Shown: piece after piece, positions 1 to 64,000 of the stretch
Position numbering within the stretch: position 1 is the stretch's first letter
How the letters are laid out: every line of letters begins with the position of its first letter
DNA from: Streptomyces sp. NBC_01294
GTDB lineage: Bacteria; Actinomycetota; Actinomycetes; Streptomycetales; Streptomycetaceae
Reading direction: 5' to 3'
DNA: 64,000 nucleotides
NCBI RefSeq assembly: GCF_035917235.1
Contig: NZ_CP108423.1
Coordinates: forward strand, 6,105,501 to 6,169,500
Translations under genes and position numbers: made by a program
Notes under the pieces: model-generated
What the model saw: only the letters and a program-made list of their open reading frames with translations
Databases searched by the model: none
Told to the model about the DNA's origin: nothing

Positions 1-264
1 GATGCCGCCGTGCATCATCGCGCCGATGGAGCCGAGGGTCTCGGCCAGTACGGCGGAGGCGCCGCCGTGGAGCAGTCCGTAGGGCTGGGTGTTGCCCATG
101 ACCGGCATGGTGGCCACGACCCGCTCGGCCGAGGCTTCCAGTATGCGGATGTCCATCCGCTCGCCGAGGTCGCCCGCCGAGAACAGCGCGGGCAGGTCGA
201 TGCCCAGGGCCGCGTACTCGTCGAGTACGTCCTGCGGAAACTTCACAGCGTGCTGCTGACCCAT
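1..264 (-). CDS. PaaI-type hotdog-fold thioesterase, 3' end outside window
   Basis: The first 88 codons run on the minus strand off the left edge. The visible protein begins MGQQHAVKFPQDVLDEYAAL and ends in the segment PYGLLHGGASAVLAETLGS, followed by IGAMMHGGI. The HGG(A/S) turn followed by a helix with a Glu is the signature of the PaaI/4-hydroxybenzoyl-CoA thioesterase hotdog family, which hydrolyses acyl- or aryl-CoA thioesters in the cytoplasm. A GGAG sequence lies seven bases before the ATG and fixes the start. The molybdopterin oxidoreductase stop lies 54 bases upstream on the same strand, so the two may be co-transcribed. The CoA substrate cannot be told from sequence. Confidence 0.8.
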   Translation of the reverse strand, partial: MGQQHAVKFPQDVLDEYAALGIDLPALFSAGDLGERMDIRILEASAERVVATMPVMGNTQPYGLLHGGASAVLAETLGSIGAMMHGGI

Positions 265-318
265 GGGCCGGCTCCGTTCGTCAACGCTCGTTAACCTGCT
301 TGTGCTGAGGTCGTTCTA

Positions 319-2589
<2,271 letters not shown>

Positions 2590-2758
2590 CGCGCTCCCCT
2601 TCGAGCGTGCGTACGTATGCAGCACGTGTGGCCGCGTCCTTCGATCCTTGCACGGACCACGGAACGAGGGGAGAGCGGTCCGGGGCTCACCGGCCCTGGG
2701 CGGGTGCGCCGGGGGCGTCCGATGGGGTGGATGCGCCGGGGGAGGCGACGGGCCGGAA

Positions 2759-2781
2759 TTGTCGGTGGGGGCGCCTAGGAT
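2759..2781 (+). promoter_or_regulatory. RecA-NDp/PafBC-type damage promoter of polA
   Basis: TTGTCGGTG at 2759-2767, exactly eight bases, then TAGGAT at 2776-2781. This matches every defined position of the mycobacterial LexA-independent damage-promoter consensus TTGTCRGTG-N8-TANNNT. Only six bases separate the -10 hexamer from the GTG start, so the transcript is probably leaderless. Confidence 0.75.
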
Positions 2782-2787
2782 CGGGGC

Positions 2788-5508
2788 GTGGCAGATTCAG
2801 CATCGAAGAAGACCGACCAGACGACCGCAGCGGACCGCCCCCGCCTGATGCTCATGGACGGGCACTCCCTGGCGTACCGGGCGTTCTTCGCGCTGCCCGC
2901 GGAGAACTTCACGACCGCGACGGGCCAGCCGACCAACGCCATCTACGGCTTCGCGTCGATGCTGGCGAACACGCTGCGCGACGAGGCGCCCACGCACTTC
3001 GCGGTGGCGTTCGACGTGTCCCGCAAGACGTGGCGGTCGACCGAGTTCCCCGAGTACAAGGCGAACCGCTCCAAGACCCCCGACGAGTTCAAGGGGCAGG
3101 TGGAGCTGATCGGCGAGCTGCTCGACACGATGCACGTGCCGCGGTTCGCCGTCGACGGCTTCGAGGCCGACGACGTGATCGCGACGCTGGCGACGCAGGC
3201 GGAGGCCGCCGGCTTCGACGTGCTGATCGTCACCGGCGACCGGGACTCCTTCCAGCTGGTGTCCGAGCACACCACCGTGCTGTATCCGACGAAGGGCGTC
3301 TCCGAGCTCACCCGGTTCACGCCGGAGAAGGTCGAGGAGAAGTACGGGCTCACCCCGCAGCAGTACCCGGACTTCGCGGCGCTGCGCGGCGACCCGTCCG
3401 ACAATCTGCCGGGCATCCCGGGCGTCGGCGAGAAGACCGCAGCCAAGTGGATCACCCAGTTCGGGTCGTTCGCGGAGCTCGTGGAGCGTGCCGAGGAGGT
3501 CAAGGGCAAGGCCGGGCAGAACTTCCGGGACCACCTGGAGGCCGTCAAGCTCAACCGGGTCCTGACCGAGATGGTCAAGGACGTGGAACTGCCCAAGGCC
3601 CCCGCCGACCTGGCCCGCGTCGCGTACGACCGGACCGCCATGCTCGGTGTGCTCGACGTGCTGGAGATCCGCAACGCCTCGCTGCGCGAGCGGCTGCTCG
3701 CCGTGGACCCGGGCGCCGCCGAGGAGCCCGCCCCGGCTCCCGCGGCCAGTGTCGAGCTGGACGGGTCCGTGCTGGGCACGGGCGAGCTGGCGCCGTGGCT
3801 GGAGAGCCACGCGGGCGGGCCGCTGGGCATCGCGACCGTCGACAGCTGGGCCCTGGGCCAGGGCAGCATCAGCGAGATCGGGCTCGCTGCGGCCGCTGGC
3901 GCCGCCGCATGGTTCACGCCCGCCGAGCTGGACGAGGCCGACGAGCGGGCCTTCGCGGCCTGGGCCGCCGACCCGGCCAAGCCCAAGGTGGTGCACAACG
4001 CCAAGGGCCTGATGCGGGTCTTCCCCGAGCACGGCTGGAGCCTCGCGGGTGTCGCCATGGACACCGCGCTCGCCGCCTACCTGGTCAAGCCGGGCCGCCG
4101 GTCCTTCGACCTGGACGCCCTGTCCATGGAGTACCTGCACCGGGAGCTGGCGCCCGCCGCCGCCGACGGCCAGCTGGCCTTCGGCGCCGACGACACGGCC
4201 GAGGCCGAGGCGCTGATGGGGCAGGCCCGCGCGGTGCTGGACCTGGGCGACGCCTTCACCGACAAGCTCGCCGAGGTCGGTGCCGCGGAGCTGCTGCACG
4301 ACATGGAGCTGCCGACGTCCGAGCTCCTCGCCCGGATGGAGCGGTCGGGCATCGCCGCCGACCGCGACCACCTGGAGGCCATGGAGCAGCAGTTCGCCGG
4401 CGCCGTGCAGCAGGCGGTGAAGGAGGCGCACGCGGCGGTCGGCCACGAGTTCAACCTCGGTTCGCCCAAGCAGCTGCAGGAGGTCTTCTTCGGCGAGCTG
4501 GACCTGCCGAAGACGAAGAAGACCAAGACCGGCTACACCACGGACGCGGACGCGCTGGCCTGGCTGGCCACGCAGACGGACCACGAACTGCCGGTGATCA
4601 TGCTCCGCCACCGTGAGCAGGCCAAGCTGCGCGTCACCGTCGAGGGTCTGGTCAAGACCATCGCCGCCGACGGCCGGGTGCACACCAGCTTCAGCCAGAC
4701 CGTCGCCGCGACCGGCCGGCTGTCCTCCACCGACCCCAACCTGCAGAACGTGCCGGTGCGCACCGACGAGGGGCGCGCCATCCGCCGCGGCTTCGTCGTC
4801 GGCGAGGGCTTCGAGTCCCTCATGACGGCCGACTACAGCCAGATCGAGCTGCGCGTCATGGCCCACCTCTCCGAGGACGAGGGTCTGATCGAGGCGTTCG
4901 CGACCGGCGAGGACCTGCACACCACCGTCGCCTCCCAGGTGTTCGGGGTGGAGCGGTCCGCGGTCGACGCCGAGATGCGCCGCAAGATCAAGGCCATGTC
5001 GTACGGCCTCGCGTACGGGCTCTCCGCCTTCGGCCTCGCCCAGCAGCTGAACATCGAGCCCGCCGAGGCGCGCGGCCTGATGGAGACGTTCTTCGAGCGG
5101 TTCGGCGGGGTCCGCGAGTACCTGCAGCGCGTCGTGGACGAGGCCCGGGCCACCGGATACACGGCGACGGTCTTCGGCCGCCGCCGGTACCTGCCCGACC
5201 TCAACAGCGACAACCGCCAGCGCCGCGAGGCCGCCGAGCGGATGGCGCTCAACGCCCCGATCCAGGGCACCGCCGCCGACATCGTCAAGGTCGCGATGCT
5301 GCGCGTGGACAAGGCGATCGCCGAGGCCGGCCTGCGGTCGCGGATGCTGCTCCAGGTCCACGACGAAATCGTGCTGGAGATCGCCCCGGGCGAGCGCGAG
5401 CGGGTCGAGGAGCTGGTGCGCCGCGAGATGGGCGCCGCCGTCGAGCTCCGGGCCGCGCTGGACGTGTCCGTGGGCGTCGGCCCGGACTGGGAGTCCGCCG
5501 CGCACTGA
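2788..5508 (+). CDS. polA: DNA polymerase I
   Basis: A 906-residue DNA polymerase I that fills gaps and removes primers in replication and excision repair. The N-terminal 5' nuclease shows LMDGHSLAYRAFFALP, GFEADDVIATLA (about residue 125), VTGDRDSFQLV and the helix-hairpin-helix GIPGVGEKTA. The central 3'-5' exonuclease fold is present but the DxE motif is replaced by TVDSWALG and later acidic ligands are missing, so proofreading is probably absent, as in other actinobacterial PolA. Polymerase motifs are A (DYSQIELR, residue 682), B (RRKIKAMSYGLAYG, about 731) and C (VHDEIVLE, about 857). GTG start. A hairpin at 5524-5560 terminates it against the convergent DUF4184 gene. Confidence 0.98.
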   Translation: MADSASKKTDQTTAADRPRLMLMDGHSLAYRAFFALPAENFTTATGQPTNAIYGFASMLANTLRDEAPTHFAVAFDVSRKTWRSTEFPEYKANRSKTPDEFKGQVELIGELLDTMHVPRFAVDGFEADDVIATLATQAEAAGFDVLIVTGDRDSFQLVSEHTTVLYPTKGVSELTRFTPEKVEEKYGLTPQQYPDFAALRGDPSDNLPGIPGVGEKTAAKWITQFGSFAELVERAEEVKGKAGQNFRDHLEAVKLNRVLTEMVKDVELPKAPADLARVAYDRTAMLGVLDVLEIRNASLRERLLAVDPGAAEEPAPAPAASVELDGSVLGTGELAPWLESHAGGPLGIATVDSWALGQGSISEIGLAAAAGAAAWFTPAELDEADERAFAAWAADPAKPKVVHNAKGLMRVFPEHGWSLAGVAMDTALAAYLVKPGRRSFDLDALSMEYLHRELAPAAADGQLAFGADDTAEAEALMGQARAVLDLGDAFTDKLAEVGAAELLHDMELPTSELLARMERSGIAADRDHLEAMEQQFAGAVQQAVKEAHAAVGHEFNLGSPKQLQEVFFGELDLPKTKKTKTGYTTDADALAWLATQTDHELPVIMLRHREQAKLRVTVEGLVKTIAADGRVHTSFSQTVAATGRLSSTDPNLQNVPVRTDEGRAIRRGFVVGEGFESLMTADYSQIELRVMAHLSEDEGLIEAFATGEDLHTTVASQVFGVERSAVDAEMRRKIKAMSYGLAYGLSAFGLAQQLNIEPAEARGLMETFFERFGGVREYLQRVVDEARATGYTATVFGRRRYLPDLNSDNRQRREAAERMALNAPIQGTAADIVKVAMLRVDKAIAEAGLRSRMLLQVHDEIVLEIAPGERERVEELVRREMGAAVELRAALDVSVGVGPDWESAAH

Positions 5509-5523
5509 CCCGCGTACGCGCAC

Positions 5524-5560
5524 GCCCGTCCCCGCCGTAAGTCAGGCGGTGGGGACGGGC
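5524..5560. terminator. hairpin terminator between convergent polA and DUF4184 gene
   Basis: GCCCGTCCCC (5524-5533) pairs perfectly with GGGGACGGGC (5551-5560) around a 17-base loop. It lies just after the polA stop and overlaps the last codons of the opposing gene, so it may serve both directions. Confidence 0.6.
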
Positions 5561-6402
5561 GTTCGCGTTTCCTCGTCCGTGCGGTCACGGTCGCGGTCGC
5601 GGCGGTGGAGCAGGCGTACGAGGACCCCGTACAGAAGCAGGGCCACGGCGAGGCCGGCGCCCGCGCCGAAGCAGACCGTCGGGATGATGTCGAACGGCGT
5701 ACGGATCCGGTCGAAGAAGGTGTAGAAGCGGATCACGCGCATCGTGACCCCGGCCGCCACGCACACCGCGACGAGGGCGATCGCGCCCCAGACCTCCGCG
5801 CGGCCGAGCACCGGCACCGAGGCGGGGGCCGCGGAGTCGGGAAGGCGGCGCAGCGCGGTCGCCGTGAACCAGAGCAGCGCGCAGGCCGCGACCGCCGAAC
5901 TGCCGTACTGGAGGTACGAGTAGAGGGGCAGGCCGAAGGCGAGCGGCTCGCCGAGCTCCGGCAGCGCGTTCGTTCCCCAGCGGTCGATGTGCGTGAAGCT
6001 GTCCCACACCACGTGGGTGAGGGAACCGGCGACCGCCGATACGTAGAACCAGGCGGCGAGCGCGGGCAGTCGGCGACGCCCGCGCCACTCCTCGCCCCGT
6101 ACGAAGGCGTGGACCCTGCCCTGCCGGCCGCGCGGCAGGAGCGCGATCAGCGGCTCGCGCAGCAGCAGCCAGCACCCCACGAGGACGGCGGTGAGCACGG
6201 CGTCCAGCGTGAACACCCCCGCCAGGGAGTGCGTGAAGCTCCCGTACGCCATGACGCCCTCGACGATCGCGTCAGTGAAGTAGAAGGTGTCCGGCGCGAA
6301 CGAGCCGAGGACCAGTGCGGAGGCGACCAGGGGGCCCCGTGCGCGCCCCGTCCGGCGGACGGCCGGAAGTACGGCAGCCGCATGGCTGAGAGTGAACGGC
6401 AT
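5542..6402 (-). CDS. DUF4184 family integral membrane protein
   Basis: This 286-residue protein starts MPFTLSHAAAVLPAVRR and continues with several hydrophobic segments; the opening FTLSHAAAVLP and the SHxxH-type His pattern (HVVWDSFTHIDRWG) are characteristic of DUF4184. The family resembles membrane-bound metal-dependent hydrolases (YdjM/PF04307-like) but has no assigned activity. About six to seven membrane helices can be counted. CAGGAGAGG lies seven bases before the ATG. The C-terminus is a short charged tail rich in Arg/Asp (RRDRDRDRTDEE). It is monocistronic, convergent with polA and divergent from the transglycosylase gene. Confidence 0.8.
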   Translation of the reverse strand: MPFTLSHAAAVLPAVRRTGRARGPLVASALVLGSFAPDTFYFTDAIVEGVMAYGSFTHSLAGVFTLDAVLTAVLVGCWLLLREPLIALLPRGRQGRVHAFVRGEEWRGRRRLPALAAWFYVSAVAGSLTHVVWDSFTHIDRWGTNALPELGEPLAFGLPLYSYLQYGSSAVAACALLWFTATALRRLPDSAAPASVPVLGRAEVWGAIALVAVCVAAGVTMRVIRFYTFFDRIRTPFDIIPTVCFGAGAGLAVALLLYGVLVRLLHRRDRDRDRTDEETRTPVPTA

Positions 6403-6595
6403 GGCACCTCTCCTGGTTTCCGTGGACGTTCCCGTGGATGTTCCTTACTTCGGGCCAATGCGCCCGAAGGGTCCCGACAGTATGCGTGACCTGCGCGCGG
6501 ACGTGGCGATGTGGTGAATTCCGGCCCATCGTCCGTGCCCCTTGCAGGGAGTTGACATAGGGTCACGCGGACGTCGAGGGGGAGGGGTCCGGCTC

Positions 6596-7924
6596 ATGTC
6601 GGCTCGAATAATCGGACGCAGGCTGCGCAGGGGAGCGACGGCCGCCGTGATCTCCGCACTGGTGGTCGCCGCGGTGACCGCCTCGCAGGGTCCGGCGGGT
6701 GGGCACACCGACCGGGCGGCCACGGCCGGCGAGGCCGGTCCGCAGCCCGTCCCGGCGGACGCGCCCGGCGGGGACTCCGCCTACTTCACCGAACTCCCGC
6801 CGCTCGTGAGCCCGCAGCCGCCGGCCGTGCTGCCGGACGAGGCGCAGCCGACGCCGCCACAGGCCCCGGCGACGCCGGACGTGGCGCCGGCCGCGGCCGG
6901 GACCGCACCGGTGGAAGGCGCGCAGGGGATACCGGCGACCGTGCTCGCGGCGTACCTGCGCGCGGAGCGGACGGTGGGGCAGAGCGACCCCGGCTGCGGC
7001 CTGCGCTGGCAACTCCTCGCGGCGATCGGCAAGGTGGAGTCCGGGCAGGCGCGCGGCGGCCGGGTCGACGCGGCCGGGACCACCCTGCGGCCGATCCTGG
7101 GGCCCGTCCTCGACGGCAACGGCTTCGCGAACATCTCGGACACGGACGGCGGCGCCTACGACGGCGACACCAGCTACGACCGGGCGGTCGGGCCGATGCA
7201 GTTCATCCCCTCCACGTGGGCGGCGTGGGGCCAGGACGCGGACGGCGACGGGCGGCGCAACCCCAACAACGTGTACGACGCGGCCCTCGCGGCCGGGCGT
7301 TACCTGTGCGCGGGCAGCCGCGACCTGCGGGTGGACGCGGACCTGGACCGGGCCGTGCTCTCCTACAACCGATCGGCCGAGTACCTGCGCACGGTGCGGT
7401 CCTGGTTCACGTACTACCTGAAGGGGACGCACGAGATCCCGGACCGGCCCGGTACGGGACCGGGCACACCCACGCCGCAGCCCCCGAGTTCCACCCCGAA
7501 GCCAACCCCGACGCCGGAGCCGACTCCGAAGCCAACCCCGACGCCGGAGCCGACTCCGACGCCTACGCCTACGCCGGACCCGAAGCCCACCCCGACGCCT
7601 ACGCCTACGCCGGACCCGACCCCGACGCCCACGCCGACGCCGGACCCGAAGCCCACCCCGACGCCTACGCCTACGCCGGACCCGAAGCCCACCCCGACGC
7701 CTACGCCTACGCCTACGCCGACCCCGACGCCTACGCCGACCCCGACCCCGACCCCGACCCCTACGTCGACCCCGACGCCGGACCCGAAGCCCTCGCCGAC
7801 CCCGACGCCCACGCTCACACCCACGCCGACCCCGACGCCTGGCTCGTCACGCACGCCGAAGCCTGCCGCGTCGCCGTCCTCCACCCCGGCGGTGCCCCGG
7901 CCGACCCCCGGGCAGCACACCTAA
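6596..7924 (+). CDS. secreted lytic murein transglycosylase with Pro-Thr tail
   Basis: This 442-residue protein has an N-terminal signal segment ([20 protein letters not shown]), a Pro/Ala linker, then a MltB/SLT_2-like catalytic domain at about residues 120-280. Visible landmarks are AAIGKVESG, whose Glu is the expected catalytic acid, [14 protein letters not shown] and the Asp-rich [16 protein letters not shown], which resembles a calcium loop. It should cleave the glycan of peptidoglycan outside the cell. From about residue 285 to the end the protein is almost entirely (PT)n, EP, DP and KP repeats, about 150 residues, a flexible wall-spanning or O-mannosylated tail. The start is at the ATG behind GGGGGAGGGG; an in-frame ATG 18 codons upstream lacks a ribosome site. 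Confidence 0.87.
7490..7850 (+). repeat. Pro-Thr/Pro-Asp coding tandem repeat
   Basis: A low-complexity tract inside the transglycosylase gene built from irregular units of about 35 bases that mix CCGACGCCTACGCC and CCGGACCCGAAGCCC. Near-perfect copies start around 7556, 7591 and 7655. It encodes [15 protein letters not shown] repeats and is a likely site of length variation by slippage or unequal crossover. Confidence 0.85.
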
Positions 7925-7968
7925 GCCGTGTCTTGTGGATCAAGCCGGCTCGCGGATCGAGGCTGGGG

Positions 7969-8952
7969 TCAGTTCGTGCAGCCGGGAATCGACCCGACGG
8001 GCCGGCAGTTGTTGGGCGTGTTCTCGACGATCCGGCTCCTGACGAGGGTCAGGGAGCCGCCAGAGGGTCCTTGCCAGACGCCGCCGCCGTTGAGCGCGAT
8101 GTTGCGCCGCACCTTTGTGTCCGTCAGCGTGGTGGTGCCGTCATTGGCGATGCCGCCACCCGTTTGGCCCGCGCGGTTGTCCGCGATGGTCGTCGAGGAG
8201 ATGTTCAGCGGAGCGCGGTCGTTGTAGATTCCGCCGCCCTGCTGGAAGGCGCGGTTGTCGTCGATGTGCGAGTTCTTGATGGTCGTGGAGACCCCGGCGG
8301 TGAAGAGGCCGCCCCCCAGCTCCGTGGCCTGGTTTCGCACCAGTTTGGTCTTCTGCAGCAGGGTGGTGCTTCCCGGCCCGTTGTAGATGGCACCACCCCG
8401 CTGGGCAGCACTGTCCCGCACGACGCTGTTGTACATCTCAAGGGTGCTGCTCTGGTTCACGAAGATGGCGCCCCCCTGGTTCGCCGTGCTGTTGGTCACG
8501 GTGCTGTGCTTGAGGATGAGCGTCCCTCCGTCCGTGGGCAGGTAGGTGCCGGCGTAGTCGAGATAGCCGCCGCCGGTCGCGGTGACACCCTCGACGGTCA
8601 GGCGCCCGCCGGGGCCGTCGATCTGAGCGATGCGGAAGCCCTCGGTCGCGTCGGGATCCCGTCGGATGGTGGTCTTGTTCCCCAGCAGCGTGACGGTGCC
8701 CGTGATCAGGGGCAGGGCGTTGGGGCCGAGACCGCCGGTCGACGCGGGAGTGAGGACGTTGTAGACGCATTTGGGTGCGAGCCGGATGGTGTGCGGTCCG
8801 GTGTTGTTGTTCGCGGCGATGATCGCGTTGTTGAGGGCGGTGACGTCGCACGGAATGGCCGCCAGGGAGGTCGCGCCCGCGGTGCTGCCGAGACTGAGCG
8901 CGGCCACGAACGGCACAGCCAGGGCCACGGCCTTGAGCTGACGTCTGTGCAT
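7969..8952 (-). CDS. secreted right-handed parallel beta-helix protein
   Basis: A 327-residue protein with a signal peptide (LKAVALAVPFVAALSLGSTAGA) and then regularly spaced turns such as TGGGYLDYAG, NQGGAIFVN, QRGGAIYNG, LGGGLFTAG, QQGGGIYND, QTGGGIAND and NGGGVWQG. These GG(G/A)-I turns every 22-26 residues are typical of pectate-lyase-like right-handed beta-helix proteins (polymorphic outer membrane/choice-of-anchor relatives). No catalytic residues or carbohydrate partner can be named. Four Cys residues may form disulfides. The start is MHRRQLK because GGAGAAG precedes it; the upstream ATG would put the ribosome site inside the gene. An 18-bp perfect palindrome lies 20 bases upstream. 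Confidence 0.75.
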   Translation of the reverse strand: MHRRQLKAVALAVPFVAALSLGSTAGATSLAAIPCDVTALNNAIIAANNNTGPHTIRLAPKCVYNVLTPASTGGLGPNALPLITGTVTLLGNKTTIRRDPDATEGFRIAQIDGPGGRLTVEGVTATGGGYLDYAGTYLPTDGGTLILKHSTVTNSTANQGGAIFVNQSSTLEMYNSVVRDSAAQRGGAIYNGPGSTTLLQKTKLVRNQATELGGGLFTAGVSTTIKNSHIDDNRAFQQGGGIYNDRAPLNISSTTIADNRAGQTGGGIANDGTTTLTDTKVRRNIALNGGGVWQGPSGGSLTLVRSRIVENTPNNCRPVGSIPGCTN

Positions 8953-8971
8953 CACTTCTCCGATCGCCATG

Positions 8972-8989
8972 TGTAATCATTTGATTACA
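8972..8989. promoter_or_regulatory. palindromic operator candidate upstream of beta-helix gene
   Basis: TGTAATCA and TGATTACA form a perfect inverted repeat around TT, 20-37 bases upstream of the beta-helix start codon. The AT-rich sequence stands out in a region of about 70% GC and has the length of a GntR- or MarR-type operator. No regulator gene is adjacent, so the binding protein is unknown. Confidence 0.55.
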
Positions 8990-9179
8990 GTCTGTTGCTG
9001 ATCAGTGTTCCATGGGGTGGGCGTCCCGCCGTGCGCAACGCGACGGTGGGTGTGCCGGCGGACGCCGAGGTCCCCCCAGGCGGCCCAGCGGTGATCTGCG
9101 GCTCGAACGGTTCTCATCTCGCCCCCGCGTTGCTACGGTGCCCCATCTCTGACGCCTCATCAGATTTCGGAGCCCCGGC

Positions 9180-9320
9180 ATGCGCGCATTCGTCGCCGCC
9201 GCCATCGGCCTCGCGGCCGCGCTGGCCCTCGTGTTCGCCATCACGGCGTTCGGGGTGCCCGAAGGCGAGACCTCACCCAAGCCCCTGCTCACCACCGCGC
9301 CCCCCGCGCCCGGAAAGTAG
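9180..9320 (+). CDS. SPW_0924-type small membrane/secreted protein
   Basis: A 46-residue ORF beginning MRAFVAAAIGLAAALALVFA, with a single hydrophobic helix followed by a short Pro/Thr tail that ends in APPAPGK. The length, the SPKPLLTT motif and the position next to DUF3068 fit the Streptomyces SPW_0924 family, whose function is unknown. GGAG lies eight bases before the ATG. The stop is 13 bases before the DUF3068 ATG, so the two are co-transcribed. A dyad TCTGA-N7-TCAGA (9148-9164) sits directly in front and may be part of the promoter or leader. Confidence 0.75.
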   Translation: MRAFVAAAIGLAAALALVFAITAFGVPEGETSPKPLLTTAPPAPGK

Positions 9321-9333
9321 AGGAGGCCCGGCC

Positions 9334-10326
9334 ATGCGACGCAGAGCGAGCCTCGTCCTGCTTGCCCTCGCCGTGTTCTGCGCGGCCCTCGCACCGCTGC
9401 TGCGCTGGTACGCGTACCCCCGTCTCGCCAAGATCCCGCCGAGCCAGTACCAGGAGATGGTCCTGGAGGCGAAGGACGCGACCCTCCTCGACTACACCGG
9501 CGGCATGCAGCCGAAGAAGGTCGACAAGGTCACGATCGTCCAGACCCTCAAGGGCAACGTGGAGGCGTCGAAGGAGATCGAGTCGAGCGCCGGCAAGGAC
9601 GTCGTGGTCTGGGACACGCTGTCCTACATCATCGGCCCCGACGGCAAGATGGTCTCCCAGATCCCCGAGCGCTACATCTTCGACGCGCACACCCAGGACC
9701 CGGTGCACGCCACCGGGGAGATGGTCGACGGGGACCCGGTCAAGCGCGAGGGCATCGAGTTCAAGTGGCCGTTCTTCACCGAGCCGCGCGACTACCTGTA
9801 CTTCGACGCGCAGACCCGCACCTCCTCGCCGATCCACTACGTCGGGCCGCGCACGTTCAAGGGCATGGACGTCTACTACTTTGAGCAGACCATCCCGTGG
9901 ACCAAGGTCGCGATGCCGAAGAAGATGCCGATCGAGGGCATCGACCCGGCGACGATCGAGGCGGCCACCGGCACCACCCTCTGGTACACCGCCAAGGTGA
10001 GGTTCTGGGTCGACCCGGTGACGGGGGCGCCGGTCAACGCCGAGCAGGACATCCAGCAGGAGATGCGCGGCGGCATCGCGGCGGGCGGCCCCGACGGCAA
10101 GCTGACCGCCTTCGCCGGGCACGTGACGATGCGCGAGGACTACTCCGACTACACGGTCGAGCTGGTCAAGTCGAACCGCATGAAGGTCCTCGCGCTGCAC
10201 ACCTACGCGCCGATCGGCCTGGGGACCGGCGGGCTCGCGCTGCTGGGGCTGGCGCTGTGGCTGGAGGCCCGCGGCCGCCGCGTGCGGGAGGAAGGGCAAG
10301 GGCAGGGGGAAGGGATCAGCGTCTGA
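9334..10326 (+). CDS. DUF3068 (PorA-like) membrane-anchored protein
   Basis: A 330-residue protein with one N-terminal membrane helix (LVLLALAVFCAALAPLL), a large hydrophilic domain, and a second helix near the C-terminus (GLGTGGLALLGLALWLEA) before a basic/acidic tail. The layout and phrases such as YAYPRLAKIPPSQY identify DUF3068, sometimes called porin PorA family although pore activity is not established in Streptomyces. AGGAGG lies seven bases before the ATG, so it is a strong start. The last 11 bases overlap the end of hrpB on the other strand. It follows the SPW_0924 gene and probably forms a two-gene unit exposed on the cell surface. Confidence 0.82.
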   Translation: MRRRASLVLLALAVFCAALAPLLRWYAYPRLAKIPPSQYQEMVLEAKDATLLDYTGGMQPKKVDKVTIVQTLKGNVEASKEIESSAGKDVVVWDTLSYIIGPDGKMVSQIPERYIFDAHTQDPVHATGEMVDGDPVKREGIEFKWPFFTEPRDYLYFDAQTRTSSPIHYVGPRTFKGMDVYYFEQTIPWTKVAMPKKMPIEGIDPATIEAATGTTLWYTAKVRFWVDPVTGAPVNAEQDIQQEMRGGIAAGGPDGKLTAFAGHVTMREDYSDYTVELVKSNRMKVLALHTYAPIGLGTGGLALLGLALWLEARGRRVREEGQGQGEGISV

Positions 10327-13027
10327 GCCGGGCGTTGGTGTGGCGGGTGGGCTCGGCGGTCGCCGGGTCCTCCGGCCAGGGGTGTTTGGGGTAGCGGCCG
10401 CGCAGCTCGGCGCGGACGGCGCGGTAGCCGCCCTGCCAGAAGGAGGCCAGGTCGGCGGTGACGGCCGCGGGCCTGCCGGCGGGCGACAGCAGGTGCACCA
10501 GCACCGGTACGCCCGCCACGCGCGGTGTCTCGGCCAGCCCGAACAGCTCCTGGAGCTTCACCGCGAGCACCGGCTGCTCGGCGGAGTAGTCCACCCGGAT
10601 CCGGGATCCGCTGGGCACTTCGAGGCGCTCCGGAGCCAGCTCGTCCAGCCGGGCGGCCTCACCGGTCGCCCACGGCAGCAGCCGGTTCAGGGCCTGCCCG
10701 GCGTCGATCCGCCCGAGGTCCGCGCGACGCCGGGCCCGCGACAGCTCGGGCTCCAGCCAGTCGTCGGCCCGGTCCAGCAGCGTGCCGTCCTCTTCCACGG
10801 CGGGCCACGCGCCGCCGAGCGTCCGGTGCAGGAAGCCCAGCCGGGCCCGCAGCGCCTGCGCGTCCGGGGACCAGCGCAGCAGGCCGAGGCCCTCGTCGCG
10901 CAGCCCGTCGAGCAGGGCGGCCCGCACGAGCGCCGGGTCGGGGGTGCGCAGGGGCCGTACGGCCAGCTCGATCGCCCCGAGCCGCTGCGCCGCGCGGGCG
11001 ACCACGTCGCCGTCCTCCCAGTGCACCTCCTCGGTGTCCGTGCGGAGGTGTGCGGCGGCGGCCCGGGCGGTCTCCTCGTCGATGACGGCGGCCAGCCGGA
11101 CCCGTGCGGAGGCGGAGTGGGGGGCGCGGTCGGCGACGGCGACGGCCAGCCAGGGTGCGCGGCGCAGGCCCGAGCCGTCGCCGAGCTCGGCCGCGGTGCC
11201 GGAGGCCATGAGGAAGGCCCCCTCGCCCTTGGCCTTGGCGACCCGCTCGGGGAACGCGAGGGCCGCGATCAGCCCGGCGGCGCCATCGTCGGGTGCCGCG
11301 CCGCTGCCGGGGCTCCGCCCCGGACCCCGCGCCTCAAACGCCGGCGAGGCTGAAAGACCGGGGCTCCGCCCCGGACCCCGCGCCTCAAACGCCGGCGAGG
11401 CTGAAAAGACAGCCCCCGCCGGGTCCGGGGCGGAGCCCCGGGACGGGGGGCTGGGGGCGGAGCCCACAGTTTCGGGAAGGGGCGGGGTGGGGGAGAGCCC
11501 AGCAGGGTTTCGTTCCGCGGCGGCGCGCTCCAAGCGCCTGGCCTCCGCCCGCCAGCGGGACACGTAGCCGTCGCCCCCCGCGCGGGCCCGGCGCCAGGCC
11601 GCGGCCAGGTCGTCCCCGTACTCCCGCGGCGGCTCCTCGCTCAGCAGGGCCACCACCTCCGCCGCCCGGCGGGCACCGAGCGCGGCCGTGCCGTCCAGCA
11701 GCGCACGCGCCAGCCGCGGGTGCAGCCCCAGCCGGGCCATCCGCAGCCCCCGCGCGGTGGGCCGCCCGGCCGCGTCCACCGCGCCGACGGCCACCAGCAC
11801 CTCGCGCGCCGCCGCCATGGCTCCCGCCGGCGGCGGGTCCGGCAGCGCCAGCCCGGCCGCGTCCGGGTCGCCCCAGCACGCGGCCTGCAGGGCGAACTGC
11901 GCCAGGTCGGCGATGCGGATCTCCGGCGACGGGAACGCGGGCAGCCGGCCGTCCTCCGCCTCCGTCCAGCAGCGGTACACCGCGCCGGGCGCCTCGCGCC
12001 CGGCCCGTCCCGCCCGCTGGCGCCCGGCCGCGCGGGACGCCCGTACGGTCGCCAGCGCGCCCAGCCCCCGCGCATGGTCCACGCGCGGCTCGCGGGCCAG
12101 CCCCGAGTCCACCACCACGCGCACCCCGGGGACGGTCAGGCTCGACTCCGCGACGGCCGTCGCGAGGATCACCCGGCGGTGGTCCGAGGCCGTCAGCGCC
12201 GCGTCCTGCACGGCGGCCGGGGCCCGGCCGTGGACCTGGAGCACCTCCGCGTCCACCCCGCCCAGCTGCCCGGCGACCCGGGCGATCTCCCCGACTCCGG
12301 GCAGGAAGCACAGGACGTCGCCCTCGCGCTCCGCCAGGGCCCGCCGCACGACCGAGGCCACGTGGGTCAGCTGCGCCGGATCGACCCGCATCCCGTGCGG
12401 GGGCCGCACCGGGCGGGCCGGCGGGGCCCAGACGGTCTCCACCGGGTACGAGACCCCCGCGGCCTCCACCACCGGCGCGTCACCCGGGCCCCCGTGACCC
12501 AGGACCCGGGCCCACGCGGCGGCGTCGGTCGTCGCCGAGGCCGCCACGAGCCGCAGCTCGGGGCGCAGGTTCTCCCGTACGTCGAGGAGGAAGGCGGCGA
12601 CCGTGTCCGCGTCCAGGTGCCGCTCGTGGCACTCGTCCAGGACGACCACGTCCACGCCGGCCAGCTCCTGGTCGCGCTGGAGCCGCTGGAGCAGCACTCC
12701 GGTGGTCACCACCTCCACCACCGTGCCGGGGCCGGCCACCCGCTCGCCGCGCACCGTGAAGCCCACCGAGCCGCCGACCTGCTCGCCCAGCAGCCAGGCC
12801 ATCCGCCGCGCGGCGGCCCGGGCGGCGATCCGCCGGGGCTCGGCGACGACGACCCGGCGGCGCGGCCCGCCGCCCACGAGACCCGCGAGCACCAGCGGCA
12901 CCAGGGTGGTCTTGCCGGTGCCGGGCGGGGCGCAGAGCACCGCGGTGCCGTGGTCGTCCAGTGCGGAGACGAGCGCGGGCACGGCCTCCCGTACGGGAAG
13001 GGAGTCGAGGGCGGCCTGGCGTATCAA
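10316..13027 (-). CDS. hrpB: ATP-dependent helicase HrpB, with repeat-derived insertion
   Basis: A 903-residue DExH helicase of the HrpB type. Walker A is CAPPGTGKTTLVPLVLAG near residue 40, the DECH box is LDECHERHLDADTV near 130, and motif VI is QRAGRAGREAPG near 330, followed by HA2 and the HrpB C-terminal domain. It starts at TTG, four bases after the methyltransferase stop, with GAGAGGGA as ribosome site. About residues 520-575 contain a translated intergenic-type repeat: two tandem 17-residue units ending in SPAFEARGPGRSPG, flanked by Pro/Ser-rich sequence, in the linker between the HA2 and C-terminal parts. Role probably RNA processing; the exact substrate is unknown. Confidence 0.92.
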   Translation of the reverse strand: MIRQAALDSLPVREAVPALVSALDDHGTAVLCAPPGTGKTTLVPLVLAGLVGGGPRRRVVVAEPRRIAARAAARRMAWLLGEQVGGSVGFTVRGERVAGPGTVVEVVTTGVLLQRLQRDQELAGVDVVVLDECHERHLDADTVAAFLLDVRENLRPELRLVAASATTDAAAWARVLGHGGPGDAPVVEAAGVSYPVETVWAPPARPVRPPHGMRVDPAQLTHVASVVRRALAEREGDVLCFLPGVGEIARVAGQLGGVDAEVLQVHGRAPAAVQDAALTASDHRRVILATAVAESSLTVPGVRVVVDSGLAREPRVDHARGLGALATVRASRAAGRQRAGRAGREAPGAVYRCWTEAEDGRLPAFPSPEIRIADLAQFALQAACWGDPDAAGLALPDPPPAGAMAAAREVLVAVGAVDAAGRPTARGLRMARLGLHPRLARALLDGTAALGARRAAEVVALLSEEPPREYGDDLAAAWRRARAGGDGYVSRWRAEARRLERAAAERNPAGLSPTPPLPETVGSAPSPPSRGSAPDPAGAVFSASPAFEARGPGRSPGLSASPAFEARGPGRSPGSGAAPDDGAAGLIAALAFPERVAKAKGEGAFLMASGTAAELGDGSGLRRAPWLAVAVADRAPHSASARVRLAAVIDEETARAAAAHLRTDTEEVHWEDGDVVARAAQRLGAIELAVRPLRTPDPALVRAALLDGLRDEGLGLLRWSPDAQALRARLGFLHRTLGGAWPAVEEDGTLLDRADDWLEPELSRARRRADLGRIDAGQALNRLLPWATGEAARLDELAPERLEVPSGSRIRVDYSAEQPVLAVKLQELFGLAETPRVAGVPVLVHLLSPAGRPAAVTADLASFWQGGYRAVRAELRGRYPKHPWPEDPATAEPTRHTNARLRR
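11308..11442. repeat. GC-rich palindromic repeat units embedded in hrpB
   Basis: Two tandem copies (period exactly 51 bases: matching GCGCCTCAA at 11329 and 11380) of the repeat also seen at 31041-31181, 49988-50069 and 55588-55720, plus an inverted fragment GGTCCGGGGCGGAGCCCC near 11421-11440. Elsewhere in this window the element is intergenic; here it is inside a reading frame, and 51 bases keep that frame. Confidence 0.9.
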
Positions 13028-13031
13028 GGGA

Positions 13032-13880
13032 TCAGTCCCTCTCGCACACGAAGATCGCCGTACCGGGGATCAGGTTGCCGCGCAGCGGGGACCAGCCGCC
13101 CCACTCCTGGTGGTTCCACTCGGGCCACTCCGGCTCGACCAGGTCGAGCAGGCGGAATCCGCCCGCCACCACGTCGCGGACCCGGTCGCCGAGGGTGCGG
13201 TGGTGCTCGACGTACACCGCGCGCCCCTCCTCGTCCTGCTCCACGTACGGGGTGCGGTCGAAGTAGGAGGCGGCGACGGACAGCCCCTCGGGGCCGGGCT
13301 CGTCGGGGAAGGCCCAGCGGACGGGGTGGGTGACGGAGAAGACCCAGCGGCCGCCGGGGCGCAGGACGCGGTGCACCTCGCGCATGACGGTGACGGGGTC
13401 GGCGACGAAGGGGACGGCGCCGTAGGCGGAGCAGGCGAGGTCGAAGGAGCCGTCCCGGAAGGGGAGCCGCCCGGCGTCGGCCTCGACCAGGGGGACGTCG
13501 TCGCCGATGCGCAGGGCGTGCTGGAGCTGGCGGTGGGAGAGGTCGAGGGCGACCGGGCGGGCGCCCCGGGCGGCCAGCCAGCGCGAGCACTGGGCGGCGC
13601 CGGCGCCGATCTCCAGGACGTCCTTGTCCTTGAGGGAGGCGGCGGGGCCGAGGAGGGCCGCGTCCGCCTCGTCCAGTCCTTCGGGGCCCCAGACGAAGCG
13701 GTCGTCGCCGAGGAAGGCGCCGTGCTCGCTCTGGTACTCGTCGGCGTTGCGGTCCCACCATCCGCGGCTCGCCCGGCTGCTCTCCGCTTCCCCCGCGTCA
13801 CGCCGTGTGGCCTGGGCGTCTTCCACGGAGCCCGGATCGGCTCCGTTTGCGTCTTCGGAGGCGTAGTCCTCTTGGTTCAT
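13032..13880 (-). CDS. class I SAM-dependent methyltransferase
   Basis: This 282-residue protein has a Rossmann methyltransferase core. Motif I is VLEIGAGAAQCSRWLAARG, then VALDLSHRQLQHAL, LVEADAGRLPFRDGSFD, and the post-motif MREVHRVLRPGGRWVFSVTHP, all typical of the Methyltransf_11/UbiE-like group. The substrate is not evident. Start choice is uncertain: MNQEDYAS is preferred because the 18 codons between it and an upstream ATG contain rare codons (CGA, AGA, ACA), yet that upstream ATG at 13934 has the better ribosome site (GGGAG). It is followed four bases later by hrpB, so the two are a translationally close operon. Confidence 0.8.
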   Translation of the reverse strand: MNQEDYASEDANGADPGSVEDAQATRRDAGEAESSRASRGWWDRNADEYQSEHGAFLGDDRFVWGPEGLDEADAALLGPAASLKDKDVLEIGAGAAQCSRWLAARGARPVALDLSHRQLQHALRIGDDVPLVEADAGRLPFRDGSFDLACSAYGAVPFVADPVTVMREVHRVLRPGGRWVFSVTHPVRWAFPDEPGPEGLSVAASYFDRTPYVEQDEEGRAVYVEHHRTLGDRVRDVVAGGFRLLDLVEPEWPEWNHQEWGGWSPLRGNLIPGTAIFVCERD

Positions 13881-14002
13881 GGGGCCCGTCGTCGTAGTCT
13901 GCGAGTGTCTTCGGAATGTGGCAGGAAGCGTCATGAAGGTGCTCCCGCCCAGAAATTGTGCCGGTTATGCGGCGATCCGCCCGGGGTGTGCGCCTTCGCG
14001 CA

Positions 14003-14031
14003 TTGACCCTGTCCGGCTGCCCCCGTATGCT
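14003..14031 (+). promoter_or_regulatory. housekeeping promoter of rpsA
   Basis: TTGACC (14003-14008), a 17-base spacer and TATGCT (14026-14031) give a near-ideal HrdB promoter. Transcription should start near 14038. Confidence 0.8.
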
Positions 14032-14037
14032 ACAAGT

Positions 14038-14230
14038 TGCGCTGCGAGCCTGTGCTCCTCAGACCTAGCAGGCTGCGCTTGTATTTGTTGAGGTCCCCTC
14101 GGTTTTCGAGGCCCCTCCGCATCTGCGGAATGGGGGTCTCCTTGGCTGTCCGGCTTCGGCAGATGCCGATAAGGGCTCCCGGCGTAGCAGTACCTACGAC
14201 TTTCTGTCCGTAACCGGAGCCCTTTCCCAC
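14038..14230 (+). promoter_or_regulatory. long 5' leader of rpsA
   Basis: About 190 bases lie between the predicted start of transcription and the rpsA ATG. They contain a hairpin CCGCA-TC-TGCGG (14117-14128) inside a larger GC-rich stem, then GGAG ten bases before the ATG. No gene is seen between 13881 and 14230. In other bacteria S1 represses its own translation through leader structure; whether this leader does so is inference. Confidence 0.4.
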
Positions 14231-15742
14231 ATGACGAGCAGCACCGAGACCACCGCCACCACTCCGCAGGTTGCGGTCAACGACATCGGCGACGCGGACG
14301 CGTTCCTCGCGGCCATCGACGAGACGATCAAGTACTTCAACGATGGCGACATCGTCGACGGCGTCATCGTCAAGGTTGACCGGGACGAGGTTCTCCTCGA
14401 CATCGGTTACAAGACCGAAGGTGTCATCCCGAGCCGCGAGCTCTCGATCAAGCACGACGTCGACCCGAACGAGGTCGTCAAGGTCGGCGACGAGATCGAG
14501 GCCCTGGTTCTCCAGAAGGAGGACAAGGAAGGCCGCCTGATCCTCTCGAAGAAGCGCGCTCAGTACGAGCGTGCCTGGGGCACCATCGAGAAGATCAAGG
14601 AAGAAGACGGCATCGTCACCGGTACCGTCATCGAGGTCGTCAAGGGTGGTCTCATCCTCGACATCGGCCTCCGCGGCTTCCTGCCGGCCTCTCTCGTCGA
14701 GATGCGTCGCGTCCGCGACCTCCAGCCCTACGTGGGCAAGGAGCTCGAGGCGAAGATCATCGAGCTGGACAAGAACCGCAACAACGTGGTCCTGTCCCGC
14801 CGCGCCTGGCTCGAGCAGACCCAGTCCGAGGTTCGCCAGACGTTCCTCACCACCCTGCAGAAGGGTCAGGTCCGCTCCGGCGTCGTTTCCTCGATCGTCA
14901 ACTTCGGTGCCTTCGTGGACCTGGGCGGCGTCGACGGTCTCGTGCACGTCTCCGAGCTGTCCTGGAAGCACATCGACCACCCGTCCGAGGTTGTCGAGGT
15001 CGGCCAGGAGGTCACCGTCGAGGTTCTCGACGTTGACATGGACCGCGAGCGTGTCTCCCTGTCGCTGAAGGCGACGCAGGAGGACCCGTGGCAGCAGTTC
15101 GCCCGGACCCACCAGATCGGTCAGGTCGTCCCGGGTAAGGTCACCAAGCTGGTTCCGTTCGGTGCGTTCGTCCGCGTGGACGAGGGCATCGAGGGTCTGG
15201 TCCACATCTCCGAGCTGGCCGAGCGCCACGTGGAGATCCCGGAGCAGGTCGTCCAGGTCAACGACGAGATCTTCGTCAAGGTCATCGACATCGACCTTGA
15301 GCGTCGCCGGATCTCGCTGTCGCTGAAGCAGGCCAACGAGTCCTTCGGTGCCGACCCGGCGTCGGTCGAGTTCGACCCGACCCTGTACGGCATGGCCGCG
15401 TCTTACGACGACCAGGGCAACTACATCTACCCCGAGGGCTTCGACCCCGAGACCAACGACTGGCTCGAGGGCTTCGACAAGCAGCGCGAGGCCTGGGAGA
15501 CCCAGTACGCCGAGGCGCAGCAGCGCTTCGAGCAGCACCAGGCTCAGGTCATCAAGAGCCGCGAGGCCGACGAGGCCGCTGCTGCCGAGGGTGCTGCCGC
15601 CCCGGCCGCCAGTGGTGGCAACGCCGGTGCGGGCATCTCGGGTGGTTCCTACTCCTCGGAGTCGGACGAGACCTCTGGCGCCCTGGCGTCGGACGAGGCC
15701 CTGGCCGCGCTCCGCGAGAAGCTGGCCGGCGGCCAGAGCTGA
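14231..15742 (+). CDS. rpsA: 30S ribosomal protein S1
   Basis: A 503-residue S1 protein that holds mRNA on the 30S subunit. Four S1 RNA-binding domains can be counted at about residues 35-105, 122-190, 208-277 and 294-364, for example GDIVDGVIVKVDRDEVLLDIGYK and GQVRSGVVSSIVNFGAFVDLGG. This is the shorter actinobacterial form; E. coli S1 has six. The tail after residue 370 is acidic and Ala/Gly/Ser-rich. Codons in this gene include GTT, GGT and CGT more often than in its neighbours, as expected for a very highly expressed gene. A strong promoter precedes it and a clear intrinsic terminator follows. Confidence 0.98.
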   Translation: MTSSTETTATTPQVAVNDIGDADAFLAAIDETIKYFNDGDIVDGVIVKVDRDEVLLDIGYKTEGVIPSRELSIKHDVDPNEVVKVGDEIEALVLQKEDKEGRLILSKKRAQYERAWGTIEKIKEEDGIVTGTVIEVVKGGLILDIGLRGFLPASLVEMRRVRDLQPYVGKELEAKIIELDKNRNNVVLSRRAWLEQTQSEVRQTFLTTLQKGQVRSGVVSSIVNFGAFVDLGGVDGLVHVSELSWKHIDHPSEVVEVGQEVTVEVLDVDMDRERVSLSLKATQEDPWQQFARTHQIGQVVPGKVTKLVPFGAFVRVDEGIEGLVHISELAERHVEIPEQVVQVNDEIFVKVIDIDLERRRISLSLKQANESFGADPASVEFDPTLYGMAASYDDQGNYIYPEGFDPETNDWLEGFDKQREAWETQYAEAQQRFEQHQAQVIKSREADEAAAAEGAAAPAASGGNAGAGISGGSYSSESDETSGALASDEALAALREKLAGGQS

Positions 15743-15795
15743 TCGATCGCAGCGCGCATCGCACTCCGGTGTGAGCAGAGCTGAACTGCGTTGAA

Positions 15796-15838
15796 CGGTA
15801 AGGCCCGTCCCCTTCGGGGGGCGGGCCTTACCGCGTTT
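15796..15838 (+). terminator. intrinsic terminator of rpsA
   Basis: A 17-bp stem (15796-15812 with 15817-15833, one G-T wobble) closed by a TTCG tetraloop and followed by CGTTTT. It is the best rho-independent terminator in the window. Confidence 0.9.
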
Positions 15839-16019
15839 TGTCACCACCGATGCCGCGCCGTCGCGCCTCGGGCCCTGGGTTGTCCCGTGATGCCGCAGCG
15901 TCCCGTGATGCTGTGTTTGTCCCTTGATCCGTTGATTCCGGTGAATGCGGCCAACTGGGGAATGGCGGCGTGGCCTTGGACGTTCTTGGCAGAGAACACG
16001 GCGAGGAGGAGTGGTGTCG

Positions 16020-16958
16020 GTGCTTGATCCACAGGGTTTGTACGAATGGGACGCCAAGGGCCTGGCGGTGGCCGATCTGGCGGTTGCCCAGGACTCGGCC
16101 GGGCTGGTCATGCTGTACCACTTCGAGGGGTACATCGACGCGGGTGAGGCCGGGGAGCAGATCGTCGAACGGCTCCTGGACACCCTGCCCCACCAGGTGG
16201 TCGCGCGCTTCGACGCGGACCGGCTGGTGGACTACCGGGCGCGCCGCCCGCTGCTGACCTTCCAGCGCGACCGGTGGACGGAGTTCGAGGAGCCGAGGCT
16301 GGAGGTCCGGCTCGTCCAGGACGCCACCGGAGCGCCCTTCCTGCTGCTGTCCGGCCCGGAGCCGGATGTGGAGTGGGAGCGCTTCTCCGTTGCCGTCCGG
16401 CAGATCGTCGAGCGCCTCGGGGTCCGGCTCTCGGTCAACTTCCACGGCATCCCGATGGGCGTCCCGCACACCCGCCCCGTGGGCATCACCCCGCACGGCA
16501 ACCGGACCGACCTCATGCCGGGCCACCGCAGCCCCTTCGACGAGGCGCAGGTGCCGGGCAGCGCGGAGTCCCTGGTGGAGTTCCGGCTGGGGCAGGCCGG
16601 GCACGACGTGCTGGGCGTCGCCGCACACGTACCGCACTACGTCGCGCGTTCCCCGTACCCGGACGCCGCGCTGACGGTGCTGGAGGCGATCACCGCGGCG
16701 ACCGGGCTGGTGCTGCCGGCCGTGGCGCACGCGCTGCGCACCGAGGCGCACCGCACGCAGACGGAGATCGACCGGCAGATCCGGGAGGGCGACGAGGAGC
16801 TGATCGGCCTGGTGCAGGGGCTGGAGCACCAGTACGACGCGGTCGCCGGAGCCGAGACGCGGGGCAACATGATCGCCGAGCCGGCGGAGCTTCCGTCGGC
16901 GGACGAGCTGGGGCGCGAGTTCGAGCGCTTCCTCGCGGAGCGTGAGGGCGAGGGCTGA
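16020..16958 (+). CDS. PAC2 family protein
   Basis: This 312-residue protein matches the PAC2 (proteasome assembly chaperone-like) family of actinobacteria. Landmarks are [20 protein letters not shown], the [11 protein letters not shown] motif, [15 protein letters not shown] and [15 protein letters not shown]. Its biochemical role is not established; some relatives belong to the YcaO/ATP-grasp neighbourhood and the family shares a fold with archaeal and eukaryotic proteasome chaperones. GTG at 16020 is chosen because AGGAG (16007-16011) lies eight bases upstream; GTG at 16014 is an alternative. It precedes coaE by 76 bases. Upstream at 15882-15928 are three imperfect copies of GTCCCGTGATG spaced 18-19 bases apart. 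Confidence 0.85.
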
Positions 16959-17034
16959 GGTCCGGTCTCAGGCCTCGGGTCTCGGGGTGGAACCCAGGGC
17001 CAAAGGTCGGGCTCGGGGGCCTAAGCTGTGGGGC

Positions 17035-17643
17035 ATGCTGAAAGTAGGCCTGACGGGCGGAATCGGTGCCGGCAAGAGCGAGGTCTCGCGACTGCTGGCG
17101 GGGTACGGGGCGATCGTCGTCGACGCCGATCGGATCGCGCGCGAGGTCGTGGAGCCCGGTACGCCGGGGCTCGCGGCCATCATGGCGGCCTTCGGCGAGT
17201 CGGTGCTGACCGCCGAGGGGACGCTGGACCGGCCAAAGCTGGGGTCCATCGTGTTCGCGGACCCGGCGAAGCTCCAGACGCTCAACGCGATCGTGCACCC
17301 GCTGGTCGGGGCCCGGTCGGCCGAGCTGGAAGCCGCCGCGGGGGCCGGCGCGATCGTGGTGCACGACGTACCGCTGCTCACCGAGAACGGCCTGGCGCCG
17401 CTGTACGACCTGGTGGTCGTGGTGGACGCGGCACCGCAGACGCAGCTGGCGCGACTGACCGCGCTGCGCGGGATGGCCGAGGAGGAGGCGCGGGCGCGGA
17501 TGGCCGCGCAGGCCTCGCGCGAGCAGCGGCTCGCGGTGGCGACCCTCGTGATCGACAACGACGGGCCGCTGGAGGCGCTGGAGCCGCAGGTGCGCAAGGT
17601 GTGGGAGGAACTCACCGCGCGGGCGGCGGGCGGCGCCGCCTGA
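17035..17643 (+). CDS. coaE: dephospho-CoA kinase
   Basis: A 202-residue kinase that phosphorylates the 3'-OH of dephospho-CoA, the last step of CoA synthesis. The P-loop is [20 protein letters not shown], followed by [24 protein letters not shown] and [18 protein letters not shown], all family hallmarks. Some actinobacterial CoaE proteins carry a C-terminal UPF0157 domain; this one does not. TAAGCT ends seven bases before the ATG and no ribosome site is visible, suggesting a leaderless transcript. The stop codon TGA is the first triplet of the 7-bp tandem array at 17641. Confidence 0.96.
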
Positions 17644-17773
17644 CGCCTGACGCCTGACGCCTGACGCCTGACGCCTGACGCCTGACGCCTGACGCCTGAC
17701 GCCTGACGCCTGACGTCTGACGTCTGGTGTCCGACGTCCCGCGTTTCGCGTCTCGCGCTCGACGTCTGACGTG
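17641..17773 (+). repeat. heptanucleotide tandem array TGACGCC, decaying
   Basis: Nineteen units of seven bases in perfect phase. Ten exact TGACGCC copies (17641-17710) are followed by two TGACGTC, then progressively diverged units TGGTGTC, CGACGTC, CCGCGTT, TCGCGTC, TCGCGCT, CGACGTC and TGACGTG. The first unit supplies the coaE stop codon. TGACGTC itself is palindromic within TGACGTCA-like contexts. It fills most of the gap before the TPR gene. Confidence 0.95.
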
Positions 17774-17835
17774 TGCACGGAATAGGGGGTGGGGCGGGGG
17801 CGTTGAACGCGCCCGTAGAGGGAAGGATTTCGACC

Positions 17836-18222
17836 GTGTCCGAGACCACGCGCCCCACCCCGGCCAGCCCGGAAACACACGTCATCGACTACCGGGCCGC
17901 CGAGCACCTGCTCGCCGCACGTGACCCGCGCGGCGCGGTCAAGCTGCTCGACTCCGTCATAGCCGCCCACCCGGAGAACACGGCGGCGCGGCTGCTGCGG
18001 GCCCGGGCCTTCTTCGCCTCGGCCCAACTGCGCCCGGCGGAGCTGGAGTTCGAGCTGGTGCTGGAGCGCGAGCCGGACAATGCCTTCGCCCACTTCGCGC
18101 TGGCCCGCACCCATGAGCGCGCGGGCCGGCCCGAGCAGGCCCGCAAGCACTTCCGCCTGGCCGCCGCCCTCGATCCGCAGCCGGACTACCTGGCGGCGGC
18201 CCGCTTCGACGACCAGGCCTGA
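17836..18222 (+). CDS. tetratricopeptide repeat protein
   Basis: A 128-residue protein with three consecutive TPR helix pairs: residues about 20-45 (AEHLLAARDPRGAVKLLDSV), 46-80 (NTAARLLRARAFFASAQLRP) and 81-115 (NAFAHFALARTHERAGRPEQ). There is no signal peptide or enzymatic domain, so it is likely a cytosolic adaptor. The GTG start is fixed by GGAAGGA eight bases upstream. It is downstream of coaE, separated by the heptamer array. Partner unknown. Confidence 0.85.
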   Translation: MSETTRPTPASPETHVIDYRAAEHLLAARDPRGAVKLLDSVIAAHPENTAARLLRARAFFASAQLRPAELEFELVLEREPDNAFAHFALARTHERAGRPEQARKHFRLAAALDPQPDYLAAARFDDQA

Positions 18223-18247
18223 TCGACGCGCCTACCAGCCCACCGGC

Positions 18248-18508
18248 TCAATGGGGGCGCGGCGGTTCGTACGGCGGGACGTCCGGGCCGGGCTGGTAGT
18301 GCGGCCCCTGGTGGATGTGGCGCAGGACCATGAACAGGTCCACGGTCACGACGACCGCCAGTGCCCCGCAGGCGGCCGCCCATCCGGGACGGCCCGCCAG
18401 TGAGAAGACGGCCGTCCCGCCGACGGCCCAGATCAGCCCCCAGACGCCCAGCCAGAACCGCAGCCGCAGCGGGCTTCGCGCGGTCACCGGCTCGTTCCCC
18501 GAACGCAT
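18248..18508 (-). CDS. DUF6343 small membrane protein
   Basis: An 86-residue protein beginning MRSGNEPVTARSPLRLRFW with two membrane helices (FWLGVWGLIWAVGGTAVFSL and AAACGALAVVVTVDLFMVL), then LRHIHQGPHYQPGPDVPPYE. This layout fits the Streptomyces DUF6343 family, with no known function. AGAGG lies eight bases before this ATG; an ATG two codons earlier is too close to that site. It follows the secreted protein gene on the same strand after a gap of 46 bases. Confidence 0.7.
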   Translation of the reverse strand: MRSGNEPVTARSPLRLRFWLGVWGLIWAVGGTAVFSLAGRPGWAAACGALAVVVTVDLFMVLRHIHQGPHYQPGPDVPPYEPPRPH

Positions 18509-18554
18509 GGACATCGCCTCTCACGTCTCACGTCCATGGTCCCACTCCGGCAGG

Positions 18555-19172
18555 TCACGGGTTGAGCTTGTTCACGGCCTTCGTGGTCGTCTTCTTGAAG
18601 TCGGCGACCGGAGCGTGGGACAGGTTGCCCATCTCGCCCCACTTCACGACGGTCACGGTGGCGCCGTCGCGCCCGATGCCGAAGAGGTGCACGCCGGGTT
18701 CGGAGTCGGGAATCGAGGTGTGGACCCCGTAGACGTGCGCGCCCTCCTCGACGGGGAGCGTCCCGTAGTCCTGCCAGGAGGCCGTACCGCCCGGGGTCGT
18801 CCGCAGCCAGTCGGCGGCGCACGCCGCGACCTTGCGCTCCAGGGTGCCGACGAGCTTGGCGGCCGCGGAGGGCGAGGCGGACCGTACGGAGACCTGCACG
18901 GCGCCGGTGTCGAACTCGGTGCCGAAGTCGCGGTGCCAGCTGCCCGTCGCCGGAAGCGCGCCCTCCAGGCAGAACGGCGCGAACTCGGGCAGCCCCTTGG
19001 TGACCGCGCCGGCGTACCAGGGCGAGCTGGGGTGCGGCGGCAGGTCGGTGCCGCTGAGGAACCCCGGCGCGGTGGCGGCCGCGGCGGAGGTCGAGGTGGT
19101 GAGGACGAGGGCGGTGGCCGTCGCGACGAGGGCGGTGGCGAGGGTGGCGGCGGTGTCGGAGCGTCGGAACAT
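18555..19172 (-). CDS. secreted protein of unknown function
   Basis: A 205-residue protein with a clear signal peptide (TLATALVATATALVLTTSTSAAAA) and a mature domain of about 165 residues. Two Cys residues (FAPFCLEG and VAACAADWL) could form a disulfide. The repeated Trp/Tyr positions and WLRTTPGGTASWQDYG loosely recall mycobacterial PknH-type sensor domains, but the match is too weak to name. GGGGAGAA precedes the ATG. It is divergent from the membrane-anchored XRE regulator, which is a possible controller. Confidence 0.6.
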   Translation of the reverse strand: MFRRSDTAATLATALVATATALVLTTSTSAAAATAPGFLSGTDLPPHPSSPWYAGAVTKGLPEFAPFCLEGALPATGSWHRDFGTEFDTGAVQVSVRSASPSAAAKLVGTLERKVAACAADWLRTTPGGTASWQDYGTLPVEEGAHVYGVHTSIPDSEPGVHLFGIGRDGATVTVVKWGEMGNLSHAPVADFKKTTTKAVNKLNP

Positions 19173-19372
19173 GGTCGGTTCTCCCCGTTGGATGCTGTGG
19201 TGTGCCTGACGAGCGCGTTCGGCTCGGTGAGCTCCCTCAGCCTGTTCCCCGGACGGTGCGGCGGGCCACGGATTGCGGCGAATCCGGGACACTGGAACGG
19301 CCGTACGCGCTGTCACCTGGGGGAACACCTCATGCATGGAACGCAGTCACGGAACGCGGGACGGGGGACGCC

Positions 19373-20698
19373 GTGGGCGAGGCCGAGAATTTCGCACGGC
19401 TGATGCGGGAGCTGAAGGAGCGGGCCGGGCTGAGTTACGGCGCGCTGGCGCGTCGGTTGCACACGAGCACGTCGACGCTGCACCGGTACTGCAACGGGGA
19501 CGCGCTGCCGGCGGAGTTCGCGGTGGTGGACCGCTTCGCGCGGGCCTGTGGGGGGTCGCCGGCGGAGGCGGTGGACCTGCACCGGGCGTGGCTGCTGGCG
19601 GATGCCCGGCGGCGCGCGGGGGGTGAGCCCGCGCCAGCGCCGGCACTTGAGACGCAGGCGGTGTTGGAGCCGGAGCCGGAGCCGGAGCCAGAGCCGGAGC
19701 CGGTCGTGGTCGTGGCGCCGGCGCCGGAGCCTGCCGCTGCCGTGGGGTCCCGGCCCGGGCCCGGCCCGCTGCCCCGCGGGCCCTGGTACCGGCGGCGCGC
19801 GGTCGTCGTAGCCGCCGCGGGAGCGACGGCGGGCGCGGTCGCCGTGGCGCTGCTGGCGGTGGCCGGCCCGGAGCTCCGTGCGCCGCGCACCGGAGCGGGG
19901 GCCGGGGCGGGCCCGACGGCCCCGTCGGCGCCGGGATCCGGACCGGCCTCCGCCCCGGTAGCGACGGCGACGGGTGCGCCGCAACCGACGGCGCCGGGCG
20001 GCGGATCGGCCCCGGGGCCCGTCCCGCCCGCCGCGTCGCCGCCGGTCACGGCCACTGCCACGGCCTCGGCTCCGCATGCCGCTCCGGTGGTGCCCCTGAA
20101 GGCTGCGGTACGGACACACGTGTGGGCCGCGGGCTGCGATCACGCGTACCTGGCCGAGCGGGGCCCCGGCTCGGTGCCCCCGCCGCCCGTGGAGGCGGAC
20201 GCGCCCGCCTGGGCGTCGGCCCAGCGCGCCGTGCACGCCGGGACCCAGATCGTGGAGGTCACCCTGCACGGCACGGGCGGGGGCGCCGTGGTCCTGGAGG
20301 ACATGGAGGTCCGCGTGGCCGCGCGCCGCACCCCGCCGGCCTGGAACGTCTACCAGATGTCGCAGGGCTGCGGCGGCGGGCTCACCCCGGCCGTGTTCGC
20401 CGTCAACCTGGACGCGCCGCGCCCGCTGGCCCGCCCCGTCGCCGGGAACGACGCCGGGAAGGCGCTGCCGGCCCCCTCGTTCCCGCTGAGGGTCTCGGCG
20501 GCCGAGCCGGTCGTCCTGCGGGTGGAGGCGGTCACCACGGGCTGCGACTGCGACTGGTCCCTCGACCTGCGCTGGACCGGGCCGTCCGGCTCGGGCACCC
20601 TCCGCATCGACGACGGCGGCCGGCCGTTGCGCACGAGCGCGGCCACCGGCCGGCCCGTGTACGGCTACGCGCTGGAACAGGGCCGCTGGGCCCGCTGA
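19373..20698 (+). CDS. membrane-anchored XRE-family regulator
   Basis: A 441-residue protein with a cytoplasmic helix-turn-helix domain at residues 5-62 (LMRELKERAGLSYGALARRL, STSTLHRYCNGDALP), a Glu-Pro linker (about 90-125), one membrane helix at about 142-166 (AVVVAAAGATAGAVAVALLA), a Pro/Thr/Ala linker and an extracellular domain from about 245. That domain has Cys in AAGCDHAY, QGCGGGLT and TTGCDCDWSLDLRW. The architecture suggests that an outside signal controls a DNA-bound inside domain; the ligand is unknown. The start is the GTG behind GGGGGACGCC; in-frame sequence extends upstream but without a ribosome site. Confidence 0.75.
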   Translation: MGEAENFARLMRELKERAGLSYGALARRLHTSTSTLHRYCNGDALPAEFAVVDRFARACGGSPAEAVDLHRAWLLADARRRAGGEPAPAPALETQAVLEPEPEPEPEPEPVVVVAPAPEPAAAVGSRPGPGPLPRGPWYRRRAVVVAAAGATAGAVAVALLAVAGPELRAPRTGAGAGAGPTAPSAPGSGPASAPVATATGAPQPTAPGGGSAPGPVPPAASPPVTATATASAPHAAPVVPLKAAVRTHVWAAGCDHAYLAERGPGSVPPPPVEADAPAWASAQRAVHAGTQIVEVTLHGTGGGAVVLEDMEVRVAARRTPPAWNVYQMSQGCGGGLTPAVFAVNLDAPRPLARPVAGNDAGKALPAPSFPLRVSAAEPVVLRVEAVTTGCDCDWSLDLRWTGPSGSGTLRIDDGGRPLRTSAATGRPVYGYALEQGRWAR

Positions 20699-20723
20699 TC
20701 CGTTGATCCGCAGGTCAGCGGCG

Positions 20724-20746
20724 TTGTCGGTGGCCCCGCCTAGACT
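20724..20746 (+). promoter_or_regulatory. RecA-NDp/PafBC-type damage promoter of SNF2-SWIM operon
   Basis: TTGTCGGTG at 20724-20732, eight bases, TAGACT at 20741-20746: a full match to TTGTCRGTG-N8-TANNNT. Transcription would start near 20753, leaving a leader of about 70 bases with GGGGGA just before the GTG start. Confidence 0.75.
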
Positions 20747-20820
20747 CGTCGGCAGAGAGGACCGACGGATCCGCAGGGACATCAGGAACATCAGGGACAT
20801 CGACGGGGGAGGGGGACACC

Positions 20821-23685
20821 GTGACGGGACAGTCGCAGCCACGGCCGCGGCCATGGCCGCAGCCACCGCTGCAGGCATCCGCACTGCTGCGCCATGCCGC
20901 CGTCTTCCTGCCCGCCGCCGTGCCCCGCGAGGGGCGCGTCGCCTTCTGGGCCCCCGACGGCGATGCCCTGCCCGACATCGGCACGCCGGGACCGCTCACC
21001 GTCGTAGGACCGCACGGCGACGGGGTCCGCAGCCGGACCGTGCCCGCGGTGAGCTTCTCCGTCGCCTCCGCCCTGACCCTGCTCGCGCAGGCGCCCCGCA
21101 GCCCCGCCGCGCACGGCGCCACCCGCGCCTGGGGCACCGCCGCCGTGCAGGCGCTGACCCTGGCCGCCCGCGGCCGGCTGCTCCCCGGCCTCACCCCGGA
21201 GGGCGTCGACGCCTGGCGCGCCGGGCCGCTCGACGCCACCGACATCGACCACCTGCGCGCGGTCGCCGCCGCGCTGCCGTACGAGGGGTACGCGACGCCC
21301 CTGGCCGGCCGCCGTCCGCTCCAGCTGCCCGAACCGGAGGCGCTGGTCCGCGCGTTCCTCGACGCCGTCGCCGACGGACTGCCCCGCACCCCGGCCGCGG
21401 CCGTGGCCGCCGGGCGGCCGTTCGCCGCGCGGGAGGCGCAGCGGGTGCCCGGGATGGAGGCCTGGGCCGCGCAGGTCGCGGCCGGCTCCGACACCGGCGT
21501 GGGGATATCGCTGCGGCTCGACCTGTCCTCCTTCCGCCTCTTCGACGAGGCCGAGGGGGAGGACACTCGGCGGGCCGGGGCCGCCGTCGTCCAGGTGCAC
21601 AGCCTGGCCGATCCGACCCTGGTCACCGATGCCGGGCAGCTGTGGGCGGGCACGGCAGCGGCCGGGTTCGGCCCGCGCGCCCGGATCGACGCCGTGCTCG
21701 CGCTGCGCCGGGCCGCGCGGGTCTGGCCGCCCCTGCTGCGCCTGCTGGACCAGCCCGTGCCCGACGCCCTCGCCCTGTCCGACCCGGAGCTCGAAGACCT
21801 GCTGGGGGTGGTCGCGAGCCGGCTGGCGGCCGCCGGGGTCCTGGTCCACTGGCCGCGCGAGCTCGCCCGTACGCTGTCCGCGACCGCCGTCGTACGGTCC
21901 ACCGCGCCCGGTTCGGCGACCGACGGGACCGCCTTCTTCGACGCCGAGCACCTCTTCGCCTTCTCCTGGGAGCTGGCGCTGGGCGGCGACCGGCTCACCC
22001 CGGGGGAGATGGACGCGCTGGCCCAGGCCCACCGGCCCGTCGTACGGCTGCGGGACCAGTGGGTGCGGGTCGACCCGGAGCTGGTGCGCAAGGCGCGCAA
22101 GCGGGAGCTGGGCGTGCTGGATCCGGTGGACGCGCTGGCGACCGCGCTGTCGGGGACGGCCGAGGTCGACGGCCTGCCCGTCGAGGTGGTGCCGGTGGGG
22201 GCGCTGGCCGCCCTGCGGGAGCGGCTGACGGGGGAGCTGGCCCCGCTGCCGCAGCCCGCCGCGCTCAAGGCCACCCTGCGCGACTACCAGGCGCGCGGCC
22301 TGGCCTGGCTGGATCTGATGACCTCCCTCGGCCTCGGCGGCTGCCTCGCCGACGACATGGGCCTGGGCAAGACCGTCACGCTGATCGCGCTGCACCTGCA
22401 CCGGGACCGGCCCGAGCCGACGCTCGTGGTGTGTCCCGCGTCCCTCCTCGGCAACTGGCAGCGGGAGATCGAGAAGTTCGCCCCCGGCACGCCCGTGCGC
22501 CGCTTCCACGGCGGCAGCCGCAGCATCGAGGACCTGACGTCCAGCGCGGGCGGTTTCGTCCTCACCACGTACGGGACGATGCGCGCCAGCGCCCCCCTGC
22601 TCGCCGAACAGAGCTGGGGCATGGTCGTCGCCGACGAGGCACAGCACGTCAAGAACCCGCATTCGGCGACCGCGAAGGCGCTGCGCACGGTTCCGGCGCC
22701 GGCCCGGGTGGCGCTGACCGGTACCCCGGTGGAGAACAACCTCTCCGAGCTGTGGGCGCTGCTCGACTGGACCACGCCGGGGCTGCTCGGTCCGCTCACC
22801 GCGTTCCGGGCCCGCCACGCCCGCCCGGTGGAACACCAGCAGGAGGAGGACGGAGGCAATGAGGCGGCGGTCGCCCGGCTGTCCGCGCTCGTCCGGCCGT
22901 TCCTGCTGCGCCGCAAGAAGTCCGACCCCGGCATCGCGCCCGAGCTGCCGCCGAAGACGGAGACCGACCACCCGGTCTCGCTCACCCGGGAGCAGGTCTC
23001 GCTCTACCAGGCCGCGGTGGACGAGGCGATGGCCGTGATCGAGTCGAGCGAGGGCATGGAACGCCGCGGCATGATCATGAAGCTGCTGGCCTCGCTCAAG
23101 CAGATCTGCAACCACCCGGCGCAGTACCTGAAGGAGGAGCAGCCCCGGATCGCGCACCGCTCGGGGAAGCTCGCCCTGCTGGACGAGCTGCTCGACACGA
23201 TCCTGGCCGAGGGCGGCTCGGTGCTGGTCTTCACCCAGTACGTGACGATGGCCCGCCTCATCGAACGCCACCTGTCGGCCCGGGGCATCTCCCACCAGCT
23301 GCTGCACGGCGGGACGCCCGTGCCGCGCCGCGAGGAGCTCGTCGACCGCTTCCAGGCCGGTGAGGTCCCGGTCTTCCTGCTGTCCCTGAAGGCGGCGGGC
23401 ACCGGGCTGAACCTCACCCGGGCCGGCCACGTCATCCACTTCGACCGCTGGTGGAACCCCGCCGTCGAGGAGCAGGCCACCGACCGCGCCTACCGGATCG
23501 GCCAGACCCAGCCCGTGCAGGTCCACCGGATCATCGCCGAGGGCACCGTCGAGGACCGGATCGCGGAGATGCTGGAGGCGAAGCGGGCCCTGGCCGACGC
23601 CGTCCTCGGCTCCGGCGAGTCGGCGCTGACCGAGCTGACCGACCGCGAGCTGGCCGACCTCGTCTCCCTGCGGAGGCCCGCGTGA
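20821..23685 (+). CDS. SNF2-family helicase
   Basis: A 954-residue Swi2/Snf2 DNA translocase. A long N-terminal domain of about 450 residues (SNF2 helicase-associated type) precedes the ATPase. Walker A is ADDMGLGKTVTLIALHL (near 511-525), the DEAQ box is VVADEAQHVKNP (about 605), then LTGTPVENNLSELW, and the second lobe ends HFDRWWNPAVEEQATDRAYR with IGQ near 888. Such proteins move along double-stranded DNA to remodel protein-DNA complexes. The stop overlaps the SWIM gene start (GTGA), so the pair is translationally coupled. The damage-type promoter points to a repair role, which is inference. Confidence 0.9.
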   Translation: MTGQSQPRPRPWPQPPLQASALLRHAAVFLPAAVPREGRVAFWAPDGDALPDIGTPGPLTVVGPHGDGVRSRTVPAVSFSVASALTLLAQAPRSPAAHGATRAWGTAAVQALTLAARGRLLPGLTPEGVDAWRAGPLDATDIDHLRAVAAALPYEGYATPLAGRRPLQLPEPEALVRAFLDAVADGLPRTPAAAVAAGRPFAAREAQRVPGMEAWAAQVAAGSDTGVGISLRLDLSSFRLFDEAEGEDTRRAGAAVVQVHSLADPTLVTDAGQLWAGTAAAGFGPRARIDAVLALRRAARVWPPLLRLLDQPVPDALALSDPELEDLLGVVASRLAAAGVLVHWPRELARTLSATAVVRSTAPGSATDGTAFFDAEHLFAFSWELALGGDRLTPGEMDALAQAHRPVVRLRDQWVRVDPELVRKARKRELGVLDPVDALATALSGTAEVDGLPVEVVPVGALAALRERLTGELAPLPQPAALKATLRDYQARGLAWLDLMTSLGLGGCLADDMGLGKTVTLIALHLHRDRPEPTLVVCPASLLGNWQREIEKFAPGTPVRRFHGGSRSIEDLTSSAGGFVLTTYGTMRASAPLLAEQSWGMVVADEAQHVKNPHSATAKALRTVPAPARVALTGTPVENNLSELWALLDWTTPGLLGPLTAFRARHARPVEHQQEEDGGNEAAVARLSALVRPFLLRRKKSDPGIAPELPPKTETDHPVSLTREQVSLYQAAVDEAMAVIESSEGMERRGMIMKLLASLKQICNHPAQYLKEEQPRIAHRSGKLALLDELLDTILAEGGSVLVFTQYVTMARLIERHLSARGISHQLLHGGTPVPRREELVDRFQAGEVPVFLLSLKAAGTGLNLTRAGHVIHFDRWWNPAVEEQATDRAYRIGQTQPVQVHRIIAEGTVEDRIAEMLEAKRALADAVLGSGESALTELTDRELADLVSLRRPA

Positions 23686-24887
23686 TCACCGCGCGGGACG
23701 ACCGCCGCCGCACCTTCGAGACGGTGCCCGCCGGGGTCGCGGCGGTGAGCTGGTGGGGCCGGGCCTGGGTGTCGGCCTTGGAGGAGGTCTCCCACGACAC
23801 GGCCCGCCTGGCCCGGGGCCGTGCGTATGCCGAGCAGGGGCACGTCGACGCGGTGACCGTCACCCCGGGCCGGATCGTGGCGTACGTCCGGGGCAGCCGG
23901 CCCCGCCCGTACCGCACCGAGCTGACCCTGCCCGTCTTCGCGGACGCGGAGTGGAGCGAACTGCTGGAGGCGGTGGCGGCCGACCCCGCGGCGCTCGCCG
24001 CCCTGCTGGAGCGGGAGGTTCCGCAGTCGCTCGCGCAGAACGTCCTGCCCGGCGCGGGCGAGCTCGTCCCGCACTGCTCCTGCCCGGACGTCGGGCGTCC
24101 GCCGTGCAAGCACGCGGCGGCCCTCTGCTACCGGGCGGCCCGCCTCCTCGACGAGGACCCCTTCGTCCTGCTGCTCCTGCGCGGCCGGGGGGAGCGGGAG
24201 CTCCTGGACGAGCTCACCCGCCGCAATGCCGCCCACGCCGCGCGCGAACAGCCCGACGCGGCGCAGGACTTCCCCGGCGTCCCGGCCCGGGCGGCGCTCG
24301 CCCGCACCGGTCTGCCGCTGCTGCCCGCGCCGCTCCCCGCGCCCGCCGCCGCGGGCCTGCCGCCCGCCTACCCGGCCGACCCGGCGGCCCCGGACCCGCT
24401 CGCCCTCGACCAGCTCGCCTCCGACGCGGCCGCCCGCGCCCTCGCGCTCCTCACCACCGGCGAGGACCCGATCGCCGGGCTCACCGTCTGGCAGGACGCC
24501 GTCCGGCTGGCGTCCGCGCACGCCACGGCAGGCCTGACGGGCGCGGCCCGCACCCTCTACCGGGATCTGGCCCGCGCCACCGGCCGCACCACCACCGACC
24601 TCGCCCGGGCCGCCGCGGCCTGGCGCCAGGGCGGCCGCCCCGCCCTGGCCGCCCTGGAAGAGCCCTGGGATCCCCCGGCGGGCCCCTTCGACCGGGCCCG
24701 CCCGCTGCTCCTGGCCGCCGCCCAGGGCTCCTTCCGCCCCGAACGCAACCGCCTCACGGCACACACCCGCCAGCTCCGGCTCGGCCGCGACGCGCTCTGG
24801 TACGCCTACGAGTCCCGCCCGGACGACGAGGACTGGTGGCCCACGGGCCGCCCCTCCCCGGACCCGGTCACCGCCCTGCTGCGCTGA
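23682..24887 (+). CDS. SWIM zinc-finger protein
   Basis: A 401-residue protein with an N-terminal region beginning VITARDDRRRTFETVP and a SWIM zinc finger near residues 130-146 (HCSCPDVGRPPCKHAAAL: C-x-C, then C-x-H). The C-terminal half is Ala/Pro-rich and helical. SWIM domains bind DNA or proteins and recur beside SNF2 helicases. The GTG start overlaps the helicase stop and is preceded by GGAGG inside the helicase gene. The 3' end overlaps the convergent HAD gene by 20 bases. It probably acts in one complex with the helicase. Confidence 0.85.
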   Translation: MITARDDRRRTFETVPAGVAAVSWWGRAWVSALEEVSHDTARLARGRAYAEQGHVDAVTVTPGRIVAYVRGSRPRPYRTELTLPVFADAEWSELLEAVAADPAALAALLEREVPQSLAQNVLPGAGELVPHCSCPDVGRPPCKHAAALCYRAARLLDEDPFVLLLLRGRGERELLDELTRRNAAHAAREQPDAAQDFPGVPARAALARTGLPLLPAPLPAPAAAGLPPAYPADPAAPDPLALDQLASDAAARALALLTTGEDPIAGLTVWQDAVRLASAHATAGLTGAARTLYRDLARATGRTTTDLARAAAAWRQGGRPALAALEEPWDPPAGPFDRARPLLLAAAQGSFRPERNRLTAHTRQLRLGRDALWYAYESRPDDEDWWPTGRPSPDPVTALLR

Positions 24888-25416
24888 GCCCGGAGGCCCA
24901 GCGGGTCAATGTCGTGAAGTCGCGGTCGCGCAGGCCGTGGCGCGGGTGGATGCGCAGGAGGAGGGCAGGGGCCGGGTGGTGGGCGGCGACCCAGGCCCGG
25001 TCGCGGGGGGTGATCATGTCGTCGACCCAGGCGAAGGGGCGGCCGGCCGCCCAGTGGTGGAGGTGGCGGGTCTTCCACGAGAGGCCCTCGGGGTCTTCGG
25101 CGAAGAGTTCCGGCCATTCGACGACGGACAGGTCGCCGGGCAGCCCGATGTGCGGGGCGATCAACGTGTTGGCCTGGTGCGTCCAGGCGGTGGCCCAGGC
25201 GAGTTCGAAGGGCAGGGCCAGCAGCCGGGCCCCGTGGGACGGATGGAGGCGGACCCGCGTGCCGCGCCGGGCGCTGCGGGACTCCGGGTCGCGGTAGGAG
25301 AGCCAGATGTCCGGTCGCATCCGGTGGCTCCGGTACCCGCGCAGGCCGGCGAGGGGAGACCGGAAGGGATTGAGGGGGCCGTCCACGTCGAGGAGGAGCA
25401 GAGGGCGATCAGTCAT
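24868..25416 (-). CDS. HAD-domain protein
   Basis: A 182-residue protein that opens LLLLDVDGPLNPFRSP, the DxD nucleophile motif of haloacid dehalogenase-fold phosphatases, close to the short 'HAD domain in Swiss Army Knife RNA repair' group. A conserved-looking WATAWTHQAN and a late acidic WVDDMITPRD would complete the site. The substrate is unknown. It is convergent and overlapping with the SWIM gene and divergent from the chaplin. No sound ribosome site is visible before the ATG; the spacing to the chaplin gene is 128 bases. Confidence 0.75.
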   Translation of the reverse strand: MTDRPLLLLDVDGPLNPFRSPLAGLRGYRSHRMRPDIWLSYRDPESRSARRGTRVRLHPSHGARLLALPFELAWATAWTHQANTLIAPHIGLPGDLSVVEWPELFAEDPEGLSWKTRHLHHWAAGRPFAWVDDMITPRDRAWVAAHHPAPALLLRIHPRHGLRDRDFTTLTRWASGLSAAGR

Positions 25417-25466
25417 GAAGTAGCAGTACCCCGTACACGATTGAGTGAAATGTCCACCGGCCCTAT

Positions 25467-25480
25467 AACCCGAATGGGTT
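25467..25480. promoter_or_regulatory. AT-rich dyad in chaplin upstream region
   Basis: AACCC-GAAT-GGGTT lies 65-78 bases before the chaplin ATG in a local drop of GC (25440-25490). It could be part of a developmental promoter or its operator. No canonical -35/-10 pair is obvious. Confidence 0.35.
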
Positions 25481-25544
25481 TACCGCGTTATCTCCGGTGC
25501 GGGTGCAGCGCCCGCATACTCCTCCGGAAGGCAGGGAAGCTGTG

Positions 25545-26279
25545 ATGCGTCACAGTCGTCGGAATGGCTTGATCGCGGCGGTGGTTGCGGGAGGTGGACT
25601 GGCGGTCGCGGGTGTGAGCGGATTCGCCCACGCCGACGCGGACGCGGATGGCCGGGCCGAACGCTCGCCGGGGCTGCTGTCCGGGAACCTGGTGCAGCTG
25701 CCCGTGCACGTCCCGGTGAACGCGTGCGGGAACACCGTGAGCGTGATCGGCGTACTCAACTCCGCCGCCGGCAACCGCTGTGTCAACGAGGCGCCGGGGG
25801 GTGGCGGCGGGCATTCCGGAAAGAAGTCCACGGGTCCGTCGACGTCAGGAGCCAGAAACGGCGGAGGCGCCGTGGCGGACGCACACGGAAAGGATTCCCC
25901 CGGGGTGCTGTCCGGCAACGGGCTGCAGCTTCCGGTCGAACTTCCGCTGAACATCAGCGGCAATGCCGTGAGCGTCGTCGGCGTCGGGAACTCCTCCCAC
26001 GGCAACACGTCCGTCAACGGTGAGGAGCCCAGCGGTCCCAAGCCCGTCCAGCCGCCCGTCGTCGAGCCGCCCGTCGTCGAGCCGCCCGTGGTCAAGCCGC
26101 CCGTGGTCGAGCCGCCCGTCGTGGAGCAGCCCGTGGCTCCGCAGGCGCGGCCGGCCCCGCCCCGGCACACCGAGGCCCTCGCCCACACCGGGGCCGACGG
26201 CATCGGCTACCTCCTGCCCGGCGGCGGAGCGCTGCTGCTCGGCGGAGCTCTCCTCTACCGCCGCTTCCGTCTCAACTGA
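25545..26279 (+). CDS. long chaplin with two domains and LAxTG sorting signal
   Basis: A 244-residue wall-anchored hydrophobin-like protein for aerial hyphae. It has a signal peptide (GLIAAVVAGGGLAVAGVSGF), chaplin domain 1 at about residues 43-86 containing CGNTVSVIGVLNSAAGNRC, a Gly/Ser linker, chaplin domain 2 at about 118-160, a PPVVEP repeat spacer, LAHTG at 212-216, a hydrophobic helix and a basic tail (YRRFRLN). LAxTG is the class E sortase motif. Domain 2 reads ISGNAVSVVGVGNSSHGNTS and lacks both Cys residues. ATG at 25545 follows GGGAAG. The adjacent opposite gene is a degenerate HtrA-like protein. Confidence 0.95.
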   Translation: MRHSRRNGLIAAVVAGGGLAVAGVSGFAHADADADGRAERSPGLLSGNLVQLPVHVPVNACGNTVSVIGVLNSAAGNRCVNEAPGGGGGHSGKKSTGPSTSGARNGGGAVADAHGKDSPGVLSGNGLQLPVELPLNISGNAVSVVGVGNSSHGNTSVNGEEPSGPKPVQPPVVEPPVVEPPVVKPPVVEPPVVEQPVAPQARPAPPRHTEALAHTGADGIGYLLPGGGALLLGGALLYRRFRLN

Positions 26280-26310
26280 GGCGTCAGGGCGCACATGGCG
26301 GCAGGGTCGC

Positions 26311-26357
26311 GGCCCACACGGGCTCGTCCGGGGCGGACGGGGGGGCAGGTGTGGGCC
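26311..26357. terminator. hairpin between convergent chaplin and HtrA-like genes
   Basis: GGCCCACAC (26311-26319) pairs perfectly with GTGTGGGCC (26349-26357). The loop holds a smaller GTCC-GGGGC-GGAC hairpin. It is suited to bidirectional termination. Confidence 0.55.
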
Positions 26358-26370
26358 GAGCACGATCGCG

Positions 26371-27438
26371 CTACGAGCCTGCCAGCTGCACGTCGGCGGT
26401 CCACGCGTCACCGAAACGGTGGTCACCCGCGCCGACTCCTGAGTACACCCCCTGAAGGCTCAGCCGCTCGCCGGGCGAGGCGGGTTCGAGGATCTCGCAC
26501 AGCTCGGGGACGGTGGAAACGCCCTCCCCGTTCACCGTCGTGATCACGGCCCCTTGCCGGACCCCGGCCTTCTCGGCCGGAGAGCCCTTGCGGACATCGA
26601 AGACGAACAGGCCGTCCGTCCCCTCGCTCTGAAGCCGCTTGTGCGCGGCCTGCAGCGCGCTCTTGTCGATCTCGGCGGACACGGCCTGCTGTGGAAGGCT
26701 CGGATCCGACACCGCTCCGAGCCACCATCCGGGATCGTTCTTCGTCGAGCCGGCCGCCAGGCCCGGCAGTTCGGACTTCACCTGGTTGCTGCTGATGGCC
26801 TCGGCCACGCGGCGTTTTTCACCCGTGGGGTGCTGCTCGTCTATCCATGTCCCCGTGTTGACGCCGACCACTTCGCCGTCCTTGTTCAGCACCGGCCCTC
26901 CGGTGTCTCCGGGTTTCGTGGCCACGGAATGGTGGATCAGGGCAGGGTAGTCGGGGGTGGACAGGTGACCGACATCGGCGGCGGTCTCGTACGCCGCACC
27001 GGAGACGGCGACCGCATCCGCTCCGGGGGTGCCCGCATCCGGGTAGCCGAGCGAGGTGATGGGGTCACCGCCGAACAGCAGATCACTGTCCCCGAGCCGC
27101 AAGCCCTTCAGGCCCGTTTGCGGAGGGGTCAGTTTGAGTACGGCCAGGTCCTGGCACAGGTCACTGCCCAGCAACCGGGCGGAGACGGGAGCCCCGCCGG
27201 CCACGGCCACTTTCAGACCGCCTTCCCCCGCGATGACGTATGCGGTGGTGGCGATCAGTCCGCCGCCGGCGTCGTAGACAAAGCCGGTGCCGGACGCGGA
27301 GTTGCTCATGACCCGGACCACGGCGGACTTGGCCTGCTCGGCGTCGCCCGGAGCGGGCTCGCTCGCTGTCGCACCGGTGGCCCCGCACACCGAGACGAGG
27401 AGGGCCGACGCTGCGAGGAGACTGATGTGCGCACGCAT
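26371..27438 (-). CDS. HtrA/DegP-like secreted pseudoprotease with PDZ domain
   Basis: A 355-residue exported protein: signal peptide (HISLLAASALLVSVCGATGA), a trypsin-like domain at about 35-230 and a PDZ domain at about 250-345 (GSPAEKAGVRQGAVITTVNG). The fold is clearly HtrA (SGTGFVYDAGGGLIATTAYV, LGSDLCQDLAVLKL, KPGDTGGPVLNKDGEVVGVN). At the catalytic positions the His of TN(N/A)HV is Tyr67 and the Ser of G(N/D)SGGP is Thr179; only Asp97 remains. It is therefore probably not a classical serine protease and may bind peptides through the PDZ domain. GAAGGGGG precedes the ATG. Convergent with the chaplin. Confidence 0.85.
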   Translation of the reverse strand: MRAHISLLAASALLVSVCGATGATASEPAPGDAEQAKSAVVRVMSNSASGTGFVYDAGGGLIATTAYVIAGEGGLKVAVAGGAPVSARLLGSDLCQDLAVLKLTPPQTGLKGLRLGDSDLLFGGDPITSLGYPDAGTPGADAVAVSGAAYETAADVGHLSTPDYPALIHHSVATKPGDTGGPVLNKDGEVVGVNTGTWIDEQHPTGEKRRVAEAISSNQVKSELPGLAAGSTKNDPGWWLGAVSDPSLPQQAVSAEIDKSALQAAHKRLQSEGTDGLFVFDVRKGSPAEKAGVRQGAVITTVNGEGVSTVPELCEILEPASPGERLSLQGVYSGVGAGDHRFGDAWTADVQLAGS

Positions 27439-27575
27439 GGCGGACCCCCTTCAGGACGGGCCGGGTCCCCCTCCTGACGCAGATCTCTTCTCGGCGCTGG
27501 TGCGCCTCTCTTTTCACCGTAGCCCCGAGGCCCCCGGGTGTCCTGGCGACGCCTGATCGGAAAGAGCCCCGGGGT

Positions 27576-28235
27576 CTAGGAGCGGGGCGTCGTACGCCAC
27601 TCGTCGAGGATGGCGTCGATCCGCGCGGCCAGCCGGGCGCGGGCCGCGAACCGGGGGACTCCCGCCATCAGCAGCGCGTCGTACTCGGTGTCGGTGTGCC
27701 GCACCGCCGCCCGGACCGCGACCGAGACCGCCAGTTCGTCCAGGGCCCGGCCGGCCGCGGTGCGGCCCACCCGGCCGCTGCCGCGCACCGAGGCATGGGT
27801 GGCGATCGCCACGGCCCGGTCGGCGGGACACCCGGGGAACAGCCGCACTATCTCGGCGGCGAAGGCAGCCGTGAACCGGGTGTCCTCGGCCGCGCGCCGC
27901 AGCCGGTCGCGCTCCCGGCGGCGCGCCCGCGCCTCGGAGTCCGCGAGACAGGCGCGCTCCGCGTGGGCCAGGGCGGCGTCCTCGACGAGGAGCCCCAGGC
28001 GTTCGTAGCGGCGGCGGCGCCTGTTGAAGTGGACGACGACCGCGGAGAGCGAACTGGCCTCGCGGGAACGGCGGGTGAGCGCGGCATCCCCGCGCGGGAG
28101 GTAGACCAGATGTCCGAGATCCGCGCAGTCGAGACAGCGCGGCACACCGGACTCGCGCACGAGGTGCCGGAGCGGGCCCTGCCGGCACTCCGCGCAGTGG
28201 ATCTGCTTCAGAGATGCGAACACCACCAGGCTCAT
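27576..28235 (-). CDS. DUF2293 protein with Cys4 knuckle
   Basis: A 219-residue protein. The N-terminus holds HCAECRQGP and PRCLDCADLGHLVYLPRGD, two CxxC pairs that likely bind zinc. A basic stretch RRSREASSLSAVVVHFNRRR follows, then a DUF2293 domain with ADRAVAIATHASVRGSGRVG and a helical C-terminus ending ILDEWRTTPRS. Function unknown. The start is placed at MSLVVFASLKQ because family members begin there; an ATG ten codons earlier is possible. A 7-bp dyad CATACAG/CTGTATG spans the start, suggesting self-control. Divergent from the cupin gene. Confidence 0.75.
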   Translation of the reverse strand: MSLVVFASLKQIHCAECRQGPLRHLVRESGVPRCLDCADLGHLVYLPRGDAALTRRSREASSLSAVVVHFNRRRRRYERLGLLVEDAALAHAERACLADSEARARRRERDRLRRAAEDTRFTAAFAAEIVRLFPGCPADRAVAIATHASVRGSGRVGRTAAGRALDELAVSVAVRAAVRHTDTEYDALLMAGVPRFAARARLAARIDAILDEWRTTPRS

Positions 28236-28257
28236 ACAGGTGTGATACCGCTGTATG
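28233..28257. promoter_or_regulatory. dyad overlapping DUF2293 start codon
   Basis: CATACAG (28233-28239) and CTGTATG (28251-28257) form a perfect 7-bp inverted repeat with an 11-base spacer. The left arm contains the DUF2293 start codon. It may be an operator or an mRNA hairpin hiding the start. Confidence 0.45.
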
Positions 28258-28374
28258 GGCCTCATATCACCTGGTGGGGAAGGGAGGTTGATGTTTCATC
28301 GACTCTTCCGGGATGTCCTGTCACCCTTCTACGGTGGGGCGATGGACCGGGCGCCGGTCCACCGAGGAGGGCAC

Positions 28375-28746
28375 ATGGGTGGACGGCAGGCGACGACGGC
28401 ACGGCCCGCAGGGGCGTGCTTCGTCATGGTTCCGTCGGGCAGGGAGATAGTCATCCCGCCGGGCGGCTGTACCGGATGGCACTTCCACCGGGTCCGGCTG
28501 GAGGCCGTCGTCCTGGCGGGGACCCTCACCCGGGTGCTGCACGACCGCACCGTCGAGGTGCACACGGCCGGGACCACCTTCGTGGAACCCGCGGGTATCC
28601 GGCACATCCACCTGGGCCACAACCTCGGCACCGAGCCGGTCGTGCTGCACGTGACCCCCGAACTCCCCGACGGAATCCCCTTCTCCATACCGGCCCCCGC
28701 CCCGCCCGGTGTCACCTCGGAGATCTGCGAGGAGCACACCCACTGA
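28375..28746 (+). CDS. cupin-domain protein
   Basis: A 123-residue single-domain cupin. Motif 1 is GGCTGWHFHRVRLEAVVLAG and motif 2 is IRHIHLGHNLGTEPV; the His pair HFH and later HIH and H give likely metal ligands. A C-terminal extension (PFSIPAPAPPGVTSEICEEH) follows. No substrate is evident. The start is the ATG with GAGGAGGG three bases upstream; an ORF open further upstream has no ribosome site. Divergent from DUF2293 and convergent with the WGR protein gene, with only 30 bases between stops. Confidence 0.8.
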   Translation: MGGRQATTARPAGACFVMVPSGREIVIPPGGCTGWHFHRVRLEAVVLAGTLTRVLHDRTVEVHTAGTTFVEPAGIRHIHLGHNLGTEPVVLHVTPELPDGIPFSIPAPAPPGVTSEICEEHTH

Positions 28747-28776
28747 GCCCCGGCCGGGGAGGCCGGCCCTGCCTGC

Positions 28777-30222
28777 TCACACCAGTCGGCGTATTTCCCC
28801 GCGGACCCGGTAGAAGCCCCCTGAGGCGGCGTGCAGACCGTCGACCACGTACCGGGCGCCCGCCTCCCGGATCCCGCGCGGGAACTGCACGTTCCACGAG
28901 GGCTCGAAGCCGCCCGACACCACGTGGACCCGCATCCGGCCGCCCTGCTGGACGCACTCCACCACCACACCGCCCGCCGGCGCCGAGGCCATCGAAACCG
29001 TCGCCACCGCCGCGGCCGACGCGGCCGGGGTGAACACCGGCAGCGCCGCGGCCGACTTCACGTCCACCGGCGCCGGGACCGAGCCCTGCTGGGCCGACGC
29101 GATCGCCTGCTCGCTCGCATCCACGCAGACCAGCGAACCGTCGGTGGTGACGAGGTACAGCCGCTCGTCCAGGTACTGCATGGACAGCGCCGACCCGCCG
29201 CCGGTCCCCAGCTTCCACAGCCGCCGCCCGTCGGCGTCGAAGCAGTAGACCGAGGAGGAGGAGTCCGCGGCGAAGACGTGCCGTCCGTCGGGCGAGGTCG
29301 CGCACGAGTACACCGCGGCGTCACACGCGTAGGAGACCTCTATCGCGCCGGTGGCCTTCGACAGCCGCTGCACGGAGTTGCGGACCGTGCCCGCATACAC
29401 CGCGTGGTCCTCCTGCCAGCCGAACAGCACCCCGCCGGGGGTCCTGGTGTGCCACAACTGCCCGGTGCCGTCCGCGGCATAGGCCGTCACACCGCCGCTG
29501 TGCCCGTGGAAGACGGCGCGCTCGTCCGCCCGGACCATCCAGGCGCCCGTTCCGCCGGACTTGCGCGACCACTGGTGCTCGTCCTCGTGGTCGATGACGG
29601 TCAGGCCGCCACCCGCGTCGGAGACATTCAGAACGCCCTCGTGGATGTCGAGCCAGTAGATGTCCACATCCGCCGCGATCGTGTAGGCCCCGAAGGGAAC
29701 CTTCGACGACAGGTCGTACACCGTGCCGTCGTCACAGCCCGCGTATATCCAGAAGTCGTCCGCCACCAGGCACTTCACCCCGTCCGGCAGCGAATACCGG
29801 GCCAGCACCTCGCCGCCGTGGCTCAGCGTGTAGACGTCGCCGGCCTGGTTGCCGACCCAGCAGCGGTCCTCGTCCACATGGATCCCGAAGGCCGCGGAGC
29901 CGGTACGGAAACGCCACAGCACCGGAGCCACCGCGCGGGCCGTCGACGGCGCCGAGGTCACCTGGCGGCGGGTCACCGACCGGGCGGCGCGCTGCCCCTG
30001 CACGGCCGGGGCGTACCCCTTGCGTACCTTCTCCCCGACCTTCTTGGCGGCGGCCGCCCGGGCCTTCTCGGCGGTCGGGAACGAGGAGACCGTCAGCTGG
30101 CCGTCCGCGCCGATGCGTCCGTACCGCACGGAGACGGCCGTGCCGTCCACGGTCACCTCGTAGAACTTGTGCGCCCCGCCGCCATCCTGCGACAGCTCCA
30201 GGTACGTCGTCTCCCGAGCCAT
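28777..30222 (-). CDS. WGR-domain beta-propeller protein
   Basis: A 481-residue protein. Residues 5-75 are a WGR domain (TYLELSQDGGGAHKFYEVTV, then AVSVRYGRIGADGQLTVSSF with TAEKARAAAAKKV), found in PARPs and in bacterial nucleic-acid proteins. Residues about 100-400 form a PQQ/WD-like beta-propeller with blades such as WVGNQAGDVYTLSHGGEVLA and VYCFDADGRRLWKLGTGGGS. The last 80 residues are Ala/Val-rich, then a small domain with GGFYRVRGEIRRLV. There is no signal peptide. GGGGAGGGG precedes the ATG. A full RecA-NDp/PafBC-type motif lies at 30287-30309. No enzymatic activity is evident; a nucleic-acid-binding damage-response role is inferred. Confidence 0.85.
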   Translation of the reverse strand: MARETTYLELSQDGGGAHKFYEVTVDGTAVSVRYGRIGADGQLTVSSFPTAEKARAAAAKKVGEKVRKGYAPAVQGQRAARSVTRRQVTSAPSTARAVAPVLWRFRTGSAAFGIHVDEDRCWVGNQAGDVYTLSHGGEVLARYSLPDGVKCLVADDFWIYAGCDDGTVYDLSSKVPFGAYTIAADVDIYWLDIHEGVLNVSDAGGGLTVIDHEDEHQWSRKSGGTGAWMVRADERAVFHGHSGGVTAYAADGTGQLWHTRTPGGVLFGWQEDHAVYAGTVRNSVQRLSKATGAIEVSYACDAAVYSCATSPDGRHVFAADSSSSVYCFDADGRRLWKLGTGGGSALSMQYLDERLYLVTTDGSLVCVDASEQAIASAQQGSVPAPVDVKSAAALPVFTPAASAAAVATVSMASAPAGGVVVECVQQGGRMRVHVVSGGFEPSWNVQFPRGIREAGARYVVDGLHAASGGFYRVRGEIRRLV

Positions 30223-30286
30223 GACAAACCCCTCCCCAAAAGGCAGGGCCGCCGGCTCCCTTTCCGCCGGTGATCCCTCGTGAAAA

Positions 30287-30309
30287 ACGTTAGGGCCGAC
30301 CACTGACAA
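30287..30309 (-). promoter_or_regulatory. RecA-NDp/PafBC-type damage promoter of WGR gene
   Basis: On the minus strand TTGTCAGTG (30309-30301), eight bases, then TAACGT (30292-30287): full match to TTGTCRGTG-N8-TANNNT. Its -35-like half overlaps a GACAAT (30305-30310) that could be the -10 of the divergent kinase-like gene. Confidence 0.75.
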
Positions 30310-30316
30310 TGGGCCG

Positions 30317-30967
30317 GTGCAGTGGGAAGCGATCACATGGCAGCGGATGGCCGAGCGGCTCGCCGGTCACCTCGGCGACCCCGGGAACGCCGCCGCCGGG
30401 CAGGGCGGTTGGCAGCGTGTCGGCGTGGACGGAGCGCCCGCCGCCGGCACCGGCGTGCTCGCCGGGCGGCTCGCCGAGGCGCTGCGGCTGCGCGGGCGCC
30501 CGGTCCTGGTGGTGCCGGCCGACGGCTTTCTGCGGCCGGCCTCCCTCCGCTTCGAGTTCGGCCGCGAGGACGTGGACACGTACCTGGGCGGCTGGTACGA
30601 CACGGCCGCGCTCTGGCGGGAGGTGTTCGGGCCGACGGATCCCGGTGGCAGCGGGCGGGTGCTGCCGGACCTCTGGGACCCGGTGACCGACCGGGCGACC
30701 CGCAGCCCGTACGTCGAACTTCCGGCCGGAGGTGTGCTGCTCGTGCACGGGCCGTTGCTGCTGGGGCAGTGGTTTCCCTTTGACTTGAGCGTTCACATCC
30801 GGCTGTCGGAGGGGGCGTTGGTGCGGAGGACTGAGGAGGCTGCGGGGTGGACGGTGCCGGCGTTCGCGCGCTACGAGGCCGAGGTGGATCCGGGGGCGGT
30901 CGCGGATGTGGTGGTGCGGGCCGACGATCCCAGGCATCCCGCCTGGACCGGGATCCGGGGGCGGTGA
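30317..30967 (+). CDS. uridine kinase-like protein with degenerate P-loop
   Basis: A 216-residue protein with the uridine/nucleoside kinase fold: RVGVDGAPAAGTGVLAGRLA, then VVPADGFLRPASLRFEFG, YVELPAGGVLLVHGPLLLG and a C-terminal FARYEAEVDPGAVADVVVRA. In true kinases the P-loop reads GxxxxGK(S/T); here Lys is Thr45 and the following residue is Gly46, so phosphate binding is doubtful. The ADGF segment resembles the catalytic Asp region. It starts at GTG six bases after GACAAT and has no ribosome site, so it is probably leaderless. Divergent from the WGR gene; the promoters overlap. Confidence 0.75.
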   Translation: MQWEAITWQRMAERLAGHLGDPGNAAAGQGGWQRVGVDGAPAAGTGVLAGRLAEALRLRGRPVLVVPADGFLRPASLRFEFGREDVDTYLGGWYDTAALWREVFGPTDPGGSGRVLPDLWDPVTDRATRSPYVELPAGGVLLVHGPLLLGQWFPFDLSVHIRLSEGALVRRTEEAAGWTVPAFARYEAEVDPGAVADVVVRADDPRHPAWTGIRGR

Positions 30968-31040
30968 GGATCACTTGTGCGGGGTGCGGGTGCCGCTGCG
31001 CGGAGCTGGTCCCCGCCCCGCCCTTTCTCCGTTTCCCGGG

Positions 31041-31181
31041 CGCTGCCCGGACCCGCGCCTCAAACGCCGGCGAGGCTTGAAGATCGGGGCTCCGCCCCGG
31101 ACCCCGCGCCTCAAACGCCGGCGGGGCTGAGAGGTTGGGGCGTTGCCCGGACCCGCGCCTCAAGCGCCGCCGGGGCTGGAG
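31041..31181. repeat. three tandem GC-rich palindromic repeat units
   Basis: Copies of CGCGCCTCAAACGCCGGCG-type sequence with GCGCCTCAA at 31055, 31106 and 31155 (periods 51 and 49). They fill the 263-base gap between the kinase-like gene and psuK together with G-rich sequence (31181-31230). Nothing else is seen in the gap. They probably act as a shared 3' boundary. Confidence 0.85.
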
Positions 31182-31230
31182 GAGGGCCGGTGGGGCTGGA
31201 GGTTGTGTTGGGTGGGCCGGTGGGGTGGGG

Positions 31231-32130
31231 TTATGGGCGGCCGCCCGGGTGGGTTATGGCCTGGGCTGCGGCTTGGCAGCCCGTGCGGGTGGCTTCCGCG
31301 GGGGTTGCGCCGTCCAGGCGGGCCGCCAGGAAGGCGCCGGTGAAGGCGTCGCCGGCGCCCGTGGAGTCCACCGCTTCGACCGGCTCCGCCTCGACCTCGG
31401 CGGTGATCCGGCCCCGTTCGGCGACCAGCGCCCCGCCCGCGCCCAGGGTGACCACCACCAGCGGCACCCGCCGGCTCAGCTCCGCCGCCGCCCGGGCCAC
31501 CCCCGCCGGCTCCGGCAGCCCGGCCAGCAGCCGGGCCTCGTCCTCATTGGGCAGCAGGACGGACGCCCCCGCCACGGCGTCGAGGAAGCGCTGCGGCCCC
31601 AGCGTGACCAGGAATCCGGCCGAGGCGGGGTCCACGCTCACCGGCACGCCCCGCGTCCGGGCCGCCCGCAGCGCGACCATGGCCAGCTCCCGGCTGCTGT
31701 CGGCGAAGAACAGGTAGCCCGACAGGTGGAGGTGAGCCGCCCCGTCCAGCAGGGAGGGGGCCCAGTCGGCGGGGCACAGCCGCAACGAGGCCCCGCTGTC
31801 CGTCAGGAAGGTCCGTTCCGCGTCCTTGCCGACCAGCGCGACCACCGTCCCGGTCGGCTCCTCCGGGTCGATCACCAGCCGCGGCCGCACCCCCGCGTCC
31901 ACCAGCGCCCGTTCGTGCCACCGCGCCGATTCGGCGCCCACCCGCGCCAGGAGGCGTACCTCCGCCGTCCCCGTACGGGCCGCCCAGCACGCCGCGTTGG
32001 CCCCGGCGCCGCCCGGCAGGGTCCGGATGCGGGCTGCGGTGTCGGTGGCCGGAGCGAGTGGCTCCGGATGTATCGCCACCACGTCCGTCACCACGTCCCC
32101 GACGACGAGCAGCGCGCCGGCCGCGGTCAT
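31231..32130 (-). CDS. psuK: PfkB-family pseudouridine kinase
   Basis: A 299-residue ribokinase-fold enzyme. The signatures are LPGGAGANAACWAARTG near residue 40 and DSTGAGDAFTGAFLAARLDG with the catalytic Asp near the C-terminus. The PfkB family phosphorylates sugars and nucleosides. Assignment to pseudouridine kinase rests on coupling to psuG: the ATG overlaps the psuG stop (ATGA). It would make pseudouridine 5'-phosphate from free pseudouridine. Ribokinase-type activity on another sugar remains possible. The 3' flank is the palindromic repeat cluster. Confidence 0.82.
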   Translation of the reverse strand: MTAAGALLVVGDVVTDVVAIHPEPLAPATDTAARIRTLPGGAGANAACWAARTGTAEVRLLARVGAESARWHERALVDAGVRPRLVIDPEEPTGTVVALVGKDAERTFLTDSGASLRLCPADWAPSLLDGAAHLHLSGYLFFADSSRELAMVALRAARTRGVPVSVDPASAGFLVTLGPQRFLDAVAGASVLLPNEDEARLLAGLPEPAGVARAAAELSRRVPLVVVTLGAGGALVAERGRITAEVEAEPVEAVDSTGAGDAFTGAFLAARLDGATPAEATRTGCQAAAQAITHPGGRP

Positions 32131-33059
32131 GCGCGCGCCGCCCAGGCCCCCGCGATCCGGGCTCCGAGCCGTACGTTGCCGCGCACCGCCGCCAGGTTCG
32201 CCTCCAGCGAGGCCCCGTCCGTCGCCCGTACCAGGAACCCCAGCAGGAACGGGGTCACCGCCTGCCCCGTGATCCCCTGCTCGCGGCATGCGGTGAGCGC
32301 CTCGGCCAGCACCCGGTCGTGCAGTTCCGGATCCAGCTGCAGGTCCTGCGCCACCGGATTGGCCACCAGCAGCGCCGACTCCGGTCCGCCCAGCGCGTCC
32401 TGGGCCGCCATCACCGCCGCCACCTCCTCGGGCCGGTGCACGGTCCAGTCCACCGGCTCACCGGAATCGGCCAGGTAGAACCCGGGGAAGCGCCCCGTCC
32501 CGTACCCGAGCACCCCCACCCCCAGCGTCTCCAGCCGCTGCAGCGTGGCCGGTACGTCCAGGATCGACTTCACCCCCGCGCACACCACGGTGATCCGCGT
32601 CCGCGCCAGCAGCGAGAGGTCCGCCGACTCGTCCTGCGTCTGCGCCCACTCCCGGTGTACGCCGCCCAGCCCGCCCGTGGCGAAGACCCGCAGGCCCGCC
32701 CGGGCGGCCAGGAAGGCCGTCGCGGACACCGTCGTCGCCCCGGTCGCCCCTGCCGCCAGCGCGGGTGCCAGATCCCGGTGGCCGAGCTTGCGCACGCCGT
32801 CGCCGCCCGCGATCCGCTCCAGCCGCGACTTGTCCAGGCCCGCGTACGCCACCCCGTCCACGACCGCGATCGTCGCCGGAACAGCACCCTCCGCGCGGAC
32901 CAGCGCCTCCAGTTCCAGGCCCACCTCCAGGTTGCGGGGGCGGGGCAGGCCGTGCGCGAGGATCGTCGACTCCAGGGCCACCACGGGCTTGCCCCGGGCG
33001 AGTGCCTCGCGTACCTCGTCCGACAGGACCGGGACCTCAGATGTTGTGTGCTGTGACAT
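32127..33059 (-). CDS. psuG: pseudouridine-5'-phosphate glycosidase
   Basis: A 310-residue enzyme that splits pseudouridine 5'-phosphate to uracil and ribose 5-phosphate. Family marks are VVALESTILAHGLPRPRNLE, PATIAVVDGVAYAGL, the lysine-bearing RKLGHRDLAPALA, TVSATAFLAARAGLRVFATG, VVCAGVKSILDVPATLQRLE and LLVANPVAQDLQLD. MSQHTT is chosen as start because GGATGGGGAC lies just before; an ATG four codons earlier lacks a ribosome site. It forms an operon with psuK for salvage of modified nucleosides from RNA turnover. Divergent from the methyltransferase at 33142. Confidence 0.95.
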   Translation of the reverse strand: MSQHTTSEVPVLSDEVREALARGKPVVALESTILAHGLPRPRNLEVGLELEALVRAEGAVPATIAVVDGVAYAGLDKSRLERIAGGDGVRKLGHRDLAPALAAGATGATTVSATAFLAARAGLRVFATGGLGGVHREWAQTQDESADLSLLARTRITVVCAGVKSILDVPATLQRLETLGVGVLGYGTGRFPGFYLADSGEPVDWTVHRPEEVAAVMAAQDALGGPESALLVANPVAQDLQLDPELHDRVLAEALTACREQGITGQAVTPFLLGFLVRATDGASLEANLAAVRGNVRLGARIAGAWAARA

Positions 33060-33141
33060 GTCCCCATCCATGGCACGGGATTGACGCCCCCAAACGCACT
33101 CCCGCCACACCCGTCCCAACCTGTCCGAGTAGCGTTCCCTC

Positions 33142-33927
33142 ATGGACACGCGGGGCTTCTACGACGAGCTGGCCGAGCGCTACGACCTCATGTACGCCGA
33201 CTGGGACGCGAGCATCCGCCGTCAGGGGCGGGCCCTCGACGCCCTGCTCACGGCCGCGCTGGGCCCGGGGCCGCACACGGTCCTCGACAACGCCTGCGGC
33301 ATCGGCACCCAGGCGCTGGGCCTCGCCCTGCTGGGCCACCGGGTCACCGGGACCGACCTCAGCCCCGTCTCCGCCGCCCGCGCCGCCCGCGAGGCCGAGG
33401 CGCGGGGGATCGCCCTGCCCGTCGCCGCCGCGGACATGCGGGCCCTGCCCTTCGCGGACGCCTCCTTCGCCGCCGTGGTCTGCGCCGACAACGCCCTGCC
33501 GCACCTGCTGACCGCCCGGGACGTGCGCGCGGCGCTGGCCGAAACCCTGCGGGTGCTGCGCCCCGGCGGCCTGCTGCTGCTCTCCACCCGCCCGTACGGG
33601 GAACTGCGCCGGGCCAGGCCGCAGAGCGAGGCCCCGCACGTCCGCACGGGCCCCGAGGGCCGGACCGTCACCTTCCAGCTGTGGCACTGGCACCCCGACG
33701 GGGAGCGGTACGACCTGGAGCTCTTCCAGCTGCTGCCGACCGGCGACACCTGGACCACGCGGACGTCGACCGCGACGTACTGGGCGCTCGCGGAGGAGGA
33801 GACGGCGCAGTACGCCGGACAGGCCGGCTTCGCTGACCCGCTCTGGCACGCACCGGCCGACACCGGATTCCACCAGCCGGTCCTCGCCGCCAGGCGCCCG
33901 GCCGGACCCGGGCGCTGGACAGGGTGA
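33142..33927 (+). CDS. class I SAM-dependent methyltransferase
   Basis: A 261-residue Rossmann methyltransferase. It opens GFYDELAERYDLMYADWDAS, with motif I TVLDNACGIGTQALGLALLG, motif II VTGTDLSPVSAARAAREAEA, then ADMRALPFADASFAAVVCAD and LRVLRPGGLLLLSTRPYG. This is close to the glycine/sarcosine N-methyltransferase-like group, but the substrate is unknown. TAGCGT ends six bases before the ATG with no ribosome site, so the transcript is probably leaderless. Confidence 0.85.
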   Translation: MDTRGFYDELAERYDLMYADWDASIRRQGRALDALLTAALGPGPHTVLDNACGIGTQALGLALLGHRVTGTDLSPVSAARAAREAEARGIALPVAAADMRALPFADASFAAVVCADNALPHLLTARDVRAALAETLRVLRPGGLLLLSTRPYGELRRARPQSEAPHVRTGPEGRTVTFQLWHWHPDGERYDLELFQLLPTGDTWTTRTSTATYWALAEEETAQYAGQAGFADPLWHAPADTGFHQPVLAARRPAGPGRWTG

Positions 33928-34000
33928 CTCGTCCGCCGGGCCGTTCCTGGACGCTGTGGTCACCGCGCCGCGCGGGCGGGCCGCACTAGGCTGGCGCGCC

Positions 34001-34399
34001 ATGAGCACCAGCGATCACTCCGCCGTCCCAGCCCCCGCCCCCGCCCCCGACCTCGGCCCCGCCTCCTTCTCCTTCTCCGTCGCGGACGTCGAGCTGGAGG
34101 CCGACGACCTCGCCCCCGAGCAGATCGTCTCCGGCGACCCCGTCGTGACGGGCAAGGTGCTCTGGGAGTCGGCCGACGGCAAGCAGGTGCGCGGGATCTG
34201 GCAGATCACCCCCGGCGTGGTCACCGACATCGAGGCCAACGAGCTGTTCGTCGTGGTCAGCGGCCGCGCCACCGTCGAGGTCGAGGGCGGCGGGACCCTG
34301 GAGCTGGGGCCCGGCTCGGCGTGCGTGCTCCGGGAGGGCGACAAGACGACCTGGACCGTGCACGAGACGCTGCGCAAGGCCTACCACATCAGCTACTGA
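34001..34399 (+). CDS. cupin protein (DUF861-type)
   Basis: A 132-residue protein with a Pro/Ala-rich start and a cupin (DUF861, ureidoglycolate/ethanolamine type) core: VLWESADGKQVRGIWQITPG, TDIEANELFVVVSGRATVEV, GPGSACVLREGDKTTWTVHE. The EANE(L/S)F pattern replaces the usual His cluster, as in this subfamily. TAGGCT lies eight bases before the ATG and no ribosome site is seen, suggesting a leaderless message. The stop overlaps the end of the convergent MFS gene by 11 bases. Confidence 0.82.
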   Translation: MSTSDHSAVPAPAPAPDLGPASFSFSVADVELEADDLAPEQIVSGDPVVTGKVLWESADGKQVRGIWQITPGVVTDIEANELFVVVSGRATVEVEGGGTLELGPGSACVLREGDKTTWTVHETLRKAYHISY

Positions 34400-35717
34400 C
34401 GCCCTTCGTGGCAGGCGCGGCGACCACGGCGGCGGCCGGGGCGGGCACGGGATGGCGGCGCGCCGTGAACAGTGCGAGCGCGGCCATCGGCAGCAGCAGC
34501 GCGGCGCCGACGGCGTTCAGCCAGCCGTAGCCCGCTTGGGCCATGATCAGGCCGGCGGCCGCGCCGCCCACGCCCGCGGCCGTGTTCATCGTGAGGTCGC
34601 TCAGGCCCTGTACGGCGGCCCGTGCGGGCTGCGGCACCGAGTCGGTCAGCAGCGCCGAGCCGGACACCATCCCGGCGGACCAGCCGAGGCCGAGGAGGAA
34701 GAGGCCGAGCGTGCTCTGCCCGTGGCTGGGCCCGGCCGTCCCGGCGAGCAGCGCGGCGACCGACAGCAGTCCCGCGGCCAGGCCGATCACGGACAGCCGT
34801 CCGAGCCGGTCGGCGAGCCACCCCATCACGGGCGAGAAGGCGAACATGCCCGCGATGTGACCGCTGATCACGAGCCCGATGAGCTCCAGGCCGGCCCCGT
34901 GGTGGTCCAGGTCCATCGGGGTCATCACCATGATCGAGACCATGGTGGTGTGGGACACGGCGACGGTGACGAGGGCGAGCCGGGCCCGCGGCGAGGCCTT
35001 AACGGCGGTGAATCCGGCGCGCATCGAGCGGCTCTCGCGGGTCTGCTCCTCGGGTGCGGCGAGTGCCCGGGCCGTCAGCAGCGGGTCCGGGCGCAGGAGT
35101 ACGGCGATCAGCGTGCCGGTGAGCAGGAAGACGGCAGCGGCCCATACGAAGGGGCCCGCCGTCTCGGGTATGGAGGTCCCGGCGAAGCTGCGGCTGGCCG
35201 GGGCGGACAGGTTGGGGCCGAGCACCGCGCCGATGGTGGACGCCCACACGACGACGGAGATCGCCCGGGCCCGGCGGTCCGGGGCGGCGAGGTCCGCGGC
35301 GGCGAACCGGGCCTGCAGGTTGGCGGAGGAGGCGGCGCCGAAGGCGGCCATGCCGAGCAGCAGCAGCGGGAAGTTCCCGATCGTGGCGGCGAGCACGACG
35401 AGGCCCGCTCCGGCGGCCCCGATCGCGTAGGCCAGGACCAGCCCGGGGCGTCGGCCGCGCGCGGTCATCAGGGCGGCGAGCGGCAGCGAGACCACGGCGG
35501 TGCCGATCACCGAGGCGGTGGAGGCGAGGCCGGACATGGCCTCGGTGCCGCTGACCTCGGTGGCGAGCACGGGGGCCAGGGCGATGCTGATGGGCACGCC
35601 CAGGCCGCCGAGGACCTGGCCGGCGATGAGGACCCGGGAGGTGCGCCGCTGCAGCCGGGCCAGTTCCGGAAGGCCGAGCGGCGCCGCCGGCCGGTCCTTG
35701 CCGGGCGAGGCGGTCAC
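34389..35717 (-). CDS. MFS transporter
   Basis: A 442-residue transporter with 12 predicted membrane helices. After an N-terminal amphipathic stretch (LPELARLQRRTSRVLIAGQV) the first half has AALMTARGRRPGLVLAYAIG, the MFS motif A-like loop between helices 2 and 3; the second half repeats it as GWLADRLGRLSVIGLAAGLL. It resembles drug/proton antiporters of the DHA1/DHA2 type; the substrate is unknown. GTG is taken as start; the ORF remains open upstream without a ribosome site. Convergent with the cupin gene. Confidence 0.85.
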   Translation of the reverse strand: MTASPGKDRPAAPLGLPELARLQRRTSRVLIAGQVLGGLGVPISIALAPVLATEVSGTEAMSGLASTASVIGTAVVSLPLAALMTARGRRPGLVLAYAIGAAGAGLVVLAATIGNFPLLLLGMAAFGAASSANLQARFAAADLAAPDRRARAISVVVWASTIGAVLGPNLSAPASRSFAGTSIPETAGPFVWAAAVFLLTGTLIAVLLRPDPLLTARALAAPEEQTRESRSMRAGFTAVKASPRARLALVTVAVSHTTMVSIMVMTPMDLDHHGAGLELIGLVISGHIAGMFAFSPVMGWLADRLGRLSVIGLAAGLLSVAALLAGTAGPSHGQSTLGLFLLGLGWSAGMVSGSALLTDSVPQPARAAVQGLSDLTMNTAAGVGGAAAGLIMAQAGYGWLNAVGAALLLPMAALALFTARRHPVPAPAAAVVAAPATKGVSS

Positions 35718-35933
35718 GCCGTGCCCCGCTCGCGCGGGTGCGTGACACGGGGCGCGGGGGACGCGGACGCGGTGAGGCCGGGTGCGGCGGCAGCAGTAGT
35801 CACCGCCGCAGTGTGCCACCCCTTACTGCCCGGCGGAAGGTGACGGTGTCCCGGCGGTGACCGCAGGTCAGGCCGCCGTTCGGCACAGGGCCACGGTTCG
35901 GCACAGGGGCACCGTTCAGCACACGGGCGCTGT

Positions 35934-36497
35934 TCAGAACAGCGGCTGCGGCAGCACGCCCTCCAGTGCGAGCAGCTGTCGCTTCGTCTCCACGCCCCCG
36001 CCGAACCCGCCGATGCCCCCGTCGTTCTCCACGACCCGGTGGCAGGCCACCACCAGCGGCAGCGGATTCGACCCCATCGCGTTGCCCACGGCCTGGGCGG
36101 CGCCGGGCTGTCCGGCCCGGGCGGCCAGTTCCCCGTAGCCGACGACCGAGCCGTACGGCACGGACCGGTCGAGCTCCTGGAGCACCTGCCGGTTGAAACC
36201 GGAGCTGAGGCGCCAGTCCAGCGGCAGCTCGAAGCGCCGCAGCGAACCGGCGAAGTACGCGGCGAGCTGGCGTATCGGCTCGGCGAGGAGCACTTCCTCG
36301 CCCGGCGCGGGCCGCAGGGCGTCGGCGCCGAGCCGCGAGACGAGCGGGCCGATCATCCGGTCGACCCGGTCCGGCTCGGCATGGAACTCGACCCGGACCA
36401 GGCCGTCCGGGGTCGCGGCCAGGAGGAGGGGACCGATGTCGCTGGCGACGACGGTCCATTCGAGGTGCGGCCCGCGGGGCCGCTCGGTGCTGTCCAC
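35934..36497 (-). CDS. ogt: methylated-DNA-[protein]-cysteine S-methyltransferase
   Basis: A 187-residue suicide repair protein that removes alkyl groups from O6-alkylguanine. The C-terminal half has RQVLQELDRSVPYGSVVGYG, the DNA-binding turn AQAVGNAMGSNPLPLVV, then ACHRVV with acceptor Cys152, and GGFGGGVETKRQLLALEGVL. The usual PCHRV has Ala in place of Pro at 151. The GTG start has a G-rich sequence before it; TACGGT ends six bases upstream as part of a RecA-NDp/PafBC-type motif, so expression should rise with damage. Located between an exporter and GDPD. Confidence 0.92.
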   Translation of the reverse strand: MDSTERPRGPHLEWTVVASDIGPLLLAATPDGLVRVEFHAEPDRVDRMIGPLVSRLGADALRPAPGEEVLLAEPIRQLAAYFAGSLRRFELPLDWRLSSGFNRQVLQELDRSVPYGSVVGYGELAARAGQPGAAQAVGNAMGSNPLPLVVACHRVVENDGGIGGFGGGVETKRQLLALEGVLPQPLF

Positions 36498-36503
36498 GCC
36501 CCC

Positions 36504-36526
36504 ACCGTACGGCTCCCCCCTGACAA
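36504..36526 (-). promoter_or_regulatory. RecA-NDp/PafBC-type damage promoter of ogt
   Basis: Minus strand: TTGTCAGGG (36526-36518), eight bases, TACGGT (36509-36504). One mismatch to TTGTCRGTG-N8-TANNNT. Six bases separate the -10 from the GTG start, so the message is probably leaderless. Confidence 0.65.
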
Positions 36527-36536
36527 CCCCGCCGCC

Positions 36537-36576
36537 GATCGCCCCGATCGCCCCGATCGCCCCGATCGCCCCGATC
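36537..36576 (+). repeat. GATCGCCCC 9-bp tandem repeat
   Basis: Four exact copies of GATCGCCCC (36537-36572) followed by GATCGAGCT. It lies between ogt and GDPD, upstream of the ogt promoter. Confidence 0.9.
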
Positions 36577-36637
36577 GAGCTGGCCGCAGCCGGTCCCGCC
36601 GGCCGTGCCCACGACACCGGCGGCGCCCGCGGCCGGC

Positions 36638-37540
36638 TCAGAAGCCGCCGACTGCCTCCTGGACCACGTCCGGGGCGTTGGTGATGATCCCGTCCACCCC
36701 CATGGCCTGCACCTTCCGGGCGGTCGCCGCGTCGTCCACGATCCAGGTGTCCACCTCCATGGCCTTGCCGTGGGCGCCGAGCAGACCGTGCACCGCCGCG
36801 ACCCAGTCGGCCGAGATCGTGGTGTGCCACGGGTTGATCCGGTCGGTGAACTCCGCGTACCGCGGCAGGTCCGCCACGGTCGGGGTGCCCAGGAAGGCCG
36901 TCACCAGGTCCGGGCGCAGCCTGTGCACGATGCGCACGCAGTCGGCGCTGAAGCTCTGCACCACCAGGCGCTGCGTCACGCGGCGCTCGTCGAGCCAGCC
37001 CGCCTCGCCCAGCACCTTCAGGGTCTGCTCCTCGATCCCCGGGTAGAGCTCCGGCTTCTTGATCTCCAGCAGCAGCCGCTGCTGGTTGCGCTGCACCCGG
37101 TCGAGGTACTCCCGCAGGGTCGGCACGAAGGCGCCCGCGTACTCCTCGCCGAACCAGCTGCCCGCGTCCAGCCGGGCGATCTCGGCCGCCGTGAAGTCCT
37201 GGACCTTCCAGGGCTTGCGGTCGGGGAAGAGCTCCTCGACGTCGGTGGTGCGGGCCAGGGTGTCGTCGTGGATCACCACCAGCTCGCCGTCCTTGGTGCG
37301 CTGCACGTCGTTCTCGACCCAGTCGAAGCCCAGCCGCATCGCCAGGTCGACGGCCTCGAGGGTGTTCTCCGGGGCGTACGCCGAGGCCCCCCGGTGGGCG
37401 TACACGACGGGGCTCCCCAGGGCCGCCGATCCGGTGGTGGACCCGGGACCGGTGGCGGCGTACGAGGCCGTTCCGCCCAGCAGGGTGAGTGTGAAGCCCA
37501 GGAATGCGGCGGCGGCCGCGGCGGCGGGTCGGACGTACAT
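36638..37540 (-). CDS. secreted glycerophosphodiester phosphodiesterase
   Basis: A 300-residue enzyme with a signal peptide (AAAAAAAFLGFTLTLLGGTA) and a TIM-barrel GDPD domain. Catalytic landmarks are VVYAHRGASAYAPENTLEAV, DWVENDVQRTKDGELVVIHD, LLLEIKKPE and the end VDGIITNAPDVV. It releases glycerol 3-phosphate from phosphodiesters, likely from lipids or teichoic acid outside the cell. The ATG is backed by GAGGAGAA. Divergent from uvrB by 245 bases, in which, apart from the uvrB promoter, I see nothing. Confidence 0.94.
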   Translation of the reverse strand: MYVRPAAAAAAAFLGFTLTLLGGTASYAATGPGSTTGSAALGSPVVYAHRGASAYAPENTLEAVDLAMRLGFDWVENDVQRTKDGELVVIHDDTLARTTDVEELFPDRKPWKVQDFTAAEIARLDAGSWFGEEYAGAFVPTLREYLDRVQRNQQRLLLEIKKPELYPGIEEQTLKVLGEAGWLDERRVTQRLVVQSFSADCVRIVHRLRPDLVTAFLGTPTVADLPRYAEFTDRINPWHTTISADWVAAVHGLLGAHGKAMEVDTWIVDDAATARKVQAMGVDGIITNAPDVVQEAVGGF

Positions 37541-37756
37541 GTGCGTTCTCCTCGGGTCGTGAGCCCTGTTCCTGCGTCAGACGGGTGCGGAGCGGCAGAC
37601 GTTGTGGCGATGCACTTCACGGCGATCATGGGGTTGAAGATCACCGAGCCGCCACCGAACTACGACAAACGGACCAGAACGAATGACGGCGGCCCCGAGC
37701 CCGGCGGGAGCCCCTGCGCGGGCCGGGAGCACGCCGAGGAGGCGCGCGGTGCGTGA

Positions 37757-37779
37757 GTGTCAGTGGGGGGTCGTACGGT
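37757..37779 (+). promoter_or_regulatory. RecA-NDp/PafBC-type damage promoter of uvrB
   Basis: GTGTCAGTG (37757-37765), eight bases, TACGGT (37774-37779): eight of nine upstream positions match TTGTCRGTG and the spacing is exact. The -10 ends six bases before the uvrB ATG and there is no ribosome site, so a leaderless message is likely. Confidence 0.7.
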
Positions 37780-37785
37780 TGACTC

Positions 37786-39930
37786 ATGCGGCCCGTATCG
37801 AAGATCGAACGCACGGTGGCGCCTTTCGAGGTCGTCAGCCCCTACCAGCCCAGCGGCGACCAGCCGGCGGCCATCGCCGACCTGGAGAAGCGCATCCGCG
37901 CAGGTGAGAAGGATGTCGTCCTGCTGGGTGCGACCGGCACCGGCAAGTCGGCGACCACTGCCTGGATGATCGAGAAGCTTCAGCGCCCCACCCTGGTCAT
38001 GGCGCCGAACAAGACCCTCGCCGCCCAGCTGGCGAACGAGTTCCGCGAGCTCCTGCCGAACAACGCCGTCGAGTACTTCGTCTCGTACTACGACTACTAC
38101 CAGCCCGAGGCGTACGTACCGCAGTCGGACACGTACATCGAGAAGGACTCCTCGATCAACGAGGAGGTGGAGCGGCTGCGCCACTCCGCGACCAACTCGC
38201 TGCTGACCCGGCGGGACGTGATCGTCGTCGCCTCCGTGTCCTGCATCTACGGCCTCGGCACCCCGCAGGAATACGTCGACCGGATGGTCTCCCTCAAGAT
38301 CGGCGAGGAGATCGACCGGGACCAGCTGCTGCGCCGCTTCGTGGACATCCAGTACACCCGCAACGACGTGGCCTTCACCCGGGGCACCTTCCGGGTGCGC
38401 GGCGACACCATCGAGATCTTCCCGGTCTACGAGGAACTGGCCGTCCGCATCGAGATGTTCGGCGACGAGATCGAGGCCCTCTCCACCCTGCACCCGCTGA
38501 CCGGCGAGGTCATCAGCCAGGACCGCGATCTGTACGTCTTCCCCGCCAGCCACTACGTCGCCGGTCCGGAGCGCATGGAGAAGGCGATCACCGGCATCGA
38601 GGCCGAGCTGGCCGGGCGCCTCGCCGAGCTGGAGAAGCAGGGCAAGATGCTGGAGGCGCAGCGTCTGCGCATGCGCACCACGTACGACCTGGAGATGATG
38701 CGGCAGATCGGGTCCTGCTCCGGCATCGAGAACTACTCGCTGCACATGGACGACCGCGAGCGCGGTTCCGCGCCCAACACCCTCATCGACTACTTCCCGG
38801 AGGACTTCCTCCTGGTCATCGACGAGTCGCACGTCACCGTGCCGCAGATCGGCGCCATGTACGAGGGCGACGCCTCCCGCAAGCGGACCCTCGTCGACCA
38901 CGGCTTCCGGCTGCCGTCGGCCCTCGACAACCGGCCGCTGAAGTGGGAGGAGTTCCAGCAGCGGATCGGCCAGACCGTCTACCTGTCGGCGACCCCGGGC
39001 AAGTACGAGCTCTCGCGCGGCGACGGCTTCGTCGAGCAGATCATCCGCCCCACCGGCCTCATCGACCCCGAGGTCGTGGTCAAGCCCACCGAGGGCCAGA
39101 TCGACGACCTGGTGCACGAGATCCGGGAGCGGGTGGAGAAGGACGAGCGCGTCCTGGTCACCACCCTCACCAAGAAGATGTCCGAGGACCTGACGGACTA
39201 CTTCCTGGAGCTCGGCATCCAGGTCCGCTACCTGCACAGCGACGTGGACACCCTGCGCCGCATCGAGCTGCTGCGCGAGCTGCGCTCCGGCGAGTACGAC
39301 GTCCTGGTCGGCATCAACCTGCTGCGCGAGGGCCTCGACCTGCCCGAGGTGTCCCTGGTGGCGATCCTCGACGCCGACAAGCAGGGCTTCCTGCGCTCCG
39401 GGACCTCGCTCATCCAGACCATCGGCCGCGCGGCGCGCAACGTCTCGGGCCAGGTCCACATGTACGCGGACACCATCACCCCGGCGATGGCCCAGGCGAT
39501 CGACGAGACCAACCGCCGCCGGGAGAAGCAGGTCGCCTACAACACCGCGCACGGGATCGACCCGCAGCCGCTGCGCAAGAAGATCAACGACATCGTCGCG
39601 ACCATCGCCCGCGAGGAGCTGGACACCGAGCAGCTCCTCGGCACGGGCTATCGGCAGACGAAGGACGGCAAGGCCCTCAAGGCGCCGGTGCCGGCGCTGG
39701 GCGGCAAGGCGTCCGGGGCCAAGGCGGCCAGGGGTGCCAAGGGCGCCAAGGCGGCCGAGGTGCTCACCGACCGGCCCGCCGCAGAACTGGCCGCGCTCAT
39801 CGAGCAGATGACCGAGCGCATGCGCGGGGCGGCCGCGGAGCTCCAGTTCGAGGTCGCGGCCCGGATCCGGGACGAGGTGGGCGAGCTGAAGAAGGAGTTG
39901 CGGCAGATGAAGGAAGCGGGCCTCGCCTGA
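37786..39930 (+). CDS. uvrB: excinuclease ABC subunit B
   Basis: A 714-residue damage-verifying helicase of nucleotide excision repair. Walker A is [20 protein letters not shown], the beta-hairpin region is [20 protein letters not shown], motif II is [15 protein letters not shown], motif VI is [20 protein letters not shown] linker with an Ala/Lys/Gly-rich stretch ([20 protein letters not shown]) precedes the C-terminal UVR motif, which contacts UvrC. Damage-type promoter upstream. TerD begins 90 bases downstream with no clear terminator between, so some read-through is likely. Confidence 0.98.
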
Positions 39931-40020
39931 GCCGAAGCCTGTCAGTAGGGTTGGGTCACAGCGCCGCAGGTACACGCTGCGCGCCCGTTAATGGGGCGGG
40001 CCATGGAGAGGGGACAGCTC

Positions 40021-40599
40021 GTGACGGTCAACATGACCAAGGGTCAGGCCATCAGTCTGCAGAAGGCGGACGGGGGCACGCTGACCGCGGTCCGGATGGG
40101 CCTCGGCTGGCAGGCGGCGAAGCGCCGCGGACTGTTCGGCTCCCGGACGCGGGAGATCGACCTCGACGCGTCGGCGGTGCTCTTCGCCGACAAGCAGCCC
40201 GTGGACGTCGTCTTCTTCCGGCACCTGCAGAGCGACGACGGCTCGGTGCGCCACACCGGCGACAACCTCGTCGGCGGCGTCGGCCAGGGCGGGGACGACG
40301 AGGCGATCCTCGTCGACCTCCAGCGCGTGCCGGTGCACATCGACCAGATCGTCTTCACGGTGAACTCCTTCACCGGCCAGACGTTCCAGGAAGTGCAGAA
40401 CGCGTTCTGCCGCATCGTCGACGAGACCAACGGCCAGGAGCTGGCCCGCTACACCCTCGACGGCGGCGGTCAGTACACCGCGCAGATCATGGCGAAGGTG
40501 TCCCGCGCGGGCGCCGGCTGGCAGATGACGGCCCTCGGGAACCCGGCCAACGGCCGCACCTTCCAGGACCTCATGCCGGCGATCCTGCCGCACCTGTAG
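40021..40599 (+). CDS. TerD-family stress protein
   Basis: A 192-residue single TerD domain: MTKGQAISLQKADGGTLTAV, DLDASAVLFADKQPVDVVFF, HTGDNLVGGVGQGGDDEAIL with the DDE calcium-site residues, VDLQRVPVHIDQIVFTVNSF and GQELARYTLDGGGQ. TerD proteins bind calcium and appear in tellurite and envelope stress systems. The start is the GTG in VTVNMTKGQ, the usual family N-terminus, behind GAGAGGGGACAG. It is followed after 45 bases by the TerD-ATPase-like gene, with terC further downstream, giving a Ter-type stress block. Confidence 0.92.
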   Translation: MTVNMTKGQAISLQKADGGTLTAVRMGLGWQAAKRRGLFGSRTREIDLDASAVLFADKQPVDVVFFRHLQSDDGSVRHTGDNLVGGVGQGGDDEAILVDLQRVPVHIDQIVFTVNSFTGQTFQEVQNAFCRIVDETNGQELARYTLDGGGQYTAQIMAKVSRAGAGWQMTALGNPANGRTFQDLMPAILPHL

Positions 40600-40644
40600 C
40601 AGTACCGGAAAAGAGAAGAAGAAGGCACGGGGAGGGGCTGCACG

Positions 40645-42624
40645 ATGACGGCCGAACTGGTCCGGGGGCAGAACCACCCCGTGTCCCAGAGCCGGGTGGA
40701 GATCAGGGTCTCGGCGGGCACACCCGTGCTCGCCCTGGCCTCGCTCGCCGACGAACAGGGCCGGTTCTCCGGCGACGGGATCCTGGCCCACCCCGGCGCC
40801 AGGTCCCTCCCCGGCGTCCGCTCGCCGGGGGAGCTCGCCGACCGGCACACCTTCGCCGTCGACCTCGACGCGGTCGCCGCGGACGTCCACCGGGTCGGCG
40901 TGCTGCTCGTCCTGCCGCCCGGCGGACCGGTGCGCTTCGGCGCGGTCCCGGCCTCCTACGTGGCCGTGGCCGACCCGGAGGGCGCCGAGCTCGCCGGGTA
41001 CACCCTGACCGGACTCGACGTCGAGACCGCCGTGGTCGCCCTGGAGCTGTACCGGCGCCAGGGTGCCTGGAAGGTCCGCGCCGTGGGCCAGGGCTACGCC
41101 GAGGGCCTCGGCGCCCTGCTGACCGACGGCGGGCTGGCCGCACCGGCCGCCGCGGCGCTGGCCGCCGACGCCCTGCGCACGGTCGCCGGAGCCGGCGCGG
41201 CCGTCGGCACGCCCGCGGCCATGCCGAGCCTGGTCGGCGACCTGCGCGCCCCGCAGACCCCGGCCCAGGCCCCCGCCCCCACTCCCGAGCCGCCGGACCA
41301 GGTCCCGGTCTCCGGGGTTCCGTACGCCGGCACGCCCGGGCCCGCACCCGTACCCGCGTCCCCGCCCGGCGGCGACTCGCCGGACGCGTCGCCCACCATC
41401 AGCTACGCCCACCCGCGGCGCCGCCGCACCAGCACCGAGCCGCCCGAGCCCGCACCGCGGGCGGCCGCGGCCCAGGAGCCCGGACAGCCCCCGCGGCCCG
41501 TCGCGGGGGACGCCAGCGGCTGGTCCATGGAGGAGCGGCTCTACAACCAGGTCTGGGGCATGTTCGAGGACCTGGCCCGCACGGTCGCCGCCTACCGCAG
41601 CGCCGTCGAGTTCGCCGACGCCCGCATGGACCGCGAGCTCGACGAGGCCCTCTCCGACCCGCGCCACCGCCTCGGCGGTTCCGGGAACGCCGCCCGCGAC
41701 ACCGCACGGGCCCGCCGCGAGGAGCTCGTCGCGCAGGCCCAGGCCGTCCTGGACCGGGACCTCGTCCAGCTGATCGCCGAGTCGCAGGTCGTCGAGCCGG
41801 CGCTGCCAGCCTCGTACGCCCGCTGGGACAATCCCGTCTGGCACGGTCACCGCATGCCGGAGGAGAGCCCGCTCGCGCTGCGCCTGGGAGACCTGCACCT
41901 GCCCGAGCGGCCCGATCTGCGCATCCCCATGCTGGTCCGGGTCCCGCTGGAGCGCGGACTGTGGATCGACAACGGCCGCACCGGTTCCGAGGCCGCGATG
42001 GCCATGGACACCGACAAGCTGCGCCGGGCCGCCATGGACATGGCCGTCGCGTACGCGGTGCGGCTGCTCGCGGTCCACCCCGCCGACCGGTTCTCCGTCC
42101 ACGTCATCGACGCCGCCGGCGCCGGATCCGCCTCCCTGGCGCCCCTCGTGCGCGCCGGGGTGCTGGCCGGGCCGCCCGCCGCAGGGGCCGCGGGGGTCAC
42201 CCAGACCCTCGCGCGGCTGACCCGGCGGGTGGACCTCGTACAGATGGCGCTGCGGGCCGGCGCTCCCGAGGACCTGCCCCCGGACGTGGACACGGCCGAG
42301 CAGCTGCTGATCGTGCACGATTTCCCGCACGGCTTCGACGACCGTGCCGTGACCCAGCTGCGCTACCTCGCCGACGAGGGCGCGGCGGTCGGCGTGCACC
42401 TGCTGATGGTCGCGGACCGCGACGAGGCCTCGGCCTACGGGCCGCTCCTCGACCCGCTGTGGCGTTCCCTGATGCGGCTGTCGCCGGTGGCGGACAACCA
42501 CCTCGCCGACCCCTGGGTGCACCACGCCTGGACCTTCGAACCGGACCTGCCGCCGCAGGGCAGCAGGGTCCTCGACCAGGCACTGGACCGGGTGGCGGAG
42601 GCCCGGCGCACTACCCGCCCGTGA
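40645..42624 (+). CDS. TerD-like protein fused to degenerate FtsK-type ATPase
   Basis: A 659-residue protein. Residues 1-155 form a diverged TerD-like domain (DRHTFAVDLDAVAADVHRVG, ASYVAVADPEGAELAGYTLT). A Pro-rich linker runs to about 295. The C-terminal part, from about 300, has a helical segment and then MLVRVPLERGLWIDNGRTGS, AYAVRLLAVHPADRFSVHVI, TQTLARLTRRVDLVQMALRA and QLLIVHDFPHGFDDRAVTQL, the order of an FtsK/HerA-type ATPase. The P-loop equivalent is GRTGSEAAM, which lacks the Lys. It is probably a non-hydrolysing ATPase relative. GGGGAGGGG precedes the ATG. Confidence 0.7.
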   Translation: MTAELVRGQNHPVSQSRVEIRVSAGTPVLALASLADEQGRFSGDGILAHPGARSLPGVRSPGELADRHTFAVDLDAVAADVHRVGVLLVLPPGGPVRFGAVPASYVAVADPEGAELAGYTLTGLDVETAVVALELYRRQGAWKVRAVGQGYAEGLGALLTDGGLAAPAAAALAADALRTVAGAGAAVGTPAAMPSLVGDLRAPQTPAQAPAPTPEPPDQVPVSGVPYAGTPGPAPVPASPPGGDSPDASPTISYAHPRRRRTSTEPPEPAPRAAAAQEPGQPPRPVAGDASGWSMEERLYNQVWGMFEDLARTVAAYRSAVEFADARMDRELDEALSDPRHRLGGSGNAARDTARARREELVAQAQAVLDRDLVQLIAESQVVEPALPASYARWDNPVWHGHRMPEESPLALRLGDLHLPERPDLRIPMLVRVPLERGLWIDNGRTGSEAAMAMDTDKLRRAAMDMAVAYAVRLLAVHPADRFSVHVIDAAGAGSASLAPLVRAGVLAGPPAAGAAGVTQTLARLTRRVDLVQMALRAGAPEDLPPDVDTAEQLLIVHDFPHGFDDRAVTQLRYLADEGAAVGVHLLMVADRDEASAYGPLLDPLWRSLMRLSPVADNHLADPWVHHAWTFEPDLPPQGSRVLDQALDRVAEARRTTRP

Positions 42625-42642
42625 CCATTCTTTGGGACTCTC

Positions 42643-42672
42643 TTTACCTTGTGGGCCCTGGACGGGTATGCT
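42643..42672 (+). promoter_or_regulatory. promoter of the terC riboswitch transcript
   Basis: TTTACC (42643-42648), 18-base spacer, TATGCT (42667-42672). The expected transcription start near 42679 coincides with the first base of the riboswitch. Confidence 0.6.
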
Positions 42673-42679
42673 CATGTGT

Positions 42680-42808
42680 GCGGAGGGGAGTATTCCTGCT
42701 TTCCTGCTACGGCGTACCCGTCAATACGGACCACTGCGGTCAAGAGCGCAGTGGTCCCGGGGCGTCGGCCCACGGCCTCCAGGCCGCCCGGGTGGAAGAG
42801 ACCTCCGG
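42680..42808 (+). promoter_or_regulatory. yybP-ykoY manganese-type riboswitch
   Basis: The 5' side reads CGGAGGGGAGTA (42681-42692) and the 3' side GAGACCTCCGG (42798-42808); the closing stem is CGGAGG (42681-42686) with CCTCCG (42802-42807). An internal hairpin pairs GGACCACTGCG (42728-42738) with CGCAGTGGTCC (42747-42757), followed by a second GC-rich stem. GGGGAGTA and the 3' GAGACC are the conserved core of the yybP-ykoY class, which senses Mn2+. It lies directly before terC, a well-known target of this class. The 3' strand CCTCCGGC (42802-42809) is the exact complement of the terC ribosome-site region GCCGGAGG (42842-42849). Confidence 0.85.
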
Positions 42809-42859
42809 CAGCGATGACGCTGACGAAGTGCTGAGCCATCCGCCGGAGGCGTGTTCACC

Positions 42860-43843
42860 ATGGAAGTTTCCTGGGCCCTGTGGGTCGCGACCATTCTTGG
42901 TCTGTCCCTGCTCATCGGCGCCGATTTCTTCATCGGCCGCAAACCGCACGACGTATCGATCAAGGAAGCGGGCATCTGGACGGTCGTCTGGATCGTCCTC
43001 GCCGCGCTCTTCGGGCTCGGCCTGTGGTTCTTCGGCAACGGCCAGGCCTCCCAGGAGTTCTTCGCCGGCTTCATCACCGAGAAGTCCCTGAGCGTCGACA
43101 ACCTCTTCGTCTTCGTCCTCATCATGGCGAAGTTCGCGGTGCCCTCCCACCTCCAGCAGCGGGTGCTGCTCGTCGGCGTGCTGATAGCCCTCGTGCTCCG
43201 CGCGGTCTTCATCGCCGCCGGCGCCGCGATCATCGCCAGCTTCTCCTGGGTCTTCTTCATCTTCGGCGCCTTCCTGATCTACACCGCGTGGAAGCTGGTC
43301 CAGGAGGCCCGCAAGGACGAGGAGGAAGAGGAGTTCGAGGAGAACCGCCTCCTCAAGTCCGTCGAGAAGAAGTTCGGCGTCGCCGACAAGTACCACGGCA
43401 CCAAGCTCTTCATCCAGAACAACGGCAAGCGCGTGCTGACCCCGCTGATGGTCGTCATGCTCGCCATCGGCACCACCGACGTCCTGTTCGCCCTGGACTC
43501 GATCCCCGCGATCTTCGGCCTCACCCAGGACCCCTACATCGTCTTCACGGCCAACGCCTTCGCCCTGATGGGTCTGCGCCAGCTGTACTTCCTCATCGGC
43601 GGCCTGCTGAAGAAGCTGGTCCACCTCAGCTACGGCCTGTCGGTCATCCTCGGCTTCATCGGCGTCAAGCTGGTGCTGCACGCCCTGCACGAGACCGGCA
43701 TGCACGTCCCGGTGATCTCGATCCCGGTCTCCCTCGGCGTCATCTGCGGTGTCCTGGTCATCACCACGATCACCAGCCTGATCGCCTCGAAGAAGCAGGC
43801 GGCGGCCGAGGCCGCCGCCCGCCCGGAGCGCATCGACGCGTAA
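42860..43843 (+). CDS. TerC-family membrane protein, probable metal exporter
   Basis: A 327-residue membrane protein with seven to nine helices. The N-terminus is EVSWALWVATILGLSLLIGA; the family core is SLSVDNLFVFVLIMAKFAVP and GTTDVLFALDSIPAIFGLTQ with membrane-embedded Asp residues expected to carry metal. A cytoplasmic loop is very acidic (EARKDEEEEEFEENRLLKS). TerC/Alx/YkoY proteins are linked to Mn2+ efflux and metal loading of exported proteins. ATG at 42860 is preferred over GTG at 42851, because GGAGG ends ten bases before the ATG and only one base before the GTG. Controlled by the riboswitch upstream. Confidence 0.94.
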   Translation: MEVSWALWVATILGLSLLIGADFFIGRKPHDVSIKEAGIWTVVWIVLAALFGLGLWFFGNGQASQEFFAGFITEKSLSVDNLFVFVLIMAKFAVPSHLQQRVLLVGVLIALVLRAVFIAAGAAIIASFSWVFFIFGAFLIYTAWKLVQEARKDEEEEEFEENRLLKSVEKKFGVADKYHGTKLFIQNNGKRVLTPLMVVMLAIGTTDVLFALDSIPAIFGLTQDPYIVFTANAFALMGLRQLYFLIGGLLKKLVHLSYGLSVILGFIGVKLVLHALHETGMHVPVISIPVSLGVICGVLVITTITSLIASKKQAAAEAAARPERIDA

Positions 43844-43857
43844 CCCCGGCTACGGAT

Positions 43858-45297
43858 CTACACGGGGGCGGCCGCTTCGGCCGCCCCCGTCTCCGTTGCC
43901 CGGACCGCGTCCGCCCGCTTGCGCACGACCAGCGGATTGGTTTCCGGCAGCAGGGCGAAACAGCCCAGGCTGACCAGGGCGATCCCACTCAGGTACAGCG
44001 CGACGCCCCACGGCGGACCGGAGCCGTCCGCCAGCGCCGTCGCCACGATCGGGGTCAGCGCCCCGCCCAGCACACCGCCGAGGTTGTAGCCGACGGCCGC
44101 GCCCGTGCAGCGGATCCGCGGGGCGTACAGCTCCGGCAGGTACGCGCCCACCACCGAGAACATCGTCACCATGCCCAGCAGCGCCCCGGTGAAGCCCAGC
44201 GTCATCAGCAGCGGGTCGGCCGTCCGCAACAGCGCCACCAGCGGGAACATCCACACGACGCAGATCGCGCAGCCGGCCAGGCACAGCGGCCGGCGCCCGT
44301 AGCGGTCGCCGAGCACCGCCATCAGCGGGGTCACCAGGCCCTTGAGCGCGACCGCGGCCATGATGCAGGCCAGCATCGTCGTGCGGCCCACCCCGAGGTG
44401 CTCGGTGGCGTACGCGAGGGACCAGGTGGTGACCGCGTAGAAGACGGCGTACCCCACGGCGAGCGCCCCGCCGGTCAGCAGGAGCAGCCGCCAGTGGCCC
44501 CGGATCACCTCGGCCAGCGGGGCCTCGGCCCGACGCCCGGTCTCGGCGAGCGCCCGGAACTGCGGGGTCTCCTCCACCGAGCGGCGCAGCCACAGCCCGG
44601 CCAGCGCCAGCAGCCCGGCCGCCCAGAACGGCACCCTCCACCCCCACGAGGTGAACTGGGCGTCGGTCAGCGACGCGGACAGCGCCAGCACCAGGCCGTT
44701 GGCCAGCAGGAAACCCACCGCCGGGCCGATCTGCGGGAAGCTCGACCACAGCCCGCGGCGCCCCTCGGGGGCGTGCTCCGCGGTCAGCAGCACCGCGCCG
44801 CCCCACTCGCCGCCGAGCCCGAGACCCTGCAGGAAGCGCAACAGGAGCAGCAGGACCGGCGCGGCCGTGCCGATCGACGCGTACGTCGGGACGAAGCCGA
44901 TGGCGACCGTGGCGAGGCCGGTCAGCAGCAGGGAGCCGAGCAGGACCGGGCGCCGGCCGTAGCGGTCGCCGATGTGGCCGAACACCGCCGAGCCCAGCGG
45001 GCGGGCCAGGAAGCCGACGCCGAAGGTGCCGAAGGCGGCGAGCGTTCCGGCGAGCGGGGAGAAGGAGGGGAAGAAGAGCGGGCCGAGGACGAGGGCCGCG
45101 GCCGTTCCGTAGACGAAGAAGTCGTAGAACTCGATGGCGGTCCCGGCGAGCGAGGCCGAGGCCAGCCGCAGCATGCCGGGGCGGGCGCCGCCGCCGTCCT
45201 CGCCGGGCCGGGCGGCGGAGTCGGGGAGGAGGGGGGTGAGGGGGGTGGGGGAAGGCGTGGGGGAGGACGCGAGGGGCGGGGAGGGGTCCTGGTGCAT
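43858..45297 (-). CDS. MHS-family MFS transporter
   Basis: A 479-residue symporter of the metabolite:H+ family (ShiA/ProP/KgtP type). A Pro/Ser-rich N-terminus is followed by SASLAGTAIEFYDFFVYGTA, the typical helix 1 of this family, then GHIGDRYGRRPVLLGSLLLT and FLQGLGLGGEWGGAVLLTAE; the second repeat has LMAVLGDRYGRRPLCLAGCA. About 12 helices. Substrate is an organic acid, osmolyte or similar and cannot be specified. The downstream hairpin is shared with terC. The gap to the MBL gene (45298-45396) is ordinary. Confidence 0.9.
   Translation of the reverse strand: MHQDPSPPLASSPTPSPTPLTPLLPDSAARPGEDGGGARPGMLRLASASLAGTAIEFYDFFVYGTAAALVLGPLFFPSFSPLAGTLAAFGTFGVGFLARPLGSAVFGHIGDRYGRRPVLLGSLLLTGLATVAIGFVPTYASIGTAAPVLLLLLRFLQGLGLGGEWGGAVLLTAEHAPEGRRGLWSSFPQIGPAVGFLLANGLVLALSASLTDAQFTSWGWRVPFWAAGLLALAGLWLRRSVEETPQFRALAETGRRAEAPLAEVIRGHWRLLLLTGGALAVGYAVFYAVTTWSLAYATEHLGVGRTTMLACIMAAVALKGLVTPLMAVLGDRYGRRPLCLAGCAICVVWMFPLVALLRTADPLLMTLGFTGALLGMVTMFSVVGAYLPELYAPRIRCTGAAVGYNLGGVLGGALTPIVATALADGSGPPWGVALYLSGIALVSLGCFALLPETNPLVVRKRADAVRATETGAAEAAAPV
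43862..43890. terminator. bidirectional hairpin after terC
   Basis: A perfect 13-bp stem ACGGGGGCGGCCG with a three-base loop, 18 bases after the terC stop and inside the last codons of the convergent MHS gene. Confidence 0.75.
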
Positions 45298-45396
45298 GCT
45301 GCACCAAATACCCGCTCCCCGGCCCCGGGGACGTGCGTTCGGCCGTCAACGACCGGAAGGAGTGCGCCGCGTACCCATGTTGACGCGTTGTGGTGC

Positions 45397-46053
45397 CTAC
45401 CAGCCGCGCTCGCGCCATTCGGCGAGGTGCGGACGCTCGGCGCCGAGCGTGGTGTCGTCGCCGTGGCCCGGGTAGACCCAGGTCTCGTCCGACAGCTGTC
45501 CGAAGAGCTTGTGCTCGACGTCGTCGAGCAGGCTCGTGAAGGCCTTCGCGTCGCCCGAGGTGTTGCCGACGCCGCCCGGGAAGAGGCAGTCGCCCGTGAA
45601 CACGTGCGCGTGGCCGTGCGGGTCGTCGTAGATCAGGGCGATCGAGCCGGGGGTGTGGCCGACCAGGTGCCGCGCGGTCAGCTCGACCCGTCCGACGCGC
45701 ACGGTGTCCCCGTCCGCGACCGGGACGTCGGTCGCCACCGGGATGCCCTCGGCGTCGAGGGCGCCGGCGTAGGTCCGCGCGCCGGTCGCCGCGACCACCT
45801 CGGCGAGGGCGCCCCAGTGGTCGCCGTGCCGGTGGGTGGTGACGACGGAGGCGATGCCGTCGTCCCCGATCAGGCTCAGCAGGGTGCCCGCCTCGGCGGC
45901 GGCGTCGATGAGCAGCTGCTCGTCGGTCGCGCGGCAGCGCAGCAGGTACGCGTTGTTGTTCATGGAACCCACCGCGACCTTGGAAATCATCAGGTCCGCG
46001 AGCTCGTGCACGTCGGCCGGACCGCCGACCTTGACCTCTCCGGTGTACGTCAT
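45397..46053 (-). CDS. MBL-fold metallohydrolase (glyoxalase II-like)
   Basis: A 218-residue metallo-beta-lactamase-fold protein. Metal ligands appear as TTHRHGDHWG, then ARHLVGHTPGSIALIY, FTGDCLFPGGVGNT and WVYPGHGDDTTLG. This is the order of glyoxalase II and related thiolesterases or persulfide dioxygenases. It begins MTYTGEVKVGGPADVHELAD. The mycothiol-dependent enzyme gene lies nine bases upstream on the same strand, which would fit a role in mycothiol-linked detoxification. No signal peptide. Confidence 0.88.
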   Translation of the reverse strand: MTYTGEVKVGGPADVHELADLMISKVAVGSMNNNAYLLRCRATDEQLLIDAAAEAGTLLSLIGDDGIASVVTTHRHGDHWGALAEVVAATGARTYAGALDAEGIPVATDVPVADGDTVRVGRVELTARHLVGHTPGSIALIYDDPHGHAHVFTGDCLFPGGVGNTSGDAKAFTSLLDDVEHKLFGQLSDETWVYPGHGDDTTLGAERPHLAEWRERGW

Positions 46054-46062
46054 GTCTTGATC

Positions 46063-46758
46063 CTAGAGCGGGGGGAGCTCGGGCAGGCCGTCGCCGGCCA
46101 TGACGGCGAGGTGGGCGCCCTTGAGACCGCGTCCGGCCAGCCAGCCGAGCAGTTCGTCCTTGGGGCCCTCGAGGACCACGGGGGTGCCCTCGGTGCCGCC
46201 GGTGTGCCAGACCTGGCCGCCGTAGGAGGCGTTCAGGGTCACCGGCGGCACCTCCGGACGCCCGGACCAGCGGTCGGCGAGGAAGGCGATCTCGCGGTCG
46301 GTGAACTCCTCGGGGAGGTCGGAGAGCTCGTAACCGATGTCCAGGTCGACGTGGTGCAGGTCGACCTCGACCCAGCGGCGGAAGGGCACGTTGGCGGCGA
46401 GGTCGGTGACGCCGTTGCGCAGCTCCACGGTGCGTGACCAGTCCTGGTCGGGCTCGGTGGTGGCGAGGAAGCGGGTCGCGGAATCACGGAGGTCCGTCAG
46501 GTGTTCTTCCAGAGGCCGGCCGGCGTCGCGTGCGATGTCCGCGTCGCGCGCGGAGGCGCTCTCGTACATCGGGCGCGCCTCGAAGACGTTCACGAGGGCG
46601 TCCGCGTTGCGCGCGAGGTGGGCCAGGATGTGGCCACGGCTCCAGCCGGGGAGGTGTGACTCCTCGGACAGGCTCGCGTTGTCCAGTTTCGCGACCGCGG
46701 TCAGCAGCCGGTCCGTGGCTTCACGTACAGATCGCAGGTCGTGCACATGATCAGTCAT
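46063..46758 (-). CDS. mycothiol-dependent maleylpyruvate isomerase-like enzyme
   Basis: A 231-residue DinB-like four-helix protein of the MDMPI family. Metal-site motifs are LPGWSRGHILAHLARNADAL and RRWVEVDLHHVDLDIGYELS. These enzymes use mycothiol, the actinobacterial thiol. Substrate unknown. MTDHVHD is chosen as start: TAGGCT on the minus strand ends seven bases before the ATG and no ribosome site is seen, so it is probably leaderless. Nine bases separate it from the MBL hydrolase, giving a likely detoxification operon. Divergent from uvrA. Confidence 0.85.
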   Translation of the reverse strand: MTDHVHDLRSVREATDRLLTAVAKLDNASLSEESHLPGWSRGHILAHLARNADALVNVFEARPMYESASARDADIARDAGRPLEEHLTDLRDSATRFLATTEPDQDWSRTVELRNGVTDLAANVPFRRWVEVDLHHVDLDIGYELSDLPEEFTDREIAFLADRWSGRPEVPPVTLNASYGGQVWHTGGTEGTPVVLEGPKDELLGWLAGRGLKGAHLAVMAGDGLPELPPL

Positions 46759-46943
46759 GACGCCGAGCCTAGTGGTTTCGGGCCTCCGGCCACACGATCG
46801 GGTGAAGAGGTCTGCGGAGTGCCGTAAATCGAATGTGCGTGCTATACGCTCGAAGTTCAGACTCATCTCCACTGCAGTGGCGCCCCCCATACCCTGGGAC
46901 GGGGGCCCGTGCCCCCGCTCTCTCAAGAAAGGTGCGGACCGGC

Positions 46944-49940
<2,997 letters not shown>

Positions 49941-49987
49941 TCGCTGCGCTGGGCGGGGCGGTGCCGTGTTCGTCTGCGGCGCCGCTG

Positions 49988-50069
49988 CCGGGGGCTCTGC
50001 CCCCGGACTCCCGCGCCTCAAACGCCGGCGGGGCTGAACATTCAGCCCCGCCGGCGTTTGAGGCGCGGG
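49988..50069. repeat. inverted palindromic repeats after uvrA
   Basis: CCGGGGGC-TCT-GCCCCCGG (49988-50006) is followed by a 29-bp perfect inverted repeat (50010-50038 with 50041-50069) with a two-base loop. It is the same CGCCTCAAACGCCGGCGGGG family seen elsewhere in the window, here in head-to-head copies, and lies between convergent genes, so it should act as a bidirectional terminator. Confidence 0.9.
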
Positions 50070-50080
50070 CGCGGAGCGCG

Positions 50081-50731
50081 TTAGGAGGCCACCCCCACCG
50101 CGCGGCCGGTGTAGGCCGGGTCGGTCAGGGTGGTCAGGAGGGCGTCCGCGACGTCCGCGCGGGGGATGGCGTGGCCGCCGCGGACATTGGCGTCGATCGC
50201 GCGGCGGTAGGTGCCGGTGCGGGGCTTGTTGCGGAGCATCGGCGGGCGGATGACCGTCCACTGGGCCCCGCTCGCGCCCATCTCCGCCTCCATGACCGCG
50301 AGGTCCGCGTAGAGGTCGCGCAGGAACCTGCGCAGCAGCGGGTAGACCACCGCGCGGGTGACCAGGCTCTCGCCGTCCGGCAACGGGCCGACCGGGGCCG
50401 CGCTGACCGCCGAGAGGCGGGACACGCCCGCCCGGTCCATCGCCGCGAGGATGGCCCGTACCGCCGGGCCCGTGACCGGAGCCGCCTTGGCCTGCTTGTT
50501 GCCGGCCGCGCCGAGGGCGGAGATCACCGCCGACCGGCCCGCCAGGACGGGGACGAGCGCGTCCACGTCCGTCAGGTCGGCGATGACGGCCACCTGCAGG
50601 CGGTCGTGGGCCGGGACGTCCAGCCGCGCCGGGTTCCGTACCACCGCGGTCACCTCGTGCCCCGCGTCGAGTGCCTGCCGCACGACTTCGCGGCCGACGC
50701 CGCCCGTGGCTCCGAACACCGTGATCTTCAT
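50081..50731 (-). CDS. NAD(P)H-binding atypical short-chain reductase
   Basis: A 216-residue Rossmann protein. Opening MKITVFGATGGVGREVVRQA holds the GxxGxxG dinucleotide motif; later VAVIADLTDVDALVPVLAGR, VISALGAAGNKQAK and QWTVIRPPMLRNKPRTGTYR. It belongs to the NmrA/SDR-a5 atypical group. Substrate unknown. The start at MKITV is preferred to an upstream in-frame ATG. It is divergent from the TetR gene, and two copies of the TetR-type operator lie in the shared gap, so it is the likely target of that regulator. Confidence 0.87.
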   Translation of the reverse strand: MKITVFGATGGVGREVVRQALDAGHEVTAVVRNPARLDVPAHDRLQVAVIADLTDVDALVPVLAGRSAVISALGAAGNKQAKAAPVTGPAVRAILAAMDRAGVSRLSAVSAAPVGPLPDGESLVTRAVVYPLLRRFLRDLYADLAVMEAEMGASGAQWTVIRPPMLRNKPRTGTYRRAIDANVRGGHAIPRADVADALLTTLTDPAYTGRAVGVAS

Positions 50732-50779
50732 GGTTGCCCCCAGGGCCGAAGAAGAAGCGGAACGAGAGGTGGGTGAGGT

Positions 50780-50799
50780 GGGTGAGTGTTTACTCACCC
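50780..50799. promoter_or_regulatory. TetR-type operator 1
   Basis: GGGTGAGTGTTTACTCACCC: perfect 8-bp arms around GTTT. It lies 48 bases from the reductase start codon and 23 bases before the TetR ATG. Confidence 0.75.
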
Positions 50800-50812
50800 C
50801 CTTCTCGCGCTA

Positions 50813-50832
50813 GGGTGAGTGAATGCTCACCT
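50813..50832. promoter_or_regulatory. TetR-type operator 2 over tetR start
   Basis: GGGTGAGTGAATGCTCACCT aligns base for base with operator 1 except the centre and last base. It covers the TetR start codon (ATG 50823) and part of its -10 TAGGGT (50811-50816). Confidence 0.7.
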
Positions 50833-51428
50833 CGAAGTCAAGCCGCCCCACCCCGGAGCGTCTGCTCGACGCCGCCGAGAAGCTGATGCGCACCAGCGGC
50901 CTGGCCAACGCCACCACCAAGGCCATCGCCCGCGAGGCCGGCTGCTCGGAGGCGGCGCTCTACAAGCACTTCGCGAACAAGGAGGAGCTGTTCGTCCGCG
51001 TGCTGATGGAGCGCACCCCCAACGCGGGCCCGCTCATGGCGGCCCTGCAGGCCGAACCGGGGGAGCTGGGGGTCGAGGAGGGGCTCGCCGCCGTCGCCCT
51101 GCACGCCTCGCTCTTCTACGCCGACGCCATGCCCATGGCCGCCTCGCTCTTTGCCGAGCCCGCCCTGCTCACCCGCCACCGCGAGGGTGTCCAGGAGATC
51201 GGGGCCGGCCCGCATCTGGTCCTCGACGCGCTCGCCGGGCGGCTGCGGCGCGAGCGCGACGCCGGCCGGCTGCGGCCCGACGCCGATCCGCGGGCCGCCG
51301 CGGCCCTGCTGCTCGGCGCCTGCTTCCAGCGGGCCTTCTTCCTGCACTTCTCCGGCGCCCAAGTGGTCCAGCCGGTCGAGGAGTTCGCCCCGGCCGTGGC
51401 CCGGACCGTCTGGGCCGCGCTGCGCTGA
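50823..51428 (+). CDS. TetR/AcrR-family regulator
   Basis: A 201-residue repressor. The N-terminal helix-turn-helix is TPERLLDAAEKLMRTSGLAN, TTKAIAREAGCSEAALYKHF and ANKEELFVRVLMERTP; the rest is the helical ligand domain (TetR_C). TAGGGT lies six bases before the ATG and there is no ribosome site, so its message is likely leaderless. Two matching palindromes flank this promoter, one across the start codon, indicating autorepression and control of the divergent reductase. Ligand unknown. Confidence 0.93.
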   Translation: MLTSKSSRPTPERLLDAAEKLMRTSGLANATTKAIAREAGCSEAALYKHFANKEELFVRVLMERTPNAGPLMAALQAEPGELGVEEGLAAVALHASLFYADAMPMAASLFAEPALLTRHREGVQEIGAGPHLVLDALAGRLRRERDAGRLRPDADPRAAAALLLGACFQRAFFLHFSGAQVVQPVEEFAPAVARTVWAALR

Positions 51429-51432
51429 AGCG

Positions 51433-52317
51433 TCAGAGCTCCGCCGCGTACGGCGGCTCCGCGCCCGCCCGGGTGCAGGTCAGGGCCGCCGCGCGGGCGG
51501 CGTAGGCCAAGACGTCCGGCCAGTCCACCGGCCCGCCCGGCCCGTCCGGGCCGTCGGCGAGCCGGTGCAGCAGGGCGGCGTTGACGGTGTCGCCCGCCCC
51601 GATCGTGTCGGCCACCACGACCGGGCGGGCCGCCGCCGAGTACTCCGCGCCCTCCCGCGTCCAGACCGTCAGGCCCGCCGCGCCCCGGGTCAGCACCACC
51701 GCCGACGGCCCGGCCGCCAGCCAGTCGGAGACCCGGCCGCCCAGCCAGGCCGCGTCCTCCTCAGACAGCTTGAGGATGCTCGTGTGCGGCAGCAGCCGGT
51801 CCAGGAAGCGCGCGCGGTACGCCGCCGGGTCCGCGATCAGCGCCGGCCGGATGTTGGGGTCCAGGAGGGTCAGCAGCCCGCGCCGTGACTCCCGGCGCAG
51901 CAGGGCCTCGTACGCGCTCGCGCCCGGTTCCAGGACCAGGGAGCAGGTGCCGAGCGCGAGGGCCCGTACGCCGTCCGGGAGGGCGGGCGGCAGGGTGAAC
52001 AGCCGGTCCGCCGTGCCCTCGACGTAGAAGCCGTACGAGGCCGAGCCGTCCGGGGCCAGCGAGGGCACGGCGAGGGTGGTCGGCTCCGGTCCGCGCTGGA
52101 CCATGGACACGTCCACCCCGGCCGCCCGCAGCCCGGCCAGCAGGCTCTCCCCGAAGCCGTCCGCCGACACCCGGGAGCAGAAGGCCACCTGCGCGCCGAG
52201 CCGCCCGAGGGCGAGCGCGGTGTTGTACGGTCCTCCGCCCGGCCGGGGCAGCAGGGCGCCGGGCGGCCGGTCCACGGGCACCAGGTCGATGAGGGCTTCT
52301 CCGCCGACGACGATCAC
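51433..52317 (-). CDS. PfkB-family carbohydrate kinase
   Basis: A 294-residue sugar kinase. It opens MIVVGGEALIDLVPVD, typical of fructokinase-like PfkB members, then RPGGGPYNTALALGRLGAQV and the C-terminal ADTIGAGDTVNAALLHRLAD with the catalytic Asp. Sugar unknown; fructose is plausible. GTG start with TAGCTT seven bases upstream and no ribosome site, indicating a leaderless transcript. Convergent with tetR, with only four bases between stops. Confidence 0.88.
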   Translation of the reverse strand: MIVVGGEALIDLVPVDRPPGALLPRPGGGPYNTALALGRLGAQVAFCSRVSADGFGESLLAGLRAAGVDVSMVQRGPEPTTLAVPSLAPDGSASYGFYVEGTADRLFTLPPALPDGVRALALGTCSLVLEPGASAYEALLRRESRRGLLTLLDPNIRPALIADPAAYRARFLDRLLPHTSILKLSEEDAAWLGGRVSDWLAAGPSAVVLTRGAAGLTVWTREGAEYSAAARPVVVADTIGAGDTVNAALLHRLADGPDGPGGPVDWPDVLAYAARAAALTCTRAGAEPPYAAEL

Positions 52318-52440
52318 GCGGGGGAAGCTACCCCATGCGACGGCGGTATCGTCGGGTGGGCCGGTGACCCGGCCGGGCTCCGGCCCGCGCCCGCCCGCCC
52401 GCGCCCCCGCCCCACCGTGCCCGCACCTCAGGAGAACCGC

Positions 52441-52872
52441 ATGCCCGCGCCGCAGTCAGCCGCCCGCCGTACCGTCCTCAAGGGCGCCGCCGCGCTCGCC
52501 GGGGCCGCCGGCGGCGCGGTGACGCTCGCGGCCTGCTCCACGGCGACCAACAGCGGGGGCAACACCCCCGCGACCCCGACCGCACCGGTGGACCTGGGCG
52601 CCGCGGCCGACGTCCCGGTGGGCGGCGCGAAGCTCTACCGGGAGAAGAAGCTGATCGTCAGCTGCCCGGCGGAGGGCCGGTACGCGGCGTTCAGCGCCCA
52701 GTGCACGCACGCCGGCTGCGTCCTGGACAAGATCGTCGAAGGCGAGGGCAACTGCCCCTGCCACGGCAGCCGCTTCGACGTGACCACCGGCAAGGTCCTC
52801 AAGGGGCCCGCCACCGACCCGCTGCCCGCCGTCCCGGTCAAGGCGGAGAACGGCAGGCTCGTCGCGGGCTGA
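52441..52872 (+). CDS. Tat-exported Rieske [2Fe-2S] lipoprotein
   Basis: A 143-residue protein. The N-terminus has a twin-arginine motif (ARRTVLKGAAALAGAAGG) and a lipobox (LAAC), then a Thr/Pro linker and a small Rieske domain. Cluster ligands are in CTHAGC (Cys88, His90) and CPCHGSRF (Cys105, His108), with the usual disulfide Cys pair. It is likely a membrane-tethered periplasmic-side electron carrier; partner unknown. AGGAGAA precedes the ATG; an in-frame ATG eight codons earlier contains that site. The gap 52318-52440 carries nothing else. Confidence 0.92.
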   Translation: MPAPQSAARRTVLKGAAALAGAAGGAVTLAACSTATNSGGNTPATPTAPVDLGAAADVPVGGAKLYREKKLIVSCPAEGRYAAFSAQCTHAGCVLDKIVEGEGNCPCHGSRFDVTTGKVLKGPATDPLPAVPVKAENGRLVAG

Positions 52873-52875
52873 CCC

Positions 52876-52955
52876 GCCCGACCGGCGGGCGGCCCGACCG
52901 CCCGCCCCCGACCGCCCGACCGCCCGACCGCCCGCCCCCGACCGACCGCCCTCCC
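52876..52955. repeat. CCCGACCG-rich simple-sequence tract
   Basis: A pyrimidine-rich block after the Rieske stop made of CCGACCGCC/CGCCC units. A 21-base segment starting at 52893 is repeated exactly at 52923. It contains a small GCCCG/CGGGC hairpin and may act as a terminator. Confidence 0.7.
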
Positions 52956-52960
52956 GGGAC

Positions 52961-53893
52961 TCAGTCCCAGTCCCAGGCGATCCCGAGGATCCCGCGCCGG
53001 ACCGCCTGCTCCACCAGGTGCACCGCCCGGTGCCGGCCGCTCGGCGTCAGGTCCGCGACGGCGGTGCGCGGGGCCTCGGGACCGGTGCGGGCGAAGCGCC
53101 GGCAGCGCACCGGCAGGGCCGCCTCGTCGAAGCGGACCTGGAGCATGTACTGGCCGCCCGCGTAGCTGAAGCCGCGCACGTACTCGCTGCTGCGGGCGCC
53201 GGTGCCGTCCTCGATGCCGTAGCCGAAGACGTACGTGTCCCCGCGCCGCAGCCGTGCGTCGAAGAGCAGCTCCGCGACCACCACCCCGCCCTCCGGATGG
53301 CACCGCACCCGGCCCGTGCGGCAGTTCTCGTACGCCGTCACGCGCATCCGGGACACGTCGCAGCCCGGGTCGCCGTGGTGGACGGCGAGGTAGCGGTCGA
53401 CCCCGTCGCGGTGCGCCCGGACGATCTGCTGCGACTCGCGGACCCGCATCTCGCCCGCCGGTCCGATGCGGACCCGCTCGTGGTGCCCGACCGAGTGCAG
53501 TCCGCCGTCCGGCGGGAGCTCCATCCCGTCCAGCAGCCGCTCCACCGTCCCGCCCATGCTGAACAGGGCCCGGTACGGGCGGGTGGCCGGACGGGCGGGC
53601 CCGGAGTCCGGCTCCGGGGCGGCCAGCAGGCGCACGAGGGCGCCGCCGGGCAGCTCCAGGATCTGCTCCAGGGCGGTGACGGCCCTCAGCGACTCCGCCT
53701 TGCGCGGCCGTCGGGCGCCCTGCTGCCAGTAACTGAGGCTGGTGACACCGACCTTGATGCCCTGGGCCGCGAGCCGGTGCTGCACCCGGTGCAGGGGGAG
53801 TCCGCGCGCGGCGAGGGCGGCGCGCAGGGCGAGGTGGAAGGGGCCGCCGCGCAGCAGACGGCCGAGTTCCGCCGTGTCCCCCGTCGGCCGCAT
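52961..53893 (-). CDS. XRE-like DNA-binding protein of unknown function
   Basis: A 310-residue protein. The N-terminal 70 residues look like a helix-turn-helix (VQHRLAAQGIKVGVTSLSYW, QQGARRPRKAESLRAVTALE). The rest, from about 110, is a beta-rich domain with SMGGTVERLLDGMELPPDGG, VHHGDPGCDVSRMRVTAYEN and several Cys. No known ligand domain is recognised. The ATG follows GAGGAGTCGCC. A 14-bp palindrome TGTGAACGTTCACA lies in its leader, and two further CGTTCACAC copies lie upstream, suggesting self-regulation. Divergent from the C70 protease pair. Confidence 0.6.
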   Translation of the reverse strand: MRPTGDTAELGRLLRGGPFHLALRAALAARGLPLHRVQHRLAAQGIKVGVTSLSYWQQGARRPRKAESLRAVTALEQILELPGGALVRLLAAPEPDSGPARPATRPYRALFSMGGTVERLLDGMELPPDGGLHSVGHHERVRIGPAGEMRVRESQQIVRAHRDGVDRYLAVHHGDPGCDVSRMRVTAYENCRTGRVRCHPEGGVVVAELLFDARLRRGDTYVFGYGIEDGTGARSSEYVRGFSYAGGQYMLQVRFDEAALPVRCRRFARTGPEAPRTAVADLTPSGRHRAVHLVEQAVRRGILGIAWDWD

Positions 53894-53904
53894 GGCGACT
53901 CCTC

Positions 53905-54013
53905 TGTGAACGTTCACACGCGCCACGCGCCGGCGCGGAGGATCGCGGCGGCGGTTCCGGGGGACCAGGTGAAACGGCAGCAACCGTTCACACCACAGCC
54001 CCACCGTTCACAC
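53905..54013. promoter_or_regulatory. GTTCACAC motif cluster in divergent promoter region
   Basis: TGTGAACGTTCACA (53905-53918) is a perfect palindrome. CGTTCACAC recurs at 53911, 53985 and 54005, the last two exactly 20 bases apart. They lie between the XRE-like gene and the protease pair, and are candidate operators for that regulator. Confidence 0.6.
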
Positions 54014-54130
54014 TGCGATGTCACCGCGTATTGAAGCGTGTTGACCTGATCGCGACAACTCCCCGATGCTCCTCCACAGCGTCCGGACGCGCTCCTCCAC
54101 CCCCCCACTCCCCACCTCGGGAGGAACGCG

Positions 54131-54730
54131 ATGCGCAACCGAAACCGGCGGCTTTCCCCGGCCGCCCTCCTCACCGTCCTGCTCCTCGCCCTGTCCGCCG
54201 GCACCGCCACCGCCGCCGATGCCGGCTCGGACACCGCGAGCGCAGCCCTCGCCTCCAAGCGGCTGAACATCACCATGCAGGCGCAGGCCAAGACCAACTG
54301 GTGCTGGGCCGCGGGCGGCAACACCATCGCCACCTGGTTCGGCCGCACCTACAGCCAGAACCAGTTCTGCAACGCCGCCTTCAACCGCCAGCAGGGCACC
54401 GACTGCCCCAACAACCAGGCCACTCTCGGCAACGTCCAGACCGGGCTGCGCTGGGCGGGCATCAACCCCGGCTCGTACGTGAACGGCTGGCTCCAGTACT
54501 CCACCGTCCAGACCGAGATCAACGCCAACCGCCCGATCGAGACCCGGATCCAGTGGTCGGGCGGCGGCGGCCACATGCACGTCGTCTACGGCTACGACAC
54601 CGCGAGCAACTGGGTCTACTGGGGAGACCCCTGGCCCTCCAGCGACCGCTACAACTGGGCCTCGCACGCCTGGTACGTCAACAACAACACCTTCTCCTGG
54701 ACCCACTCGCTCTACCGGATCGGGGCGTGA
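54131..54730 (+). CDS. secreted papain-like cysteine protease (C70/AvrRpt2 type)
   Basis: A 199-residue exported protein: signal peptide (SPAALLTVLLLALSAGTATA) and a papain-fold catalytic domain. Catalytic Cys58 is in KTNWCWAAGG, His148/His150 in GGGGHMHVVYGYD, and WGDPW near 165 supplies the Asp/Asn. NNQATLGNVQTGLRW and INANRPIETRIQW lie between. This is the C70 family, best known from the plant effector AvrRpt2. The substrate is unknown. GGGAGGAACG precedes the ATG. It overlaps or abuts the following membrane protein gene. Confidence 0.86.
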   Translation: MRNRNRRLSPAALLTVLLLALSAGTATAADAGSDTASAALASKRLNITMQAQAKTNWCWAAGGNTIATWFGRTYSQNQFCNAAFNRQQGTDCPNNQATLGNVQTGLRWAGINPGSYVNGWLQYSTVQTEINANRPIETRIQWSGGGGHMHVVYGYDTASNWVYWGDPWPSSDRYNWASHAWYVNNNTFSWTHSLYRIGA

Positions 54731-54735
54731 CCGCC

Positions 54736-55509
54736 ATGACGCTGCGCGCCACCACCGCCGGCGCGGTCCTCGCCGCCACCGCCCTCCTCGGGCTCGCCCC
54801 GCAGGCGTCCGCGGCCCCCGTGCCCCAGCCCCAGGCCGCCACCGCCGAGACCAGGGCCGCCGCCGCGCAGGCGGCTGCCGCCCCCGACACCCTGGCCACC
54901 CTCTCCCGCTTCTTCGCCCGGGAGGGCCGGCTCTCCCCGGCCGCCGCGCGGCCCCGCATCGAGGGCGAGGCGATACCGGTCCACCACCTCTCCCCGGACT
55001 TCGTCGCGGGCAAGGCGGGCGCGTCCGTCGCCCGCCTGGAGTTCCTCGCCAGCAAGGCGGTCTCCTCCGACGGGCAGCAGGCCGCCCTGTGGACGGCGAA
55101 GACGGAGGCCGGCTGGCAGGTCGTGAACATCGCCACCGGCGACGACGAATTCCGTTACGCGCGGCTGGGCGCCGAGAGACTGCCCGGCGGGACGGTCTTC
55201 CGGGAACCGCAGATCGACGCCTGGTACGTGGCCGGGCCGAGCCGGGTGCTGCCGCTGGACGAGGACGCGGTGCGGGCCGTCGGCGCCGGGGGCACCACGC
55301 TGAACGCCTACCGGGCCCGGGTCGGGGCGGCGTACGGGGACAAGCTTCCCGGCTCCGCCTATGCCGAAGGGGGCGTGGCGGGTGGTTACGCGGAGCCCGG
55401 CCCGCAGGACTCCGGGGCTCCGGTGGCCATGGCGGCCGTCGGTGTGGCGCTCGCGCTGGGTGCTGCCGGGGTGTCGGCCCTGCGGCGCCGCCGGCCCGCC
55501 GTCGCGTAG
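54736..55509 (+). CDS. secreted, C-terminally membrane-anchored protein
   Basis: A 257-residue protein: signal peptide (MTLRATTAGAVLAATALLGL), an Ala-rich region, a soluble domain with LSRFFAREGRLSPAAARPRI, ALWTAKTEAGWQVVNIATGD and AWYVAGPSRVLPLDEDAVRA, and a C-terminal helix (VAMAAVGVALALGAAGVSAL) with a RRRR stop. Family not recognised. It starts six bases after the protease stop (or at GTG 54727 overlapping it), so the two are translationally linked. It may hold, inhibit or present the protease at the membrane; this is inference. Confidence 0.7.
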   Translation: MTLRATTAGAVLAATALLGLAPQASAAPVPQPQAATAETRAAAAQAAAAPDTLATLSRFFAREGRLSPAAARPRIEGEAIPVHHLSPDFVAGKAGASVARLEFLASKAVSSDGQQAALWTAKTEAGWQVVNIATGDDEFRYARLGAERLPGGTVFREPQIDAWYVAGPSRVLPLDEDAVRAVGAGGTTLNAYRARVGAAYGDKLPGSAYAEGGVAGGYAEPGPQDSGAPVAMAAVGVALALGAAGVSALRRRRPAVA

Positions 55510-55587
55510 CCATTGCCCCCGCAGGGCCCGGCTCCCCGCCAGGTGCCGGGCCCTGCAGGGCCTTCCCCCACCCCGCCCTTTCACCGT

Positions 55588-55720
55588 TTCCCGGGGCTCC
55601 GCCCCGGACCCCGCGCCTCAAACGCCGGCGGGGCTGGTTGGGGGGCTCCGCCCTGCCCGGACCCCGCGCCTCAAGCGCCGGCGGGGCTGAATCCCAGCCC
55701 CGCCGGCGCTTGAGGCGGGG
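55588..55720. repeat. palindromic repeat cluster before uvrC
   Basis: Two direct copies of the GCGCCTCAA-type repeat (55613 and 55666) and an inverted copy. The last two form a perfect 23-bp stem (55667-55689 with 55695-55717) with a five-base loop, a strong terminator. It fills most of the 303-base gap 55510-55812; the remainder holds the uvrC promoter. Confidence 0.85.
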
Positions 55721-55782
55721 CGCGGAGCGCCGTAGGGGGGTCCCCGGCAAGCCCGCACACCGCGCCGGAGGCGTACGGTCCG

Positions 55783-55805
55783 TTGTCAGCCCGCGCAAGT
55801 AGGGT
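55783..55805 (+). promoter_or_regulatory. RecA-NDp/PafBC-type damage promoter of uvrC operon
   Basis: TTGTCAGCC (55783-55791), eight bases, TAGGGT (55800-55805). Seven of nine upstream positions match TTGTCRGTG, spacing exact. The -10 ends seven bases before the uvrC ATG without a ribosome site. Confidence 0.6.
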
Positions 55806-55812
55806 GGTTGGC

Positions 55813-57819
55813 ATGGCCGACCCTTCCAGTTACCGCCCCAAGCCGGGACAGATCCCCGACTCCCCGGGGGTCTACAAGTTCCGTGACGAGCACCGCCGGG
55901 TGATCTACGTCGGGAAGGCCAAGAGCCTGCGCCAGCGCCTGGCCAGCTACTTCCAGGACGTCGCCGGCCTGCATCCCCGTACCGCCACCATGGTGACCAC
56001 GGCCGCCTCCGTCGAGTGGACCGTGGTCTCCACCGAGGTCGAGGCGCTCCAGCTGGAGTACTCGTGGATCAAGGAGTTCGACCCCCGGTTCAACGTCAAG
56101 TACCGGGACGACAAGAGCTACCCCTCGCTCGCCGTCACCCTCAATGAGGAGTACCCGCGGGTCCAGGTCATGCGCGGGCCCAAGAAGAAGGGCGTGCGCT
56201 ACTTCGGTCCGTACGGGCACGCCTGGGCCATCCGCGAGACCGTCGACCTGATGCTGCGGGTGTTCCCGGTACGGACGTGCTCCGCGGGAGTGTTCAAGCG
56301 CTCCGCCCAGATCGGCCGGCCTTGCCTGCTCGGCTACATCGGCAAGTGCTCCGCGCCCTGCGTCGGCCGGGTCACCCCCGAGGAGCACCGCGAACTGGCC
56401 GAGGACTTCTGCGACTTCATGGCCGGCCGCACCGGCACCTACCTCTCCCGGCTGGAGAAGGAGATGCACATCGCGGCCGAGGACATGGAGTACGAGAAGG
56501 CCGCCCGGCTGCGCGACGACATCGGGGCGCTGCGCCGGGCCATGGAGAAGAACGCCGTGGTGCTCGCCGACGCCACCGACGCCGACCTGATCGCGGTCGC
56601 CGAGGACGAGCTCGAGGCCGCGGTGCAGATCTTCCACGTCCGCGGCGGCCGGGTCCGCGGCCAGCGCGGCTGGGTCACCGACAAGGTCGAGGCCGTCGAC
56701 ACGGCCGGGCTCGTCGAGCACGCCCTCCAGCAGCTGTACGGCGAGGAGAAGGGCGAGGCGGTCCCCAAGGAGGTGCTGGTCCCGGCGCTCCCCGAGGACA
56801 CGCCCGCGCTGAACCAGTGGCTCGCCGACCGCCGGGGGTCCCAGGTCAGCCTGCGGATACCGCAGCGCGGCGACAAGAAGGCCCTGATGGAGACCGTCCA
56901 CCGCAACGCGCTGCAGTCCCTCGCCCTGCACAAGACCAGGCGCGCCAGCGACCTCACCACCCGCTCGCGGGCCCTGGAGGAGATCGCACAGGCCCTGGAG
57001 CTCGACAGCGCCCCGCTGCGCATCGAGTGCTTCGACATCTCCCACCTCCAGGGCGACGACGTCGTCGCCTCGATGGTGGTCTTCGAGGACGGGCTGGCCC
57101 GCAAGGGCGAGTACCGGCGCTTCCAGATCAAGTCCTTCGAGGGGCAGGACGACGTCCGCTCCATGCACGAGGTGGTCTCCCGGCGCTTCCGCCGCTACCT
57201 CCAGGAGAAGCTGAAGACGGGCGAGTGGGAGGCCGAGGACGGCCAGGCCCCGGAGGAGGACGACGGGCGCCCCAAGCGCTTCGCGTACCCGCCCCAGCTC
57301 ATCGTGGTCGACGGCGGGCAGCCGCAGGTCGCCGCCGCCAAGCGCGCCCTGGAGGAGCTCGGGGTCGACGACGTCGCCGTGTGCGGCCTGGCCAAGCGCC
57401 TGGAGGAGGTCTGGCTGCCCGGCGAGGACGACCCCGTCGTGCTGCCCCGCACCAGCGAGGGCCTCTACCTGCTCCAGCGGGTGCGTGACGAAGCCCACCG
57501 GTTCGCCATCCAGTACCAGCGCAACAAGCGCGGCAAGCGCTTGAAGTCCGGCCCGCTGGACGTGGTGCCCGGCCTCGGCGAGAGCCGCAAGCAGGCCCTG
57601 ATCAAGCACTTCGGTTCGGTGAAGAAGCTGAGACAGGCGACAATCGACCAGATCTGCGAGGTCCCGGGCATAGGCCGGAAGACGGCCGAGACGGTGGCCG
57701 CGGCCCTCGCCCAGGCGGTTCCCGCTGGTCCTGCCGTCAACACGGCGACAGGAGAGATCATTGAGGATGAGACCCCCGCGCCCGCGGGAGCATCGTCCGA
57801 ACGGGGGACCGAGCAATGA
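55813..57819 (+). CDS. uvrC: excinuclease ABC subunit C
   Basis: A 668-residue endonuclease that makes both incisions in excision repair. GIY-YIG domain: [20 protein letters not shown] then [20 protein letters not shown]. The UVR motif near 200-235 is [20 protein letters not shown]. The RNase H-like half has [20 protein letters not shown] and [20 protein letters not shown]; the C-terminus has helix-hairpin-helix [15 protein letters not shown]. Its stop overlaps the rapZ start (ATGA). It heads uvrC-rapZ-yvcK-whiA, so a damage promoter could reach these regulators. Confidence 0.98.
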
Positions 57820-58763
57820 CCGAGCACGAGACCACGCACGACCGAGACGGAGCACAGGTGAGTACGGGCACGACAGTGGAGCCCGGCGAGACCGCCGAGG
57901 CGGCCATCCCCGAGCTGGTGATCATCTCCGGTATGTCCGGGGCCGGCCGCAGTACGGCGGCCAAGTGTCTGGAGGACCTCGGCTGGTTCGTCGTCGACAA
58001 CCTCCCGCCGGCCCTGATCCCGACCATGGTGGAGCTCGGCGCCCGCTCCCAGGGCAACGTGGCGCGCATCGCCGTCGTCGTCGACGTCCGCGGCCGGCAG
58101 TTCTTCGATGCCCTGCGCGAGTCGCTCGCCGACCTCGACAGCAAGGGCGTCACCCGCCGCATCGTCTTCCTGGAGTCCTCCGACGACGCGCTGGTCCGCC
58201 GCTTCGAGTCGGTCCGCCGCCCGCACCCGCTCCAGGGCGACGGGCGCATCACCGACGGCATCGCCGCCGAGCGCGACCTGCTGCGCGAGCTGCGCGGCGA
58301 CGCCGACCTGGTGATCGACACCTCCAGCCTGAACGTGCACGAGCTGCGCGCGAAGATGGACGCCCAGTTCGCCGGGGACGAGGAGCCCGAGCTGCGGGCC
58401 ACCGTCATGTCCTTCGGCTACAAGTACGGCCTCCCCGTCGACGCCGACCTCGTCGTCGACTGCCGCTTCATCCCCAACCCGCACTGGGTGCCGGAGCTGC
58501 GCCCCTTCACCGGGCTCAACGAGGAGGTGTCGGGGTACGTCTTCAGCCAGCCCGGCGCCAAGGAGTTCCTCGACCGCTACACCGAGCTGCTCCAGCTCAT
58601 CGCCACCGGCTACCGCCGCGAGGGCAAGCGGTACGTGACCATCGCGGTCGGGTGCACGGGCGGCAAGCACCGCAGCGTGGCCATGTCCGAGAAGCTCGCC
58701 GCCCGCCTCGCCTCCGAGGGAGTCGAGACCGTCGTAGTCCACCGGGACATGGGGCGCGAGTGA
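57816..58763 (+). CDS. rapZ: RNase adapter RapZ
   Basis: A 315-residue P-loop protein (YvcJ/RapZ) that in E. coli binds GlcN6P and steers sRNA decay. After a hydrophilic N-terminal 30 residues the P-loop is [20 protein letters not shown], in which Arg replaces the usual Lys; the Walker B-like segment is [21 protein letters not shown]-terminal marks are [35 protein letters not shown] and [20 protein letters not shown]. The actinobacterial version lies in the whiA operon. Start overlaps the uvrC stop; the stop overlaps the next GTG. Confidence 0.95.
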
Positions 58764-59824
58764 CCGCACGGACCCCGCGGCTGAGCCGCCTGCGCCGCCT
58801 CACCCCGGGACGGGGCGAGGACGGAGTGGGCCGCTCCGGCCGCTCCGGCCGCCGGCGCGGCGCCACGCCCAAGGTGGTGGCGCTCGGCGGCGGCCAGGGC
58901 CTGTCGGCCTCCCTCGCCGCCCTGCGCCGGATCACCGGTGACCTCACCGCCGTGGTCACCGTCGCCGACGACGGCGGCTCCAGCGGCCGGCTCCGGGAGG
59001 AGCTCGGCGTGCTGCCGCCCGGCGATCTGCGCAAGGCGCTGGCCGCGCTGTGCGGGGACGACGACTGGGGCCAGACCTGGGCCCGGGTCATCCAGCACCG
59101 CTTCCAGTCCGAGGGCGACCTGCACGGGCACGCCGTCGGCAACCTGCTGATCGTCGCCCTGTGGGAACAGCTCGGCGACCCCGTCCAGGCCCTCGACCTG
59201 GTCGGCAGGCTGCTCGGGGCACAAGGCCGCGTCCTGCCGATGTCGGCGGTGCCCCTGGAGCTCCAGGCCCTGGTCAGGGGGCACGACCCGGCCCGCCCCG
59301 AGGACGTGGACACCGTCCGCGGGCAGGCCACGGTGGCGCTGACCCCGGGCGAGGTGCTCTCCGTGCAGGTCGTGCCGGGCGACCCGCCGGCCGTGCCGGA
59401 GGCCGTCGCGGCGGTCCTGGACGCCGACTGGGTGGTCCTCGGCCCGGGGTCCTGGTTCTCCTCCGTCATCCCGCACCTGCTGGTGCCGGAACTGCTGGAC
59501 GCGCTGGTCGAGACGAAGGCCCGGCGGGTCCTCTCGCTGAACCTCGCGCCGCAGCCCGGAGAAACAGAGGGCTTCTCTCCGCAGCGTCATTTGGAGGTTT
59601 TGGCCCGACACGCCCCTAAACTCGCCCTGGACGTGGTGCTGGCCGACGAGGCCGCCGTGCCCGACCGCGAGTCCCTCGCCGATGCCGCGAAACGGTTCGG
59701 TGCCGCGGTCGAGCTGGCGCCCGTGGCCAGGCAGGACGGCTCTCCGAAGCACGATCCGGAGCTGCTGGCCGCCGCGTACGACCGTATTTTTCGGATGCAT
59801 GGAAGGATCGGCCCATGGCGATGA
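58760..59824 (+). CDS. yvcK: YvcK-type gluconeogenesis factor
   Basis: A 354-residue protein of the YvcK/CofD-like family, which binds UDP-GlcNAc and is needed for wall metabolism on gluconeogenic carbon. Landmarks are [72 protein letters not shown] and [21 protein letters not shown] basic N-terminus ([10 protein letters not shown]) precedes it. The GTG start is within GTGA of the rapZ stop. Its last ten bases overlap whiA. An AT-rich patch (GTATTTTTCGG, 59782 onward) before whiA could be an internal promoter. Confidence 0.93.
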
Positions 59825-60810
59825 CGCCTGCGGTGAAGGATGAGATCTCCCGCCTGCCCGTCACCCGGACCTGCTGCAGGAAGGCGGAGGTCTCGGCGAT
59901 CCTTCGGTTCGCCGGCGGGCTGCACCTGGTGAGCGGCCGCATCGTCATCGAGGCGGAGCTGGACACCGGGATCGCCGCCAGACGTCTGCGCAAGGACATC
60001 CTGGAGATCTTCGGCCATTCCTCGGACCTGGTGGTGATGGCCCCCGGCGGACTGCGCCGCGGCAGCCGCTACGTGGTCCGCGTCGTGGCCGGCGGTGATC
60101 AGCTGGCGCGCCAGACGGGCCTCGTGGACGGCCGCGGACGGCCCATCCGGGGTCTTCCCCCGCAGGTGGTCTCCGGGGCCACCTGTGACGCCGAGGCGGC
60201 GTGGCGCGGCGCCTTCCTGGCCCACGGCTCGCTCACCGAGCCGGGCCGGTCGTCCTCCCTGGAGGTCACCTGCCCCGGCCCGGAGGCCGCCCTGGCCCTG
60301 GTGGGCGCCGCCCGCAGGCTCTCCATCGCCGCGAAGGCGCGCGAGGTGCGCGGCGTCGACCGGGTCGTGGTCCGCGACGGCGACGCGATCGGCGCCCTGC
60401 TGACCCGGCTCGGCGCGCACGAGTCGGTGCTGGCCTGGGAGGAGCGGCGGATGCGGCGCGAGGTGCGCGCCACCGCCAACCGCCTCGCCAACTTCGACGA
60501 CGCCAACCTGCGCCGCTCGGCGCGGGCCGCGGTGGCCGCCGGAGCCCGAGTGCAGCGCGCGCTGGAGATCCTCGGCGAGGAGGTCCCCGAGCACCTCGCC
60601 GCGGCCGGCCGGCTGCGCATGGAGCACAAGCAGGCCTCGCTGGAGGAGCTGGGCGCGCTCGCCGACCCGCCGCTGACCAAGGACGCGGTCGCGGGCCGGA
60701 TCCGCCGCCTGCTGGCGATGGCCGACAAGCGGGCCCAGGACCTCGGCATCCCGGGCACCGAGTCGAACCTCGACCTCAGCGAGGAGATGGCCGACAACAT
60801 GGCCGGATAG
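59815..60810 (+). CDS. whiA: sporulation regulator WhiA
   Basis: A 331-residue DNA-binding protein required for aerial hyphae to stop growing and divide. The N-terminal LAGLIDADG-like domain begins [20 protein letters not shown]; the C-terminal helix-turn-helix is [20 protein letters not shown] and [10 protein letters not shown]. It starts MAMTPAVKD, the usual family form, with GGAAGGA upstream, ten bases inside yvcK. It is the last gene of the uvrC operon; whiA in S. coelicolor is also known to have a developmental promoter close to its start. A strong terminator follows. Confidence 0.97.
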
Positions 60811-60820
60811 CCGATCCCTG

Positions 60821-60868
60821 TACGGCAAAGGGGCCCCCACGATCACTCGTGAGGGCCCCTTCGCCGTA
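60821..60868 (+). terminator. terminator of the uvrC-whiA operon
   Basis: TACGGCAAAGGGGCCC pairs with GGGCCCCTTCGCCGTA around an inner CACGA/TCGTG hairpin, 11 bases after the whiA stop. Confidence 0.8.
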
Positions 60869-60948
60869 CGCCCCATTGACATGAGCATGGGCCGGTCTTG
60901 AGTCTGGCGTCCGAAGGCTTTCGTGGCAGACGACGCCCAGGGGGGCAT

Positions 60949-63906
60949 ATGAGGCACCGCGCGAGATCGATCCTCGCCGCAAGCGCACTCGTCTTCGCAA
61001 CCACACTCGCCGCCCTACCCGCGGCGGCCCAGGCCCGGCCCGGCCCCGCAGCACCCGCGGCGGACGAGGTACGGGTCTACGACGCCGACATCACCCGGGA
61101 ACAGGTCCCGCTCGTTCTCGCCGCCGGCCAGGACGCCCACGAGCTCACCGAGCGCGCCCCGGAGACGGGGACCGCACGCGTCGAGCTCTTCCTCACCGGC
61201 GGCCAGGCGGCGGACCTCGCCGCCCAGGGCGTGAAGCTCGCCGAGCGCAAGGTCCCGGCCCAGGGCCTGGCCCGTGCCAAGGCCGCCGGCGACGGGGTGT
61301 TCCGCCCGTACAGCGGCAAGGGCGGACTCCAGGAGGAGATCCTGCGGACCGCCCAGGAGAACCCGGGGCTCACCAAGGTCGTCTCCATCGGCAAGACCGT
61401 CCACGGCAAGGACATCCTCGCCCTCAAGGTCACCAAGAACGCCAAGAAGACCCGGGACGGCGACAAGCCGTCCGTCCTCTACATGTCCAACCAGCACGCC
61501 CGTGAGTGGATCACCCCCGAGATGACCCGGCGGCTGATGCACCACACGCTCGACAACTACGGCAAGGACCCGCGGGTCACCAAGCTGGTGGACTCCAGCG
61601 AGCTGTGGTTCCTGCTCTCCGCCAACCCGGACGGGTACGACTACACGCACGCCTCCGACGGGCAGCGGCTGTGGCGCAAGAACCTGCGCGACAACAACGG
61701 CGACGGCACGTCCGGCCCCGGCGACGGCGTCGACCTCAACCGGAACTTCGCCTACAAGTGGGGCTACGACAACGAGGGTTCCTCGCCGAACCAGGCGAGC
61801 GAGACCTACCGCGGCCCGAGCGCCTCCTCCGAGCCCGAGACCCGCGCCCTCGACGCCTTCCAGAAGCGCATCGGCTTCGAGTACGCGATCAACTACCACT
61901 CGGCCGCCGAGCTGATCCTCTACGGCGTCGGCTGGCAGGTGGCCACCCCCACCCCCGACGACGTCGCCTACAAGGCGCTCGCCGGCACCCCGGAGAACCC
62001 CGCCATCCCGGGCTACTACCCGCAGGTCTCCTCGGAGCTCTACACCACCAACGGCGAGGCCGACGGCCACGGCGCCAACGTCAACGGCATCATGATGTTC
62101 ACGCCGGAGATGACCACCTGTCAGACCGCCTCGGCGATCGACCCGAACGACCCGTGGAGGCCCGAGGACTGCGCCTCCGGCTTCAACTTCCCGGACGACG
62201 AGAAGCTCATCCAGGCGGAGTTCGCCAAGAACGTCCCCTTCGCCCTCGCGGTCGGCGAGAGTGCCGCGCACCCGGACCGCCCGGCGTCCTCCGTGGGCCT
62301 GAGCGCCGCCGACTTCACCCCGGACTCCTTCACCACCTCCTACGCGGCCCGCGGCGAGGACCAGAGGGTTTCCGTCACGGCCCGCAAGGCGCTGAAGGAC
62401 AAGGAGCTCAACTACAGGATCAACGGCGGCCGCACGCACGACGAGGACCTCGAAGCCTGGAAGGGCGGCGACGTCTACGGCGGCGAGGACAACAACTGGT
62501 TCGACGAGTACCGCGCCGAGGTCGAGGGCGCGAAGCCGGGCGACAAGGTCGAGGTCTGGTTCACCGGCCGCGACCGCTCCGGCAGGCAGGTCTCCAGCGA
62601 GCGCTTCACGTACACGGTGGCCGAGCGGCCGCGCGCGGACGTGCTGGTGATCGCGGAGGAGGGGGCCCCGGCCCAGCACGCACGGACCTACGTCGACGCC
62701 CTGCGCGCCAACGGCAGGTCCGCGGCGGTCTGGGACGTCGCCGTCCAGGGCGCCCCGCACCACCTCGGGGTGCTCTCCCACTTCCGTACGGCCGTCCACT
62801 ACACCGGCGCCAAGACCCCCGGCGGCGACACGCAGCTGGCGGTGCGCGACTTCCTCAACGAGGGCGGCAAGTTGATCGAGGCCGGTGAGCTGGCGGGCGG
62901 CAACGCCCAGGTCGGCCGCGCCGTGACCAACGACTTCAGCCAGTACTGGCTCGGCGCGTACGGTCGCACGAGCACGCCCGGAGCCACCGGCTTCACCGGC
63001 GCCGGCGCCCTGAACGGGGCGACGGGCGGCATCGGCGACGCCGCGGGCAACCCGCTCAACGCCCCCGGCGGGTACACCGTGACCTCGGAGACCCTGGCGC
63101 CCGCGCAGTTCCCGCAGTTCAAGAGCGCCCAGGGCGGCCGGTTCAGCGGGGTCGTGAACCCGTACGCCCCCTACGCCGGGGCCCAGATGGCCTCGGCGCT
63201 GCACACCGACGACGACTGGAAGCGGCTGGTCCGCACCCTCGACCTCACCGGTGTCACCGCGGCCGACCAGCCGAAGCTCAAGCTCGCGCTCAACTGGAAC
63301 ACCGAGGAGGGCTACGACCACGCCGCGCTGGAAGCCCGTACGGCGGGCGGCGACGACTGGACCACCCTGCCCGACACGGGCGGCCTGAGCAGCACCACGG
63401 TTCCGGAGGAGTGCGCGGCCGGATTCTTCATGAACGGCCACCCGTTCCTGCGCCGCTACCTCACCCTGGACAGCGGCGGCTGCACCCCGCAGGGCACCAG
63501 CGGCGCGTGGAACAGCTTCACCGGTTCCTCCGGCGGCTGGAAGCAGGTCTCCTTCGACCTGAGCGCGTACGCGGGCAAGACCGTCGAGGTCTCGCTCTCC
63601 TACATCACCGACCCGGGCTCGGGCGGCCGCGGCGTCTTCGCGGACGAGGCGCGCCTGTCCGTCGGCGGCGCGGACCAGGCCGTCGAGGGGTTCGAAACCT
63701 CCCTCGGGGTCTGGGCGGCCCAGGGGTCACCTGCCGGAAGCCCTGATGTTCCCGGCGACTGGTCCCGTTCCGGGGAGTTGTTCAAGTCCTATGCGGCGGT
63801 CACTACGCGTGACACGGTGCTCCTGGGCTTCGGCCTCGAGCACATGCCCGCGGCGGCGGACCGCAACCTACTCGTCGGTAAGGCGCTCCGCACGCTGAAC
63901 CGCTGA
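60949..63906 (+). CDS. secreted M14 zinc carboxypeptidase
   Basis: A 985-residue exported peptidase. Signal peptide (ILAASALVFATTLAALPAAA), propeptide-like region to about 130, and an M14 domain at about 135-450. Zinc ligands are in SNQHAREWITPEM (His183 and Glu186) and, later, NYHSAAELILYG; substrate residues are DLNRNFAYKWGYDNEGSSPN and MMFTPEMTTCQ. The long C-terminal half (about 450-985) has beta-rich domains, possibly immune-inhibitor/choice-of-anchor-like, with four Cys. AGGGGGGC precedes the ATG. It probably degrades extracellular peptides. Confidence 0.93.
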   Translation: MRHRARSILAASALVFATTLAALPAAAQARPGPAAPAADEVRVYDADITREQVPLVLAAGQDAHELTERAPETGTARVELFLTGGQAADLAAQGVKLAERKVPAQGLARAKAAGDGVFRPYSGKGGLQEEILRTAQENPGLTKVVSIGKTVHGKDILALKVTKNAKKTRDGDKPSVLYMSNQHAREWITPEMTRRLMHHTLDNYGKDPRVTKLVDSSELWFLLSANPDGYDYTHASDGQRLWRKNLRDNNGDGTSGPGDGVDLNRNFAYKWGYDNEGSSPNQASETYRGPSASSEPETRALDAFQKRIGFEYAINYHSAAELILYGVGWQVATPTPDDVAYKALAGTPENPAIPGYYPQVSSELYTTNGEADGHGANVNGIMMFTPEMTTCQTASAIDPNDPWRPEDCASGFNFPDDEKLIQAEFAKNVPFALAVGESAAHPDRPASSVGLSAADFTPDSFTTSYAARGEDQRVSVTARKALKDKELNYRINGGRTHDEDLEAWKGGDVYGGEDNNWFDEYRAEVEGAKPGDKVEVWFTGRDRSGRQVSSERFTYTVAERPRADVLVIAEEGAPAQHARTYVDALRANGRSAAVWDVAVQGAPHHLGVLSHFRTAVHYTGAKTPGGDTQLAVRDFLNEGGKLIEAGELAGGNAQVGRAVTNDFSQYWLGAYGRTSTPGATGFTGAGALNGATGGIGDAAGNPLNAPGGYTVTSETLAPAQFPQFKSAQGGRFSGVVNPYAPYAGAQMASALHTDDDWKRLVRTLDLTGVTAADQPKLKLALNWNTEEGYDHAALEARTAGGDDWTTLPDTGGLSSTTVPEECAAGFFMNGHPFLRRYLTLDSGGCTPQGTSGAWNSFTGSSGGWKQVSFDLSAYAGKTVEVSLSYITDPGSGGRGVFADEARLSVGGADQAVEGFETSLGVWAAQGSPAGSPDVPGDWSRSGELFKSYAAVTTRDTVLLGFGLEHMPAAADRNLLVGKALRTLNR

Positions 63907-63911
63907 TCAGA

Positions 63912-63946
63912 GGCCCCTCCGTCACTCACCCTGAGTGACGGGGGCC
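63912..63946 (+). terminator. terminator after M14 carboxypeptidase
   Basis: GGCCCCTCCGTCACTCA pairs with TGAGTGACGGGGGCC across a short loop, six bases after the stop. No gene can be assigned in the last 54 bases of the window. Confidence 0.75.
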
Positions 63947-64000
63947 AAGGTCCCCGGGGTCCGGTTCCGGAGCGTCAGGAACGGGACCCCGGGGCGTGTC

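Follow-up and report, generated by a model that had tools for sequence, protein, structure and literature searches.

The 64,000-nucleotide stretch of Streptomyces sp. NBC_01294 DNA analyzed here (the window) raises the question of whether genes spread along it, among them four repair genes, share one damage-responsive activator. The initial annotation had described six promoters of the RecA-NDp/PafBC type, each with the pattern TTGTCRGTG-N8-TANNNT at exact N8 spacing. A motif scan of the window recovers all six at the same coordinates, on the same strands, and with the same mismatch counts. As had also been claimed, every site (6/6) lies upstream of a gene and points along the direction of that gene.

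2759..2781, + strand: putative polA promoter of PafBC/RecA-NDp type, 0 mismatches to TTGTCRGTG-N8-TANNNT
20724..20746, + strand: putative SNF2-SWIM operon promoter of the same type, 0 mismatches
30287..30309, - strand: putative WGR gene promoter of the same type, 0 mismatches
36504..36526, - strand: putative ogt promoter of the same type, 1 mismatch
37757..37779, + strand: putative uvrB promoter of the same type, 1 mismatch
55783..55805, + strand: putative uvrC promoter of the same type, 2 mismatches to the long pattern, core exact

Set against shuffled DNA, as the initial annotation had proposed, the window is strongly enriched. The M. tuberculosis PafBC core given in the literature, TGTCRG-N10-TANNNT (PMC8151990), has exactly six exact matches in the window, all of them at these sites, versus 0.07 expected from shuffles, and allowing up to two mismatches to the long pattern yields nine matches versus 0.97 expected, a number reached in 0 of 100 shuffles. 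A degenerate pattern can also be matched by chance in GC-rich DNA, and some matches do look accidental: the three additional ones in the window (4747, 17365, and 41995, all on the - strand) fall inside coding regions, as judged from polA or a crude gene map, and 17 of 69 genomic sites with at most one mismatch have no plausible gene, so that part of these 69 are chance matches. Genome-wide, however, the full pattern is matched exactly at 17 sites (16 if the terminal-repeat copy is left out) versus none for the reversed pattern, and 76 versus 3 when one mismatch is allowed; the motif is moreover conserved at orthologues, as detailed below. Taken together, the six sites already refute chance, to which we assign practically no probability as their explanation. 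The enrichment extends to all 12 sampled Streptomyces genomes, our own included, which carry 10 to 40 exact copies each (284 in total versus 2 for the reversed control).

The initial annotation had argued from the density of the sites to a shared regulon. Density proves to be a weak argument: five sites with at most one mismatch in 64 kb, versus 0.52 expected, give p = 2e-4 for a single window and p = 0.027 after correction for 133 windows, and the sites are crowded here because polA, uvrB, and uvrC are neighbors. The regulon reading itself, and with it the assignment to RecA-NDp/PafBC-type promoters, is supported instead by spacer specificity, orthologue conservation, the repair targets, and an intact PafBC.

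Domain matches agree with the gene names proposed earlier, including those of the four repair genes, which are listed here together with uvrA.

2788..5508, + strand: polA, encoding DNA polymerase I, predicted leaderless (494 bits to Pfam DNA_pol_A; the two 5'-3' exonuclease domains are also present)
35934..36497, - strand: ogt, methylated-DNA-protein-cysteine methyltransferase, predicted leaderless (PF01035, 100.3 bits)
37786..39930, + strand: uvrB, predicted leaderless (UvrB_inter, UvrB, and UVR domains)
46932..49940, + strand: uvrA, with no such promoter in this genome
55813..57819, + strand: uvrC, predicted leaderless (UvrC_RNaseH_dom, GIY-YIG, UVR, and HHH domains)

The motif recurs in front of these genes in relatives of the strain, with the qualification that the relatives share kinship and the counts are not independent. 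With at most two mismatches, it precedes polA in all 11 relatives in which the polA N terminus is covered (the -10 hexamer being CAGGAT in 10 of these) and ogt in 19 of 19 relatives with the gene, although at two ogt loci the mapped start is 125 and 230 nt away from the site. For uvrB, it is found in 19 of 20 relatives and at 21 further actinobacterial loci; 25 of 46 uvrB loci with Actinomycetota titles, a count made from titles, show no motif, and 2 of these 25 have almost no upstream DNA. Conservation is looser at uvrC, where the left half of the motif is poorly kept: 8 of 13 relatives have it with at most two mismatches, three have it at the same place with three mismatches, and two lack it. 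A seventh membership, that of uvrA in this genome, was considered and rejected, the best match having four mismatches; among relatives, 7 of 19 carry the motif there (six exact, one with one mismatch) and 12 do not.

Two further, unknown loci had been assigned to the regulon on the basis of their promoters.

20821..23685, + strand: SNF2-type helicase of the SCO1167/SCO6262 family (NF058637, 1534.6 bits, cut-off 1200; SNF2-rel_dom, DUF3670, Helicase_C)
23682..24887, + strand: SWIM zinc-finger protein (PF04434, 23.6 bits, cut-off 19.6; crude codon-based gene map)
28777..30222, - strand: protein with a WGR domain and a beta-propeller-like part (PF05406, 62.6 bits, cut-off 22; PQQ_2, 41.2 bits, cut-off 27.6)

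The start of the SWIM gene, for which an open reading frame at 23753-25297 was initially taken and then dropped, overlaps the SNF2 stop codon, and the two genes probably form one operon. The SNF2 GTG (20821) follows the -10 hexamer by 74 nt and the WGR ATG (30222, - strand) by 64 nt. Upstream of SNF2, the core motif is present in 28 of 30 loci read, four with GTG (our own included), 21 with a GACC variant, and three with other sequences, such that most relatives have GACC in place of GTGN; two loci lack a core match. The WGR motif is found in all 26 genomes that have the gene, our own included (21 exact, five with one mismatch), and is kept even where the gene has a different chromosomal location. 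This conservation supports counting both the WGR gene and the SNF2-SWIM operon as predicted regulon members, whose leaders here would measure about 60 to 70 nt. M. tuberculosis HelZ (Rv2101) was considered as a damage-induced SNF2 relative and set aside; the terms HelZ and Rv2101 are absent from the text of PMC8151990.

The architecture of the sites closely resembles that of the Mycobacterium RecA-NDp/PafBC promoters, with the TGTCRG element 10 nt before TANNNT and repair genes behind. When the spacer is allowed to vary from 2 to 20, 17 of 22 matches in our genome have N8, and across 21 regions, namely the window and those of 20 relatives, the core has 82 matches at N8 and at most two at any other spacer. 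No conserved -35 element is evident, as 36 sites show at most 0.22 bit across the 44 preceding columns and 0.40 bit in the base adjoining the motif. Unlike in Mycobacterium, A is favored at the degenerate position of TGTCRG (11 of 17 exact sites, or 10 of 16 when the repeat copy is excluded, compared with 0 of 7 in Mycolicibacterium sphagni), 29 of 36 sites have a G directly after the 9-mer, and a large share of the targets is predicted to be leaderless. Plausible genes lie behind 52 of the 69 genomic sites, and at least 20 of these 52, a raw count, have domains that mark them as genes of DNA repair or replication; a macrodomain gene comes in addition.

Is PafBC the regulator that reads these sites? 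PafB and PafC are encoded near pafA in this genome and score 192 and 165 bits, respectively, against the solved M. smegmatis complex, and all eight single-stranded DNA-binding residues named for PafBC (PMC11804915) are conserved. Alternatively, another activator or an alternative sigma factor might read the same promoters while Streptomyces PafBC does something else. Streptomyces has about 60 sigma factors (PMC6742748), PafC-like domains are found in other classes that lack the motif, and among 19 genomes with a strong PafC, three lack the uvrB motif and three lack any exact motif. Against this, the -10 sequence is TANNNT, the general -10 element of S. lividans (PMC6742748), the element and spacing equal those of M. 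tuberculosis PafBC (PMC8151990), and PafB gives a close alignment with its M. smegmatis counterpart over the N-terminal region. In addition, the uvrB motif is found in 16 of the 19 strong-PafC genomes versus 0 of 4 others (p = 0.004), a contrast drawn from 23 hand-chosen genomes out of 80 loci with only four lacking a strong PafC. We consider a different regulator unlikely. Co-occurrence of PafC and motif at the level of the phylum was rejected as an argument; it is one-sided because PafC-like helix-turn-helix matches reach classes in which the motif is hardly enriched (51 matches in 261 genomes, versus 30 for the control), and PafC is present in every one of the 35 genomes sampled from the strain's own class.

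The genes could also belong to the LexA/RecA SOS response, with the motif incidental. The SOS regulon of S. venezuelae is likewise a DNA-damage regulon, includes recA and ruvC as the motif-associated set does, and possibly includes uvrA (PMC9380542), but it has another motif and another regulator. In searches with an SOS box consensus, no SOS-box-like site (at most two mismatches) lies within 150 bp of any of the six sites, the window as a whole has two such sites, just as many as shuffles give on average, a half-site pattern is likewise absent near the six, and only 1 of the 69 genomic sites has an SOS-box-like site within 150 bp. LexA was rejected on these grounds as the common regulator, and we regard an SOS origin as very improbable.

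We conclude that the six sites are, very probably, promoters that depend on PafBC and belong to a DNA-damage regulon spread over the genome, which would lie mostly outside LexA control. The sequence shows the element, the fixed spacing, the missing -35 element, the conservation, the target genes, and the intact PafBC; the mechanism is carried over from M. smegmatis. By analogy, single-stranded DNA released by damage would bind the WYL domains of PafB and PafC, PafBC would then join the RNA polymerase holoenzyme containing the housekeeping sigma factor, and PafB would read the TGTCRG element at about -26, allowing the complex to open the TANNNT -10 element despite the lack of a -35 element.

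What is new here is the geometry of the start codons, which predicts leaderless mRNA at many targets, with transcription starting at the first base, A or G, of the start codon itself. The start codon follows the -10 hexamer by 6 nt at polA (GTG, 2788), ogt (GTG, 36497, - strand), and uvrB (ATG, 37786) and by 7 nt at uvrC (ATG, 55813). Relative to the start codon, the hexamer thus spans -12 to -7 in the first three genes and lies one base further away in the fourth, a placement expected to set the transcription start at the A or G of ATG or GTG. Genome-wide, a start codon lies 6 to 7 nt after the hexamer at 27 of the 52 sites with a plausible gene (p = 9e-7 against the 21% Streptomyces background). 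Of all 69 sites, 28 have a start codon at one of these two offsets versus 2.7 expected, a count that takes in two sites lacking a plausible gene and omits one of 59 codons. For recA, the frame counted as leaderless starts 36 nt before what we take to be the recA start. All 21 actinobacterial uvrB loci with the motif show the leaderless geometry. Leaderless mRNAs make up 20 to 21% of Streptomyces genes (PMC6742748) and likewise have a -10 hexamer directly before the start codon; the share at motif sites is higher. The PafBC damage response of Actinomycetes might, tentatively, be a largely leaderless regulon in which the start codon is built into a single module, roughly 30 bp long, together with the -26 and -10 elements. 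That uvrB has retained this module in genera from Streptomyces to Arthrobacter, Nocardioides, Nocardia, and Mycolicibacterium is part of the same proposal and is put forward with equal reserve. A limited literature search found no link between leaderless mRNAs and PafBC; in one paper containing both terms, PafBC appears only as a reference.

The S. rimosus recA gene reportedly has a RecA-NDp promoter, as Ahel is said to have described in 2002. A promoter of this type has also been published for S. coelicolor SCO6735 (PMC5087735), and a macrodomain gene of our genome, the same kind of gene, has an exact site. Those cases share promoter type and genus with ours and concern single genes, whereas the present sites are genome-wide and come with conservation and start-codon geometry. 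A RecA/LexA-independent response in Streptomyces was left open by a 2022 study because, in an initial search, the M. smegmatis motif seemed not to be conserved in S. venezuelae. A limited literature search found no Streptomyces ciprofloxacin transcriptome naming uvrB. Our analysis turns the question left open by the 2022 study into a short list of testable promoters and adds the SNF2-SWIM and WGR proteins as DNA repair candidates. The leaderless geometry further suggests a translation-level feature of the damage response and, if the largely leaderless reading is true, would tie the response to both sigma adaptation and leaderless translation initiation.

The initial annotation described six matches to TTGTCRGTG-N8-TANNNT, the promoter type of the LexA/RecA-independent damage response (RecA-NDp) attributed to the activator PafBC, and read them as a shared regulon. 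All six are present as described:

2759, plus strand, site at polA
20724, plus strand, site at the SNF2-SWIM gene
30309, minus strand, site at the WGR gene
36526, minus strand, site at ogt
37757, plus strand, site at uvrB
55783, plus strand, site at uvrC

Their core, TGTCRG-10N-TANNNT, corresponds to the PafBC pattern published for M. tuberculosis, as given in an excerpt of PMC8151990. The window contains six exact matches to it, all at these sites; dinucleotide shuffles of the window contain a mean of 0.07 matches and a maximum of 1. Because the core is exact at all six, the one or two mismatches first reported for ogt, uvrB, and uvrC lie outside it. The six-site observation is confirmed. Elsewhere in the window, a short frame at 25905-26279 on the plus strand carries a ChpA-C (chaplin) domain (44.9 bits).

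The genome-wide scan with exact N8 that had been suggested as a check yielded 17 exact matches in the 8.51 Mb genome (two contigs; the window spans 6105501-6169500 of NZ_CP108423.1) versus 0 for a reversed-pattern control. Allowing up to one mismatch, the full pattern occurs 76 times and the reversed pattern 3 times; a long terminal repeat contributes seven duplicate copies, which leaves 69 distinct sites, 16 of them exact. With the spacer left free from 2 to 20, N8 accounts for 17 of 22 matches, and four of the other five belong to two copies of one element. We also analyzed the 60 kb surrounding uvrB in 20 relatives out of 40 other genomes of the genus, picked for contig size and blind to the motif (uvrB here is 85, 87, and 95% identical over the best segment to that of three named Streptomyces). 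Across these relatives and the window, TGTCRG is followed by TANNNT at the N8 position in 82 cases, and no other spacer from 2 to 15 yields more than two. The great majority of these matches (70 of 82) precede uvrB (20), ogt (20), SNF2 (10), uvrC (8), uvrA (7), WGR (3), or polA (2), and seven of the remaining 12 precede a single gene with a TerD-like-looking product, downstream of uvrB. This gene, ≈2.2 kb past the uvrB start, has the core motif in 7 of the 20 relatives and none in the window.

Conservation was scored in the 20 relatives over a span running from 250 nt upstream to 60 nt downstream of the mapped start, allowing up to two mismatches. The motif precedes uvrB in 19 of 20; in the remaining relative, the spacer is shorter by one base. 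It precedes ogt in all 19 that have the gene, two of which carry it farther off, at 125 and 230 nt from that start. It is present in all 11 relatives whose sequence covers the polA N terminus (−10 element CAGGAT in 10; two with only the later part of the gene were excluded) and in 8 of 13 for uvrC, where three more carry a match with three mismatches in the corresponding place and the last two lack one. For uvrA, 7 of 19 relatives carry the motif ahead of a leader (six exact, one with one mismatch), and none was found by the same criteria at uvrA of this genome (window 46932-49940); members of the regulon therefore come and go between species.

The SNF2-SWIM and WGR loci were each searched in 61 genomes, including this one. 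The WGR gene occurs in 26, always with the motif upstream (21 exact, five with one mismatch), including at least five genomes (G003, G004, G012, G014, and G024) in which it lies megabases away from uvrB. A relative of the SNF2 gene occurs in 60 genomes; in the 400 nt upstream of the best 30 loci, 28 have the core motif and two have none. After TGTCRG, the GTG of the long pattern is found at only four of these 28 loci, GACC at 21, and other bases at three, making the GTG triplet the less constrained portion of the motif at SNF2. The 21 loci, within L273-L295, read TGTCRGACC instead of TGTCRGTGG, a variant fixed at one gene. On sequence grounds, both the regulon reading of the six sites and the assignment of WGR and SNF2-SWIM to it, which is new, are well supported.

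A codon score, trained on genes of the window, was used to judge the genes behind the 69 sites, and all plausible ones were domain-scanned. A plausible gene follows 52 sites and none follows 17. By domain, at least 20 of the 52 function in DNA repair, recombination, or replication, given as a raw count. They comprise recA, dnaX, polA, the SNF2 helicase, a RecD2-HHH protein, ruvC, uracil-DNA glycosylase, an Exo_endo_phos nuclease, a GyrA/ParC subunit, a DinG-like helicase, Lhr, a UvrD helicase, RadA, a DNA polymerase III delta-type subunit, an AlkZ-like glycosylase, a PD-(D/E)XK nuclease, RarA/MgsA, PriA, uvrB, and ogt. Another target, L004, encodes a macrodomain protein scoring 248 bits to PDB 5e3b, which we take to be SCO6735. 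PMC5087735 describes S. coelicolor SCO6735 as UV-inducible and as having a published RecA-NDp promoter; L004/SCO6735 serves as an independent positive control for the motif. Targets unrelated to repair by domain include two ABC transporter subunits, an HxlR regulator, a SpoIIE phosphatase, and a ferredoxin-like protein, and some sites at such genes are probably chance matches. At L006 (NZ_CP108423.1, 3181390-3184412), a divergent motif pair (3182830, minus; 3182890, plus) separates a SWIM zinc-finger gene, with an exact and predicted leaderless site, from a MoxR-type AAA gene whose site has one mismatch; the putative regulon then counts two SWIM genes.

We counted ATG or GTG codons that begin an open frame of 60 codons or more behind each of the 69 sites. 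Measured from the end of the −10 hexamer, offsets 6 and 7 hold 12 and 16 starts (16 ATG and 12 GTG), versus an average of 1.34 across the remaining offsets from 0 to 59 (p ≈ 3e-19). For recA, the frame at offset 7 opens 36 nt ahead of what we take to be the known Streptomyces RecA start. A start at offset 6 or 7 coincides with the codon score at 27 of the 52 sites with a plausible gene, above the share of leaderless genes given in PMC6742748 (≈20% in S. lividans, 21% in S. coelicolor; p = 9e-7). In the 20 relatives, 23 and 26 starts fall at the two offsets across 69 sites, mostly orthologues of a few genes. Among 80 uvrB loci of mixed phyla, 22 have the motif (up to two mismatches) near the start of the uvrB match; 21 are actinobacterial, all with an ATG or GTG 6 to 7 nt past the −10 element, in the uvrB frame and open, and the other lies inside a proteobacterial gene. 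The motif is absent from 25 of the 46 uvrB loci titled Actinomycetota, in two because the record has almost no upstream DNA. Mycolicibacterium sphagni has 46 sites with up to one mismatch versus 9 reversed, and the signal is weaker, offsets 6, 7, and 8 accounting for 4, 4, and 2 starts over 30 sites read. At four M. sphagni loci (L214, L222, L236, and L238), an ATG within a GAAC-ATG-GTTC-like palindrome comes shortly after the motif, an arrangement that looks like a PafBC site and a LexA site fused over the start codon. Where TANNNT occupies −12 to −7, transcription is expected to begin at the start codon; leaderless mRNAs are thus predicted at these sites. This geometry is new among the papers searched. 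Both "leaderless" and "PafBC" occur in PMC7790235, where the single PafBC mention is a reference, and in PMC10936776.

The regulator itself is encoded near the Pup ligase gene, as PafB (WYL and WCX domains) and PafC (HTH_PafC, 97 bits; cut-off 32). Comparison with the M. smegmatis chains of PDB 7p5x gives 192 bits for PafB and 165 bits for PafC. The alignments show conservation of PafB R181, Y196, R204, R208, R211, and R214 and of PafC R201 and R204, the residues mutated to test ssDNA binding in PMC11804915, where the PafC pair alone is reported to matter less. Across 296 genomes of the phylum, exact motifs number 284 in the 12 of this genus, this genome included (control 2), 135 in 23 others of the class (control 1; at least one match in 16 of the 23), and 51 in 261 of other classes (control 30). 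The PafC HTH exceeds the cut-off in 192 of the 296, and PafC-like proteins alone therefore do not predict the motif. In 23 genomes drawn from the 80 uvrB loci, the uvrB motif occurs in 16 of 19 with strong PafC (92 bits or more) versus 0 of 4 without (p = 0.004), the latter being two Bifidobacterium (none), a Rothia MAG (weak match), and Mobiluncus (30 bits, counted just above the cut-off). Exact motifs in these 23 total 138 (control 1), including 28 in S. tendae, 10 in S. oceani, and 7 in M. sphagni; there are none in the four genomes without strong PafC, nor in three with it (Actinotalea, Corynebacterium, and Microbacterium).

For S. venezuelae, passages of PMC9380542 report that an initial motif search suggested a lack of conservation of the M. 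smegmatis motif, and that the existence of such a response in Streptomyces remains to be shown. A possible reason for that negative search is base preference, with TGTCAG in 11 of 17 exact sites of this genome and TGTCGG in all seven of M. sphagni. RecA-NDp promoters are known for recA of S. rimosus and in other Actinobacteria, as excerpts of PMC5087735 and PMC8223512 indicate. This kind of promoter is already known; its scale and its conservation in Streptomyces are new.
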